Of a DNA stretch of 64,000 bases, positions 1 through 64,000 are shown in pieces. Each line of letters begins with the position of its first letter. Positions within the stretch are counted from its first letter, which is position 1. The position numbers and the translations under genes are program-made. The notes beneath the pieces were generated by a model. It searched no databases, had not been told where the DNA came from, and was given only the letters and a program-made list of their open reading frames with translations. This stretch comes from Mesostigma viride. Taxonomy: Eukaryota > Streptophyta > Mesostigmatophyceae > Mesostigmatales > Mesostigmataceae. The DNA lies in contig RPFO01000819.1 of NCBI GenBank assembly GCA_009746045.1, positions 560,382-624,381 of the forward strand, in the 5' to 3' direction.

Positions 1-91
1 TAGAGGGAGAGGGAGAGGAGAGGGAGAGGGAGAGGGGAGAGGGAGAGGGAGAGGGAGAGGGAGAGGGAGAGGAGGAGGGAGAGGGAGAGGG

Positions 92-172
<81 letters not shown>

Positions 173-1290
173 GGAGGAGGAGAGGGAGGGAGGGAGGGAG
201 GGAGGGAGGAGGAGGGAGGGAGGGAGGGAGGGAGGAGGGAGGGGAGGGAGGAGGGAGGGAGGGAGGGAGGGGAGGGAGGGAGGGAGGGAGGGAGGAGGGA
301 GGAGGGAGCGGAGGGAGGGAGGAGGAGGAGGGAGGGAGGGAGGGAGGAGGGAGGAGGAGGGAGGGAGGGAGGGGAGGGAGGGACGGGGGAGGGGGAGGAG
401 GAGGGGAGGGAGGGAGGAGGGATGGGAGGGAGGTGAGGGAGGGAGGAGGGAGGGAGGGAGGGGAGGGAGGGAGGGAGGGGGAGAGGGAGGGGGGTAGGGA
501 GGGGGGGAGGGAGGGAGGAGGAGGAGGAGGGAGGGAGGGGTGAGGGAGGAGGGGAGGGAGGGAGGGAGGGAGGGAGGCAGGGAGGGAGGTGGGAGGGAGG
601 CGAGGGAGGGAGGACGGGGATGGAGGGAGGAGGGAGGGAGGGAGGAGGGAGGGAGGAGGAGGGATGGGGGAGGGAGGGAGAGGAGGGACGGGGGAGGGGG
701 ACGGGAGGCGAGGGATGGATGGGAGGGAGGGAGGGAGGAGGAGGAGGGAGGGAGGAGGGAGGAGGGAGGAGGGAGGGAGGAGGAGGGAGGGAGGGAGGGA
801 GGGAGGGAGGAGGGAGGGAGGGAGGGAGGAGGGAGGAGGGAGGGAGGGAGGGAGGAGAGGGAGCGAGGGGAGGGAGGGCAGGAGGGAGGGAGGAGGGAGG
901 GAGGGAGGGAGGGAGGGAGGAGGGAGGAGGAGGGAGGGAGGGAGGGAGGAGGGAGGGAGGGAGGGAGGGAGGGAGGGAGGGAGGGAGGGAGGGAGGGAGG
1001 AGGGAGGGAGGGAGGGAGGGAAGGGAGGGAGGGAGGGAGGAGGGAGGGAGGGAGGGAGGGAGGGAGGGAGGAGGGAGGGGAGGGAGGGAGGGGGGAGGGA
1101 GGGAGGGAGGAGGAGGGAGGGAGGGAGGAGAGGAGGGAGGGAGGGAGGGAGGGAGGGAGGGAGGGAGGGAGGGAGGGAGGAGGAGAGGAGGGAGGGATGG
1201 AGGAGGGAGGGGAGGAGGATGGGAGGGAGGGACGAGGAGGAGGGAAGGAGAGGGAGGCGAGGAGGGAGGAGGGGAGGGCACGGGAGGACA
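1..1290. repeat. Purine-strand simple repeat, GGGA/GGA/GA units
   Basis: The stretch is almost entirely G and A on the + strand. It has GA dinucleotide runs at about 95-170 and otherwise irregular GGGA, GGA and GGGGA units with rare C or T. Three reading frames stay open for over 700 bases only because the repeat lacks stop codons; the translations are Gly/Arg/Glu monotony. It runs off the left edge of the window, so its full length is unknown. Such mirror-repeat purine tracts can form triplex DNA (known); whether this one does is inference. Confidence 0.97.
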
Positions 1291-2030
1291 CCAGTGCGAG
1301 GCCGTCTTAATTAGTATTAGACACATTGCAGGCCAAAATCGAGCAGAGGAATTGGCAACAGGTAGAGGCATACCGGTTCGTTCGAAGTGTACGAGTTAAG
1401 CCACGCGTTCAGCAAAGATAGGAAAACAATTGAAAGCAAGTAATTGGAAGGGCCCTGGCACGGCGGCCCACCTGGCGGCTTAAGTTTCTCTCCAATTGAG
1501 CCCGTAAAGGCATCTCGGGATGCTCTTTAATCGCTCAGCTTGCGATGACGCTCGAAAATTCTTATAAGGCACAAGGTTAACGCTACGTCACAGCGCGGAG
1601 TGTATCAGAAAGGGGCGAATGATCAGTTTGAATCGTGTTTGAGTGCAAAGCGGGTTTGTGAGGGCCAAAACGTTTGGGCGGTGGCAAGCAATTTCTGTTG
1701 GCCAGGTGACGAGAAAACGGAGTTGTAATAGCGTGCGAGTCACAGAAGGATCTCCTTCAAAGAAATCCTCGAGTTTCTAACAGCATATGTAGGCGTGTGC
1801 TATCCGTGGTGGGGTTCATGAGGTCACGTACAATTGCCTCACGCTGATGCACAGTGTAAATGGGCCCGACGACGTTCGCATACTTGACAGCCGTGAGCCC
1901 CATGGTCCAATTGCCCTCTCGCTCTATTCCTAGGGAGACCGATACCCACCTAATCAGGCATTTCAATCGTCATTCTACGTATCAAATCTCTCTGTGAGCA
2001 TTAAAGTGACCCCATAAGTCATACACTTAC
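1291..2030. other. No supported gene
   Basis: Mixed-composition sequence with no long open frame. A 69-codon minus-strand frame at 1757-1966 could be a terminal exon of the neighbouring gene, because it ends in a stop and reads as ordinary protein. However, its only nearby acceptor-like AG (after GATTAG) gives the wrong phase for joining to the exon that ends at 2031, so I do not include it. Confidence 0.5.
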
Positions 2031-3134
2031 GTCATACACCAGGCGTTTACGCCCCTTGGAGCGGATGTCGCCGGGTGGCGCTGCCGCCGCCTCAACGTAC
2101 TTCTTGTTGTCTAGCGTCATCTTTCGAATCTGCTTCTTGGCATTGGACCTCCCCGATGTCAGGTGGCATCGCATCGCCGATGCTGCGTGCTTGGCGGCGG
2201 CCTCCCTCCTGCCCGCTGGCATGTACTTGTTCTGGATGGCCACGTCCGCCACGATGGCAACATACTTCTTCCACAGCCCCCCGTCATCCTCCTGGTCCAT
2301 GGCCTCAGGGGTGAGAAAGTGGCCATCCATGTCGTCAAACGCAGCCTGGATCTCCTTCTTTTTCCACTGCGAGACCCAAACAAAACACACAACCAGAATT
2401 GCAACGACACACGTGACAAGTACTGTTGATTGCATTTGCATTTCGTAGATCATAATCACCCCAAACAACTCCAAGGAGAACCATACGGAATGCAAACGAC
2501 GCGTAGAAAAATGCATGATGCACTTTAAAGGGTTCCCCTAATACAGCAGAGGGGTTTACCCATTCGAAGACTGGAACGAAGCCAGCGTCGATCGAGCCGC
2601 GAGCGTCGCTCGCCGGGCTCCCCTCAGGACCTGAGGCACTGGAAAGCCGGGTCGGCTGCGTGGGCGTGGCCTCCTGCGACCGGGGCTGCCGACCCTGGTC
2701 CAGTAACTGTTGAAGCATCTCATACATCTTGGAGGTCATTTCTTTCTGTTCTCCATGTCGCTCTTGAGTTGGCGGACGTCCGCGGCTGTCCCGCTAGGGT
2801 CCAGCCTGCTACGAGTAGCGCCCCCGCTGCCTGCCTCAGCTTTCCTAGTCTTCCCCTTGCTGCCCGAGCCCTTGTCCTGCCTACCCTTCTGAGGCGTGGT
2901 GTCCAACTCATCGTCGTCATAGTCGTCGTCCTGGTCGTCCTCGTCGGAGGAGGTTTGTAAGTCCTCCTCCGACTCCAGGTTCTCCGCCTCCTGCTTCCCC
3001 CAGTGGTCGTCCTTTTCCACGTCGGCCCGCCTGGCCTTCTTTCTCGCTGTGGCATCGCGTGCCGAGACCATGCCCTTTGTTGTGGCTGCACCCTTTGCGG
3101 CCGCCATGTCGTTCCGGCGCTTTCCCATATTCAC
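2031..3134 (-). CDS. Spliced gene of unknown function, with one apparent frameshift
   Basis: Read on the minus strand from the ATG at 3134. The N-terminus is Lys/Arg-rich with a nuclear-localisation look, followed by an acidic Asp/Glu/Ser tract and a short Leu/Met-rich helical stretch. The open frame ends in TGA at 2736 and the next frame opens with an overlapping ATG. The text around the join (helix residues on both sides) reads better as one protein with a 1-base deletion near 2738. An intron follows: the exon ends at 2524 (donor GTGCAT) and the next exon starts at 2366 after TCTCGCAG, joining in phase 0. The downstream exon (2366-2031, 112 codons) is basic and Ala-rich and stops at a good donor, GTAAGT, so at least one further exon is missing. 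I do not recognise a family. It lies just outside the CACTA-like element, so it could be host or transposon. Confidence 0.5.
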
Positions 3135-3321
3135 TTCCGCTGCTTTGTTGCGTTCTGCACTGGTGCTGCGTTCTGGGCACTGGTGAGGCTTTCAAGCGTG
3201 CGCTCGTGCAAAATGTAACGCAGCGGTATGGTCTGGCGCGTTCGGAAATTCAAAAATCAAGGCGACGCGTCGGCCCCGGTCCACGTGGCTCACTCGCAGA
3301 GGAGCTGCTTCGGGCAGTCGT

Positions 3322-3660
3322 CATGAGTCGAGTACATAGCGGAGTGCTGCTGCATTGGAGACACTATGTACTCTTGGAGTACATAGTGTGCCACCCTATG
3401 TACTCTTGGAGTACATAGTGTGGAGTAAATAGTCACTCCTTCCTATGTAATACGGGCGTGTCTCACCGCGTCGGCAGTCCCCTATTCGGAAATCCCGGAT
3501 CATATGTACTCCGGACTATGTACTCTTGGAGTACATAGTCACTCCGGACTATGTACTCTTGGAGTACATAGTCCGGAGTACATAGTCACTCCTTCCTATG
3601 TAATACGGGCGTGTCTCACCGCGTCATGACTCGAGTACATAGCTTAGTGTGGAGTAGATA
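3322..3660. repeat. Left subterminal repeat array of the CACTA-like element
   Basis: Contains several copies of the palindromic module CTATGTACT-CTTGGAGTACATAG, spaced by ACTCC/GGAGT and by a longer unit with TTCGGAAATCCCGGATCAT and ACGGGCGTGTCTCACCGCGTC. The same unit occurs inverted at 11836-12523. The outer copies at 3322 and 3625 share ATGA-TCGAGTACATAG, so the repeat continues slightly beyond the element end. Subterminal arrays of this sort bind the transposase-accessory protein in plant CACTA elements (known); the function here is inferred. Confidence 0.85.
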
Positions 3661-4127
3661 GTCCTAATAATCCCTGCCACTTGGAGAATAGCAATTGAAG
3701 GTCCTGTGCTCACGTGACACCAACTTCATTATATCACAGTAGGTTAGGGCTTATATTATATAAACGTCATTACCGTGGTTCGTGAAGTGGCGGCGGCACA
3801 GCGCAAAACTTGGCCAGGCCGAATGCATGGAATTAATGTTTAGGGTTCGCCTTGTTGAATTACCGTTCATTGCCCAATTAACGCAGGCAAGAAGAACTAC
3901 ACGCTGGATACTAGGATACTCAAGGGAGTGGAGGACCCTCGGCACAGGAACTCAAACAGTGGCTTTAGCTGCATGGCTGGTCGTCGGTGTCTTTGAGCCT
4001 TATGATGAAAGGCACGGACGACCCTCCACCGGGACGGTTTCAGGGTGCCTAATTATTCCCGTCGAAGGAAGCGATTACAAATGCCGAGCGGTATCTCTTC
4101 AGCAGAAAAAAGCGTCAAGACATCGCC

Positions 4128-7100
4128 GTGGCTCACACCGTCATTGGCATCAACAACTGCGATGAGGACGTTGAGGACGAGTTGGTGGATAACGCTGCAC
4201 TTGGTGATGATGTTGACGCTGGGAGGGCTCTGTCGCGCGACGCTGGGTCAGATGAAGTGGATGCAACTGAATCAGGGGATGGAGGCGACGGCGGGAATAG
4301 TGCTGACTCCGTTGAGGAGCCCGCCGTGCAACGGAGACTTAGCCATTGTCCAGGGGGGAAAATAGACGGGCGCATGACGGTGGCAGCTCCTGATCCATGC
4401 TCAGTGCCTTCGGCCCCAACAGACGGCCAGGGAAATGAGACTGGGTACGGGATCTTTCGGTCGCACTCGGAGTTTCTGGAGTTTGCATACCATAAGCGAA
4501 TCGATTCTCGGACTGACGAAGGCGTGCTGTGCAGAACTGCCATGAGACAAGACCCCAAGTACCGATCGGAAGATGCCGACCGGCTCACGCTCCCTGTGGT
4601 CAGGAAGGTGGAAAAGGAGCTCCCAACGCACCATGTCACGCGAATTGAACTCCCTAACGGCTCTGTCGCCCACACGTGCAGCATCAAGACCCGGCTTCAA
4701 CATCTGCTACGCCAGCACAATGTCACGCGCCACCTGCATGTGCGGCCCGAGGTGCTTGCGGATGGCCGGCGCACAGGTTTCCACATGAGTACCTTCTTCC
4801 ACGACCATCCTCTGTGCCGCCTTCGTGGGATAGCGCTATCCGGCCAGACGTTCACGGTCGGTGACTTCCTCGAGGTCTCGGTGACTGAGGACGGTGTGAA
4901 CAAAGGCAAGCCTTATGGGGCCCCGGTGAGGCTGACCGGCGTCCTGTACCAGCGTGACGACAAGCTCTCGGATTCTGTCAAGGTGCTCTTCGAGGTGCAG
5001 TACTTGTATGCCAACAAGTGGCGACACACGCACCTGAAAAGGGGAAGCCCCGGGTTTCATGAGAAGGAGCTATTTGCATGCAACTGGACGGAATTGGTGG
5101 AGGCAGGGACCTACAAGCGCCATATCAGGGTTCACTCTGAAGAAGACTTCGCGGAAATGGAGCAAGAGGGCACAGTTGGGAAACACGACTACTTCTTGTC
5201 ACGGACATACGGAGTCACGACCGGGGGCATCGTGGAAACAGATGCTGATGGGAATGATCTAAGGGATCCCCATGGCCACCCTTTGATGCAGCCCATAGGT
5301 GATTTCAGGGACTGGCAGAAGGGCCCCCTCCGCAAGTGTCAGGCCCGCCCGCGGCTGGGCTTGCCCGTCGTTGTGATCCCAATCGTGCTTTGGATGGATA
5401 GCTTCAAGATCACTGACAATACGGATGCCGATGTGGTGTCGTATCAGTTCAGGATCCTAACGCTGGATCGATCGGCTGCCCGCAATCACGTGGTCACGCT
5501 GAGGCCAAAGCATGTGGATGCGGATGCCTTCAACAAGTGGCTGCTGGATAACGAGATCCGCCCACTGCAGCAAGGGGTGGCCATGGAAATGGCAGACCCT
5601 CTGACCGGTGTTGTGTCGTGGATGGAGGTCAGAGTACCCTTTTTTTGGCTGCTAGATTCCGGGGCGCGGTTTGCAGAGATGGGGCTCATGGCGTCTGGCA
5701 GCAATCATGGCTGCGGCTTTTGTACTCTCCACTCCGAGTTCTGGGGGCACACCGAAGTGGTGCTTGAGCTGCGTACGGAGGAGGGCCACCGAGCTGTGTG
5801 CGCAACCATGGAGCGTGAGGGACTGACGGCTCGTGAGAAGTAAGTTAACCCTACATGAACTCCATGCTATATAACACAATTGGTCTGGTAGCACCCCACG
5901 TTGCATCTACCAGTCTTATGTAGACCCATTCACACCGCACCATGCATGCATGGCGGATGGTACCCAGGTCCAGCGGGAGGAAAGCAACGCCGCCCTGTGT
6001 GCAGTCATCAATTGTGTGTGTGGCAGCAACAAGGTCTGACCGTGCACAGATGGTCTGTAGCATAAGGTCTGCCGTGGTGGTTCGGATATCTGCCAAGCTT
6101 TCGTAGACCATTCCACAAGGTCTGCATGCTTTGACGTATCCCGATTGTGAAACTTTGTGCCTTCCATCCCACACATTGCGTTTTCCAGGGCCAAGCTCGC
6201 GAAGGAGGCGGAGGCGGAGCACGGTATTAAGCACAGCCGTCCCTCCGTATGGCAGGGTCTCAGGCACTGGGACAGGTTTCGACGGTTTCCCATTGAGATC
6301 TTTCACTTGCTGTGCTTGGGGATCATCAAAACCGTGTTCATTTTCATCTGCACCCGGCTCCTGAAATCCGATGAGATCCGGGAATGTGATGCATATGCGA
6401 GAGCGTGGCCCACCACCAGCGGAAGGGCCGCATTGCCCAAGAACCCGTTCACCCGATACCCTTTCTTCAAGGCCATGCAGTTCCTGCAGTGCCTGCCGAT
6501 GGTACCACATGCCATGGAATGGATTCTTCGAGTGCGGGAGTCTGCCAAAGAACCTAACGCACGGCCTCCCCAGCGCGTTCGAGGCACTGCTCAAATGGTG
6601 CGGGACCTTTGCGTGGTAAGACCTTGCCAACCTAACATTCCCCGTATGCTACATCATGTGCACTTGCATAGACATGTCACTTCATGATGTGTGAGCTGTT
6701 TTAGGTTTTTATCTACAAGCCCCATGAGTCAAAAATATATATGATAATCGCATTGTAAACGTGACTGGCTGGAAACGTGCTTTCAATGTAATGCTGCTCA
6801 TGTTTGCTTTCATCGCAGTGGACGGAGATGGTACTGAGCGAGTACACTTCCCCGACGCATGCTGACAATGCCGACAAGGTGTATCGCAGTTCCTGAAACG
6901 TTTCAATGCCCTATGGCCTCGTGGAAAGTACGCCAATGCTGGCGTGGTTGCACAGAGGGGGAAGACTGCAAACGAGCGAGGCCACAACGCTGCCACAGCC
7001 AACTGTCATATGGGGCTCCATGTGGCGCACCAGACCAAGGACGTGGGCAGGCTCTGGGATATGGACGGCCATGCGTTTGAGAGGGATCACGGCATGATTG

Positions 7101-8556
7101 GGGACCTGATGAGAAGCGTCAACGCCCGCCATATCCTAGATGCTGACAAATGGTTGCTGCTGAAATGTAAGGATTATTACCAGCCTGCTGCTATTTTCAT
7201 GTGCAACGCAAGCTTCCAGCCGAGTTAGTACCGTGGACATGTACATGCATAAGGGCCGGGCTGTGCTTAGGGTTTAAAATAGGTTAGGGTTTGGGGTTGG
7301 GATGTGTGATTTTGGATGTCAGAATGGCCCCCGTGGCCCACCTCTATCGGGTGTGTTCCAGGGCATACATGCAAGGTGGCGATCCCAAACCTGGCCCACT
7401 GCATGACAGCCCACCCTGTACACGTTATGCATATTGTAAGGCACCATGAGGAGGTTACGAGGTGAGTGTCCTGGGGCAACGTGCACTAAGTTCAGGAATC
7501 AATGAGCCTAGCTCACTGCATGTACTGTTTGCAAGGATTGATACATCGCCCCGTTCACCATGCATCGCTGTTTTCGCAGGGGAGAGGCAGCACGCGTTGG
7601 ATAATATACTCAAGGGGCTCGAGGACCCAGAGAAGTTCTTGACTCCACAGGCGCGTGAAGCACTGCTATCAAGCCCAGCTGCCAAGTACTTGTTCAAGAG
7701 TGGAGGTGTGCATGAGGACTGGCTCTCCGGCCAAAGCGGCACGGCTACACTGGGGGTGGCATTGGCGGACGGGGCTGCGTACCCTACAGTTGAACACACC
7801 GAGGGACGTGCTGGGGGACGGGTAAGGACATGTTTTGGCGGCATCCCCAAGCTTCTGATCCGCAGCACACGCAACGGTACTGATGGGGTCATCGAGTGGG
7901 AGCACGTGCAGCATGGTTTGACGCCGGCTATTGTCTTGCATCGCTTCAAGGAGTATTTTCCCGAGGCGGCGGAGACGTGGAATGAGTTGAAGACCACGGG
8001 TGTGCGGCTATGGCGCAAGGCAGTCACATACAAGGCGACCGTGGCGGTGGGGCATACTTATGCTTACAGGCCGCAGGACTACAGAGTCGGTGCCGCGGAG
8101 GATCCGCGTCGGTACGTGCTTGCTGATGACGCTGGAGAGCATTGGATATGTGAAGTCACAGCTGTAGTGTCAGTGGAAGGGAATGATGGCAAATCCTATT
8201 TGTGGATCGTGCCCACGTGGTACGAAGAACTGGGCAAGTTTAGCAGACGCCAGCAGCTGCCCTTGTTCGAGAAGGCTGCCGAACCGGTAGCCGGTGAACT
8301 CTTCCCTATTTATCGTGTCACGGCTGCTGTGACGATGGTCCACCAATGCAACGGGACTGTCCACGACCCCAGGTGCACCACATCTGCAATCCCCATGAGA
8401 AAGGGGGATCGCAAGAAGGAAGGAAACAGGGAACTGATCCATAACGCAGGGAACCGGGTGTACGGCCTTGATGACTGTGACCGGGACACGCCTCCTTTCT
8501 TCAAGTCTCGTCGTCAACAGGGTCTGCTGGTTCGTCATGGTGGCTACAAGATGTGA
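4128..8556 (+). CDS. CACTA-type transposase, spliced, with one apparent frameshift
   Basis: Exons I can join: about 4080 or 4128 to 5839 (donor GTAAGT), 6189-6615 (acceptor TTTTCCAG; donor GTAAGA), 6819 to about 7167 (acceptor TCGCAG; donor GTAAGG), and 7580-8556 (acceptor TTCGCAG). The first three junctions keep phase and give continuous protein. The first exon holds an acidic N-terminus, a candidate catalytic Asp in the motif MDSFKITDN and a C-x2-C-type motif in GCGFCTL. The second holds FPIEIFHLLCLGIIK, matching the conserved region of Tnp2-like transposases. The third has GRLWDMDGHAFERDHG. The last resembles the accessory C-terminal region of these proteins. Near 6888 the frame must shift by one base (after DKVYR), so this copy may be inactive. 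No in-frame ATG lies upstream of 4375, so a 5' exon is probably missed. A possible 3' coding piece at 8618-8789 follows TTACAG but is cut off by the TGA at 8554. Confidence 0.75.
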
Positions 8557-8789
8557 TGTAAGAACTTGCATGACATGCAGGCGAGGACAAGTCATGTGGA
8601 TTGTTTCTTCACTTACAGGCAGCCGACCTAGTGGTCCCAGCCCTGGTTGAACAACACATTTCCTCCCTCGCTCTTGCTTGGACTGCCATGCAGGACAGGA
8701 TGAGGTGGCAGACCATTGTCCAGGCCCACACGTCAGCGCCCGTGGGCAAGCCCCCCCACCCCACCCAGGAGGAAGTGGCGCGGTGCTGA

Positions 8790-9892
8790 TGTTGAGTGAG
8801 CCCTGATTTTTTAGATTAGCTTAGAGTTAGCTTAGTTAGGTTTCGTGGCTTCGCTCACGCCCACCCATCAGCATGCTAGCGAATACGTGCTACATGATGT
8901 CCCAACGGAGTCATATTCTAATTTAATGCAATTTACTGCCAGCACATGCTGTCCACAAGATCTCGTGATAATCCGGACCAATAAGTTGTGTGGGTGCAAT
9001 AAGACCCATGTGAGCATATGATACTAAGGAGCGTGGGCAAGTGTTCTGATAATAGCCAGGACGTACATGCATGCACTGATTTACGAAAGTGACCCAATTA
9101 ATTAATGAATTAATTAAACTCGTGCTCCCGTTGGGCCGGGAGTCACGGAGCATTAACCCCAAGGTGTGGATGGAGGGATGGGTGCACGCAATCCTATACC
9201 GGTGTAAGCTATCTATACAGGCAGGCCGACGCAAACAGTCGTATGGTATATCTATGGTGCTGGCGACCCTAGCGATCTAATTGTCTAGCATGCCTCCCAT
9301 GTTTGCAAACACGCTCCTTCCCCAATGCAGCTAGGGGGGGGTAAGTCCTTGATGACCTGGGCCCTCTTGGCCTTGTCCTGACTTACTCAATATCTCTGGC
9401 TTGGCCAGCATACCATTGACAATGAATGGAGCCTTAAGATGTTGCAGCCAGTTGGAAATCACCAACTGCCACAACGCCAGAAACTTGTGAACATTGCCAA
9501 AGTGCATTCAGCTAGCTCAATGCATGGCATGGGGTAGAAGTTGGCAAGGTTGGCGGTGAGGGTCCACGTCTTGGCCCTGCACGTAAGAACAGGGAGGCAG
9601 TGATACAAGGTAGGGTGCTAGCTCCCTCGTTGTACGTGTACATGGATGAATTATAAAAAAAATAATAATAACTTATGTGTCTCGCCCCTGCCATGAACGT
9701 GTGATTAATTAATTAGTAACATAACTCCGCTGGGAGAATATGTACCCCATAGCCCTGAGAAGGGGCATATGGCTTTTAATACACTCTGGGCTACTTCCTG
9801 CAGGTGGGGGAATGTAAACTGCCACCTACTCGGGCACACACCACATGCACGAGTAGCATATGTCCTTCCACTTAAGATGAATATGGGGTAAT
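8790..9892. other. Non-coding interval with three LINE 3' ends
   Basis: No coding frame is supported. LINE 3' ends with the shared hairpin lie at 8893-8915 (+, decayed), 9121-9147 (-, perfect 9-bp stem with a longer loop, followed on that strand by an AATTAATTA tail) and 9720-9742 (-). It separates the convergent transposase and kinase genes inside the CACTA-like element, so these are secondary insertions into it. Confidence 0.6.
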
Positions 9893-10077
9893 CATACTGT
9901 ACAGATGTAAGCAATCTTTCTACACACCTCATGGAGAAGTGGGTCTGTTGACTTGCGGACAAAGCACTTGGGCGACCTCCTGAACAGATCGTCCACCATG
10001 ACGAAGAAAGCATAAACATCGTGCCCTGGCTGAGCTTGTAGCGTTCCCCTCAAGGCCTTTGCACTTGGGATGCAACA
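9893..10077 (-). pseudogene. Duplicated 3' fragment of the kinase gene
   Basis: This stretch closely repeats the segment 10178-10353 within the kinase ORF. Shared runs include GCGGACAAAGCACTTGGG, GTCCACCATGAC and CAAGGCCTTTGCACTTGG. It begins 3' of the kinase stop and has point changes, so it is a partial tandem duplication with no open frame of its own. Confidence 0.8.
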
Positions 10078-10080
10078 CGG

Positions 10081-11523
10081 TTACTGCTTGGGGTAAGCAT
10101 CGGGCACGAATATGCGGGCTTTGTGGAACATGTCCGCCAGCCCGGCCATGTCAGGTAACACAATATCGTGCTTGTATTGTTGTCGAAAAGCAATCTTCCT
10201 ACACAGCTCCCACAGAACTGGGTCCGTTGCCTTGCGGACAAAGCACTTGGGCGACCTCCTGAACAGGTCGTCCACCATGACCAAGAAAGCATAAACATCG
10301 TGCTCTGGCCGAGCTTGTATCGTTCCCCTCAAGGCCTTTGCACTTGGATGCAAGACCGTGGCCGGGTGCCACCGGGACTGCCCCGGCACACGCATGGGCG
10401 CCATCTCGTTCACTCTGGTTGCCTGGCCCAGGTCTCCAATGTAGATGGTTGGCTCCGCCGTGCCCTCCTCAACCTTGTACAAAAAGTTGTCACACTTAAG
10501 ATCGTTATGAATGATTCCAACCGAGTGCAAATTGGATAAAACTTTGGCGCACTTCGCCAAGATGGGAGGCGTGCGCACATCAAAGGGACGGTTGTATTCG
10601 GAGGCATCACGGGCAGCCTTCAAGTCACCCGTCACCATCTCCATGACTATGCCACCTACAGTCTCAACTGGGGCCCACAATCCTGCGACACGTGGACAGG
10701 TGCCCTCTCGACGCCCCGCAATGGTCATGAGAGCAGCTTCCCTGGCCACTCCAGCACTCAGATCCACAATTACCTGCTGTATGTGCACGAGGTTTGTGGC
10801 GCGCGGGATCTTTGCCACTTTCACGACCAGAGGATGGTCAAAGCCAGGTAAAGTGGACTTGACAAGGTGCACAGACCCAAAGAGGCCGGCGCCTAAGCGC
10901 TTCCCCAAACTCACGTGGGGGTACCGCATCAGGCCCCGCTCAACAATGTCCCGGGTTTCTGCACAGGTGGTCATCTCTGCCAGCCTGGCCTGCATTGCTT
11001 CCCACGCATTCGGTGTACCGCAGCAGGCGTCCGGACGCTTGGAAGCATCTTGTGCACGTGCAACGCCGGTATGTCCTTTGCTGTGCAATGCTTCCTTGGT
11101 GTGCACCGAATGGCATGCCCCGGTGGGTGCCAGCGGGGGATCTGGGATGGTAGCCAAACAAAGTGGCGACACGGCAACGTCGCGAGTCATCACAGCGGGG
11201 TTGACGGGGCGAACTGCAGCACAGGCGGGGATAGCCGTGGGGCGGGCGACACTCGCAGCCCCGGGCACTGGCCGGAAAGCGTGCAACCCATCACGCCCAG
11301 GCATTATGGTGCTTCTCGCACCGACGTTGTCTTGACGAATAGGGGGAGCGGCGTTGCCACCCTCCATCGCCTGACTACGTATGCATTGAGTCGTCCCCCT
11401 CTTCTTCCCCCTCTTTTTCAACCGCCACCGGCGGACTGCTTCGGCCACTTGCCGCTTTCTCTTTTCCTGTTTTTGCGCGATGTCAACGGGATTTTCCATT
11501 GTGGCTGTAACGGGACTTTCCAT
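10081..11523 (-). CDS. Serine/threonine-type protein kinase carried by the CACTA-like element
   Basis: Intronless 480-codon ORF starting at ATG 11523. Residues 20-43 are strongly basic (likely nuclear localisation), residues 44-200 are low-complexity linker, and residues 205-470 are a kinase domain. Visible kinase landmarks: glycine loop GAGLFG (211-216), ATP lysine in VVKVAK (235 or 238), a candidate C-helix Glu 262, catalytic loop HNDLKCDN (339-346, Asp 341, Lys 343, Asn 346), metal-binding DLG in place of DFG (364-366), and an EHDVYAF motif with the structural Asp 409. All catalytic residues are present, so it should be active. The catalytic loop has HND in place of HRD, so activation-loop phosphorylation may not be required (inference). 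It is encoded antisense to the transposase and its 3' end is duplicated just downstream. Whether it serves the transposon or is captured cargo is unknown. Confidence 0.85.
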   Translation of the reverse strand: MESPVTATMENPVDIAQKQEKRKRQVAEAVRRWRLKKRGKKRGTTQCIRSQAMEGGNAAPPIRQDNVGARSTIMPGRDGLHAFRPVPGAASVARPTAIPACAAVRPVNPAVMTRDVAVSPLCLATIPDPPLAPTGACHSVHTKEALHSKGHTGVARAQDASKRPDACCGTPNAWEAMQARLAEMTTCAETRDIVERGLMRYPHVSLGKRLGAGLFGSVHLVKSTLPGFDHPLVVKVAKIPRATNLVHIQQVIVDLSAGVAREAALMTIAGRREGTCPRVAGLWAPVETVGGIVMEMVTGDLKAARDASEYNRPFDVRTPPILAKCAKVLSNLHSVGIIHNDLKCDNFLYKVEEGTAEPTIYIGDLGQATRVNEMAPMRVPGQSRWHPATVLHPSAKALRGTIQARPEHDVYAFLVMVDDLFRRSPKCFVRKATDPVLWELCRKIAFRQQYKHDIVLPDMAGLADMFHKARIFVPDAYPKQ

Positions 11524-11685
11524 GGTGGTCGCTCGTAATTAATAATTTACATTAAGCGCAGGCTTTCGACCTTCGTTGTTCCATTTCAACACCCAACAAC
11601 ATCATCTTGTGTAACTTAGGGTCTTGGGGGCAGTGCAGCTTGTCTGGACGATCGATCATGCAGACAAGCACACGTGACCCTGACC

Positions 11686-11835
11686 GAAATGATTACCAAA
11701 AAAGGACAAATGATTACCGATTTTTACCGATGATTACACATGATTACACATGATTACACGTACATGATTACCAAAAAATGACAAATGATTACCGATTTTT
11801 ACCGATGATTACACATGATTACATATGATTACACC
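11686..11835. repeat. Tandem duplication of an ATGATTAC-rich unit
   Basis: Two near-identical units of about 75 bp contain ACAAATGATTACCGATTTTT-ACCGATG followed by several ATGATTACAC repeats. It lies immediately inside the right subterminal array. The interval from 11524 to 11685 upstream of the kinase holds no other gene and may carry its promoter. Confidence 0.8.
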
Positions 11836-12523
11836 CCCGTATTACATAGGAAGGAGTGACTATGTACTCCACCCTATGTACTCCAAGAGTACATAGGGTG
11901 GCACACTATGTACTCCAAGAGTACATAGTCCGGAGTACATATGATCCGGGATTTCCGAATAGGGGACTGCCGACGCGGTGAGACACGCCCGTATTACATA
12001 GGAAGGAGTGACTATGTACTCCGGACTATGTACTCCAAGAGTACATAGTCCGGAGTGACTATGTACTCCAAGAGTACATAGTCCGGAGTACATATGATCC
12101 GGGATTTCCGAATAGGGGACTGCCGACGCGGTGAGACACGCCCGTATTACATAGGAAGGAGTGACTATGTACTCCGGACTATGTACTCCAAGAGTACATA
12201 GTCCGGAGTGACTATGTACTCCAAGAGTACATAGTCCGGAGTACATATGATCCGGGATTTCCGAATAGGGGACTGCCGACGCGGTGAGACACGCCCGTAT
12301 TACATAGGAAGGAGTGACTATGTACTCCGGACTATGTACTCCAAGAGTACATAGTCCGGAGTGACTATGTACTCCAAGAGTACATAGTCCGGAGTACATA
12401 TGATCCGGGATTTCCGAATAGGGGACTGCCGACGCGGTGAGACACGCCCTTATTACATAGGAAGGAGTGACTATGTAATCCACACTATGTACTCCAAGAG
12501 TACATAGTGTGGAGTACATAGTG
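11836..12523. repeat. Right subterminal array of the CACTA-like element, 153-bp units
   Basis: Four full units, starting near 11836, 11989, 12144 and 12295, repeat with a period of about 153 bp and are almost identical, with a partial fifth unit. Each contains two to three palindromic modules built on GTACTCCAAGAGTAC flanked by CTATG/CATAG, plus a unique part with GATCCGGGATTTCCG and GACGCGGTGAGACACG. Because 153 is divisible by three, a 255-codon minus-strand frame stays open across the array; this is a by-product. The array is the inverse of 3322-3660. Confidence 0.9.
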
Positions 12524-12690
12524 CCTCCAATGCAAGCAGGTATTCTCTGTTGGTTTTTAATAATAATAGTTGGATAAATCTTTATAGGGAGGGGGGGAAG
12601 CTGCCGGCGTAGCTTAACGTTGATCACCGGCTGAGCGGCTGTGTTATTTCGCAGGACACACGGGTGTTTTCAACAGGAAAGACGCGAGGT

Positions 12691-13017
12691 ATGGCTCGAA
12701 AGCCCAAGCATAATGGAGCCGCTTCGGCTGGCGGCAGCAAGGGAAAGGGTCCTATGAAGAAAACGCGCCCCAGTGGTCCTCCTGGCAGTAAGGGAAGTGC
12801 GTCGTGTGATCCCAATGACTCATCGATCCCAATGACGCCAGGCGCCAACGTTATTGTGGTGCCAGAGACAACCAGCGGTCACAGCCGGGACGTTCAGACT
12901 TCGGATCCTAACAAAACTATACTTTTAGACGAAGCTTGTCCCAAAAAGAATTGCTGCTGCGCTACTTGCAACGCTGACGTACATGTGAAGATCTGTTTGC
13001 ACGGAATGACAAAAAGG
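12691..13017 (+). CDS. Possible first exon of an unknown gene
   Basis: Begins with ATG at 12691 (an earlier in-frame ATG lies at 12664). It encodes a Lys/Gly/Ser/Pro-rich basic N-terminus and then a short Cys-rich segment (NCCCATCNADVHVKIC) that could bind metal. The frame ends at AAAAAG followed by GTAAAC, a usable 5' splice site overlapping the stop, so the ORF probably continues in a later exon I cannot find past the TGCC tract. Only 150 bases separate it from the end of the CACTA-like element. Family unknown. Confidence 0.35.
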
Positions 13018-13029
13018 TAAACACTTAAT

Positions 13030-14390
<1,361 letters not shown>

Positions 14391-14860
14391 AATTGAATTG
14401 AATTGTAACATAACTCCGTTGGGAGTATATGTAGCACATAGCCCTTGAGAGGGGGCATATGGCCTATCATACATCCTAAGCTACTTCCTGCAAGGGTGGG
14501 GATGTAAACAACACTTGCTCGAGGTGCACCAAGGCACCTGCACCCTCATGATGTATCGCGCTATGCCCACTTAAGGGGGAGCGTGGCATGCGGGGGAAGA
14601 TCATCATGGCTATACAAGAGCTATGGCATGGCGTCTCAGCAGAGAGTTACTCCCTGCATGGGCACTGCATAATTAAATAAAGCTAGGCATCATCTGGAGG
14701 GTGGCTCATCATAGGCACACATGTACATGACTAAAAAGGCTAGGCCTAGGCTGGTATAGTGCCTGTAGTAGGCGGGCATGTACACTCTCTGTCATGTTCC
14801 TCATTAATTAATTCATTACATGACTCCATTGTGAGTACATGTGGCACATATCCCTGAAGC
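14391..14860 (-). repeat. LINE 3'-UTR fragments, minus strand
   Basis: On the minus strand this reads as the same 3' UTR that follows ORF1 at 22940: the run ATGTACATGTGTGCCTATGA, then AGATGATGCCTAGCTTTATT, then the hairpin at 14409-14431 and a (CAATT)n tail at 14391-14408. A second, shorter end with its own hairpin (14819-14841) and an ATTA-type tail lies just beyond it. Both are 5'-truncated, as expected of LINE copies. Confidence 0.75.
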
Positions 14861-14954
14861 TGTGCATATGGCCTTTAATACATTCTGGGCTACTTCCTTG
14901 CGAGGGTAGGATGTAATGTCAGTTAACTACACCTGCTCCAGGTGCATGAAGTGC

Positions 14955-15552
<598 letters not shown>

Positions 15553-15689
15553 ATGTACTCCCACAGTTATGTTCCTAATTTATTAATTAATTAATGTGTC
15601 TTGCATATTGCATTAACTGAGACAATGGTGACATGTGTGCATTATCAGGATGATGCATTATCAGAATTTAGCCCAGCGCTGCGAATGCA

Positions 15690-15830
15690 GAGAGTCACTC
15701 TCTGATGAGAAGCCATGCCCTAGCCTTTGTATAGCCATGATGTTTTTCCACCCCATGCCAGGCCCCCTTGAGCTCTGAGAGATCATGCTGGTGCAGGTGC
15801 CCTTGGTGCACCTACAGCTGTAGAGCAGGC
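15690..15830 (+). repeat. LINE 3'-UTR family fragment
   Basis: Repeats the segment seen at 13860-13990 and 23090-23230: GAGAGTCACTCTCTG, GCCATGCCCTAGCC, TGTATAGCCATGATG and GGTGCAGGTGCCCTTGGTGC. It lacks the terminal hairpin and ends just downstream of the next gene's stop codon. Confidence 0.7.
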
Positions 15831-15867
15831 TGCGTGGAAAGTGGGTGGGGCGTCTCGTGGGATAACC

Positions 15868-18800
15868 TCAGCTAGGTATAACCTGGTATCCCGCAGCCAC
15901 GATGTGGTAGCCCCATTGCTCGAGGTATGTGGTGATGTTTCCCACGGGCCGCACCCTTGCCAGGGGCTCTCCGTTGTTGCCCGAGGCCGCTATCCCGTCG
16001 TGCTCATTCCAGTTTTCCACACCCCCCGCGGGACTAGCGGGTAGCAGCGCCGTGAAATGTTTGTAACTATGAAACCGGATGAGCGCCCATAGGTGCAATG
16101 TGACTGTGCACATGTTGCCATCCGCCATCAACTGCACCCCCTCCACTATCACTGGCACATCCCCTCCCTTGTACTTCCTGCATGGCAGGAATTTCCAGTT
16201 GTGGAGGTTGCAGAAGGCCAGGAATGCGGGTGGGACGTCGAATAGGAACGTGCGCGGGTGGAAGCACAGTGGTTCAGGATACTGCTCACCTTCCGTGGCG
16301 TGCTTACGATGTGCCCACAGCGATGACAGGCACGCTTTTTTGATGCGGTCGGTGACGGACAGCGGCGTGGGGTGAGCTTCTTCGCGATACGAGAGGTCGA
16401 GAAGCGCAAAAGCAGGCTCCTCGGTGACGCGGGGGGGCTTGCACATCCAGTTGCCCTCTTTGATGCCAATAAATTTGACATGGTCAAGCAACAGTCTCAC
16501 CGTTGCATCTGGGACGCCCTTTCCCGTTGGGTTCACATCTGTGGATACCCTCGCAAGCGCATCTCGTAGCAAGTCCCTTGCCTCATCCAGCTTGGCTTGG
16601 TACAAATCCTCATTGTCCGGCTTGGAAAAGGCTAGGTACCCCACACACTGCATCAGCAGCCATCCCACCTCGCATCGTTCACTGCAGTGGTCCTCTCCAC
16701 GCGCTCTCCCCGCTATCAAAACCAGCCCCCACATGCGTCCCCAGTAGGACGCGAGGATCAACGCCCAGACAAACATGATACCTGCGTCCACATGGCAGCC
16801 TGATGCAAAGTTGGTGAAGGTGATTCTGTTTGGGTACAGACGCTCGTCCTTGTGTTCATGATAAACTTTAGCGGTCTTCTTGCAGAACTGACAGTATGTT
16901 TCCTTGCTCTTCTCCTCATCGGTCGCTACCTTCCTCGGCTCCGCCTCCTCCTCCTCCTCCTCCTCCTCCTCCTCCTCACTCGACACCACGATTAACGGAG
17001 TCACCTTCTTCCCATGCTTGCCCTTTGCTGTCTTCCCTCCTGTCTTCCCCCCCTTCTTGGCCTTGCCCTTCCCCGCCTGACCCTGTTTCCCCTGCTCCAC
17101 CTTTGCTTCCGCCCCCCGGCGCTGCTCCCCTCCTCGGCCTTGCCCTTCCCCGCCTGACCCTGTTTCCCCTGCTCCACCTTTGCTTCCGCCCCCCCGGCGC
17201 TGCTCCCCTCCTCGGCCTTGCCCTTCCCCGCCTCCTCCTGCTTCACCCGCTTCCCCTTTGCTGCCGCCCCTCTGGTCTTGACCCCCTCCTCAGGCTTGGC
17301 TTCCCCCCCCTCCTCCTGCTTCACCCGCTTCCCCTTTGCTGCCGCCCCTCTGGTCTTGACCCCCTCCTCGTCCTTGGCTTCCCCCCCTCCTCCTGCTTCC
17401 CCCACTCCACCTTCGCTGCCTCCCCCCCGGCGCTGCTCCCCTCCTCGGCCTTGCCCTTCCCCGCCTGACCCTGTTTCCCCTGCTCCACCTTTGCTTCCGC
17501 CCCCCGGCGCTGCTCCCCTCCTCGGCCTTGCCCTTCCCCGCCTGACCCTGTTTCCCCTGCTCCACCTTTGCTTCCGCCCCCCGGCGCTGCTCCCCTCCTC
17601 GGCCTTGCCCTTCCCCGCCTGACCCTGTTTCCCCTGCTCCACCTTCGCTGCCTCCCCCCGGCGCTGCTCCCCTCCTCGGCCTTGCCCTTCCCCGCCTGAC
17701 CCTGTTTGCCCTGCTCCACCTTCGCTGCCTCCCCCCGGCGCTGCTCCCCTCCTCCGCCTTGGCTTTCCCCTCCTCCTGCTTCACCTGCTCCACCTTCGCT
17801 GCCTCCCCCCCGGCGCTGCTCCCCTCCTCGTCCTTGGCTTCCCCCGCCTCCTGCTTCACCTGCTCCACCTTCGCTGCCTCCCCCCCGGCGCTGCTCCCCT
17901 CCTCCGCCTTGGCTTTCCCCTCCTCCTGCTTCACCTGCTCCACCTTCGCTGCCTCCCCCCCGGCGCTGCTCCCCTCCTCGGCCTTGGCTTTCCCCTCCTC
18001 CTCCTGCTTCCCCCGCTCCACCTTCGCTGCCTCCCCCCGGCGCTGCTCCCCTCCTCGTCCTTGGCTTCCCCCGCCTCCTGCTTCACCTGCTCCACCTTCG
18101 CTGCCTCCCCCCGGCGCTGCTCCCCTCCTCGTCCTTGGCTTCCCCCGCCTCCTCCTGCTTCCCCCGCTCCACCTTCGCTGCCTCCCCCCGGCGCAACCCC
18201 CCTCAGGCTTGGCTTCCCCCGCCTCCTCCTGCTTCCCCCGCTCCACCGGTGCTGCCGCCCCCCGGTGTTGCCCCCCACCTCGGCCTGCCTTGTCCCCTCC
18301 TGTGTCAATGTACTCGCTTGCTGCTCCGCTGGAATGCCCCCCTGACCGGCCCGGGGCCCCAGTGCATCCGATGTACTGACGACACCCTGCGCAATAACGG
18401 CACACAAGGCAAACCCCATGCAGAAGGAACGCATCCGCCACATGCAGTGGACGTCAGTAACGGATGTTGCAATGTTGCTGGAGGGAGGCCAATCGACCGC
18501 ACCCGTACATACAAGGGGCAATTATTTATGCGTCATACCCAAAACAGGAAGAAACTGTGCCACCACTGACCTTGCCATCAACATGGACGGAGTTGGAGAC
18601 CAACTGCAGCGCGGCATTTGCAAGGGCACAGGCTGTGTTGTTCATCAGGTCCACCGCTGGACTCCCCGATCCCGAGTTTTCTTCCTTGCACAAAGCATCC
18701 ACTTCCGTGATGCTCGCGTCCTTGGCTGCCAACTGCGGCAATGAGGCCAGTGCTCGCTTCAGCAGGAACTCGGCAATTGCAATCACGGTGGGCCCTGGCA

Positions 18801-21062
18801 CGATTTCCAGGCCTACACATGCTTGCCCCGCACGTGCCTCCCCCACGTCTGCATCCACCGCAGTTGACATGCTTGCTCGCAGCTCCTCTCTGCCGCTGGC
18901 TTCGTTGCCATGTTCCTCCACCCGCTGCCTCTTGCCTTTCCGATCCTGTTCCTCGCGCTTCTTCGCCGCCTCTCTTTCACTCTCTTCCTCTCTCTTTTCT
19001 GCTGCCTCTCGTGCCCTGCTCCAGGTAATGATGTGCTTCCTTAGGCGGGAGGTCTGCATTACCGAAATTGGACGATATGCACGTCAAAGGAAAGCCAGCC
19101 AAGCAGCAACATTACCAACCATGTAGCGGCAGGGTCAGTGCAGGGGCCAGCACCATAACTGCCTTTGTCTTGTACTCCTACCACACACATTAGGGAAGAC
19201 TGCTGGCATGGCAGCCTGCATCACAGCAATAAATTGCCACCAACTAATTAAATAAGAGAGTGACTCACCGCTGTGGTTCCCTGAAGTGTGGTGGTCACAA
19301 CTCCATCCTTTACAAATTTCAGGCTGCTCCACAGCTTGGGATTTTGTTGATGCCATTTTTTCAATTCCTGTTCCATGTATATTGCCCCCGCCTCACGCTT
19401 CCATGGGTCGCCGTGTACGTCAAACTTTGCTGATGCTTCAGAGAAGTCAAGCGGTTCTTTGCATTCCCTCACCTGTATTCAACGGCAACGCCAAAACGGA
19501 ATCCCATCGCATGCGGAGCGGGGGAACAAGTCAGAAATCAACGCTGCCACGGTGAGACGGCAGATGATGAGGCAGACACGACAATGCCGGCACTAGGTGC
19601 ATGGCAACTATGTGAACAATGACGGTAGCACTCACATGCCTAACCAGCATTTTCTCTGTTTCCCCCGGGTTAGAGTGTAAGGCCTATGCCAACCAAGGTA
19701 AACAACAAAACAACACATCCTAAACTGCCCTAACTGACATGGGCAACAAACATGGCCAATGGAGGACAAGGAACCAAGTAGGATCATCCAACTGGATCAC
19801 GGTATTATGGCAGCTTGCGTGCAGTAAATTATATCAAGCATGGTTGGCTCACCACATTGAAGTATTGTCACATCATTACAACAAGGGAAAGTCAGAAATC
19901 AACGCTGCCACGGTGAGCCGGCAGATGATGGGGCAGACACGACAATGCACTGGGTGCATGGCAACTATGTGAACACTGACGGTAGCACTCACATGCCTAA
20001 CCAGCATTTTCTCTGTTTCCCCCGGGTTAGAGTGTAAGGCCTATGCCAACCAAGGTAAACAACAAAACAACACATCCTAAACTGCCCTAACTGACATGGG
20101 CAACAAACATGGCCAATGGAGGACAAGGAACCAAGTAGGATCATCCAACTGGATCACGGTATTATGGCAGCTTGCGTGCAGTAAATTATATCAAGCATGG
20201 TTGGCTCACCACATTGAAGTATTGTCACATCATTACAACAAGGGAAAGTCAGAAATCAACGCTGCCACGGTGAGCCGGCAGATGATGAGGCAGACACGAC
20301 AATGCACTGGGTGCATGGCAACTATGTGAACACTGACGGTAGCACTCACGTGCCTAACCAGCATTTTCTCTGTTTCCCCCGGGTTAGAGTGTAAGGCCTA
20401 TGCCAACCCAGCTCAACAACAAAACAACACATCATAAACTGCGCTAACTGACATGGGCAAAAAACATGGGCAATGGAGGACAGGGAACCAAGTAGGATCA
20501 TCCAACAGGATCACGGTATTATGGCAGCTTGCACGCAGCAGATCATATCAAGCATGGTTGGCTCACCACATTGAAGTATTGTCACATCATTACAACAAGG
20601 GTAAGCTCAAATAAACTAGTCGTGGCCACTATCTACAGGCAGTATAACGAATGCAACCCATGCAACATGGTGCTCACTACAACGCTTCCTTATCTGCGCA
20701 ATAAAAAGTACAGGGACATTGCATGGCGGCCCCTCAGCTTTTGAGCGCTGTGATGCCGCTGCGACGATAGGGTGGTCAACTGCGACGATAGGGTGAACAC
20801 AACCATACCCACATCATCCTTGCCACAATACGTTTTATGAATCCCCTCAAACCTTTGCGAGAAGCTATAGTCTGCGACAGCGTCCCCTGGCGACGACATA
20901 TACGCATATGCGTTCTCAGCTACTATATTCATTAATTCCCATGGCAGCCGTCTTGTGAGGGGTCCGACGTACCTTTGCTGCCAGAGATTCTTCTGCGAAT
21001 GCGGTTGCCGCTGTGCGCTTTGCCACCCAGCGTGCTTCCATGCAGGCCCGCGCGTCCTCCAT
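15868..21062 (-). CDS. Four-exon gene; coding minisatellite and USP-like C-terminal domain
   Basis: Exons, all joining in phase 0: 21062-20973 (ATG; 30 Ala/Glu-rich codons; donor GTACGT), 19472-19269 (acceptor AATACAG; donor GTGAGT), 19053-18571 (acceptor AATGCAG; donor GTCAGT), and 18386-15868 (acceptor TTGCGCAG). The third exon begins with a charged Glu/Arg/Lys helix, likely a coiled coil. The last exon carries about 16 Lys/Glu/Gly/Ala repeats, a run of 11 Glu, then about 330 residues of globular protein. In that domain TNFASGCHVDA is placed like the Cys box, and KHFTALL followed by WNEHDG like the His box, of ubiquitin-specific proteases (C19 family). This is my reading of weak similarity. 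The repeat portion does not hold one frame throughout; G-run length differences shift it, from real decay or sequencing error. Intron 1 is 1.5 kb and filled with 357-bp tandem repeats. Confidence 0.55.
17095..18250. repeat. Coding minisatellite, units of about 60-78 bp
   Basis: About 16 units on the plus strand contain CCCCGGCGCTGCTCCCCTCCTCG and TTCCCCCGCCTCCTCCTGCTTC-type blocks. On the gene strand the intended peptide is approximately KVEQGKQ, a K/G/E/A spacer, then EEGSSAGG. Unit length varies with C-run length (CCCC, CCCCC, CCCCCC), which changes the frame between units. Confidence 0.9.
19524..20600. repeat. 357-bp tandem repeat, three units
   Basis: Units begin near 19524, 19884 and 20243 with the run GTCAGAAATCAACGCTGCCA. 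They repeat CATGGGCAACAAACATGGCC, GATCACGGTATTATGGCAGC and TTGGCTCACCACATTGAAGT at a spacing of 357 bp. Units one and two differ by few bases; the last is more divergent. It lies within intron 1 of the minus-strand gene. Confidence 0.93.
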
Positions 21063-21365
21063 CGATACACAACAGAGGCTGTCCTGACTGCGAAAGACTT
21101 AATTACCAATGTCTTCGTCGTCTTCTACGTCTTCCACAGTGTGCATGCGTAGCTAGCCAGCTATGTCGCGGTTTACGATCCAGTTAACGATAACGGCCCC
21201 GTAACCAGCCCAGTACCTAATATTGGAGCAGCTATGGCGCCGTACCCACTACCTGACCCGTCCCGTATACCCCAACGTAACCTGAACCGAAGCCGTTCAC
21301 GCCCCCGTAAACATAACCGGCCCAGTTATTGGGCCGTACCGAATCTCGGGGCCAATATTCCGAAT

Positions 21366-23359
21366 CCACGAGGTAGCCATGGCTGACGGCGGAGCTCATA
21401 ACTTTCACGTTTGAGCACCGAATTTAGTCGTGAATATCACAATCGCTTCGTCTTTCTAAGACGCACATGCTGATATAATTTTCCGACGCTATTACACAAT
21501 ATACGATGAGCAAACGCCCATCGACGCAACGCAGCCTGACGGCTGCGCTCGGCAATGAAAATACGTCTGCAGCTCCGGCTGCAGCTTCGCCATCAGGTCC
21601 GGCAGGCGGCAGTGACACTAGTCACGCACTGGTAGTCGCCCAGCACCCTCCCGGGCTTCCTGCCTCGCCCTCAGCCTCGCCTGATCCCAAGCGCAGTCGC
21701 TCAGACGAACCTGGCTGGTCTGAGCGAGAAATTGACGTTGATCGGCTTTTTGCCACCTTCGACATCAACAGCTAGGCTTGCCTTTTTCGAAATTCATTGC
21801 TCCAAGTTACTGGAGCTCGTGTTTTACGGGTCCCACGCCTCACTGCTGGCCCTGTGCAAGCAGTTCCATTCCAGAACCCACCTTTTCCGCAACGGAGCTG
21901 ACGGCCGGTTTTCCGAACGCCCAGCTGACGCCCCTACCTCGGCCAATATGGCCGGCTGGCCTCGCCCCCGCCTTCAGCTCGCAGCTCTCTTTACCATCAC
22001 TCAGCGCTCGGCCTTCGACCTTTTGCAACCCTGCCCCGTTACCGAATCCACCTTCCTCCGCCACCTCCACGACGCCTTCTCACAGCACGTGTCGCCCATT
22101 GCTGCCAACGTGCGCACGCTGGCTGCTGAGCTCCCCACCATCCCCACCGCCACCGCCGCCCTCCTCGCCTCCACCCCCCCCCCCTCCGCCTCCACCGACT
22201 CCATCACCGCCCAGCTCCGCGACATCGACCAGCGTCTTAAGGATAACGCCATCGCTATCGAGGTTCTGCAGAACACCGCAGGCCTCACCGCCCAGGCGGT
22301 GAAGGACATTGCAGCCAAGCCAGCCCCGGCTGGCCTGGTCGGCGATGCTCCTCCCATCACCACCTGGGCGGACATGCTTAAGCAACACACCACCTCCACC
22401 ACCTCCGCCGTCGCAGCCCAGCTCCAACGGCAGACGCTTGACCTCCGCGAGGAGGCCGAGCTCGCCAAGCGCAGCCTTAACGTCATTGTCAAGAATCTCA
22501 AGATGGAGGAAGGTGAGAATTCCGAGAAGCTTGCGCGTGCTTTTGAGAGAGAAATCCTTGATCGCATGGGCCTTACTGGTGAGATCGAGCTGGCCGCCCA
22601 CCGCCTTCCCCGCGCGCGGGGTAAGGCAGGGCCGCCCCCGCTCCTTCTCACCTTTAAGACCCCGGCGGACAAGATTTCTTTTCTCAGACGCCGCAAGCGG
22701 CTCGCGAAGACTCTCTTCACCCTTGATGACGACCTGACCCTGGCGCAGCAACAACGGCGACGGGAGCTATGGCCGATCTACCTCCAGCTCCGGCAGACCA
22801 AGGCGGGCCAGCCGGTGTACTGGAAGGGGGCGGCCATCTACGTCGGCCACAAGCCCTGGCAGGCGACACCCCCCCCCCGCGGCCCCAGCGACTCCAGACG
22901 CCCCAGCTTAGGGGAATACAGCAGTAGTAGTGTAGAATAGATAGACCGTGGCCATGTACATGTACGCCTCCTAGAGGCACTATCCCAGCTAAGCCACGCG
23001 CTTTATTTAATCATGTACATGTGTGCCTATGATGAGCCACACTCCAGATGATGCCTAGCTTTATTTAGTTATGTTGAGCCCATGCAGGGAGTCACTCTCT
23101 GCTGAGAGCCACGCTTTAGCCTTTGCATAGCTATGCTGATCTTCCCCCCCATGACAGGCTCCCCCTTCGCTGGGCATAGCTTGAAGATCATGGGGATGCA
23201 CGTGCCCTGGTGCACCTAGAGCAAGGGTCCTTTACATCCCCACCCTTGCAGGAAGTAGCTTAGGATGTATGATAGGCCATATGCCCCCTCTCAAGGGCTA
23301 TGTGCTACATATACTCCCAACGGAGTTATGTTACAATTCAATTCAATTCAATTCAATTC
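21366..23359 (+). mobile_element. Complete ORF1-only LINE (non-autonomous)
   Basis: Bounded by a perfect 12-bp target duplication AATATTCCGAAT at 21354-21365 and 23360-23371, in a GTAACC-rich flank that continues on both sides. It holds a 5' UTR, one ORF1, a 370-bp 3' UTR, the shared 3' hairpin at 23308-23330 and a (CAATT)n tail. No ORF2 sequence is present between ORF1 and the 3' UTR, so it must use another element's reverse transcriptase, by analogy with mammalian HAL1 elements. A second, decayed copy of the same ORF1 plus 3' UTR lies at 48170-49125. Confidence 0.85.
21506..22940 (+). CDS. LINE ORF1 protein, L1-ORF1p-like, one frameshift
   Basis: Starts at ATG 21506 with a Pro/Ala/Ser-rich N-terminus. 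The frame breaks at about 21770 (TAG) and continues in the +1-related frame to 22940, so one base change separates it from an intact gene of about 475 codons. The middle contains heptad-like Leu/Ala helices (about 22160-22330). The C-terminal third (22470-22850) reads like the RRM plus C-terminal domain of L1 ORF1p: NVIVKNLKMEEGE, AHRLPRARGK, a Phe-rich strand, the basic FLRRRKRL, and a final strand near VYWKGAAIYVG. The expected role is RNA binding and chaperoning in the retrotransposition particle. Confidence 0.75.
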
Positions 23360-23371
23360 AATATTCCGAAT

Positions 23372-24432
23372 GGTACCGTAACCGGTCCGGTAACCTAAAC
23401 CGCCAACGAATACGGACCCGTAACCTGCCCCGTCGAAGTTACCGGGCAGGTTACGGGGGCGTCGAAGTTACCGGACAGGTTACGGGGGCTTCAAATTAAC
23501 TCCTAGTGTATGACTTGGGCTCCTAAAGGTCAAAGGATGAAGGGAAATTTGCAAGTGCATGGATGGGACGCAAGGCAGCAGCTTCAAGGCTGGGTTTGTG
23601 AATCGTCCTTGTATTCATGGTTTACGTGCTTCGTTCGGCTGCATGGCATGTGATGACGAATGCTTCGGCACCTGCTGTGTTGGCCCTACCAATGCACCGG
23701 CAACTTGTTGCCCCCAATGATGGATTCAGGTGCGAGGGCCAAGGTGTGGCCAGATGTTCGCCGATGCGCTGGGGAAAGTGGATGGGCTCAGCCACGTCGA
23801 AGTAGCTGTTCTAGAGAATGGGGTGGTTGGTTGGAAGGAGAAGTATGGCGCCTGCGAATGTCTTGGGGCACCATGCTCTCACAAGATAGATATTGAATAG
23901 GATGCGGTTTCGACCTGGGGTGTGATGTTCAGTCTTCCTTCTATCGATACCATGGTTCCAGATTCAAGCGTGCAACCTACCCATCTGAGACATGTCTTGG
24001 AGAAAAATAACGCACACAGAGCTCAAAAGAGCTCGCAGTGTCAATTTTGTAATTTTTCCCTGCAAAGTGACCCCCAGAACCCGGGGGTCACATTGGGGCT
24101 ACTCTCACGAAACATTGTATGCTAGACGTGTAAGAAAAATTTTCAAGGGTATGAGATGACCACTATGTCTAGATAGCCCTTGGAGATGCACGAAATTCAG
24201 GGTTTTGAGAAAAGGTTTGCATTGCACTTGGTGTGCTAACAAGCCATGAATCGTAGGTGCCATGTCAATTCATTTGACAAAGTTGCAAGCTAGCTTGGTG
24301 CTTGGTGCGTTTTAGTTATTGGATTTGTTGGCAATTTGTCGGCAGTAATTACAATTGATGTCATGTTGTCCGTTGAGGCAATATGCTATATCCTGAGTTA
24401 CTATTACCTGTGTCTCATTGTTTGAATTTTGA
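23372..24432. other. Intergenic; GTAACC-rich start, otherwise nothing recognised
   Basis: 23372-23490 holds several GTAACC/GGTTAC boxes in both orientations (including the run CGAAGTTACCGG twice), continuous with the flank before 21354. The rest to 24432 is AT-rich single-copy sequence with only short frames. Confidence 0.5.
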
Positions 24433-24788
24433 TAAGTAAGTAAGTAAGTACTTGCGTGTCATGCGCAAAGGCATGCCACGGAGTACTATGCTAATCTCAT
24501 TAGAAAAATAATTACACAAAAGTTTAAACAAATATCGTCTGCATCATCCCCCAACCGTTAAGCACTAGATGGGGATGTAATCCTCATCCGAGCTGTCCTC
24601 TACTGTAATGGCAGACGAGGCGGTAGTGTAGCGGCTATCCTCAGGACCAATAACCTCCACCTGCGGACTTCTACCCTGGCTAGCAACAGGCCGCGGGGCC
24701 CGTGGGGAGAAAACAGGAGCATACCCCTCGGGAAGGTGCTTATCGCAGATGGCAGCCCATTTCTCCTTGTCAATCATGCGGGCGCGGA

Positions 24789-25360
24789 TGTTACGTCGCG
24801 TAACAATTCGTTGTAGTTACGGACGTAAATTAGGTCCATGGCCTCGGTTGTTCCTAGGTTACGTGCAGTTCTAGTTTGGACATGATTGTCCCCGTAACAG
24901 TACCGTGGTATATTGGGTGCCTTTGGGCGCCGCGCCGCGTACTATATTAGTGGTCCTTATCCTTTTGTAGAATGTAGTGGACCGGCGTGCATCTGTGCAC
25001 CTGCCTGTGTTTCTGTGGTTCTGTAGGCGAGGGCCAGGTCGGCCCGAGCCTGTTGGACCGTTGGTGACCATTTATGCACGTTCCACTCCTTGTGTGGTCA
25101 CTCGGCGTGTGTTAAGTGAATTGACACATTTAGGCTTGGGTCACGGCAGTGTAGTTGTGTTTCCTTCCTCTATTCCTGGAGTAAACGGGTTTTGGTAAAT
25201 GGTTGTATGGCGTATTATAGCAACACTTACGTTAATGCATTGAGATCAGCTCCGTCACGTTCGTCTTTCGCCAGAGGGTTAAGTAGAGGAGGCCTGACCA
25301 GTTTAGGTAGTATCAGGCCCATTAGAGGTAGAGGTGGAGGTAGATATCCGCGGCGTAACA
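24789..25360 (+). repeat. 5' LTR of the chromovirus
   Basis: 572 bp, with terminal inverted TGTTACG/CGTAACA. ACTATATTAG at 24941-24950 is a plausible TATA box, so U3 probably ends near 24975. The last 154 bases are the first 51 codons of ORF0. Confidence 0.95.
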
Positions 25361-25566
25361 ATGGTTCCGGAGGAACTTCAGTAGGTAGTGAACGAGACGA
25401 CTATCCCTTGCCACATACACCTTTTCAAGACCCCTTCCGCGTCCAGGAACAAGAAGTCGACACTTCCTTGATAGGTAATGGGCGGGTCGCCTTCAAGCTA
25501 GGAGCGTCGTGCTGCCCGTTTCGGGACACGCTTTACCTAGAAGCTAGACCTGCTCACAGCGGATAA
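25207..25566 (+). CDS. ORF0: small RGG-rich protein starting inside the LTR
   Basis: 119 codons, from the ATG at 25207 in the LTR, across the LTR end and primer-binding site, to the TAA at 25564-25566. The LTR part has MAYYS, a Ser/Arg stretch and the RGG-like GRGGGR, typical of RNA-binding proteins. The part after the LTR is mixed and ends in a short Cys-containing segment. A 44141-44711 LTR that is heavily diverged here keeps all 51 codons open without an indel, and 16 of 27 changed codons are silent, which argues for translation. An out-of-frame ATG lies 8 bases upstream. Function is unknown; I infer a nucleic-acid-binding accessory. It may instead be the 5' exon of a longer spliced product. 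Confidence 0.6.
   Translation: MAYYSNTYVNALRSAPSRSSFARGLSRGGLTSLGSIRPIRGRGGGRYPRRNNGSGGTSVGSERDDYPLPHTPFQDPFRVQEQEVDTSLIGNGRVAFKLGASCCPFRDTLYLEARPAHSG
25362..25379 (+). other. Candidate primer-binding site
   Basis: Begins TGGTTCCGGAGG two bases after the 5' LTR, in the expected place and with the TGG that pairs with a tRNA CCA end. I cannot name the tRNA. GTTCC-GGA-GGAAC inside it could also fold back on itself, which would suit self-priming (inference). Confidence 0.55.
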
Positions 25567-25883
25567 ATCCTTTCGTAGTTAGCCTGTCCTTCGCCTTGTT
25601 TTCCTGCTTACGGTTGTTTCCTGCCTTAGATCGGGGAGTATTACTGTTCGGAGACGATTAGCGTCGCCGTACCTACACCTTTTTCCTTGTGCTGCTGCTT
25701 TATTAGACGGCCGCACCCGCAGAGTTACGGGGCGCTGTGTTAGGACGAGCGCTGGGATATCCGGCCGCTGACTTAGGACGAGAGCTGGAAACTCCCGCCC
25801 TCCTTCTTCTTTCGGTGATCCAGATCGTCAAGCTAAGTCGCCTACCCCTACCTCGTCTAGCTTGACATCACAAGACACGCCAG

Positions 25884-25889
25884 GTGAGT
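25884..25889 (+). other. Candidate 5' splice site in the leader
   Basis: CAG followed by GTGAGT, a full consensus donor, ten bases before the start of the small RHBD ORF. Pairing it with the acceptor at 26309 would remove that ORF and bring the leader to gag-pol. Pairing with 32312 would bring the leader to the last ORF. Confidence 0.5.
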
Positions 25890-25893
25890 TATC

Positions 25894-26286
25894 ATGAGTC
25901 AACGTCGTGTTTTTACTGCGCCTTCCCATTCATCTAGTGATAATAGTTTAGCTAAGTATTACGTGGTTATTACCCCTCAATGGTCAGCCATTTTCCTCTC
26001 TTGGTCAGATGCTAGGAAGATAGTGCAAAACCGTACATATAATGTAATTAGGTATAAGAAATTTGTTACCTTCGAGGAAGCTCAACAATTCCTTATAGAC
26101 CATAGCGTATCAGATCTAGGCCTACACGTACGTTCTACTCCTCATGGTCGCCCTCCTGTAGAAGCTCTAGATTTTGCTACCCCTCCTTCGTCTCCCCCTA
26201 AGAGGGCTGCATCCTCTTCTAGCTTAGATACTCCTCTCACCTTGGAATTCGGTTCCCTATCCATTACTGTTGTTAAAAAGGATTGA
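25894..26286 (+). CDS. Small ORF with an RNase-H1-type hybrid-binding (Cauli_VI-like) domain
   Basis: 130 codons ending TGA, 94 bases before the gag-pol ATG. Residues 21-68 fit the RHBD/Cauli_VI fold: the YYVVITPQWSAIFLSWSDAR start (aromatic, Gly/Pro turn, then the W-x-x-A/C helix), a middle strand YNVIRYKKF, and the FEEAQQFL helix. Family knowledge: this domain occurs at the N-terminus of eukaryotic RNase H1 and in the caulimovirus translational transactivator, where it binds RNA:DNA hybrids or ribosomes. The C-terminus is Ser/Pro-rich with LTLEFGSLSI near its end. Its place as a separate ORF before gag is unusual. I infer a role in reverse transcription intermediates or in reinitiation of translation; which one is open. 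Confidence 0.7.
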   Translation: MSQRRVFTAPSHSSSDNSLAKYYVVITPQWSAIFLSWSDARKIVQNRTYNVIRYKKFVTFEEAQQFLIDHSVSDLGLHVRSTPHGRPPVEALDFATPPSSPPKRAASSSSLDTPLTLEFGSLSITVVKKD

Positions 26287-26287
26287 T

Positions 26288-26309
26288 TTTAATTTTGTTC
26301 CTGCTGCAG
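26288..26309 (+). other. Candidate 3' splice site before gag-pol
   Basis: A T-rich tract (TTTAATTTTGTTCC) followed by TGCTGCAG, ending at 26309 and 70 bases before the gag-pol ATG. It lies directly after the RHBD ORF stop. Confidence 0.45.
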
Positions 26310-26379
26310 ACCTTCAAGGTTTTTCCTTTTTCTTTTGTTGCTTTCTTCTTTTGATTCCTATTCCTTTACGTAATTAAAG

Positions 26380-29300
26380 ATGGATCCAGTGGGTGGAGAT
26401 ATGTCGCCTATACCTACCAATAATAATAATAATACTACTACTAATAACATTAACAATAACAATACTCGTGGTAACCGACGGGACTCCTTGGAAACGGTAC
26501 ACCATCTCACTCCTCAAGGTATTCTGCGTACCTCACCGCCTTCTCCTGCTGCTGGTGGTCGCCGTCGTCCCTCAATTACCCCACCTACCTATGAACAACG
26601 TATTTCCCAAGTCAGATTTAGTGAGGAACCTTCTTTCGTTGTGAACCAGGCCCCTGCCCCTTCTGCAACCTTGGCTCACCCCTCCAGCAGGTCCTCACAC
26701 ACTAACAATGCTCCTAGGCCTCCTTCCCACCCTGTGCCTTCAATGCCTGCTATTAACACGGGTCGTACCTCGGCCCCTGTCGGCCCTTCTGGGCGCCCTA
26801 GTGCAGTCCCCTTTTTCCCACCTGCTTCCTGGTCCTACCCTGAGACGGCCTATGAGGCTGCCCAGGTTCCTACCCGTGTGGCTGATTTAGAAGTTAATAA
26901 TGATTTCAGTACCATGCCCCTAGATGATAGGAATTATGATCATTTTGCCTATTCCTCTCTTCGTGAGCAATATACTGTCCCCTTCTCCTATGGGCACCAT
27001 CCGGAAACGGTGGCTCCCTCTAGACCCCTACCCAAGACTTTTCCTATCCCTTCCTTCTATCCCGCTTATGTAGCAGTGGAAGATAGTGGCCCTATGGGAA
27101 AAACTGATTCTTCTAATCCCCCTAAGCCTCCTGCTCTTCCCCTCTTTGCCAACCTTCCTAAGCTGGATGTCAAGTCTACCCCTCAACAGTTTTTCACCTT
27201 CATTATGTTGCTCACCCAGAACACAGAGTCCTGGCAGAACCACAATAGGTGGCGCCTCTCTGATGCTGTACTAGTTCCTCATTATCTTACTACCTGCATT
27301 ACTCCTGAACTTGCTAACCTCATCCAGTGTGAGTCTCTTGCCTCTCATGCCTACCCAAACTCTGTAGCAGAATTGTTCAAGCGTTTAGAGAACCATTTAG
27401 TCCCTCCCGATGCAGATTGGCAGGATAGATTATCCTTTGGCACCTTGCAGCAGGGTACCAAGTCCTTCAAAGAATATATGAAAGAGTTTGATGCTCAGAT
27501 GGTACGAATTAGGGATTTGTCGGGTGCAGAAGTACGTGCTCGCTTCCTTCAGGGCCTCAGTAGACCCTTATTGCGTGAAGTCAAGCGCCAGTTCTCTGCC
27601 TACCGTTTTACTGACCTGCCCCTCAAGCATGTGCGTCAGCATCTTTTACGAGTAGCAGATTTCTTCTCCACACCTTCTCTTCCTACCCGTTCCCGTATTA
27701 ATAATATAAGCCTTACCCCTGAGGAGGAAAACTCCTATGTAGAAGAATTAGATATCTGTGTGACTGACCTTTCAGCTCTGGATGTCTCTCATATTACCTG
27801 CTATCATTGTAAGGAAGTAGGTCACCTTAAACGTGAATGCCCCAAGTTCCTTTCGGGTGCTCCCCCTCATCCCGACGCTCGCCCTCCTCGTACCCCTCAG
27901 CGTGCTCCTATTCGTCCCACTTCAGGACACATTCCTTCAGCTACCCCTAGTAGGCTGAATGCTGTGCAGACAGGATCCCCAGGGTTCCCCTATGATAATC
28001 AGGCTCCCGCACCCTCTTCAATCCCTCGTGACCCTCCAGCAGTGGCTTTTCCGCCAGGGTCTTCTTCGGGGTTCGTTCCTATGGATTTGGGGGGGAGGGG
28101 AACAGTAGGCCTGTCAGCCGGGGGTAACCTGGACAGGTCCTTAGATAGTACCCCAGATATTAATTTTTGCTTGCCTGTTTTTATAACCTCTGTAGGAGCT
28201 GAATCATCCCTACCACTACGTGTGCGTCCTCTTATGTTCTTGAATGGTGGTTTAACCGTCCCTCACACTGTTGTAGACCCCTTCTTGCATGCTGATGAAC
28301 TCTTGAATGTCTCTGTGTTGGTAGATAGCGGTGCGGCTAGCTCCTTTGTGAGCGAGGCCCTAGTTAGACGTTTAGGACTAGTCCCTACCCCTCACACCAA
28401 ACCCGTTACTGTTCATTATGCTGATGGTCGCACCAGTCATTCCCCGGGTACGGTGTCCCTTCCCATGGTTATACAAGGACGTACTGTCAACCTGACGGCC
28501 ACTATAGGCCCTATCACTACCGCTGATGTATTACTAGGATTAGATTGGCACCAGGATAATAAGATTACTATTAATTATGATACCATGGTCATTTGGTTTC
28601 CAGATAGCTCTTACTGGGTACCTGAACGTCATTATAGATTGGAAAATTTATCCTTGGTAGATATTACTCCTCCTACACCTGTTGATCCTCCTGTAAGACC
28701 TATACCTGAAGTAATAATGTCAAATGACGAATTACGTTCTGAATTAAAGCAAAATGGATACCTATTATGTATGTTCCTTCAGTTAGAAGTACAACAGATA
28801 CCTAGCACTAACAATAGTGTGGATATAGATGTAAATACAGTGGATACAATAGGAGTAGGATTTACTGAAAATGAAATAGTAAGATACATGGCTGTGATAG
28901 ATTCCTCAAAAGTATTTGAAGAAAAGACTCCTTCTTATCCTCCTCCTCGTTCTGTTTTACACCGTGTAGTTATCAAGGACGGTGCAGTTCCTACGCACTC
29001 TCCGATGTATAGAATGGGCCCTACCGAGTTAAAGGAACTAAAACAGATTTTAGTGTCATTATTAGAAGCAGGATTGATAGAGCCTAGTAACTCCCCCTAC
29101 TCAGCTGGTGTCCTGTTAGTTCCTAAGCCAAATGGCAAGTTTCGCCTAGTTACTGATTATAGGAAGTTGAATGATATTACTGTGAAATCTAAATACCCTC
29201 TACCTCGTATTGACGATATATTTAATAAGGTTAAAGGTTCCACTTGTTTCACAGTACTGGATTGTGCGGATGGTTTTTGGCAGTTGCGGATAGCTCCTGA

Positions 29301-32241
29301 GGATTGCCATAAAACCGCCTTTGCTACCCCTTTTGGTCATTACCAGTTTAGAGTAGCGGCTATGGGACTCTGTAACTCGCCTGCCTCTTTTCAAATGTTA
29401 ATGAATGAAGTGCTTAGACCTGTTATGGGAAATTCTCATCTTCCTCAGGTGTCCTCTGATCTAAAGGATCCCTCCTTCTCCTCTGTTTCTTTATCTGAGC
29501 ATGACCGTTCTTGTGCTCAAGCTTACTTAGATGATATTCTTATTTACTCTCCTGATTTTGAAACGCACCTACGTGATTTAAAGAAAGTATTAGAAATAAT
29601 GGCTGAAAATTCTTTGTGGGCGCGCCGTGCTAAAGTGCGTTCGGGTAGGAGTGTCCCATTTTTAGGGCACGTTCTGTCAGATGCCGGGGTCGCTACCGAC
29701 CCGGATAAAACTAAGTCAATTCAGGAATGGCCTACTCCTACCGACGTTAAAGGTGTACGTAGTTTCCTAGGAATTGCTTCTTACTATAGGCGTTTTATCC
29801 CGCGTTTCGCCACTATAGCAGCCCCTATTAATCATTTATTAAAGAAGGATATCCCCTTTGTTTGGAGTAGTGAGTGTCAGTCTGCTTTTCAGTGCCTAAA
29901 ATCCCTACTCCTTTCCCCTCCTGTACTCATCCTACCGGATACTACTAAACCCTTTGTTGTGGCTACAGATGCTAGTAAAGTAGCTATAGGTGGTGTCCTT
30001 CTCCAGGATCAGGGTCAGGGCTTACAGCCAATTGAATATATCTCTAGGACAATGCTCCCTGCGGAGCGTAACTATCCCGTCCACCAGCAGGAACTCTTAG
30101 CGGTGGTGTATTGTTGCCACGCGTGGCAGCACTTCCTTAAAGGTGCTCAATTTGATGTCTGCCTGAATGAACCCTGTGAGCTAGATCCTTATAGGTTAGT
30201 TATCCAAACGGATCATCGTCCCCTTACCCATCTTCTCTCCCAACCCAACCTTACCCCTCGGCAAGCGCGCTGGATGGAATTTTTAGCACAGTTTTCCCCT
30301 TTTAAACTTCAGTATGTCAAGGGTGTAGATAACATAGTACCAGATGCACTCTCTCGTCGTGCAGACTATTCCTTCTTCGAGGACCTTGATGTTCTCAATA
30401 TTACTCTAGTTCCTACTACTATGGGTGTAACCCCTTATGGTGAACTACCTGATGATGATTCCTATGCCTACCTCTTTCATACAGCTGTTCGCATGCCTGA
30501 TCTCCTTTCTCACGTAGGACTCTCTCTCCCGTGTGAGGCCCTTCCTGTGGCCTCGGTGGGGGGGGAGGGGAAAAATAAAATTTCTATACCGCTTAGCCAT
30601 ATAGCGACTAGGTCAGGAAAGTCTTATGAAAACGTAGTCCCCCTAGGACCTCCCCTTCTCTTCGGCAAGGCGGTAGGAGATCTCTTTAAACCTGTTCTGG
30701 ATACTTCTGTAGCGATGCCTACCTCTGATCTTGAACGCCTTATTAGTAGATTTACGGCCACTGAGCCGGAAGCATTAGCTGCCATTGCTGCACATCCCCA
30801 ACAATTAGGCAAGCACCCTTGTAAATTTGTAGGTGGGTTTTTATATGTGCAGATAGCAGATTCTCCCCCTCAATGGCGCCTGTATGTCCCTCCTATCTGT
30901 CGCTCCTCCTTGCTCTTTGAGTTGCATGACTTAGCTGCTCACCAGGGTGGTAAACGGGTACGGGACCTAGTAGCCCGCTCTTATTACTGGCCTTCCCTTT
31001 ATAAGGATGTGGATGAGTATGTTAGAACTTGTCAATCTTGCCAGGAAATGAAACCCAATAATGTAGGACAGATAGCAGAACCTAGGACCTTGCCTGACCC
31101 TATCATGCCTTGGGATTCTATCATGATGGATTTTGTAGGACCTTTTAGAAAGAATGATAGGGGCAATGCCCAAATCCTTGTGTTCATAGATCGTTTTACT
31201 CGTATGTGCCATCTTGTGCCGTGTCCTTTAGAACTCACCGCACGTGATTGCGCACGCCTATACCTCAATAATGTATATAGATATCATGGATTGAGTAGGC
31301 AGTTTATTAGTGATAAGGATAAATTATTTACCTCAGATTTTTGGCAGCAGTTTTTCGCTGCCATCGGTACCAAGGTTACCTACGGTACTGCCTACCACTC
31401 CTCCTCCTCTCATTTAGTAGAGCGTCTTAATAGAGTAGTAGAAGAAGCGCTTAGGCACTATGTTAATGGCTCGGGTAGTGATTGGGAGGATTATTTATGT
31501 TTGGTAGAGTTCTCCCTCAACAATTGTCCCCAAGCTGCGCATGGATATACGCCCTTCTTCTTAGATACTGGGAGACAGCCCCTTACCCCTACCTCTCTCT
31601 TAGCTAGTCCTCTACGGGACAAGGATGATGTGTCCCGAGATACTGTAGAAGGTGTACAGTCCTTACTAGATAGAATGAAAACTGCTCATGACCACGCGAT
31701 CTCAGGGTATCAAAAAGCTCAGGCTAAGTACCTTGCTAGGTTGCGTGCCTCCTTAGATAGACGAGCACCTGAGATAGAAGTAGGAGATCTAGTATTAGTA
31801 GAAGGCCCCCGTGTTGGCCGTTTTGCTCATAAGTTTGAAGCAGAACTGAAGGTCAAACTTAGGCCTGCCTTCTTAGGACCCTTCCATGTGTTGTCTAGGG
31901 TAGGAAATTTCTTGTATAAGGTCGATATCCCTACCTCTTGGCAAACGCATTCAAACACCTTCCATAGGAGCCAGCTTAAACTGTACCACCCTAGTACGTT
32001 CGCTGGCAGGGAGTTAGCGCCTGCCCCTTTAGAGCATAATCCTGACACTGGGGAAGTAGAAGACGAAGTAGAAAGCATCGTGGCCCATCGAGATATCAAA
32101 AAGGGCCGCGGTACCCAGCGTCAGTATAAAGTGAAGTGGATGTATGCTCGTAGTGAAGTAGATAAGGTTTGGTATACGGAGAGTGAGCTAGATGGGTGTA
32201 GTCGCCTGCTGCAGGAATATAAAACCCTGCACAAGCTCTAG
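26380..32241 (+). CDS. Gag-Pol polyprotein of a chromovirus (Ty3/gypsy)
   Basis: A single intact ORF of 1953 codons. Order with approximate residues: Asn/Thr/Pro-rich N-terminus; capsid-like helical region 250-450; zinc knuckle CYHCKEVGHLKREC (473-486); aspartic protease VLVDSGAASSF (about 647); RT 860-1080 with GLIEPSNSPYSAGVLLVPK and catalytic YLDD (about 1049); RNase H with TDASKVAIGG (about 1193) and TDHRPLTHL; integrase with HHCC zinc finger (1515-1553), DFVG (about 1583), ISDKD (about 1643) and Glu in VERLNR (about 1681); C-terminal chromodomain 1890-1950 with YKVKWMYARSEVDKVWYTESEL. All catalytic residues are present. Gag and Pol share one frame, so there is no frameshift or stop between them. 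Oddities: about 30 extra residues between the MNEVLRPVMGN helix and YLDD, and extra residues before TDHRPL. Confidence 0.97.
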   Translation: MDPVGGDMSPIPTNNNNNTTTNNINNNNTRGNRRDSLETVHHLTPQGILRTSPPSPAAGGRRRPSITPPTYEQRISQVRFSEEPSFVVNQAPAPSATLAHPSSRSSHTNNAPRPPSHPVPSMPAINTGRTSAPVGPSGRPSAVPFFPPASWSYPETAYEAAQVPTRVADLEVNNDFSTMPLDDRNYDHFAYSSLREQYTVPFSYGHHPETVAPSRPLPKTFPIPSFYPAYVAVEDSGPMGKTDSSNPPKPPALPLFANLPKLDVKSTPQQFFTFIMLLTQNTESWQNHNRWRLSDAVLVPHYLTTCITPELANLIQCESLASHAYPNSVAELFKRLENHLVPPDADWQDRLSFGTLQQGTKSFKEYMKEFDAQMVRIRDLSGAEVRARFLQGLSRPLLREVKRQFSAYRFTDLPLKHVRQHLLRVADFFSTPSLPTRSRINNISLTPEEENSYVEELDICVTDLSALDVSHITCYHCKEVGHLKRECPKFLSGAPPHPDARPPRTPQRAPIRPTSGHIPSATPSRLNAVQTGSPGFPYDNQAPAPSSIPRDPPAVAFPPGSSSGFVPMDLGGRGTVGLSAGGNLDRSLDSTPDINFCLPVFITSVGAESSLPLRVRPLMFLNGGLTVPHTVVDPFLHADELLNVSVLVDSGAASSFVSEALVRRLGLVPTPHTKPVTVHYADGRTSHSPGTVSLPMVIQGRTVNLTATIGPITTADVLLGLDWHQDNKITINYDTMVIWFPDSSYWVPERHYRLENLSLVDITPPTPVDPPVRPIPEVIMSNDELRSELKQNGYLLCMFLQLEVQQIPSTNNSVDIDVNTVDTIGVGFTENEIVRYMAVIDSSKVFEEKTPSYPPPRSVLHRVVIKDGAVPTHSPMYRMGPTELKELKQILVSLLEAGLIEPSNSPYSAGVLLVPKPNGKFRLVTDYRKLNDITVKSKYPLPRIDDIFNKVKGSTCFTVLDCADGFWQLRIAPEDCHKTAFATPFGHYQFRVAAMGLCNSPASFQMLMNEVLRPVMGNSHLPQVSSDLKDPSFSSVSLSEHDRSCAQAYLDDILIYSPDFETHLRDLKKVLEIMAENSLWARRAKVRSGRSVPFLGHVLSDAGVATDPDKTKSIQEWPTPTDVKGVRSFLGIASYYRRFIPRFATIAAPINHLLKKDIPFVWSSECQSAFQCLKSLLLSPPVLILPDTTKPFVVATDASKVAIGGVLLQDQGQGLQPIEYISRTMLPAERNYPVHQQELLAVVYCCHAWQHFLKGAQFDVCLNEPCELDPYRLVIQTDHRPLTHLLSQPNLTPRQARWMEFLAQFSPFKLQYVKGVDNIVPDALSRRADYSFFEDLDVLNITLVPTTMGVTPYGELPDDDSYAYLFHTAVRMPDLLSHVGLSLPCEALPVASVGGEGKNKISIPLSHIATRSGKSYENVVPLGPPLLFGKAVGDLFKPVLDTSVAMPTSDLERLISRFTATEPEALAAIAAHPQQLGKHPCKFVGGFLYVQIADSPPQWRLYVPPICRSSLLFELHDLAAHQGGKRVRDLVARSYYWPSLYKDVDEYVRTCQSCQEMKPNNVGQIAEPRTLPDPIMPWDSIMMDFVGPFRKNDRGNAQILVFIDRFTRMCHLVPCPLELTARDCARLYLNNVYRYHGLSRQFISDKDKLFTSDFWQQFFAAIGTKVTYGTAYHSSSSHLVERLNRVVEEALRHYVNGSGSDWEDYLCLVEFSLNNCPQAAHGYTPFFLDTGRQPLTPTSLLASPLRDKDDVSRDTVEGVQSLLDRMKTAHDHAISGYQKAQAKYLARLRASLDRRAPEIEVGDLVLVEGPRVGRFAHKFEAELKVKLRPAFLGPFHVLSRVGNFLYKVDIPTSWQTHSNTFHRSQLKLYHPSTFAGRELAPAPLEHNPDTGEVEDEVESIVAHRDIKKGRGTQRQYKVKWMYARSEVDKVWYTESELDGCSRLLQEYKTLHKL

Positions 32242-32289
32242 TCGTAGGCCTTCTCCTCTCTTATGTTATGTCTGCTGTCGACGGGTGGT

Positions 32290-32312
32290 TGGTTGTCCCC
32301 TCCCCTCCGCAG
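32290..32312 (+). other. Candidate 3' splice site before the last ORF
   Basis: GGTTGTCCCCTCCCCTCCGCAG: a strong pyrimidine tract and CAG ending at 32312, five bases before the ATG at 32318. It would allow a spliced subgenomic RNA for the downstream ORF, in the way retroviruses express env (analogy). Confidence 0.5.
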
Positions 32313-32317
32313 CCGTC

Positions 32318-34618
32318 ATGACAGAGCCTACCCCTCCGGCTGAGAGCCCGCTGCCGTCCCTGCCCCTACCGGACCCTGAGCTGTATTTCGAGGCCCTTCC
32401 GGGCCGTTGGGTGTCGCGATCATGTTACCGGGGTGGCGTTGTGCAGCCGGCCCTTCAGGCCCAACATGCGAGCTTAGTCAGGGCGGCCCTCTTCGGGGTC
32501 ACGTGGTATGGTCCTTCCCCTGATGAGCCGCACCAGCTTGTCCTGCACGGTTTCGATGATGCCGGACACTGTTTGTTGGGGTGTGGTTCCAGCTGTCCCG
32601 CCTTGGGGCAGATAGATGCGGTTCTCCGGTGTTGCCGTGTGTTCTCCTACCTCTCCACTCCTGTGGGCCGTACCTGCCTACGGGAGGTGTTCCCGTGGCT
32701 TCCAGCTGAGGGTGATGCTGAGGTAGACGAGAACCCCTGCGACCTTTTACGGGCCGTAGAGTTCATGGAGATAGCTGATCAGTCGGCGGGACTAGCGGTT
32801 AGTGGTCCTACCCCTTCGGGCGCCCCAGCCGAGGTACATTATACTCCAGATTATTCTGCCTCGAGCGCTGCGTCCGCCTCCTCGGTGTCTGTCCCTCCCT
32901 CTCCGGTCCCGTCGTCCCCTCGGTCGACCCGGGATGTCGCAGTGGAGCCTACCCCTTCGGGTTTGCCTGATCCTCTTTCGGCGACGGTCTCGGCTATGCA
33001 GGCTCAGATCCAGTCTTTGACCACGGCGTTTGGGGCCTTCCTTGCGGCCCAGGCGCAGGTCCCGGCCACGCCGGCTGGATCCGCGCCCCCTACCCCTTCT
33101 GTCGCCCCGGCGACTACGGCTTCGCCTGCGCCCGCGGTCGCTGTGGTTCCGGCGGCTCCTGCGACTCCTGCTGCCTCTGCGCCTGTTACCGCTCTACCTG
33201 CGCCTACGCGGGAGTCTCCTGCCCCTGTTAGCTCGCCCTCCGTCGCTGCTTCCGAGCCTCCTCCCGCTCAGGCGCAGACGTCGCGGGGTTTCTTTGGCGA
33301 TACTAGCGGGCTTCCCAGACTTTGGGAGGGTGGTCCTCCGCAGAGGATTCCGGTTCCTGACTGGGGCCTGGATGGTAGTCAATCTTATGCAGGACTGCCT
33401 GTCCCTACGGGCCCCATTTTCAACATGTGGCCTGAGGGTGCACCGGCAACGGAGACCGGCGCGCCTGCGTCGTTGGTGGGTCCGTCACGGCCCTCTCTGG
33501 CTTCAGGTCCGGCGCGACCTCCTGTTTTACCAGTGCCCCCTGCGTCGGTGTCGGCTCCTGCCCCTGCGTCAGCCCCTGCTCCGGTCCCTCCTCCTTCGGC
33601 CTCGCGGTCTTTGGCCGCGGTTGTTCGGTCCACCGGTCAGGATCCTCGCGCCACCCGCGCTGCCGATTCCCTCAGGGAGTTGTCCCAGGGTGATCGGGAC
33701 AGGGCTCCTTCTGTGGTGCACGCGACGCCGGAGTCGCGTGACACGCCCATTCCGGGGTATGGTATGTCCGCACTCGCCTGCCGACAGTGTGACCTGCCGC
33801 GCGCCTCTGCTGAGCTTGCCATCTCTCCCATGTCCTATGGGTTCTCCCAGGTGTGTCGGGCGCCCCGGGATCGTGGCCTACCCATTGAGACTGATCGGCC
33901 TCCGTTCGACATGGTTATTTTAGCTGATCCGGTGTTCGAGGGTGAGATCCTGGTCCGGCGCGTCCTGTATCGCTGGGCGAGGCGCCACAACGACTTGGAC
34001 ACCTACGGTGGGTTTCAGTGGGCTTACCCTCCCCCTCTGGGCATTATGGCTTCGGATGCCCTTACAGTAGAGTTTCCTGCGGTGCCGGGTGCGGCGTACA
34101 CTACGGTCCTCCAGCCCATCCTTGAGTGGGATGCCCGCCGCCCGGCGCCTATCCCGGGCCAGGGTCTAGACTCCCGCGGTCACCCTCCTCCTCGTGCCAG
34201 CGACTACCTAGAGACATTCGGGTCGCGACAGTGTGTTCGTCGGTGGCGCTCCCGCGAGATTCGGCACATCCGGTTGTGGCCGTCCAACGTGGAGCCCCTG
34301 GTGGACCTGTTCTTCCCGACGGGTCTGCGCCCTCGGATTCGGTATCATTGCCTCCTCCTGCGGGCCCTTTGCCTGATCGCGGTAGAGCCTTTCCTTCGCC
34401 TCTTTGCCTGTGGCTTTCTGGACTGGGCCCGTGGCCAGGTCGTCCTCACGCAGCATAGGTATTACTGGGCCTTCCTGGGCCTCTTTCCTGACGGCGTGTG
34501 GGCCGATGTTTTCCTCACTGTAGATAGGCATGACAATGTTGAGGATGTGGCTCACTACCAGGCCTACCTGGAGGTCCTGCTGGCCTCTCGTGGCACTTAC
34601 CAGACGGATGGCCACTAG
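32318..34618 (+). CDS. Large ORF of unknown function in the env position of the chromovirus
   Basis: 766 codons from ATG 32318 (an in-frame ATG at 32192 lies inside pol and is less likely). An N-terminal folded region (about 20-160) contains several Cys and Trp; the middle (about 180-470) is a Pro/Ala/Ser/Val linker; the C-terminal about 270 residues look globular, with many Arg, Trp and aromatic residues (LYRWARRHNDLDTYGG, LLLRALCLIAVEPFLRLFACG). No signal peptide, clear transmembrane segment or furin-type site is evident, so it does not look like an envelope protein. Composition is strikingly GC-rich next to the AT-leaning gag-pol, suggesting a separate origin. It begins 77 bases after the pol stop, behind a strong 3' splice site. 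Unrelated long frames on the same stretch are GC-rich shadows. I recognise no family. Confidence 0.75.
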   Translation: MTEPTPPAESPLPSLPLPDPELYFEALPGRWVSRSCYRGGVVQPALQAQHASLVRAALFGVTWYGPSPDEPHQLVLHGFDDAGHCLLGCGSSCPALGQIDAVLRCCRVFSYLSTPVGRTCLREVFPWLPAEGDAEVDENPCDLLRAVEFMEIADQSAGLAVSGPTPSGAPAEVHYTPDYSASSAASASSVSVPPSPVPSSPRSTRDVAVEPTPSGLPDPLSATVSAMQAQIQSLTTAFGAFLAAQAQVPATPAGSAPPTPSVAPATTASPAPAVAVVPAAPATPAASAPVTALPAPTRESPAPVSSPSVAASEPPPAQAQTSRGFFGDTSGLPRLWEGGPPQRIPVPDWGLDGSQSYAGLPVPTGPIFNMWPEGAPATETGAPASLVGPSRPSLASGPARPPVLPVPPASVSAPAPASAPAPVPPPSASRSLAAVVRSTGQDPRATRAADSLRELSQGDRDRAPSVVHATPESRDTPIPGYGMSALACRQCDLPRASAELAISPMSYGFSQVCRAPRDRGLPIETDRPPFDMVILADPVFEGEILVRRVLYRWARRHNDLDTYGGFQWAYPPPLGIMASDALTVEFPAVPGAAYTTVLQPILEWDARRPAPIPGQGLDSRGHPPPRASDYLETFGSRQCVRRWRSREIRHIRLWPSNVEPLVDLFFPTGLRPRIRYHCLLLRALCLIAVEPFLRLFACGFLDWARGQVVLTQHRYYWAFLGLFPDGVWADVFLTVDRHDNVEDVAHYQAYLEVLLASRGTYQTDGH

Positions 34619-34995
34619 ATAGAGGGCCTTAGGCCCGACCTGAGGGTGTTGTCCCTCCGGTATGTAGAGTCGCCCTCATATTCTGGCCAGTTGGTTGGCT
34701 GTTCTTGGTCCTTAGCGCTGATGTGTTTACTCTGTGTGTCCTGCCCAGTGCCGTCCCCCCCGGCCAGGACTCCGTTCCAGGCAGTTAGGGGAACCTACCA
34801 CCAGGCTTGGTGCTGGCTAACCCTACACCACCCGGCGTGGTGGTGGAGACCGTGTGAACTATTGGTGCTTTGTATCTGGGATGGTCTATCGATTGTGTTG
34901 GTGTGTGCTGGGTGCGTTAGGATTATTTTCCTACCCCTCTGGTTCCCTCCTCTCTGCGTAGGGAGAGGGCTCCCTACCTTTTGTGGGGGGGGAGG
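34619..34995 (+). other. 3' non-coding region and polypurine tract of the chromovirus
   Basis: No ORF is supported. The polypurine tract, TGTGGGGGGGGAGG, ends at 34995 directly before the 3' LTR. The 190 bases upstream are preserved almost exactly in the inverted partial element at 44712-44903. Confidence 0.85.
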
Positions 34996-35567
34996 TGTTA
35001 CGTCGCGTAACAATTCGTTGTAGTTACGGACGTAAATTAGGTCCTTGGCCTCGGTTGTTCCTAGGTTACGTGCAGTTCTAGTTTGGACATGATTGTCCCC
35101 GTAACAGTACTGTGGTATATTGGGTGCCTTTGGGCGCCGCGCCGCGTACTATATTAGTGGTCCTTATCCTTTTGTAGAATGTAGTGGACCGGCGTGCATC
35201 TGTGCACCTGCCTGTGTTTCTGTGGTTCTGTAGGCGAGGGCCAGGTCGGCCCGAGCCTGTTGGACCGTTGGTGACCATTTATGCACGTTCCACTCCTTGT
35301 GTGGTCACTCGGCGTGTGTTAAGTGAATTGACACATTTAGGCTTGGGTCACGGCAGTGTAGTTGTGTTTCCTTCCTCTATTCCTGGAGTAAACGGGTTTT
35401 GGTAAATGGTTGTATGGCGTATTATAGCAACACTTACGTTAATGCATTGAGATCAGCTCCGTCACGTTCGTCTTTCGCCAGAGGGTTAAGTAGAGGAGGC
35501 CTGACCAGTTTAGGTAGTATCAGGCCCATTAGAGGTAGAGGTGGAGGTAGATATCCGCGGCGTAACA
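34996..35567 (+). repeat. 3' LTR of the chromovirus
   Basis: 572 bp and nearly identical to the 5' LTR; visible differences are CCTTGG for CCATGG and ACTGTGG for ACCGTGG, in U3. It contains the same ORF0 start at 35414, which here runs into flanking LINE sequence. Confidence 0.95.
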
Positions 35568-35735
35568 GCGGAGTACGGATAGTCCCAGAAGCCCTGCATC
35601 TTCAAGCAGTTGTGTCACATAGGTCCGGGTCGCGCCGCGCCGGTGCCCGGCGCGCGCAAGTTTGCCAGTGGGTTGCGATGGTACAAGGGGACCCTGCCAT
35701 AGGAGGAGGTGTCTACCTGGTTGGCCCGTCTTAAC

Positions 35736-37422
35736 CCCTAAATGGTCTGAGATCCTGCCGATAAATCGGCTGGATCTTCACAATTTTGCAAACCAGATGC
35801 CATCCAACCTACCCATATCCAATGGCTGTCCTTGGGGGCCAAGCATGTCCATGAGTTGCCCTTCGGGTTGGTATATCACAACCTCACATATATGCAGGGT
35901 AGGCCATATATAACTGCCGTCAAAGTCAGGGGGGTCAAGACGCGCGTTTTCATTTTTGGTAGAATGTGCATTTTGAATTATGTTATAAGACCTAGGCACC
36001 TACCACTTCAGGGATGATAAACAATTAGTTGCTGAACAGTTTGAGCCATTGGGGTCATCATTTGGGTGGGTATACCAGCAGTTACACCCAGTACAGCCCA
36101 TAGGGGTACCGTTGGTAAAAAGCAACCAAGGGGGTAAGGGTGGGCATACTACCTACTAATATGGCCACCAACCATGCCAAACAATACATTTCCCTTCCAC
36201 AATGATGGGGAAACATAACTGCATCATCACACTGCCCTTACATGGCACCTATGTGCAGGTGCTACCTTGTCCATGCACGTAGGTAACGTGGTACGGATAC
36301 CCTACGCAAGGCATGCATTCTAGGAGGCAGCCACCAACAAACTAGTGATGTTGAGCCTATTTCAGCCTGCCCTAGCAAGGATAAACTAGGCCTAAGCTGC
36401 TATAGCTTGCCAGGTGATGGCCAGCACACCTGGTGGCACATGCTGTCAATGGGAAGCTTTTACTCACCAGTTACGTGCTTGATGATGCCACAGAGACCAG
36501 CCAACTGCCTCACACTCATGCAATATGTGTATGGGAAATGTATAACAAACATATATGGAGGTATTCAAACCCATACAGCCTCTAAAACTTATCACCATCA
36601 CCCTGTGGCAGGTCAACTGACTGAGGGAAGCATCTAAGAAGGGTGTTTTAGAAAGGGGCCAGGCCAGGGTCAAGAAAGAGCATGAATAATGCAAAAAGAA
36701 TGTGCTACACAAGCTAGAACGTATATATAAACGTCAAACATCGATAGGAAAACGATGCTTAAGCTTTACCAGGCATGGATGGCGTTACCTTGGCCCAGGC
36801 GGTGGCCGCAAAATGGCGCATTTCGGCACACCAAAGTTGTGCAGCATGGTCGCTGGATTCGGCGATTTCTGGCCACCCTTGCACGTTAACAACTAATATG
36901 TATCATAAAAAGTACAAAGAAACCGATATATCCTTTAAAATACGCCGGAAAGGTATTGCTGTCAACGTTTCTATCGTCCGGCCTGATCGCAGTTTTTTCC
37001 AGCAAGAACGCTGCCGACACCTATCAAATGGCATTCCCGCGAGCCAGAAATTGGCCTGTATGATCTTTAGGACGTATAAAATCAATATCCTAAGTTTGGT
37101 CAGAAAATTCGAACGAAAACGTAAATGCCATGCGTGGGCGCAAGCCGCCATGGCCAGGTCGTCGTTTTCCGGAATGCACGTTGTACGTGAAAAAGTACCC
37201 TGACCCCTTGTACTTTGACCGGCCAGAACACCTCTATAACTTTGTCAGAAGTATGCAAACCCATATACCATGCTTTAGAGTATTTTATAAACTTTCGATC
37301 TTCTCAGCTAAACGTTTCCTAATTCTCAATAGTTTTCGCGGCATTTGGTCGCCCGAGAAGGGGCCGATGCATCGGCTGGAACTCGATTTTTGGCGGAAAA
37401 TCGGCCGCAAGACCATTTAGGG
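35736..37422. mobile_element. Non-autonomous TIR element, about 1.69 kb
   Basis: Inserted in the LINE ORF2 between points that are adjacent in the second copy at about 57270-57285. Ends are a 13-bp inverted repeat CCCTAAATGGTCT (35736-35748 and 37410-37422 reversed), with further partial inverted GCCGAT/ATCGGC motifs just inside. The interior has no convincing ORF; 36900-37200 is the longest mixed open stretch on both strands. I see no target duplication, and about 13 bases of target present in the other copy appear missing, so the superfamily is not assignable. Confidence 0.65.
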
Positions 37423-39417
37423 CCCACATCGGTATTCACCTGGTCTGTGCGGGCAAGATGGCCGGCAAAGAGGAGGCGGCGGTGTCGGATGGTATGGGTG
37501 ACAACTGACAAGAGGGAGCTCGCAGTAGAGCTCGGCCCGGGTGCGGCGTTCTTGGTAGCGGACGCCGAGGATATGACGGAGCATTCGAGTGACGGTGCCG
37601 TCAAGCTGCTGGCTCAGCGCCTGGTCCAGGGTCCACGCCTCGCATCATAAAGGAGGATGCTGAGGACAAGGGCCTTGAACAGAATGCGCTTGCGTCGCTC
37701 ACTCAGGTAGCGACAGGTCCAGAACCTGTCGAGGCGGCGGAGGGCCGCCCAGGCCTGGCCAATGCGGGTGTTGATGTCGTCGGCCGTGGAGGGAAGCCAG
37801 CTGCCAAGGAGCTTGAAGCGAGTCGCCGGGGGACGGGGCTGCCGTCCAGCAAGAGGAGGGTGGGTGGGGCTATCCCAGCAGGGAAGCCGATGGCCATGAC
37901 CTCCGTTTTCTTGCTGATCATAAGCCCCACCGCCCGCGCTTCCAGTGATAAGCTGTCTAGCCACAGTTGGGCTGACTCTGGGGTTTCCACGAGTGTCGTG
38001 TCATCAGCGTAGATCAGATCGCTCAGGCGGTAGGGTGGGTCAACCCCGCCGTAGCTGGCGTACTCCGTGATCTCGATCCCCGGCGGGCGCCCCTCCACCC
38101 GGGCGAAGCGGGCTTGTGCACGCCGCATAATATAGTCCACCATAATGATGAATAGATATGGGGAGAGCACACAGCCCTGCCACACCCCGGTGTGCAAGGG
38201 GAACGCCGGAGTGACGCCGTCGGCGGTACGGACCTGGGCTTGGGACCCTTCATAGAACTGGCGGATGATCTCAACGATGTACGATGGGACACGGAATTAG
38301 GTGAAGGACCACCCACAGGGCGTCCCATGTAACCGTATCGAATGCCTTGGTGTAATCCACGAAGATCAATAGCAAGGGCAAGAGGCCGGGGGCCAGGCGA
38401 CCCACTTCCTCGATCAGGCGGCGCGCGGTAATAGTGACCATAACACAATTGCGACCAACACGGAAGCCCATCTGGGACTCACCTAGGTGGGGATCGAGGC
38501 TGGCGCGCATGCGGTTCAGCAGGAGACGCATGAAGACTTTCAGCACGCAGCTTTGGAGGCATACGCCGCGGTAGTTGCCGGTATCCGCGGCGGACCCCTT
38601 GCCCTTGTAGAGCATGACCCGTACAGCGGTCTTCCAATACGTCGGCGGGGGTCCGAGGCCATCTCGTAGAATCCGGTTGCAAACACCCCGGAGGAAGGGC
38701 TCAAGCTCAGGCATCTTAACCACCTCCGGTGAAATATTGTCCACTCCCATGGCAGCATCATTGCGGAGGGTGGAGATGGCAGCAGCCCATTCCTGGGGAG
38801 TCCACTCGTCGTGGGGGCCGTCCACCAGGGGGCCGGAGAGCGGTGGGACCAGGTAGTCCGTCTCGCTGGTGGGCGCCTGCGGGCCGGGGCTCGATGGGGC
38901 CGCCTCGGCTGGCCGCAGGGCGTGCAGCTGCAGCGGGGTCAAGCGGGGGGGGCGGGTCAGGGGCCCCTGATAGTTTGGCCTGGGAGCTGAACCAAATCTC
39001 AAGGCGTTCACTGGGGGTGCCTGGGATGTCAGCCCGTTGCGTTTCCCGGCGTCCGCGGTGAGACGGTCGAGAGAGCGCCATGCCGCCTTGTGCTGGTTGG
39101 CGGCCGTGTGGCGATTGATTTCGGCGGCAAGTGTCTCCACCTCCTCCGCATGTGCGGCTGCCAGTATATGCTTGAGTAAGCCGTTCCTGGTATACGGGTA
39201 CAGGTCCTCCCCGCGGCGGCGGGCCTGCGCTAGCGCCAGCCGGGCGGCAACCACCCGGGCGTCGCGCAGGTAGAGCGGGGCTGGTCGGGCGCGGGGTTGC
39301 TCGGGGAGAAGCTTAGAGCCAAGCTCCACCGATCGCATGAACAGTTCGTAGGGTGGCGTGAGATCTACACCGCGATCTGCGTCCAGGTACATCAAAGGTT
39401 GCGCGTCCACAAAGGCA
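37423..39417 (-). pseudogene. RT segment of the split LINE ORF2
   Basis: This is the part of ORF2 between the TIR element and the hAT insertion. The open piece 39417-38298 runs from the linker after the endonuclease through RT motifs to FDTVTWDALW. After a 1-base insertion, 38197-37830 carries TGVWQGCVLSPYLF and the YADD box. The remainder, with the thumb and a HTIRHRRLLFAGHLART motif, is in two further frames. The match to 57290-58178 is close throughout. Confidence 0.85.
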
Positions 39418-39425
39418 GACCTGAT

Positions 39426-41145
39426 CAGTGTAAAATCATACGCCGTATTATACGGTATAATACTGTATAATACGTTATGCGCTGGTTGTTAGCGTATAAT
39501 TTTTCATACGTAATACGTTTTAGCGCATAATGACGTATAATACCGTATAATACCGTATAATGCCGTGTTTTCCGCGGTTTTTTTACGTTTTGCGCGGCTA
39601 GGATGCCAGAACGACAGGGCAACGATTTGAAGCCACAGATTTCGTATCTCTACTAAGTACTGACCCGTCTGAACTTTCACAATTCGACGCGATCTTATTT
39701 TGAAATTGTGGTGCACAGTGCGCGCACCCGTGCGGAGGTGGCCATGGCGACGTGCGTTCCGTTAAAATATGGCTAATCCGGCGGGCGACATGCGAAAAAA
39801 TTAAGCCGATGGTTAAAAGTGATGTTCTATTATGATGTTTCATAGTGCTCAAGATCTGCACTATTTGCAAATTCGCTGCCTTTGTTGGTACAGATTTGCA
39901 CGGGGGTCTCATCCAACAATTTGGCCGCGATGAATAATCTAGCATGTGTGCCTGCGACGGTAGAACTCGATATTCGTGGGTTATTTTGATGCAGCAAGAG
40001 CCGTTTAGTAACGGACACCATGAAAATAACCTAAGCATCTTCGATCTGCGGCCATTTCCTGTCATTTCTAAAATGATTTCGTTCAGGCCTGCGCGATCCG
40101 CGGTTAATCCATCCATGGCTGGCTGGCTTTTCTTGCGCGCCTGGGTAGGAAATAATGCCGGCCGTGGTACGTTGATTTGCCGCATGTCACCGCCCAGTCT
40201 GTTTGCGCTCTTAATGAACCTGGCATGAAACTTTTTGCGCCGTTTCTGGGTTTTTCTTGCTATTTTGTTCTCCACTTGTTGCAGTTGTGCTATCAGATTT
40301 TCCGCAGCTTTCAATGGTTTTCCTTACGCTGCGTATGCCATGCTTCCTAAAGCTACCCAGAATTGATCGGGCAGTTATCTGGCTTTGCTACGCTTCCTGT
40401 ATGGAGGTTTTCACACGGTAGACATTCTATATTGCGTAGTCAAGGACCCTAGCTGCCTGGGAGCGGCATCACCGTTGCAACCTGAGCTGGCGAGCTCATA
40501 GACGCCTGTCATGCTCTTCAGCCTGCTGGAAAACAAGGTTGTTGTATGGAAGGTGAGAATATGTGAGTTACTTATCACATCCCCACCTGTTTAGCCTCCG
40601 TGGTCCCCCAACGGGGACACGAGATTAATTAATATTAATTAATTAATGCACACCACGAGTCACACACCTGTAGTCACATGCAGCTCAGTATATTCACATA
40701 GCATCGCACCATGCAAACATACTACATGCATTAATTGTATACTACTGTAGTATTTGCGTGCATGCACAGCCACATATATATATTAAAATATATAATTACT
40801 TGCATCAAAGTGAAGGCACCCAAGTAAACATAACCAATATAAAGCCACATATATACACACATACACACAATTATGCATGCGCACGTTTACATTCTCAGTA
40901 TTACATGCAATACATCGATCGTGTCCACAATGTCCACCGTATAGAGTATAGCAACCTTGGATTATGTCCAAAACAGTGTTAAAAACATGTGGATTGATGG
41001 TGGGTGTCTTAAAATGTGTAAAATCAGAGTATTCTGAGTGTGTCCGTACGATAACGTATAATATCGTATTATACCGTATTATACCGTATTATACATTATA
41101 CTCCACCGTGACCGTATAACGCGTATAACGTACGATTTTACACTG
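39426..41145. mobile_element. hAT-type DNA transposon, 1720 bp, probably non-autonomous
   Basis: A perfect 8-bp target duplication GACCTGAT (39418-39425 and 41146-41153) and terminal inverted repeats CAGTGTAAAATC-A/G-TACG (16 of 17 matching) fit the hAT superfamily. Both subterminal regions are crowded with GTATTATACGGTATAATAC-type motifs, as in many hAT elements. A minus-strand frame at 39598-40314 has a coiled-coil-like start but no ATG and no recognisable dimerisation domain. A LINE 3' end (hairpin 40599-40621, then an ATTA-rich tail) sits inside it, so it has itself been a target. 40640-41040 is AT-rich and empty. Confidence 0.85.
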
Positions 41146-42456
41146 GACCTGATTGCATCGCGGCGTATCTCATCCGCTGACCACTTCTCCCTGCGCCCAC
41201 GGACGGGGCGTAAGCAGGTCCAGTCAGGGCGGGGCCGGGGGCGGCGGCGCGCAGGGGCCTGAAGACGTAGGCGCAAGGTTGCGGTGACCATGCGATGATC
41301 CGATGCGACACTGGGGGTGGTCAGCGTACGGGCATCGATGACGGAAGAGCGCCAGCACTTGCGCACAAGTATGTAGTCCAAGCATACACATCGCCGCCGA
41401 GGGAGCATTGAGCCAGCCGCCCTGCGCATGGGGCCCACAAAGGTCACTAGTGCATCAGGCGGTTTAGCAAAAAGCGTATTGGCAGCAGTCAAGTCCCCCT
41501 CAGTGAGCAGTTGCTCAAGTAGGGGGGTGTTGGCATTGCTATCGGTTAGGCGCGGCGCATACATGCAGCCCCCGCGGCCCACGGGCAGGGTCGCGTTGGC
41601 ATCCACCAAGATGGCGACGATGTATTGACGTGGGATCTGTTTCTCTATGTCGAGCAACTGGTTGAAGAACGCTGCGCGGTCCTCGGCCGGGTGCCCAGCA
41701 TGTGGGGCATATCCGACAATTACCGAGAGCATGATGGGGGTCCGTCCTTCAAGGGAGCGGAAAGTGCACTGAAGGATCCGATTCGAGCAAAGTTTGTGGT
41801 CCACGAGCTGGGCGGCAGCGGTGGGGGAGCACAGCAGGCCCACTCCTCCCTGACCCGGTGCATGCGCCGGGCCGCACAGCAGTTGCCATTGTAGTGCGAG
41901 GGTGACACGCTGAACGGGGCCCTCAAAGGAGCGTCGGTGCTCTTGGACCCCAAGCACATCAATGCCATATAGGCGGCAGTAGTGGACAAGCTCGTTGGCC
42001 CGCGGGGGGGCATCTTCCCCGGGCAGGGTGCGGACATTGTAGGTAGCGATGCGCAGCGAGTGGTGCCGGCGTTGGCCCAGCAGGGGGCGCCGGGGACTCG
42101 CGGTGTCGGCAGGGGGTTGGGGGGAGGTTGGCGGGGACTTAATTGTGTGCGGCGTGAGATAACATAGTACTTTTCAACGCGCATAGGGCACCCTCCAGGC
42201 GGGCGGCGCGACTTGCTCGCCTGGTCTTGGGGTCAAAGAATGCAGCATACCGTTGGGAGTGCCGGGTTGCGAAAGCCAGCAGGCGCTCCTTGTTGCGAAG
42301 TTGGCGATGAAGGTCGCGGCTTTGACTCCGTTGCGTCGTCCGTGAGATTGGACTATCCAAGACACGCTCGGCCATCGGACGACGGGTGTGGGGGGTGGGT
42401 TCTAGCTAACCCCCCGGTAGCTCGGCTGCTCGCGGTGTGAGGGGGGCGGGGAGGGC

Positions 42457-43772
42457 CTACTCCCTCTCCCCCCGCGCGTCTCCCCTCGGCGTGGTAACCG
42501 CCCGTGAGGTAACCTCCATGTGCCATGCGTCGTCCTTCCACCGCAGCCGCACCTTCTTCGTGCGGTCAGCGAGGGCCTTCTTCGCGTCCTCTTGTGCCAG
42601 CCGGTCCCTGCGGGCGCGAAGCTGCGCCGGGGTCAGATCGTCGTCGAGACTCCAACCCAAGCCTCGTGGTAGCTTGGTGCGGTGTTGGAGAATATAGTGC
42701 TTGCCGATGGGGCGCGTAAGCACGAGCGCCACCGGCGCATCTGCGCGCCCCGGTATAGGCGGCGGACAGTGTCAATTGTGACACTGTCCTCTAGGCGGAA
42801 GTTGGTGATGAGTTCCTTCTCCACCTTGAGGTGGAGGCTCAGCCCCGTCTCCCGGGGGAGGGCCGCCACATTACGAATCATTATGGTGCGGCCGCGCCGC
42901 TCTTTGTTGTCCCGGTCGGCGAAGGTCTTAGAGACCGCCTGAGCAGTGCTAGTGGCTATTTCTTGGATGGCTGTGCTGGCCATAGTCGCGTAGGACGGGG
43001 CCACCTTCGCCACCTGCGCCTCCACGTTGTCCGCTAAATTGCCGGCCACCTGCGCCGCTAGGGTGCCGGCAACCGCCTCCGTCAGCGTGCCGACGACCTG
43101 GGCCGCCACCTTGTCCGCCACGTTGTCCTCGATCGCCGCAGCCAAGTGGCCTGCGAGATAAGAATTTATCAGCTCCGTGGCAAGCTTCTGCGCCACCGTA
43201 CCGGCAAGGGCTGCTGCTGCTGCAGATCCGGATACTGGCAGCAGTTCCGAATTTCCCAGCAGCGTCGTCGTGGCAACGACGCGCAACTCACTTTTCTTGA
43301 GTGAGGTAAAGTCCTTGGGGTCGGTAACCGGGGTAATGGCGGTGAGCCCAGGCGGTGGCTGAGGCCAGAGTAGGGGCCGGCCTTGTTGCATAATCTCGGT
43401 GAGCAGAGCCACGAGGTCCAGCCTAGACAAGGTCAGAAGGATTTGCACATTAGCTGTGCCGTTAGCAAATGCCGCAGCGTCGAAGGGTGCATTGCGGACT
43501 TCAGTAGCGGTGTTCCCCGAGTCGGCAGGGGCTGCGACGAACAGGGCCCAGGCCGTGCCAGTGTGGCCACGGGGGGATTTAGGCCCATGTTTCTTGGCGG
43601 CAGACTCCATAGCCTGAGAGTTGCCCGTGCCTTCTCCTATGGCTGGCGCCTGCGGGGCGTCGCCTGCACGGGCGGCAGCAGGCGGTAATTCCTTGCGCCC
43701 TGATTTCTTGGTAACCATCTTCAAGACCGAGCTCGGTCGATGTGGCGTGGAAGGGCGAGTCGATCGTGACAA
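42457..43772 (-). pseudogene. ORF1 of the split full-length LINE
   Basis: Starts at 43772 with a basic Ser/Thr/Pro N-terminus and a Leu-rich middle. An Ala/Val heptad region (about 43190-42980; AAQVVGTLTEAVAGTLAAQV type) probably trimerises. An RRM-like segment follows with GRTIMIRNV, LEDSVTIDTVRRLYRGAQ. A frameshift near 42735 splits it; the frame 42732-42457 continues with VALVLTRPIGKHYILQHR and LSLDDDLTPAQLRARRDR-like sequence, matching the C-terminal domain of L1 ORF1p. It is the counterpart of the ORF1 at 21506-22940 but far diverged. Confidence 0.75.
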
Positions 43773-43790
43773 ATCCGACCTAATTCGGTG

Positions 43791-44102
43791 ACCAAACGTG
43801 GTAGTTAGCGTCGTCCAGGTTGGCCAATACGTCGGTACGTCAAATACGTCGGCCTCAAAATACGAGTATTATACGCGGAGCATGGCAGAATACGTCACCA
43901 GAATACGTGGCAGTGTGCAGCATGGTTATGAATGGGCCTTTAGGGTTAAGGCCTTAAGGGGGAATAGTTATGCATGGAGATCAGTAAATTATGGTGGAAT
44001 GCATAATTTAATCTGCACCATTCCTTGCACTTATTCCCCACCAGCAGTTGTACAAGCGAATGCTTATACTTTTTATGCGCAAACCTTTTAGCTAAGGTTA
44101 AC
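43791..44102. other. Short intergenic stretch, nothing recognised
   Basis: Several TACGTCG/AATACG motifs at 43825-43910. A 97-codon open frame reads through it but has no support. Confidence 0.4.
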
Positions 44103-44140
44103 GCATATTCTTACATCCTGCGCAGGATGTAAGAATATGC
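44103..44140. repeat. Perfect 38-bp palindrome beside an LTR
   Basis: Each half is GCATATTCTTACATCCTGC, read in opposite directions. It directly abuts the LTR end at 44141, so it may be a preferred target or a junction product. Confidence 0.9.
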
Positions 44141-44904
44141 TGTTACGCCGCAAGCCTCGGCCGCCACCTCTACCTCTACCTGTCCTGATACTACCTAAAC
44201 TAGTGAGGCTGCTTCTATTTACACCCCTAGCGAAAGACGACCGAGACGAACCAGATCTCAATGCATTTACATATGTACTACTGTAATACGCCATAGGCCA
44301 TTTAATCAAACCCGTTTACTCCAGGAAAAGAGGAAGGAAACACAACTAAACTGCCGTGACCCAAGCTAATATGTGCTAATTCATTTAACACACGCCGAGT
44401 GACCACACAAGGAGTGGAACGTGCATAAATGGTCACCAACGGTCCAACAGGCTCGGGCCGACCTGGCCCTCGCCTGCAGAAACACAGAAACACAAGCAGG
44501 TGCACAGATGCACGCCTGTCCACTACATTCTACAAAAGGATAAGGACCACTAATATAGTACGCGGCGCGGCGCCCAAAGGCACCCACTATACCACAGTAC
44601 TGTTACGGGGACAATCATGTCCAAACTAGAACTGCACGTAACCTAGGAACAACCGAGGCCAAGGACCTAATTTACGTCCGTAACTACAACGAATTGTTAC
44701 GCGACGTAACACCTCCCCCCCCACAAAAGGTAGGGAGCCCTCTCCCTACGCAGAGAGGAGGGAACCAGAGGGGTAGGAAAATAATCCTAACGCACCCAGC
44801 ACACACCAACACAATCGATAGACCATCCCAGATACAAAGCACCAATAGTTCACACGGTCTCCACCACCACGCCGGGTGGTGTAGGGTTAGCCAGCACCAA
44901 GCCT
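44141..44904 (-). mobile_element. Truncated, mosaic copy of the chromovirus: LTR plus 190 bp of internal 3' end
   Basis: In reverse orientation: LTR 44711-44141 (571 bp), preceded by the polypurine tract and 190 bp of internal sequence, broken at about 44904. The internal piece, the tract and the first 190 bp of the LTR (U3) match 34800-35185 with one substitution and one G-run change. The remaining LTR (R-U5 and the ORF0 start) is only about three-quarters identical. No 5' LTR or coding region remains. Confidence 0.9.
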
Positions 44905-46599
44905 GCACATGGACGTTGCCAAAGCGGTCGTCATCCCTGCGTGGGGGACACCGACGTCCACCGACACGCGAGGGAACGGCCACGTCAGACATCAGATTCA
45001 TGCAGAGCACGGCGTCCCAAGCTGTGTCGACCCATTTTCATTGTGTGAAGTCGACTCATTTCGGTTGGAGCAAACAATAGCTCCCGCACTAGCACAGAAT
45101 GACAAGCACTGTGTTGCTAAATGCCGTACCTGCAATCCACAAGGAGACACGCATTTGGACCTGCTGCGGAGATGAAGTCAACAATTTGCGTGGGATTCAC
45201 TCTTGGCAGATTGGGGGCCACAAGTTCAGTGCTTTGTGGCGTAGCCATGCTGACGGTCCTTGTTATCAGTTTCCTAGTTTAAAAAGAAACTTCAAGGTGG
45301 AATCAGTGTTAATGGCAGCTGTTCACGTTGGCCTTATGTGGTGTCTTTTACTCTGGTCTGCTGTCAGATTCGCTGGTCTAGTGCTTATTGTTGTTAACTC
45401 TTTTGACCTTTGGTATTGGGTAAGGTGACAGTGATGGGATGAGGTACTACTCTTACCCCTACCCCTTACTCACGTGCATGACTCGTCATATCCAAATCTA
45501 ATAATTCCTTTTGTTGCATGCCGATATGACGATATCTCATCTCCGTAATTTATCGCCCTCAATGAGATAATCCTATCTTGCCACTTGTCGCTATCGCCTG
45601 TCAGGAATCGAGGATTCGACTGAATAGTGAAGACCGGCCAAGGCCTCAACGGTGAATTTTGGGACTGCGGCTGGATCTCGCGACTGCTGTACTGGAAGGA
45701 CCGAGTCCTGAACTCCTGATCATGAGTCGCTACTAGTCGCAACGTATACATACGTGCTGTATATCTTGCTCGCATATGCATACAGCTGCCTGCAACCTGC
45801 AGGAGTCCAGACTAACAGCCGGACAGAGAAGTCCTACGAAAGTACAGAATTGACTCAAATAAACTCAACTCTGTCAACTCAACGATGGTAACGACTTTGT
45901 TTTTTAATGCACAGAAAAAGATTAGGATCGTCACCGCCTCAGCGGCTTCTGACAAGCTGAGTAAATAATTAGGGCAGGTGCCGAGCATGGAGCGAGTATG
46001 CGTATGGCGCACGTTCACGACTGATGATCACGTATACTACGCAGTCAGCCGGGTACGAAACGAGTGGCTGCATGCGCGTGCGCAGGAGGTCAGAGACTGC
46101 TGGTGGTGAGAACGCGGTGGCATGTTGATATATCTATGTGGATCTATCCATGGACCGCGCGTGTTGTCAAGAAGACGGTCCTATTCGCACCGCAGGTACG
46201 TTAGTTTGACGGCCATGCATATGGACTATCAAAGAGACAACCAGCGCAGGCCAGAAATCGGGAGAATCCGGACCATGGTAGCTCGAGCCTGCCGTTATCT
46301 TTTCCGCGTTTTCGAGTCGTTCAGGATGATGAAGATGAATGGACTATGTCTTGGACTCAAACGACGCAAGAAGTAAATAGCACAGCGTCGGCGACAAATT
46401 TCAGTTGGTGACCTCGGGCTGTATTTGAGCTTAGAAGCCGTTCATCCTGCAGGCTTTTTTCCATACATGAATAGTTGCCACCATGAGCCTGCGGCTTTTT
46501 TTCACGAGAAGTACTTACCGCTCGATCCAGTTCAGCTGCGCTGCCTGTACATTTAGCAATTATGTCACCCCAGCATGGATCATTGTTTTGATGGTGCAA
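44905..46599. other. Intergenic; no gene supported
   Basis: Frames up to 109 codons occur without recognisable content. 46220-46330 is a copy of the dispersed repeat that contains GGAGAATCCGGACCATGGTA, also at 47400, 55150, 56340 and 63830. Confidence 0.5.
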
Positions 46600-47275
46600 C
46601 ATCATTCCATATCCATCCCTAGAAGCCTCGAGGCGCCCAGGCTGTGCGGGGATGGCCGCCCAGTTTGTGGCGGATGACCGCCGCCGGCGTTTTTGGCGGA
46701 TGGCAGTTCATGCCTGCCCAGTGCCCAGAGGTCTGCCCGCTGCCAGGGCTTTCTGCTGCCGTTCCCGGCACGACTCGGGCCTTGTACATAATTCACGCTC
46801 GTGGCCCCCGGTTGGTGGTTCAGCATCCATGCACGGGGTACCAGTTCCTGATTCTTTGGCGCGCCACAACATCGGCGATGCCCTGGGCTCGACATCTTCG
46901 CGTCCTGCGTGGCACCACTGGATAGAAAACGGCCTGCCGCTACTGGGGACAGTTACTTGCAGCGCTGCCAGTAGTTAGGCGCAGGCCTTAATGCAGTGCT
47001 TTCTGATATCATCGCCATGGTTGGTGGGGCCGTCTGCTTTAATTGTTGCAGGTGGCAGCCGCCCACAGCATGTAGCCTCAGGCATCGCTGGGTTGCAGAG
47101 GAGGCCATCGCTGGCCGCGATTGGTCAAAAGGGGCTCCCTCTGCCATCCCTAAATGAATAACTACGCCAGCGCGCGCGCCGCTGTGGCGATGGAGGATTG
47201 CCGGCTCGCTGTGGCACAGCCTGCGCCGATGGTATTCAATGGACTGGACCGTGCCACGTGGCTGTTCGTTGGTAT
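46600..47275 (+). repeat. Duplicated 0.68-kb segment, copy 1
   Basis: Nearly identical to 53544-54228. Both begin CATCATTCCATATCCATCC and end CGTGCCAC-type GGCTGTTCGT. A few small indels (for example CCTTAATG versus CCTAATTAATG) separate them. No target duplication or terminal repeat is seen. Frames over it differ between copies, so coding is unlikely. Confidence 0.9.
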
Positions 47276-47279
47276 GGTA

Positions 47280-47400
47280 ATTTTTTTAATGATATCTATG
47301 ACATGATATAACATGATATGACATGATATGACATCATGATATCAAGGAGACAACATCATGATAGCATGACTGTCATGTGATATGACATGATATGACAGTC
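47280..47400. repeat. ATGATATGACATG short tandem repeat
   Basis: Irregular repeats of ATGATATGAC and its reverse, with TCATGATATCA palindromes. Confidence 0.8.
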
Positions 47401-47469
47401 AGCCAACGCGGACAAGATAACGGCAGGCTCGAGCTACCATGGTCCGGATTCTCCCGATTTCTGGCCTGC

Positions 47470-47870
47470 GCTGGTTCGGTTGTCTCCTTGATAGCCAAAG
47501 CATCATCCACTCTCACAACGTGTTGAGCACGTGCCTCATGGGAAGGGAGATCTCCGTGATTTGGAAGAAGATGATGGACAAGGCCAAGTGGGCCCAGGTC
47601 ATAGAGGACAACGAGCCCCCCCCAGTGGGGAAGCGCCCGCGTGTGCAATCCCGTGGGAGGCACGCCAGACAGCTCCCCTAGGGCGGCGTGCGGCTGTCTT
47701 GATAGATGTTGTAGTTAGCATGCTGTTAGATAGATGTAGTATGTGGCTGATGTAGATAGATTAGACCGGTAGGACTGTTTGCACCCATCCATCCATCCAT
47801 CGGACTGTTTGCTCCGGACGTGACTCCCCAACAGGAGCACGAGTCTAATTAATTAATTAATTAATGGGAA
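47470..47870 (+). pseudogene. LINE 3' end: ORF2 C-terminus plus 3' UTR
   Basis: A frame ending at 47681 (LMGREISVIWKKMMDKAKWA, then a Pro/Arg tail) parallels the C-terminus of the large LINE (RARMIDKEKWAA). The 3' UTR follows, with TAGATAGATGTAG repeats, a CCAT microsatellite, the shared hairpin at 47819-47841 and an AATTAATTA tail. It is 5'-truncated near 47470. The same 3' UTR occurs inverted at 49105-49270. Confidence 0.6.
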
Positions 47871-47984
47871 GGGAGGTGCTGGGTTTTGTTCCATTACGTG
47901 TGCAATTCTGAAAGAGGAACATGTCTTACTGCATAGTTGTCTCACTTAATGTCATCCAAGGCTTTGATTGAGGTTCGTTCGATT

Positions 47985-48068
47985 ACGCGGCTTCCTCCAC
48001 TCCACCCACCCATCAAGGAATATGTGCTACATGATCTCCCAACGGAGGCATGTTATAATTTAATTTAA
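47985..48068 (+). repeat. LINE 3'-end fragment, second family
   Basis: Short 3' end: TGTGCTACATG, then the hairpin at 48030-48052 (stems CATG/CATG and TCTCC/GGAGG, bulged A, loop CAAC), then an AATTTAATTT tail. It matches 8860-8920 and, inverted, 63900-64000. Confidence 0.7.
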
Positions 48069-48169
48069 GGGGACGGGACACATCGGAATTTTTTCGTGCC
48101 AAAAAATTCGCGCCGGTACCGTCGGTACCCCTGGACCGTGAAATTGTGGTGCACAATGCGCACAATGCG

Positions 48170-49125
48170 CCCAGGCGGTGAAGGACATTGCCGCCAAGCC
48201 AGCCCCTGCTGGCCTGGCCGGCGATGCTCCCGTCCCATCACGACCTGGGCGGACACCTGGGCGCACACCACCTCCGCCGTTGCAGCACAGCTCCAGCAGC
48301 AGCAGCTCGACCTTCGCGAGGACTCAGGCCGAGCTCGCCATGCAAGCGCAGCCTTAACGTCATACTCAAGAACTTCGACATGGAGGAAGGTGAGAATTCC
48401 GTGAAGCTTGCACGTGCGTTTGAGAGCAAAATCCTTGCACGCATGGGCCTTCTTGGTGAGATTAAGCTGACCGCCCACCGCCTCCCCCGCGCGCGGGGTA
48501 AGGCAGGGGCGCCTCCGCTTCTTCTCATCTTTGAGAGCCCAGCGGCCGGACAAGATTTCGTTTCTCAGACGCCGCAAGCGCTCGGCTCGAGAAGACTCAC
48601 TTCACCGTGGACGACGACTTGACCCTGGCGCAGCAACAACGGCGACGGGAGCTATGGCCGACCTACCTCCAGCTCCGGCAGACCAAGGCGGGCCAGCCGG
48701 TGTACTAGAAGGGGGCGGCCATCTACGTCGGCCACAAGCCCTGGCACGCGACCCCCTCGACCACCGCGGCCCCAGCGACTCCAGAAGCCCCAGCCTAGGG
48801 GAATACAGCAGCAGTAGCGTAGACTAGTTAGACAGTGGCCTTGTACATGCCCGCCCACTACAGGCACTATACCAGCTGAGGCCTAGCCTTTTTAGTCATG
48901 TACATGTGTGCCTATGATGAGCCACCCTCCAGATGATGCCTAGCTTTATTTAATTATGCAATGCCCACGCAGGGAGTCACTCCCTGCTGAGAAGCCATGC
49001 CCTAGCTCTTGTATAGCTATGCTGATCTTCCCCACCTATGACGGGCTCCCCTTAGCTGGGTGTTGCCCGAGACTCTGGGTGGTGCAGGTGCCCTAGTGCA
49101 CCTAATTAATTAATTAATTAATTAG
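48170..49125 (+). pseudogene. Decayed LINE ORF1 with 3' UTR
   Basis: Parallels 22290-23230: VKDIAAKPAPAGL, RLNVI-type core, AHRLPRARGKAG, DDLTLAQQQRRREL and the terminal SLGEYSSSSVD, spread over three frames by indels, and with a TAG in the tail. The 3' UTR follows (ACATGTGTGCCTATGATGAG), ending in AATTA repeats that meet another LINE tail head-on at 49125. The 5' half of ORF1 is missing. Confidence 0.8.
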
Positions 49126-49270
49126 ACTCGTGCTCCCGTTGGGGAGTCACGGAGCAAATTAACCCCGATGGATGGATGGATGGATGGGTGCAAACAGTCC
49201 TACCGGTCTAGTCTATCTATATCGGCTACATGCTACATCTATCTAACAACTTGCTAACTACAACAGCTAT
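49105..49270 (-). repeat. LINE 3' UTR fragment, minus strand
   Basis: On the minus strand: CAAACAGTCC region, CCAT microsatellite, the perfect hairpin at 49129-49151 (stems CGTG/CACG and CTCCC/GGGAG, bulged A, loop CAAC), then an ATTA tail. It is the inverse of the 3' end at 47700-47870. Confidence 0.75.
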
Positions 49271-49634
49271 CTAGGCACAATCAACGCAGTATAAACCATC
49301 AATATCCAATTACCACAATATATACACGGCTTCACGGCGCATACAGCACCTGAATACTGCACAAGTGCACCCTGCTACCGCTGACAAGCGAGCAACGTCG
49401 AGCGGGATGGGCGTTTTACAAAGGCTGGGCAGAGGTCAGTAGAAATAAGTGGAAAACTGGCAGAAACTAGGTAGAAACACAATATGCTTCCGCGTGCAAG
49501 CACTATTGAGCCGGTGGCAGAGTCCATTTCCAGGAAAATACAACATACCGAATGCAATGACAGACAATGGCAGCAATGAAAACAGACAGCAATGGCAGCA
49601 ATGAAAAAAGACAGCAACGACACAAACGATAGCT

Positions 49635-50540
49635 ATGACACCAAGGACAGCAGGGACAGGAGGGACAAGAGGGACAAGAGGGGCAAGAGGGACAGGAGGG
49701 ACAGGAGGGACGGGAGGGACAGGAGGGACGGGAGGGGCGGGAGGGGCGGGAGGGGCGGGAGGGACGGGAGGGACGGGAGGGACGGGAGGGACGGGAGGGA
49801 CAGGAGGGACAAGAGGGACAAGAGGGACAAGAGGGACAGGAGGGACAGGAGGGACGGGAGGGACGGGAGGGACGGGAGGTGCGGGAGGTGCGGGAGGTGC
49901 GGGAGGTGCGGGAGGTACGGGAGGTACGGGAGGTACGGGAGGTACGGGAGGTACGGGAGGTACGGGAGGTACGGGAGGTACGGGAGGTACGGGAGGTACG
50001 GGAGGTACGGGAGGTACGGGAGGTACGGGAGGTACGGGAGGTACGGGAGGTACGGGAGGTACGGGAGGTACGGGAGGTACGGGAGGTACGGGAGGTACGG
50101 GAGGTACGGGAGGTACGGGAGGTACGGGAGGTACGGGAGGTACGGGAGGTACGGGAGGTACGGGAGGGACGGGAGGGACGGGAGGGACGGGAGGGACGGG
50201 AGGGGTGGGAGGGACGGGAGGGACGGGAGGGACGGGAGGGACAGGAGGGACGGGAGGGACGGGAGGGACAGGAGGGACAGGAGGGACAGGAGGGACAGGA
50301 GGGACAGGAGGGACAAGAGGGACAGGAGGGACAGGAGGGACAGGAGGGACAGGAGGGACAGGAGGGACAGGAGGGACAGGAGGGACAGGAGGGACGGGAG
50401 GGACAGGAGGGACAGGAGGGACAGCAAGGACAGCAAGGACAGCAAGGACAGCAAGGACAGCAAGGACAGCAACGACAGCAAGGACACCAAGGACAGCAAG
50501 GACAGCACGGACAGCAAGGACAGCAAGGACAGCAAGAAAA
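49635..50540. repeat. 9-bp minisatellite (GGGA-RGG-family units)
   Basis: About 100 units of the form GGGAGGTAC, GGGACAGGA, GGGACGGGA or GGCAAGGACA-like, arranged in blocks by variant: GACAGGAGG edges, a central GTACGGGAG block (49917-50160), and CAAGGACAG at the right. It is open in five frames with simple periodic translations; none is credible as a gene. Confidence 0.97.
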
Positions 50541-52577
50541 CAACAGCCACGAGCCCCCGAAAACAATGGCAGCGATTGCAGCAATGACAGTAACCAAAGG
50601 GGAAAAAGCAACCATGGCAATGATAGACATGGCAACACTGGGAGCAAGGTTCCAACAATTTCAACATTACAAAAAAATCTACTACCGTAAGGCTTTTCGT
50701 TTGGCTCACGCTTGACAATGCACCATCGGGAAGGCATGACCTAAAGGGAGCCCCCTTTTTATCCCATATCCACTGTCAAAGTATGGGCAACGCAGAAGAA
50801 CGACGAGAGATCGCAGGGAGAAACAGACACCAACTCCGCTCGCATATATAGTGACATGCTGCATACATAGTTACATGCTGCCACCAGATGACAGGAAAAG
50901 GCCGGACCCAACTAGCAACCCGCCAGAGGAAAGGGCGGCTCTGAGAAAGGCTCATTGACAAGGGACAGGTGTTTCATGGCGAGCGAAACTCGCTCGTTTC
51001 GCACTAGGATTCCCGCCACATTCACAGCACAACACGGCAACATCGAACTTTCGAACTGTCACCTAACGCACGCTTTATTGGAAAATGCAGCGTTGCAAAA
51101 TCGAAGGAATAAGCGAGAGCGATGCCGTCACTTGCTAGTGTTTCCTTCATGATACTGGGACATCTAACTACGAGTTACCCAGTGGCCAACACCGCGAATT
51201 CACGATAGGTTAACCTTTACCGACGATCTTAGGCAGCTCCGAAAACGCCGATCGCCATTTCCGTACATTCGTCTAGCTACGCTGCCCCAGTAACAATCCG
51301 GTAAGGAACTTTCCTGCCATGGCTGACGGCTGGAGAACTGTACCAAACAGACGGCAGAGAACTGTCTTTCTGCATTATTTTAAATTCCCCTTGTCTCCTG
51401 CTCTGGTCGGGCCGGGGGGAAAACTTCTGTTTTAGCTGTACAGTACTGTAGTACTCGACAGGCACGTCAGTTTACGCGACCATGAATCGGTCACGCTTGT
51501 TGCGCCGCGCCCACGGACTTCGACTCGGGCCAGCTGCGCGCGTGTCGCCTCTGTGCAAAGAGTGCTTCGAGCGCCGCGTTGCGCCGCGTCCCGCCGCGCC
51601 ACCGTTGTCACTTTTACACTTTTCCATACGTGGTGATGTAACGATGTTTAAAACAAATATCAACTGGCTGACATTTGGCGTCATTCCACCACTAATATCG
51701 AAGCACTCTTATTGTGGTTGTTGTTGTTGTTGTTGGTCATTCCCAGTTTCCCACACCTGACAAGTGACGCCGCATGCCGAAATACTGGTTAGTGGTAACA
51801 AGGCAAGGTGTGCGACTGGGCGTGGACATTAATTTTGGCGTCATTCCTTGCTCATTCCGCCACTAAATTGAAACACTGGCGACAACCTGGGTGTGCGTGG
51901 CTGCATGTCTGATTTAAGTGACATTTTTAATTATTAGGCCAGGCTTGCATTCCTTTTCCTGGCAGGAGAGCAATTACACCATGTACCCATTTACGCCAGC
52001 AAACTCGCGGCTGGCTGCTCCACGCGGCTGCGCGCCCGTTGCCGTCGCTAGTGAGTACACATCGCTCGTGAGAATTCTGCTAAATCACGTGCATGGTGCA
52101 GCGGCTTGCACCTGGTGGTTCCACGAGGTCGGTCAACTGATTCAAGTTGACGGATTCAAGAGTTGCGGCGGCAAGACCACGCATATATCTCTGTTGAGAT
52201 GTTGACGGACATAATACGGATTTGACAGTCTCTTTCAGTTACTGCAAGTATTTTGGACTCCCTTCTCGTGGCACAACGTCAGCGAAAACGCCCGTTGACA
52301 TTCAGCAACTCGCGCTGATTCTCGGCAATGTTCAGCGATTGGCTAATCTGCAACCACGCGAGTCTTTTGGCCTGCATCTTCCCAGGAATCCTGTCCATTG
52401 TCTACAAAACCAAGTGGCACACGCAAGCACAATCCCAACTCCCAAGCATCTCAACTCCAAGCGCAATTCATACGCCTTCCCTTAGCCAATTCGCACTCGC
52501 GCCCACGTCTGCACGAGGCAGAACCATATTCGCTTCAGCATTGATCAACATCAGTCAACATCAATCAACATCAAGAA
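50541..52577. other. No supported gene
   Basis: Unique-looking sequence with short frames only. 51720-51738 is a small TTG repeat. A 92-codon frame at 51482-51760 is Arg/Pro-rich at its start and has no further support. Confidence 0.5.
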
Positions 52578-53358
52578 ATGCGGAGATTCCCACGAATTCT
52601 GCGAATGCGCCTGCTCAATTTCCTGTCGAGCGCACACTTGCGCACTGTCGACCCGAAATGTGCGCTTGGCCCGAGCCGGGAGCTCGCTGTGGCGCTTCGG
52701 GGGCTTGCGTCGACATGTGCAGACTACTCAGAACTGGTAAGCTTCTGCTGCTTTATAAGGCGCTAAGTTGTAATTCAGGTCAAGGTTGAAAATTTTAAGT
52801 CATCCGTTAGGTGGCGACGACATTTCGTTGGCATTTCCTGCACTCATCGGTATCGATAGCATAGCTCATTCTTTGCGGCGTTTTCGTCATCCAATTGCCA
52901 ACTCTACTTCTTCATAACAGACGTCATGCCGAAGAGGCCTCGACGGTGATTCCACGCTCGGCCGCGCGAGGCACTACCCCGGCATCGAAGCTGTCTCCAG
53001 CCCACTGGCCGCCGCGAGTTCTGTTCCCGACAGTGGCCCACTCTTGTCAACGAGCTGTCCCGATGCTGTTGCCGACGAAGAAGGCCTGCAGCTTATCGAC
53101 GTACACCAACTCATGGACGCGATGAAAGGGCTGAACCTTCCGGCCGCCGCATTGTCGGCAATCATGGACGCCGTCCAGGAAAGCATCGTCGCCGCGGCGG
53201 GAGCCGGCGCTTTGGGCGCCGGCCACGTCTCCCGTAGTAATTGCCAATGCTGTGGGCTCGCGCAACAGTGCACGCCTTCGAAGATTTTCGACTCCTCCCT
53301 GGCCAGAGACCCAGAGACGCTCCTGTGGCTGCAAACTACGTTCGGCGTCCAACCTTGA
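52578..53358 (+). CDS. Two-exon gene of unknown function, about 199 residues
   Basis: Exon 1 52578-52736 (ATG, 53 codons, basic start then ordinary helical composition) ends at donor GTAAGC. Exon 2 52921-53358 begins after CTTCATAACAG. Both are phase 0, giving one continuous frame to the TGA at 53356-53358. The second exon has an amphipathic Leu/Ala/Ile helix region (IDVHQLMDAMKGL and on) and a short Cys-rich patch CQCCGLAQQC. The intron is 184 bp. The gene lies directly before a duplicated segment and shows no similarity to the transposon ORFs here. I do not recognise a family. Confidence 0.4.
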
Positions 53359-53543
53359 GGCACTCCTCTGCCACTGCATGCAGTCAACCCCGGATGGATA
53401 GCTTCAAGTTTGTTCTCTTATCAACTGGCAACCATCGGGGCTCGCAACTGGAATCCTTGGGGCTTCCGGCCTCCTTTCTCCACGGGCTGTTGCATGGCAG
53501 TGGCGTGCACCTGCAGCACTCCCTGCAGGAGACCCTGCTCGAC

Positions 53544-54228
53544 CATCATTCCATATCCATCCCTAGAAGCCTCGAGGCGCCCAGGCTGTGCGGGGATGGC
53601 TGCCCAGTTTGTGGCGGATGATCGACCGCCGCCGGCGTTTTTGGCCGATGGCAGTTCATGCCTGCCCAGTGCCCAGAGGTCTGCCCGCTGCCAGGGCTTT
53701 CTGCTGCCGTTCCCGGCACGACTCGGGCCTTGTACATAATTCACGCTCGTGGCCCCCGGTTGGTGGTTCAGCATCCATGCACGGGGTACCAGTTCCTAAT
53801 TCTTTGGCGCGCCACAACATCGGCGATGCCCTGGGCTCGACATCTTCGCGTCCTGCGTGGCACCACTAGATAGAAAACGGCCTGCCGCTACTGGGGACAG
53901 TTACTTGCAGCGCTGCCAGTAGTTAGGCGCAGGCCTAATTAATGCAGTGCTTACTGATATCATCACCATGGTTGGCGGGGCCGTCTGCTTTAATTGTTGC
54001 AGGTGGCAGCCGCCCACAGCATGTAGCTTCAGGCATCGCTGGGTTGCAGAGGAGGCCATCCCTGGCCGCGATTGGTCAAAGGGGCTCCCTCTGCCATCCC
54101 TGAATGAATAATTACGCCAGCGCGCGCACCGCTGTGGCGATGGAGGATTGCCGGCTCGCTGTGGCATGCACAGCCTGCGCCGATGGTATTCAACGGACTG
54201 TACAGTGCCACGAGGCTGTTCGTCGGTA
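53544..54228 (+). repeat. Duplicated 0.68-kb segment, copy 2
   Basis: Same sequence as 46600-47275, in the same orientation, 6.9 kb away. Confidence 0.9.
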
Positions 54229-55127
54229 TACACGATACTGGCCGCAGCGGTAGTCTGCACTTTAAGAGAACGTGTGGGGCCACTTTCCAAGAAAATAAGA
54301 GGCCCTCAGCACTGTACTGCAGCAGTTTTGCGATTCCAGCATCCGTTCTCCTTTCCCAGTGTGGTACTGGATACTACTGGATAGTTGTTAGGGTGCCACT
54401 GGTTAGATAGTGTTGTACTTGTCTTTTCTTGGACAGCGTACAACTTAGTAGTCATATTTTTTCGGGGGCAATGGATGGATGTATTGCCGGCCCAGTTTCA
54501 AGCCGCTGCCATGGTATGATGGCCGACTGGCTTTGCCCATTAGATGGGGCTATTTTTTACGGCGGAAATGGATGGTTGCATTGCCAGCCCGCGGGTTGCA
54601 GCTGTAACCTCCATGGTCATATACACAGACTGTGTAATAGCACAGCTCTGTCAAACTTTGTAGCATAGTCGTAGCTATGATGTAACATAGCGCCCAGTGT
54701 GGTGGAATCCGTCAACTTGTAGCATAGTCGTAGCTATGATGTAACATAGCACCCAGTCACTGTGGTGAAAACCGTCAACCGTACACTTGCACGCTGATAT
54801 GCTCGGTCAAATAAGTTAGTCTGTACTTGCGTGTCATGCGCGTAGGCATGCCACGGAGTACTATGCTACTCTCATTCGAAAAATAATAACACAATTAAGA
54901 GTACGTTGAACAAACAGACAAATGTCGTCTGCATGATTGGTGAGGATACTGGGCTCCTTTGATTACTTACTTAATTAGTGTATTAATAACTTTGTTGTTG
55001 TTGTTTTAAAGAACGCGATATATTTTTGTAAAACGCCTATAGCACATCAAGCATTTAGCCATGCTCTGCCCATTCAGAGAGTCACTCTCTGTTGAGAAGC
55101 CATGCCCTAGCGCTTGTATAGCTATCA
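54229..55127. other. Intergenic with a LINE 3'-UTR scrap
   Basis: 54660-54770 contains a short tandem repeat (GTAGCATAGTCGTAGCTATG twice). 54810-54940 matches the 3' UTR of the big LINE (minus orientation), including its hairpin at 54830-54855, but without ORF2 sequence. 55060-55125 is a piece of the ORF1-LINE 3' UTR. Confidence 0.6.
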
Positions 55128-55735
55128 AGGAGACAACCAGCGCAGGCCAGAAATCGGGAGAATCCGGACCATGGTAGCTCGAGCCTGCCGTTATCTTGTC
55201 CGCGTGTTCGAGTCGTTCAGGATGATGAATATGAATGGTGATGGAAATGTGTAGCCTTGTGCATTGAAATTATGGCTGGCTTATGTGTAGAGCGATTAGA
55301 TGACCTAGACGGTGCCCCAGGGCCGGAAACAGCTTGCTTGATCAGGGCGTGTGTTTCGAGCCACTGGCCGGGAATGTCTAGGGGTAAGCACCATTGCTGC
55401 GATCGCTCTCCCACCATTTACGAGGAAATACCCGCAAATGGGAAACCACTGAAAAGGTCTAGCTAGTCAGTCATTACGTTAGCCATGCCATGATTCCAAA
55501 TGTCCAAGAACTGCACACGGTGCAAAGGCAAAAAGCCGGAGGACAGCACTTTCAAATGTGCGGCGGGAACCAAAAGCCCGCGGATGCCAGAAAACATTGT
55601 GTTGCTGCAGCGACGCGACGATGTGGACAACGAATCCAATTCCAGGCTCGGAACGGCCGCAAAGGAGATCTGGCACCACAGGGTTCAGATGTGCGGAGAT
55701 ACAACGCGATCCAGCTATATATATCTTCCACCCCA
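55128..55735 (+). repeat. Dispersed repeat containing a conserved short ORF, copy 1
   Basis: The same roughly 580-bp sequence occurs inverted at 63310-63895, and its first part, also inverted, at 56160-56420. It contains an ORF starting at ATG 55500 with CTRCKGKKPEDSTFKC and a Glu/Asp/Arg-rich segment, possibly the metal-binding N-terminus of a transposon protein. In the other copy the same frame is kept for about 60 codons with only an in-frame change near NESNSR/NESSAK. Boundaries are approximate. Confidence 0.6.
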
Positions 55736-55789
55736 TATGACATGCCGGCCTTCTGGTCCAGTTCCCCACGCCACCCCGTGTGAGCCTGA

Positions 55790-55995
55790 TCGCCCGATGC
55801 ATGACCCATCATGGTGGTGCAGGTGCATGCACCTTGTTGTGCACCCAGAGCAGGTGCTAGTTTACATCCTACACCTGCAGGTTGTGAGCCCAGACTATAT
55901 CTAAAACCCATAGATGCCCCTTTCTCAGGGCTATGTGTTACATATGCTCCCCACGGTCGAGCTATGTTCTTAATTAATTAATTAATTAATTAATT
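55790..55995 (+). repeat. LINE 3'-UTR fragment with variant hairpin
   Basis: GCAGGTGCATGCACC, TTTACATCCTACACCTGCAGG, then a hairpin at 55941-55966 (lower stem CATA/TATG, bulged T, upper stem GCTC/GAGC, enlarged loop) and an ATTA tail. Confidence 0.65.
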
Positions 55996-56713
55996 AATTA
56001 AAAGCACATCATAATTTTATTTCATTGACATGTTCATGCTCTCCGGAAAGCCCATGATTCACAGGGTTTTTTCTTAACTACTGAGACCTACAAGATACTG
56101 TGTGGTTTACCCTACTCCACCTCAGCCCTTTTCCACCTGCCTTTGTCTTGTAAAGGACCATAAAGTTAGGCTCGAAACACACGCCCTGATCAAGCAAGCT
56201 GTTTCCGGCCCCACCGTCTAGGTCATCTAATCGCTCTACACGTAAGCCAGCCATGTAATTTCAATGCACACTTGAGGCTACACATTTCCATCACCATTCA
56301 TATTCATAATCCTGAACGACTCGAACACGCGGACAAGATAACGGCAGGCTCGAGCTACCATGGTCCGGATTCTCCCGATTTAATTCTGGCCTGCGCTGTT
56401 TGTCTCCTTGATCATATTGATTCTATAGTCCGATTGATTCTATGATGATTTCATGACGTACGTTTTGTTGCATCCAAACTAATTGAAGCCATTTGAAGTA
56501 TACATCAAAGGAAAAGGACCGTAACTGACTTTTTGTTGTATTGGCTAGGGGACATTTCTGAGTCGGAAGTTGCGAAAAAAAAATCCTTTGCAGTTAGCTA
56601 GGAAAACATTTTTTGGAAAGAACTCAGGCCCCGAAAAAAGTCGTTTCTCAAAAATCGGCCAGAAATTATGAAAACGCATAGTTTATCATATAATTATTAT
56701 GATAAACTCATCT
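55996..56713. other. Intergenic with inverted dispersed repeat
   Basis: 56160-56420 matches 55128-55370 reversed. The rest is AT-rich with no gene. Confidence 0.6.
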
Positions 56714-56724
56714 CAGTCCACCCT

Positions 56725-58178
56725 AAGTAAGTAAGTAAGTAAGTAAGTACTTGCGTGTCATGCGCAAAAGCATGCCACGGAGTACTAATAATGCTAATCT
56801 CATTAGAAAAATAATTACACAAAAGTTTAAACAAATATCGTCTGTGGCGGTCTGCATCATCCCCCAACCGTTAAGCACTAGATGGGGATGTAATCCTCAT
56901 CCGAGCTGTCCTCTACTGTAATGGCAGACGAGGCGGTAGTGTAGCGGCTATCCTCAGGACCAATAACCTCCACCTGCGGACTTCTACCCTGGCTAGCAAC
57001 GGGCCGCGGGGCCCGTGGGGAGAAAACAGGAGCATACCCCTCGGGAAGGTGCTTATCGCAGATGGCAGCCCATTATTTCTCCTTGTCAATCATGCGGGCG
57101 CGGAGTACGGATAGTCCATGCAGAAGCCCTGCATCTTCAAGCAGTTGTGTCTCATAGGTCCGGGTCGCGCCGCGCCGGTGCCCGGCGCGCGCAAGTTTGC
57201 CAGTGGGTTGCGATGGGACAAGGGGACCCTGCCATAGGAGGAGGTGTCTATCTGGTTGGCCCGTCTTAAGCCCCCCGGCAGGGCCCACATCGGTATTCAC
57301 CTGGTCTGTGCGGGCAAGATGGCCGGCAAAGAGGAGGCGGCGGTGTCGGATGGTATGGGTGACAAGAGGGAGCTCGCAGTAGAGCTCGGCCCGGGTGCGG
57401 CGTTCTTGGTAGCGGACGCCGAGGATATGACGGAGCATTCGAGTGACGGTGCCGTCAAGCTGCTGGCTCAGCGCCTGGTCCAGGGTCCACGCCTCGCAGC
57501 CATAAAGGAGGATGCTGAGGACAAGGGCCTTGAACAGAATGCGCTTGCGTCGCTCACTCAGGTAGCGACAGGTCCAGAACCTGTCGAGGCGGCGGAGGGC
57601 CGCCCAGGCGTGGCCAATGCGGGTGTTGATGTCGTCGGCCGTGAAGGGAAGCCAGCTGCCAAGGAGCTTGAAGCGAGTCGCCGGGGGGACGGGGCTGCCG
57701 TCCAGCAAGAGGAGGGTGGGTGGGGCTATCCCAGCAGGGAAGCCGATGGCCATGACCTCCGTTTTCTTGCTGATCATAAGCCCCACCGCCCGCGCTTCCA
57801 GTGATAAGCTGTCTAGCCACAGTTGGGCTGACTCTGGGGTTTCCACGAGTGTCGTGTCATCAGCGTAGATCAGATCGCTCAGGCAGTAGGGTGGGTCAAC
57901 CCCGCCGTAGCTGGCGTACTCCGTGATCTCGATCCCCGGCGGGCACCCCTCCACCCGGGCGAAGCGGGCTTGTGCACGCCGCATAATATAGTCCACCATA
58001 ATGATGAATAGATATGGGGAGAGCACACAGCCCTGCCACACCCCGGTGTGCAGGGGGAACGCCGGAGTGACGCCATCAGCGGTACGGACCTGGGCTTGGG
58101 ACCCTTCATAGAACTGGCGGATGATCTCAACGATGTACGATGGGACACGGAACAGGTGAAGGACCACCCACAGGGCGT
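56725..58178 (-). mobile_element. 5'-truncated second copy of the large LINE
   Basis: Flanked by a perfect 11-bp target duplication CAGTCCACCCT (56714-56724 and 58179-58189), a signature of target-primed reverse transcription. It contains the RT from just before the TGVWQG motif to the ORF2 end, the 3' UTR, the hairpin at 56754-56779 and a TTAC-repeat tail. It supplies the unbroken version of the sites hit by the chromovirus and TIR element in the copy at 24433-43790. Confidence 0.93.
57073..58167 (-). pseudogene. C-terminal half of LINE ORF2 (RT)
   Basis: Continuous 364-codon frame with GVWQGCVLSPYLF, the catalytic LIYADDTTLVE, KTEVMAIGF, the thumb region ILFKALVLSILLYGCEAWTLD, and HTIRHRRLLFAGHLART. 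The N-terminal RT and the endonuclease are missing through 5' truncation. The frame ends at a TAA produced by a 3-base insertion (AAA-TAA-TGG) relative to the other copy, where the protein continues about 65 residues; the rest lies in frame down to 56880. Confidence 0.9.
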
Positions 58179-58189
58179 CAGTCCACCCT

Positions 58190-59470
58190 GATTTGCCGTG
58201 ATGGTTTTCCGCTGGTCTTCATTTCTTGACTACATCAAGCAAGGCTTTAATTCGACACGGTCCTCTGGGAGGCTCTTTGGGCCATCCTAGCTCTGGATCG
58301 CGTGCCACCAGCATTTATTGCTGCCATTCGCCGGCTGTATGAGGGATCACAGGCAGCTATAGTGCGGAAGGACTGCGGAAGGCACTGGACCACACCATTC
58401 CCCCTTGGCCCCTTCACTAGCTATATGCACGGGGTGTGGCAAGACCTTGTGTGGCCTGTCCGGCCCCATAGCTGTTCATTATTGTCGTTGATCACGTCAT
58501 GCGCTAGGCACGTTCGCGCTTTACCGCTCTTAACTAAGGAGTGGTTCGAGAGCCTGGCTTGGACATCCTTGGTTAATTAAGGATCGCGAATACGGCGGCA
58601 GTGGCCGGCTGGTTATACCGCCTGTCCGACCTGACTTATGCGGGTGATACCGGCCCTCATCGAGCGCCCCGGCCGAGCATGCACATTCAGACACATGTGG
58701 CCGGCTGGACTGTTTGGGCTTGGAGGCGCGGGCGGTGGGGTTGGAGATTAGTGTCAAAACCGAGGCGATGGTGATTGGGGCTACCCGTTGCCCGCCACGG
58801 CGGCTGCTGCAATATGCGCCGCTTCAAGCTGCTCACTGGGGTCTGGGGAGCATGCTCCCCGACGCAGCTGACGATATGGAACCCCGCATCGGCCTGGCCT
58901 GGGCCCGGCTCCGCTCGCTCATATATACATCTATTGCACACTGTCCTCCTGACGGTGGTGCTCGCCATGGTTCGGTCGGTTTTCCCCCACGCGAACATCC
59001 GGTCCGAGGATGCGGATGGCGCTGCCTTCTATTCCCCCAATCACCGGCCTGACATCGTGGTGCTGGACTTTGAGGGGGGTGGCCGGCATCTCAGTGCTTA
59101 TTGACGTTTCGGTGGCGCGGCCCTTGGCTCTTAGCCACGTGGCTGGGGCCTCCCTCACGGCAGGTTACACGGCGGAGCGGGCGGAGCGGGCCAAGCTCCT
59201 GGCCTACGGCGACGTCGGGCACCATCGTGTGGTGCCCTTTGTCCTGGAGGAGTTTGGGGCCATGGGGCCCCTGACCTCCGCCTTCTTCAAGGAGTGTTGC
59301 CGGCTCCAGGAGGACCGGCTGGACCTGGAGGGCCAGCGGGCCCCATGGTCGGCGCGGACCTGGACGTCATATTGGCGTCAGCGCTTGTCGGTGGCGCTGA
59401 CTCGGGCCATGGCTGACATCATGCTCCGCCGTACGCGGGCTGATTTTGCGGTGCAGCAGGGCTATTAGGT
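58190..59470 (+). pseudogene. Different LINE: RT remnants and RLE-like C-terminal domain (left arm)
   Basis: RT remnants in several frames: VPPAFIAAIRRLYEGSQA near 58300, GVWQD near 58430, and GLEARAVGLEISVKTEAMV near 58720. Then 59010-59468 is open and reads RPDIVVLDF, IDVSVARPLA, AERAERAKLLAYG, PFVLEEFGAMGPL. That pattern (PD, then Asp/Glu-x-V strand, then Lys helix) matches the restriction-like-endonuclease-type C-terminal region of many protist and algal LINEs; the assignment is inferred. 58984-59630 is repeated in inverse orientation downstream. Confidence 0.65.
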
Positions 59471-60370
59471 TCCTCCTGTTAGGCGTTTCCACCATTGGTC
59501 TTATCGTAGTATAGAGCTTTGACATGGCTCTGTATATAGGTTTATAGCTGGGCGTTTGCTTTGGTTTGAGTGATTTCACTCTGCTGTAAGTAATTATATT
59601 TTTATAATATATATTATAAAAATATAATTACTTACAGCAGAGTGAAATCACTCAGACCAAAGCAAACGCCCAGCTATAAACCTAATGTAATTATATTTTT
59701 ATAATATATATTATAAAAATATAATTACTTACAGCAGAGTGAAATCACTCAAACCAAAGCAAACGCCCAGCTATAAACCTATATACAGAGCCATGTCAAA
59801 GCTCTATACTACGATAAGACCAATGGAAACGCCTAACAGGAGGAACCTAATTGCCCTGCTGCACCGCAAAATCAGCCCGCGTACATACGGCGTATAGCAT
59901 GATGTCAGCCATGGCCCGAGTCAGCGCCACCGACAAGCGCTGACGCCAATATGACGTCCAGGTCCGCGCCGACCATGGGGCCCGCTGGCCCTCCAGGTCC
60001 AGCCGGTCCTCCCGGAGCCGGCAACACTCCTTGAAGAAGGCGGAGGTCAGGGGCCCCATGGCCCCAAACTCCTCCAGGACAAAGGGCACCACACGATGGT
60101 GCCCGACGTCGCCGTAGGCCAGGAGCTTGGCCCGCTCCGCCCGCTCCGCCGTGTAACCTGCCGTGAGGGAGGCCCCAGCCACGTGGCTAAGAGCCAAGGG
60201 CCGCGCCACCGAAACGTCAATAAGCAGATGCCGGCCACCCCCCTCAAAGTCCAGCACCACGATGTCAGGCCGGTGGTTGGGGCCGGGAATAGAAGGCAGC
60301 GCCATCCGCATCCTCGGACCGGATGTTCGCGTGGGGGAAAACCGACTGAACCATGGCGAGCACTGGGTCA
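58960..60370. repeat. Large imperfect inverted repeat with AT palindromes at its centre
   Basis: Arms 58960-59630 and about 59690-60370 reversed are about 95 percent alike by eye. Between them, the same 42-bp A/T palindrome (built on TTTTTATAATATA) occurs at about 59590 and 59687, each followed by CTTACAGCAGAGTGAAATCACTC. The structure is two LINE copies with their 3' tails meeting. Confidence 0.85.
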
Positions 60371-60990
60371 CCGTCAGGAGGACAGTGTGCAAATACAAAT
60401 ACCAATTCTGATTCTGTTGGCCCCCCAATGATGCAGGCAAGGTAGTGAGTCCCCGTGGGATCCAGCGGCTGCCCACAGCTACCACAAGGCCGCCCGGCCG
60501 GAATTCAAGAGGCTGCGGGGCAAATATAGCTGGTGCCGGAGCGCCACCGAGTAGTGGCTGGGAGCTAAGGCGAATGGGGGGGCCATGGGAAGAGCACGAA
60601 GGTACGCCGAGCCCAAACTCCGCAAGGAAAGCGAGAACAGCCACGCACGTCCCTGGGCGTTGAGGTCCGCGAAAAGAGCCATCCAATCAGCCGTGTGCAG
60701 AATACCCGCGTAGGTTTTCTGGTGTTTATCGATGACGCGAGCAGGGAATGCGGCGGGAGATTGAACGGAGGCGACCGAGGGAGTGCCGCGAGGGAGGTGG
60801 CGCTGTACCGCCTGAGCGGCACGGACGGGAGAACAGGCCTGCTGGATCTCAGCATAGGCCTCCTGGATGGCGGTGACGAAGGGCAAAGGGCTGCTGGGGT
60901 ACAGGAGGTCAGGCGCTGCCGTTGCCAAAAGGGGCAGGAGCCGGCAGCTTTCCGCCCACGACTGAGCGACGGAGCCCAAAAATGTATATA
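59847..60990 (-). pseudogene. Different LINE: middle and RLE-like C-terminus (right arm)
   Basis: On the minus strand, 60979-60479 encodes a helical region with RAWLFSLSLRSLGSAYLRAL and HYSVALRHQLYLP, typical of the segment before the RLE-like domain (LxxxP...FxxALRxRLxLP pattern). Then 60270-59850 repeats the RPDIVVLDF, IDVSVARPLA and PFVLEEFGAMGP segment. A frameshift near 60420 and loss of the Cys/His segment between the two parts make it dead. At 60985-61050 a third copy of the same 3' end (GTGAAATCACTCA, CAAAGCAAACGCCCAGC) follows. Confidence 0.65.
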
Positions 60991-61051
60991 TATTAAAAAT
61001 ATAATTACTTACAGCAGCAGAGTGAAATCACTCAAAACCAAAGCAAACGCC

Positions 61052-61178
61052 CAGCCATTAATTAATTAATTAATAGACACGTGACTGCGTCACGTGAGCA
61101 TAAGTCCTCAGTGGGACTCGGGGAACATGGGATGGAATGGATGGTATAAGCTATCTAGGTCCTAGTTACAGGGGTGTG
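61052..61178 (-). repeat. LINE-type 3' end with CACGTGAC palindrome
   Basis: AATTAATTA tail at 61058-61072, then GTCACGTG/CACGTGAC inverted around TGCG/CGCA. It resembles the other 3' ends in layout but the stem is fully symmetrical. Confidence 0.5.
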
Positions 61179-61217
61179 GCCCAGCTATAAATATATTAAT
61201 ATTTATAGCTGGGCCCT
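61179..61217. repeat. Palindrome at the 5' side of the Penelope-like element
   Basis: CCCAGCTATAAATAT and its reverse complement around a short TTA-type centre. It separates the preceding LINE tail from the Penelope-like ORF. Confidence 0.75.
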
Positions 61218-61273
61218 GCCCCTGCCAACAACAACGGTATTTCAAGTACCTTGATCCCACCTCACAGCACGTC

Positions 61274-62931
61274 ATGACCGCTGACCTCAGCATCCTGCCG
61301 AGCCACACGCTTGTAGACCTTTTTGCCAAAGGCACCAAGTTTCGGCCGTGGGTCCAGCGCACGTGTGCCAAAGAGGTGAATGCAATGCTCTCAACATCAC
61401 TGCGCAAATTCTGCAATGCCATGTGCACGGACCTACAGCTTGCTCCCCTTGCCATGGAACCTTGGTTTCGCGCCGTCATTCACGAATGCAATGCACGTCT
61501 CACCAGGCTTGATTACCGTCTCCAGCAGGTCCACCGCACCACCTGGCTCAACACCACAGATAAAGCACTTCTTGACCACTTCAAGCAGGACTGTATCATC
61601 ACGTGTGTTGACAAGAGTGCCAACAACTTTGCTTTTATATGCAAGAAGCACTACCTTGCTACTTTGCAACACGAGTTGGCGTCCAGCCCTACCTATGTTC
61701 AGCGTGCACAGTCCACCGCCAGTATCACTGCTGCTCATCGGGCTTTTCTGCACAGCCAAAACATTGTTGCTCGGGCATTCCTTAAGCGGCAGCGACGCGC
61801 CACCACCACTACGTTCCCATATCTGTATCTCACTCTTAAGCTGCACAAAGCTCCTGTTGCTTTGCGCACCATTGCTGCGTCGCATTCAGCCCCACTGATG
61901 CCTCTCTCGAAACTCATCTGCCATGCTTTGAATGCTCTTCTCCCTGAAGCCAATGCATTATGGGTGGAGGTGCTGTCGAATGCCGGGTATGAATGCGCTG
62001 GTAGTTGGATCGTCATAGACTCAGCCCAAGTACGCCTACGCCTTGCCGCCCTTAGCCGTTCTAAGACAGCAGCAGAGAAACGTATTATACCTATGCCCAT
62101 AGCCACCTATGATTTCACCACTCTATATACCACACTAGATTTGCACGATTTGAAAGCTCGTTTAAAGATAGCCTCCTTACTCGTCTGTATGCACGTAGGC
62201 CTCACGGGCGCAACCACCTGCACGTGCGTGTTTCTCAGACCAAGCCCACGGCAACGTGGCTCTCAGGGATCGCGGCAGGTGCTATCGTGTGGGATGGTTA
62301 TAATTATATTATCATGAAGGCTGACCTTGTTCATTGGATCTCTTATCTTGTTGATAACACCTTCATTTGTTTTGTGGGCAATGTATACCAACAAGCTATC
62401 GGCATCCCTATGGGCACTAACTGTGCCGGGCTCCTTGCAAACCTCTATCTATACACTTATGAGCTTGCATTCATGAATGGAGAATCTCATTGCCTCAAAC
62501 GATGATGTTCTCATCAGGCGTTTTATCCATACATGACAGTCGATACATTGATGATGGGCATCGCTTTCGACAACCCTGATTTCGCAACCCATTTGTATAT
62601 CACCGCTGGTCTGCCTGGCATCTACCCGCAAGCGTCCCTCACATTAAAGCTCACGTCGGAGGATACTCATTGCAATTACCTCGATCTTAACATTACCCAT
62701 AACAAGAAGGGCTGGCGTACGGCTGTCTATGATAAGCGCAAGGATCCTAAATACCAGCAAATTCCTTTTATTCGTTACCCCGATATTCACAGTCTCCTTT
62801 CCCACACAGCAAAATATGGTGTTGTTCTTTCTCAGTTACATCGTTTTTCCCGTCTTTGTTCTTATCGTGTTGATTTCATCACGACTCTTGTTGAACTCTT
62901 GCAGCGAGTTCCACCGCGCCACAGGCACTAA
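61274..62931 (+). pseudogene. Penelope-like reverse transcriptase, frameshifted
   Basis: From ATG 61274: an N-terminal helical part, CVDKSANNFAFICKKHY, YLTLKLHKAP (RT finger region), and the motif A-like IATYDFTTLYTTL. A frameshift near 62162 leads to WLSGIAAGAIVWDGYNYI and the motif B-like YQQAIGIPMGTNCAGLLANLYL. Another shift near 62510 leads to RYIDDG (62541-62555, catalytic Asp pair), and a further one to NYLDLNI and the C-terminal SQLHRFSRLCSYR segment, which stops at 62929. The motif set and GIPMGTN-AG-LANLYL fit Penelope-like elements. No GIY-YIG endonuclease is seen after it, so it may be an EN-less type or truncated. At least three frameshifts make it inactive. Confidence 0.7.
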
Positions 62932-63309
62932 GCCGCCCCCGCCCACCTCCGGTGGCTTGCGCCACCTTTACCCCAGTCAACCCGTCGCCCCTCGGGTTGG
63001 GGACAACGCCTCCACCATCCGACGGCCCCAATCCCTCGCGTCGCGTCTATGCGGTTCTTCGGATACATCTATGCGGTTTTCGGATACATCCGTATGCGGT
63101 TTTCGGGTGTACCTGTCCGTCGGGTCGTTGGATTCACACATCTGACGGTCGTAAATCGGTGGGAGAGTAATCGATCGGGAGAGATGAGCATTCTTGGTCA
63201 AAGACTATGACCGAGACATTATGCTCCGTCAAGTCCGATGTTTTTTGCAACGTCACCCACATCTGTTCGGTGCTGCCCCTTGGCACAAGCTCTACAAACA
63301 GGTCGTGGA
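62932..63309. other. 3' flank of the Penelope-like element
   Basis: Pro-rich then short repeats of TGCGGTTTTCGGATACATC (three times, 63050-63110). No gene seen. Confidence 0.5.
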
Positions 63310-63895
63310 CCGGCTGGATCGCATAGTATCTCCGCACATCTGAACCCTGTGATGCCAGATCTCCTTTGCGGCCGTTCCGAGCTTGGCACTGGATTCGTTG
63401 TCCACATCGTCGCGTCGCTGCAGCAACACGATGTTTTCTGGCATCCGCGGGCTTTTGGTTCCCGCCGCACATTTGAAAGTGCTGTCCTCCGGCTTTTTGC
63501 CTTTGCACCGTGTGCAGTTCTTGGACGTTTGGAATCATGGCATGGCTAACGTGATGACTGACTAGCTACCTTTTCAGTGGTTTTCCATTTGCTGGTATTT
63601 CCTCGTAAATGGTGGGAGAGCGATCGCAGCAATGGTGCTCACCACTAGACACTCCCGGCCAGTTAGGCTCGAAACACACGCCCTGATCACTGAAGCATGC
63701 TCGGCTGTTTCCGGCCCCACCGTCTAGGTCATCTAGTCGCTCTACACGTACGCCAGCCATAATTTCAATGCACAAGGATACACATTTCCATCACCATTCA
63801 TCTTGATCATCCTGAACGACTCGAAAACGCGGACAAGATAACGGCAGGCTCGAGCTACCATGGTCCGGATTCTCCCGATTTCTGGCCTGCGCTGG
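63310..63895 (-). repeat. Dispersed repeat containing a conserved short ORF, copy 2
   Basis: Reverse of 55128-55735. The minus-strand ORF from about 63535 keeps the CTRCKGKKPEDSTFKC start and stays open about 80 codons; a neighbouring frame continues with VHDLFVELVPRGSTEQMWVT to about 63150, suggesting a longer original protein. Confidence 0.6.
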
Positions 63896-64000
63896 TTAAA
63901 AATTAAATTAAATTAAATTATAACATGCCGCCGTGGGGAGGTCATGTAGCACATATTCCATGATGGATGGGGTGGAGGAAGCCGCGTGATCGAACTATAC
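63896..64000 (-). repeat. LINE 3' end at the window edge
   Basis: Minus strand: GTGCTACATG, hairpin at 63924-63946 (stems CATG/CATG and CCTCC/GGCGG with one mismatch, bulged A, loop CCAC), then an AATTTAATTT tail. Same family as 47985-48068. Confidence 0.7.

Follow-up and report, generated by a model that had tools for sequence, protein, structure and literature searches.

This 64-kb stretch of Mesostigma viride DNA, the whole of which we call the window, raises the question of whether the 3′ ends of several LINE families share one hairpin plan, maintained through compensatory base changes, and what that hairpin might be for. The consensus plan spans ~23 nt and comprises a 4-bp lower stem, one bulged base on the 5′ side, a 5-bp upper stem, and the loop CAAC. 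All 16 hairpins of the original prediction (13 of the L type and 3 of the TTAC type) were recovered letter for letter where it had placed them, and at the LINE ends they do lie directly before AT-rich tails (Table 1). In a scan of the window for geometry only (4 bp, 1 nt, 5 bp, and a 4-nt loop, with 9/9 pairs required and G-U permitted), we found 44 places, 6 of which had the loop CAAC; these were exactly the six sites that had been called perfect. The predicted folds of hairpins A1 and C1 have energies of −11.1 kcal/mol (z −3.1) and −16.1 kcal/mol (z −4.7), respectively. The tails that follow the hairpins are repeats of AATT, AATTC, AATTT, or CTTA, not the poly(A) of the L1 clade. A search of Rfam matched no family.

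Table 1. Hairpins, coding regions, and element boundaries in the window.
Feature	Position	Strand	Remarks
ORF1-only element with hairpin A1	21353-23371	+	13-bp direct repeat CAATATTCCGAAT at 21353-21365 and 23359-23371
ORF1 of ORF1-only element	21636-22940	+	434 aa
A1 hairpin	23308-23330	+	CATA T ACTCC CAAC GGAGT TATG; before (AATTC)n tail
A2 hairpin	14409-14431	-	5′-truncated copy; 13-bp direct repeats at 14371 and 14783
A3 hairpin	9720-9742	-	loop CAGC
A4 hairpin	14819-14841	-	decayed
A5 hairpin	55941-55966	+	7-nt loop
A-type end	15552-15571	+	decayed; additional to the original prediction
B1 hairpin	48030-48052	+	CATG A TCTCC CAAC GGAGG CATG
B2 hairpin	63924-63946	-	loop CCAC
B3 hairpin	8893-8915	+	decayed
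ORF2 C-terminus, B type	8649-8786	+	upstream of B3
C1 hairpin	49129-49151	-	CGTG A CTCCC CAAC GGGAG CACG
C2 hairpin	47819-47841	+	one pair broken
C2 element boundaries	47538 and 47864		12-bp direct repeat ATGGGAAGGGAG
ORF2 C-terminus, C type	47550-47678	+	upstream of C2
C3 hairpin	9121-9147	-	loop grown to GGCCCAAC
D1 hairpin	13710-13732	-	CGTG G TCCCC CAAC GGGGA CACG
D2 hairpin	40599-40621	+	stem as D1; upstream sequence unlike that of D1
T hairpin	24455-24480	-	CGTG G CATGC CTTTGC GCATG A CACG; just before (CTTA)n
T hairpin	54830-54855	-	before decayed tail
T hairpin	56754-56779	-	just before (CTTA)n
RT part of ORF2, TTAC-tailed LINE	57073-58218	-	second copy at 37703-39488 (-)
Endonuclease part of ORF2, TTAC-family LINE	41079-42173	-	homologous to C-family endonuclease, 45% over 343 aa
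F hairpin	61078-61096	-	CACGTGAC GCA GTCACGTG; continuous 8 bp, no bulge, loop GCA, before (TTAA)n; LINE end missing from the original prediction

The plan is abundant across the M. viride genome. The pattern TGCT-N5-B-N5-CAAC-N13-WAW matched 7,889 times (3,911 + 3,978 on the two strands) versus 464 (235 + 229) for the reversed pattern, and a version with bulge A and no adjoining C matched 3,526 times (1,693 + 1,833) versus 25 (14 + 11); both patterns place little or no constraint on the stem. CAACGG combined with an AATT tail gave 4,568 + 7,481 matches, the reverse-strand count including some sites twice, against 10 + 14 for the control. Among the first 100 matches listed for the first pattern, all on contig C1, 71 had 9/9 pairs and 11 had 8/9 (82 with at least 8). 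Chance palindromes were dropped as an explanation, as 11 other loop words with an AT tail gave only 0 to 2 sites each with at least 8 pairs; with CAAC, 62 of 118 sites reached this level, in sampled loci of which most were retrieved through CAAC, which enriches them for this word. Bacterial and archaeal contigs, which serve as a chance control, yielded 19 matches to the hairpin core, none with all nine pairs, and viral contigs searched with the ORF1 protein, the RT protein, and the hairpin gave no match.

The compensatory stem changes that had been claimed are evident in the window alignment, in the listed genome matches, and in the class consensuses. Across the 13 window sites (12 distinct rows), standard pairs occupy 93.5% of pair cells (shuffled mean, 80.7%; reached in 0/500 shuffles), both-sided changes occur at 5 of the 9 pairs, and the covariation score is 0.505 versus 0.229 when shuffled (again reached in 0/500), while sliding the partner by 1 to 3 columns leaves only 23 to 58% paired. 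For two of the five covariation measures, the window alignment did no better than the shuffles: the count of pairs with a double change was matched or beaten in 86/500, and the number of further pair types was reached in 485/500. Between the consensuses of classes A, B, C, D, and E, five of the nine pairs vary and every one stays paired, with the loop CAAC and the bulge position constant; the rare class A′, present in 2 of the 100 matches listed, adds a sixth varying pair, at which 4 of the 100 carry a G-A mismatch. In the 89 listed matches that form 6 or more pairs, pair 4 is A-T in 53, C-G in 10, G-C in 5, and G-T or T-G in 17, and pair 3 is T-A in 79, G-A in 4, and G-C in 2. Finally, in 137 distinct cores unselected for pairing, 63.2% of cells pair versus 47.0% after shuffling (highest of 1,000 shuffles, 50.9%), and both sides are changed in 244 cells versus 129 (highest, 162). 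The independent paired changes are few, copies within one class not being independent; the upper stems of A and C can alternatively be read as differing by a one-pair shift instead of three substitutions, and the first upper pair of class B is frequently T-T, that is, unpaired.

Flanking sequence adds a second layer. When A and B are aligned with gaps, their last 47 nt show an 81% match (score 56, against 18 for the best of 200 shuffles), but the preceding 138 nt show no likeness (score 14; shuffle mean, 14.6). The last 47 nt of C match those of D2 and D1 at 70% and 64% (scores 41 and 33, with no shuffle above 22), and the corresponding upstream scores are 14 and 15, against a shuffle mean of about 15. 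The upstream sequences of A and E are evidently alike. Partner elements thus have in common a 3′ tail, A/E with B and D with C, that is confined to the last 47 nt, and the CAAC hairpins appear to split into two main flank dialects, B with A/E and C with D. SINE/LINE pairs are likewise alike only at the 3′ end, as are the ORF1-only A and ORF2-bearing B elements here.

What stands upstream differs between classes. Hairpins B and C, and also the dissimilar hairpin F, follow endonuclease-RT (ORF2) ends; A and E follow an ORF1 with no accompanying ORF2. This bears out the expectation that both ORF1-only and ORF2-bearing elements carry the plan. In these counts, where several matches are fragments of one copy, hairpin C came next after 15 of 19 C-type ORF2 ends, mostly at 145 to 151 nt; the other four had no C hairpin within 700 nt (two led to F, one to a chance hairpin, and one to none). 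Hairpin B came next after 7 of 10 B-type ends, with none within 700 nt of the other three, one of which is the decayed B3 of the window and one of which lies at a locus end. The 19 ORF1 ends were followed by A in 7 cases and E in 5, and by no class hairpin within 700 nt in 7, 2 of them at a locus end. Conversely, 14 of 20 sampled A copies had a same-strand ORF1 no more than ~0.9 kb upstream, and none of the 20 had ORF2 there. The ORF2 C-terminus found no match in a protein database; in the C element L079, a single 1,032-aa ORF holds both endonuclease and RT (RVT_1, 1.1e-25; Exo_endo_phos, 5.1e-7).

Mammalian L1 has an ORF1-only derivative, the half-LINE HAL1, which carries ORF1 without ORF2 and is presumably moved in trans. 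The A1 element resembles HAL1 in having ORF1 and no ORF2. An autonomous parent with the same ORF1, as for HAL1, did not appear: two ORF2 elements were inspected, one of class C (L079) and one of class B (L106/L083/L057), and neither had a P0003-like ORF1 upstream of its ORF2. On this evidence, the ORF1-only families do not appear to have arisen by simple deletion from such elements. This ORF1 has no Pfam match, no usable Foldseek match, and no PDB relative by profile; its predicted structure shows long helices in a low-confidence model (mean pLDDT 47). Direct repeats (candidate target-site duplications) of 13, 13, and 12 bp bound A1, A2, and C2, and one of 11 bp, within a repetitive stretch, bounds L079, against a background in which random places often yield 8 to 11 bp; for most other copies none was found.

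The claim that one shape serves all of these families found no support in that form: the TTAC hairpin (mismatch, 6-nt loop) and the F hairpin (8 bp, no bulge, GCA) deviate, and those with CAAC divide between two dialects. The TTAC analogue is present letter for letter, G-A mismatch included, but it lies on the minus strand with a 6-nt loop and has neither bulge nor CAAC. Its relatedness, rather than chance likeness, is likely, since the TTAC RT shares 52 to 53% identity with the C-family RT, and a provisional RT tree places it within the hairpin LINEs. Pairwise identity among the B, C, F, and TTAC RTs is 35 to 61%, and in a comparison with 33 outside proteins they group as a single clade (support 0.999); TTAC and F are relatives by RT, and their hairpins have likely diverged from the plan. 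Identity to named insect endonuclease-RTs is 26 to 30%. The best PDB matches are about equal, 8gh6 (R2; 1.1e-12) and L1 ORF2p (6.8e-12); we dropped an L1 label for these RTs as unsupported.

Together, these data suggest that the hairpin is quite probably a stringent-type 3′ signal read by ORF2 in two dialects, with the ORF1-only and short elements likely copied in trans. As in stringent-type LINEs, a stem-loop sits in the 3′ end beside short terminal repeats, and in the A-E hairpins its structure is marked by compensatory change. Judging from sequence, RT recognition of the hairpin would probably be shared among these families. In such a mechanism, ORF2 would recognize the hairpin before target-primed reverse transcription, presumably reading loop, bulge, and stem shape; the ORF2 protein of each dialect would copy its ORF1-only and short elements in trans, and the tail repeats may arise through RT slippage. 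More tentatively, these elements might constitute a split LINE, in which the ORF1 protein and the endonuclease-RT reside on separate, separately spreading transposons joined solely by the common 3′ hairpin; ORF2 elements would copy ORF1 elements in trans and perhaps use their ORF1 protein, and the stem dialects would separate partner sets.

Histone mRNAs rely on a stem-loop for 3′-end formation and protection, and by analogy the LINE hairpin could serve RNA 3′-end formation or protection, kept by these families for want of poly(A), instead of RT recognition. Such a role would fit both the tails of short AT or CTTA repeats and the constant position of the hairpin close to the 3′ end. However, hairpin identity follows families and flank dialects, as expected of an RT-RNA pair and not of one host processing factor, and F and TTAC retain a differently shaped hairpin inside the same RT clade; we therefore regard this alternative as improbable. 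Plain descent, with a chance hairpin inherited from a single ancestor and a few unselected accidents behind the paired differences, would account for the loop and upper-stem core CTCCCAACGGAG being identical in classes A, B, and E and for the scarcity of independent changes, but it seems very unlikely: paired changes separate the classes at five or six of the nine pairs, pair 4 takes three Watson-Crick forms, and the A-B and C-D likeness is restricted to the last ~47 nt. Least credible is convergence, in which LINEs without common ancestry would each have evolved a separate RT recognition; the F and TTAC hairpins, lacking the loop and bulge of A-E, would fit this, but the single, mutually similar RT clade counts against it.

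Recognition of a 3′ hairpin by an RT has precedents. In the L2 clade, UnaL2, ZfL2-1, ZfL2-2, and their SINEs likewise carry a stem-loop directly before short 3′ repeats, in a tail common to autonomous and non-autonomous elements; ZfL2 ORF2 is described as binding this stem-loop, with a conserved region contacting the stem and a variable region the loop, such that the stem is read generally and the loop specifically, and UnaL2 has, and requires, a single bulge, as in the Mesostigma plan (PMC4176376). The Mesostigma hairpins differ in their loop (CAAC) and host lineage. Ohshima described 3′ hairpins with compensatory changes in monocot L1 LINEs and maize and sorghum SINEs, similarly within the last ~50 nt, with conserved loop bases and a 3′ end far better conserved than the rest (PMC3747384). 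Those are elements of the L1 clade, whose plant members mostly have poly(A) tails, whereas Mesostigma tails are AT-rich tetramers or pentamers or CTTA; the monocot partners described are SINEs, whereas those in Mesostigma include ORF1-bearing elements.

According to one proposal, LINEs in the ancestor of green plants recognized a particular RNA structure at the 3′ end, an ability that one plant lineage subsequently lost (PMC3747384). Mesostigma represents a streptophyte lineage that diverged early; the bearing of our findings on that model is indirect, as these RTs may or may not belong to the L1 clade. Thousands of M. viride LINE ends carry such a 3′ structure, with natural stem swaps usable for testing, and the partition of ORF1 and ORF2 between elements offers a test case for trans-mobilization, namely, which hairpin dialect each ORF2 copies.

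We searched 440 Mb of the M. viride genome (2243 contigs) for the bulged hairpin (a 4-bp lower stem, one bulged 5' base, a 5-bp upper stem and the loop CAAC; pairs numbered 1 to 9 from the outside), with the reversed pattern as the control for each count. Joining CAACGG, which additionally fixes two loop-adjacent stem G's, to an AATT tail gave 12,049 matches versus 24 reversed, with some reverse-strand sites counted twice. The pattern TGCT-N5-B-N5-CAAC-N13-WAW, which fixes just TGCT, a non-A bulge, CAAC and three AT-biased bases, gave 7,889 versus 464, and its counterpart with bulge A and C barred at the following base gave 3,526 versus 25. Among the first 100 TGCT matches listed, all from contig C1, 82 had at least eight of nine pairs. 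An unrelated repeat, TGCTGCCACGCGTGGCAACARTACACCAC, accounts for six of the 100, all among the 18 below that level.

All 16 hairpins originally predicted in the window match their description, save for the strand of the three TTAC-type hairpins, which is minus. A geometry-only scan passes 44 places in the window, and adding the loop CAAC leaves exactly the six perfect sites. The predicted location before AT-rich tails also holds: the nine long AT/CTTA tails in the window (13 matches, the two readings of a palindromic tail being counted once) are all preceded by a hairpin, its class being A, B, C, F or T (TTAC-type). Predicted RNA folds of the A, B, C and D hairpins have energies between -11.0 and -16.1 kcal/mol, with z between -2.4 and -4.7. 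The drawn stem is kept and lengthened in A and B; in C and D the upper stem is intact and the lower one largely so, its outermost pair giving way to a CTC/GAG extension.

The proposal that stems change in pairs was likewise borne out. Across the 13 aligned window sites, 93.5% of cells pair and five of nine pairs show changes on both sides; the covariation score exceeded all 500 shuffles, which neither the number of pairs showing a double change nor the number of pair types did. For 137 distinct cores not chosen for pairing (100 TGCT-pattern strings, 36 distinct bulge-A strings and 123 CAAC-plus-AT-tail locus sites, minus duplicates), both pairing and double changes exceeded 1000 shuffles. Stem class E (CATC/GATG, also CATT/GATG) and the rare A' (CAGA/TCTG; 2 of 100 listed matches) occur in the genome and are absent from the window. 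Across classes, pairs 2, 4, 6, 7 and 8 differ yet remain paired, as does pair 3 if A' is included; pair 1 and the two loop-adjacent pairs are invariant. Sliding CTCC/GGAG by one pair would also account for the A-to-C change; the upper stem has 5 bp on either reading.

Features of the window
Feature	Position	Strand	Remarks
Tandem repeat, 153 bp	3363-3625		inverted 8 kb away at 11831-12515
Protein-kinase ORF	10081-11538	-	adjoins A-type LINE end; 3' part duplicated nearby (9909-10075 / 10188-10353, 91% over 167 bp)
Block bracketed by ~38-bp direct repeat	14237-15615	+	two inverted A ends, long (ACA)n run, decayed A end at 15552
A1, ORF1-only element	21353-23371	+	13-bp repeats at 21353 and 23359 flank ORF1, 3' UTR, hairpin and tail
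ORF1 (type P0003)	21636-22940	+	54 matching proteins, 53 of them M. viride gene models
TTAC-type hairpins	24455-24480, 54830-54855, 56754-56779	-	lower stem CGTG/CACG
Gypsy-type LTR retrotransposon polyprotein	26374-32241	+	long open; gag, protease, RT/RNase H, integrase, chromodomain
P0059	42633-43868	-	411-aa ORF, alanine-rich; directly 5' of TTAC-family endonuclease
ORF1-type element	48168-49104	+	C1 looks as if inserted where likeness to relatives stops
End of C1 (C-type copy), with palindromic AATT tail	49101-49152	-	tail abuts point where the ORF1-type element ceases matching relatives
AT-rich inverted repeats, common flanks	59590-59781, 61004-61233		near F-type LINE end
F hairpin	61078-61096	-	8 bp, no bulge, loop GCA

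As predicted, ORF1-only and ORF2-bearing elements both carry the hairpin, with A/E after ORF1 and B/C after the ends of ORF2 (endonuclease-RT) at the loci sampled. Hairpin A followed 7 of 19 ORF1 ends there and hairpin E 5; C-type ORF2 ends were followed by C (15 of 19) or F (2), B-type ones by B (7 of 10). Because they are just 45-48% like the C end, the two F-leading ends belong to another family. Same-strand ORF1 lay upstream of 14 of 20 A copies from the TGCT listing (one only 36% alike); within ~0.9 kb upstream, the other six had no ORF1 and none of the 20 a same-strand ORF2. In the C element L079, the endonuclease-RT ORF (1032 aa) has a C-terminal end that runs on in another frame, and hairpin C starts 146 nt after that end. 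Neither L079 nor the B element (L106/L083/L057), the two examined, has a P0003-like ORF1 5' of the endonuclease; the B element adjoins an ORF that we read as acetyltransferase-like.

Tails were compared by gapped local alignment, with 200 shuffles as the background. A and B agree at 81% over their last 47 nt, with a score of 56 where no shuffle surpassed 18; the preceding 138 nt show no match, scoring 14 against a shuffle mean of 14.6. For E and B the tail reaches 77% (score 51) and the upstream part again scores 14. C matches D2 (70%, score 41) and D1 (64%, score 33) in the tail alone; upstream, the scores are no better than those of shuffles. D1 and D2 likewise resemble each other only in the tail (72%). 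The likeness of A and E runs through the upstream part as well (score 156), which makes them a single family group. In the tail, B and C are more weakly alike (57-62%), above all shuffles except one of 200 in one of four comparisons. The L082 copy of B also resembles C somewhat upstream, scoring 27-32 where no shuffle exceeds 25. Between the A and C tails, the likeness (53%) is close to that of shuffled sequence. In SINE/LINE pairs, the 3' tail is the sole part in common (PMC3747384, PMC4176376), the same pattern as A/E with B and C with D.

The TTAC and F hairpins both lack the bulge and the loop CAAC. In a FastTree analysis with query-anchored, partly short rows that included 33 outside proteins, the C, B, F, TTAC and unassigned RTs grouped together to the exclusion of these (0.999). 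Within this clade, TTAC is the sister of B and a B-like fragment (0.976), and F, on 140 aligned residues, stands beside the second RT of locus L080 (0.995). Because the B, C, F and TTAC RTs share a clade, the TTAC hairpin, whose lower stem is CGTG/CACG, probably derives from the same signal by divergence, and F probably by further divergence. P0059, whose likeness to P0003 is not significant (E 0.12), may be the TTAC LINE's own, distinct ORF1.

Compensatory-change 3' hairpins were already known from monocot L1s, and bulged ones from L2-type LINEs. In the parts seen, the M. viride genome paper reports 66% repeat content with LINEs among the classes and does not mention 3' structures (PMC6947507). 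As far as searches of open papers show, three things are new: the hairpin in this streptophyte alga, the dialects of its stem, and the division of ORF1 and ORF2 among elements that share the hairpin. ZfL2 reads the stem generally and the loop specifically, and UnaL2 requires a single bulge (PMC4176376); such reading fits Mesostigma, where loop and bulge position are constant and stems vary in pairs. The hairpin would serve as the 3' recognition signal for ORF2; B-type ORF2 is predicted to copy the ORF1-only A/E elements, and C-type ORF2 D ends.
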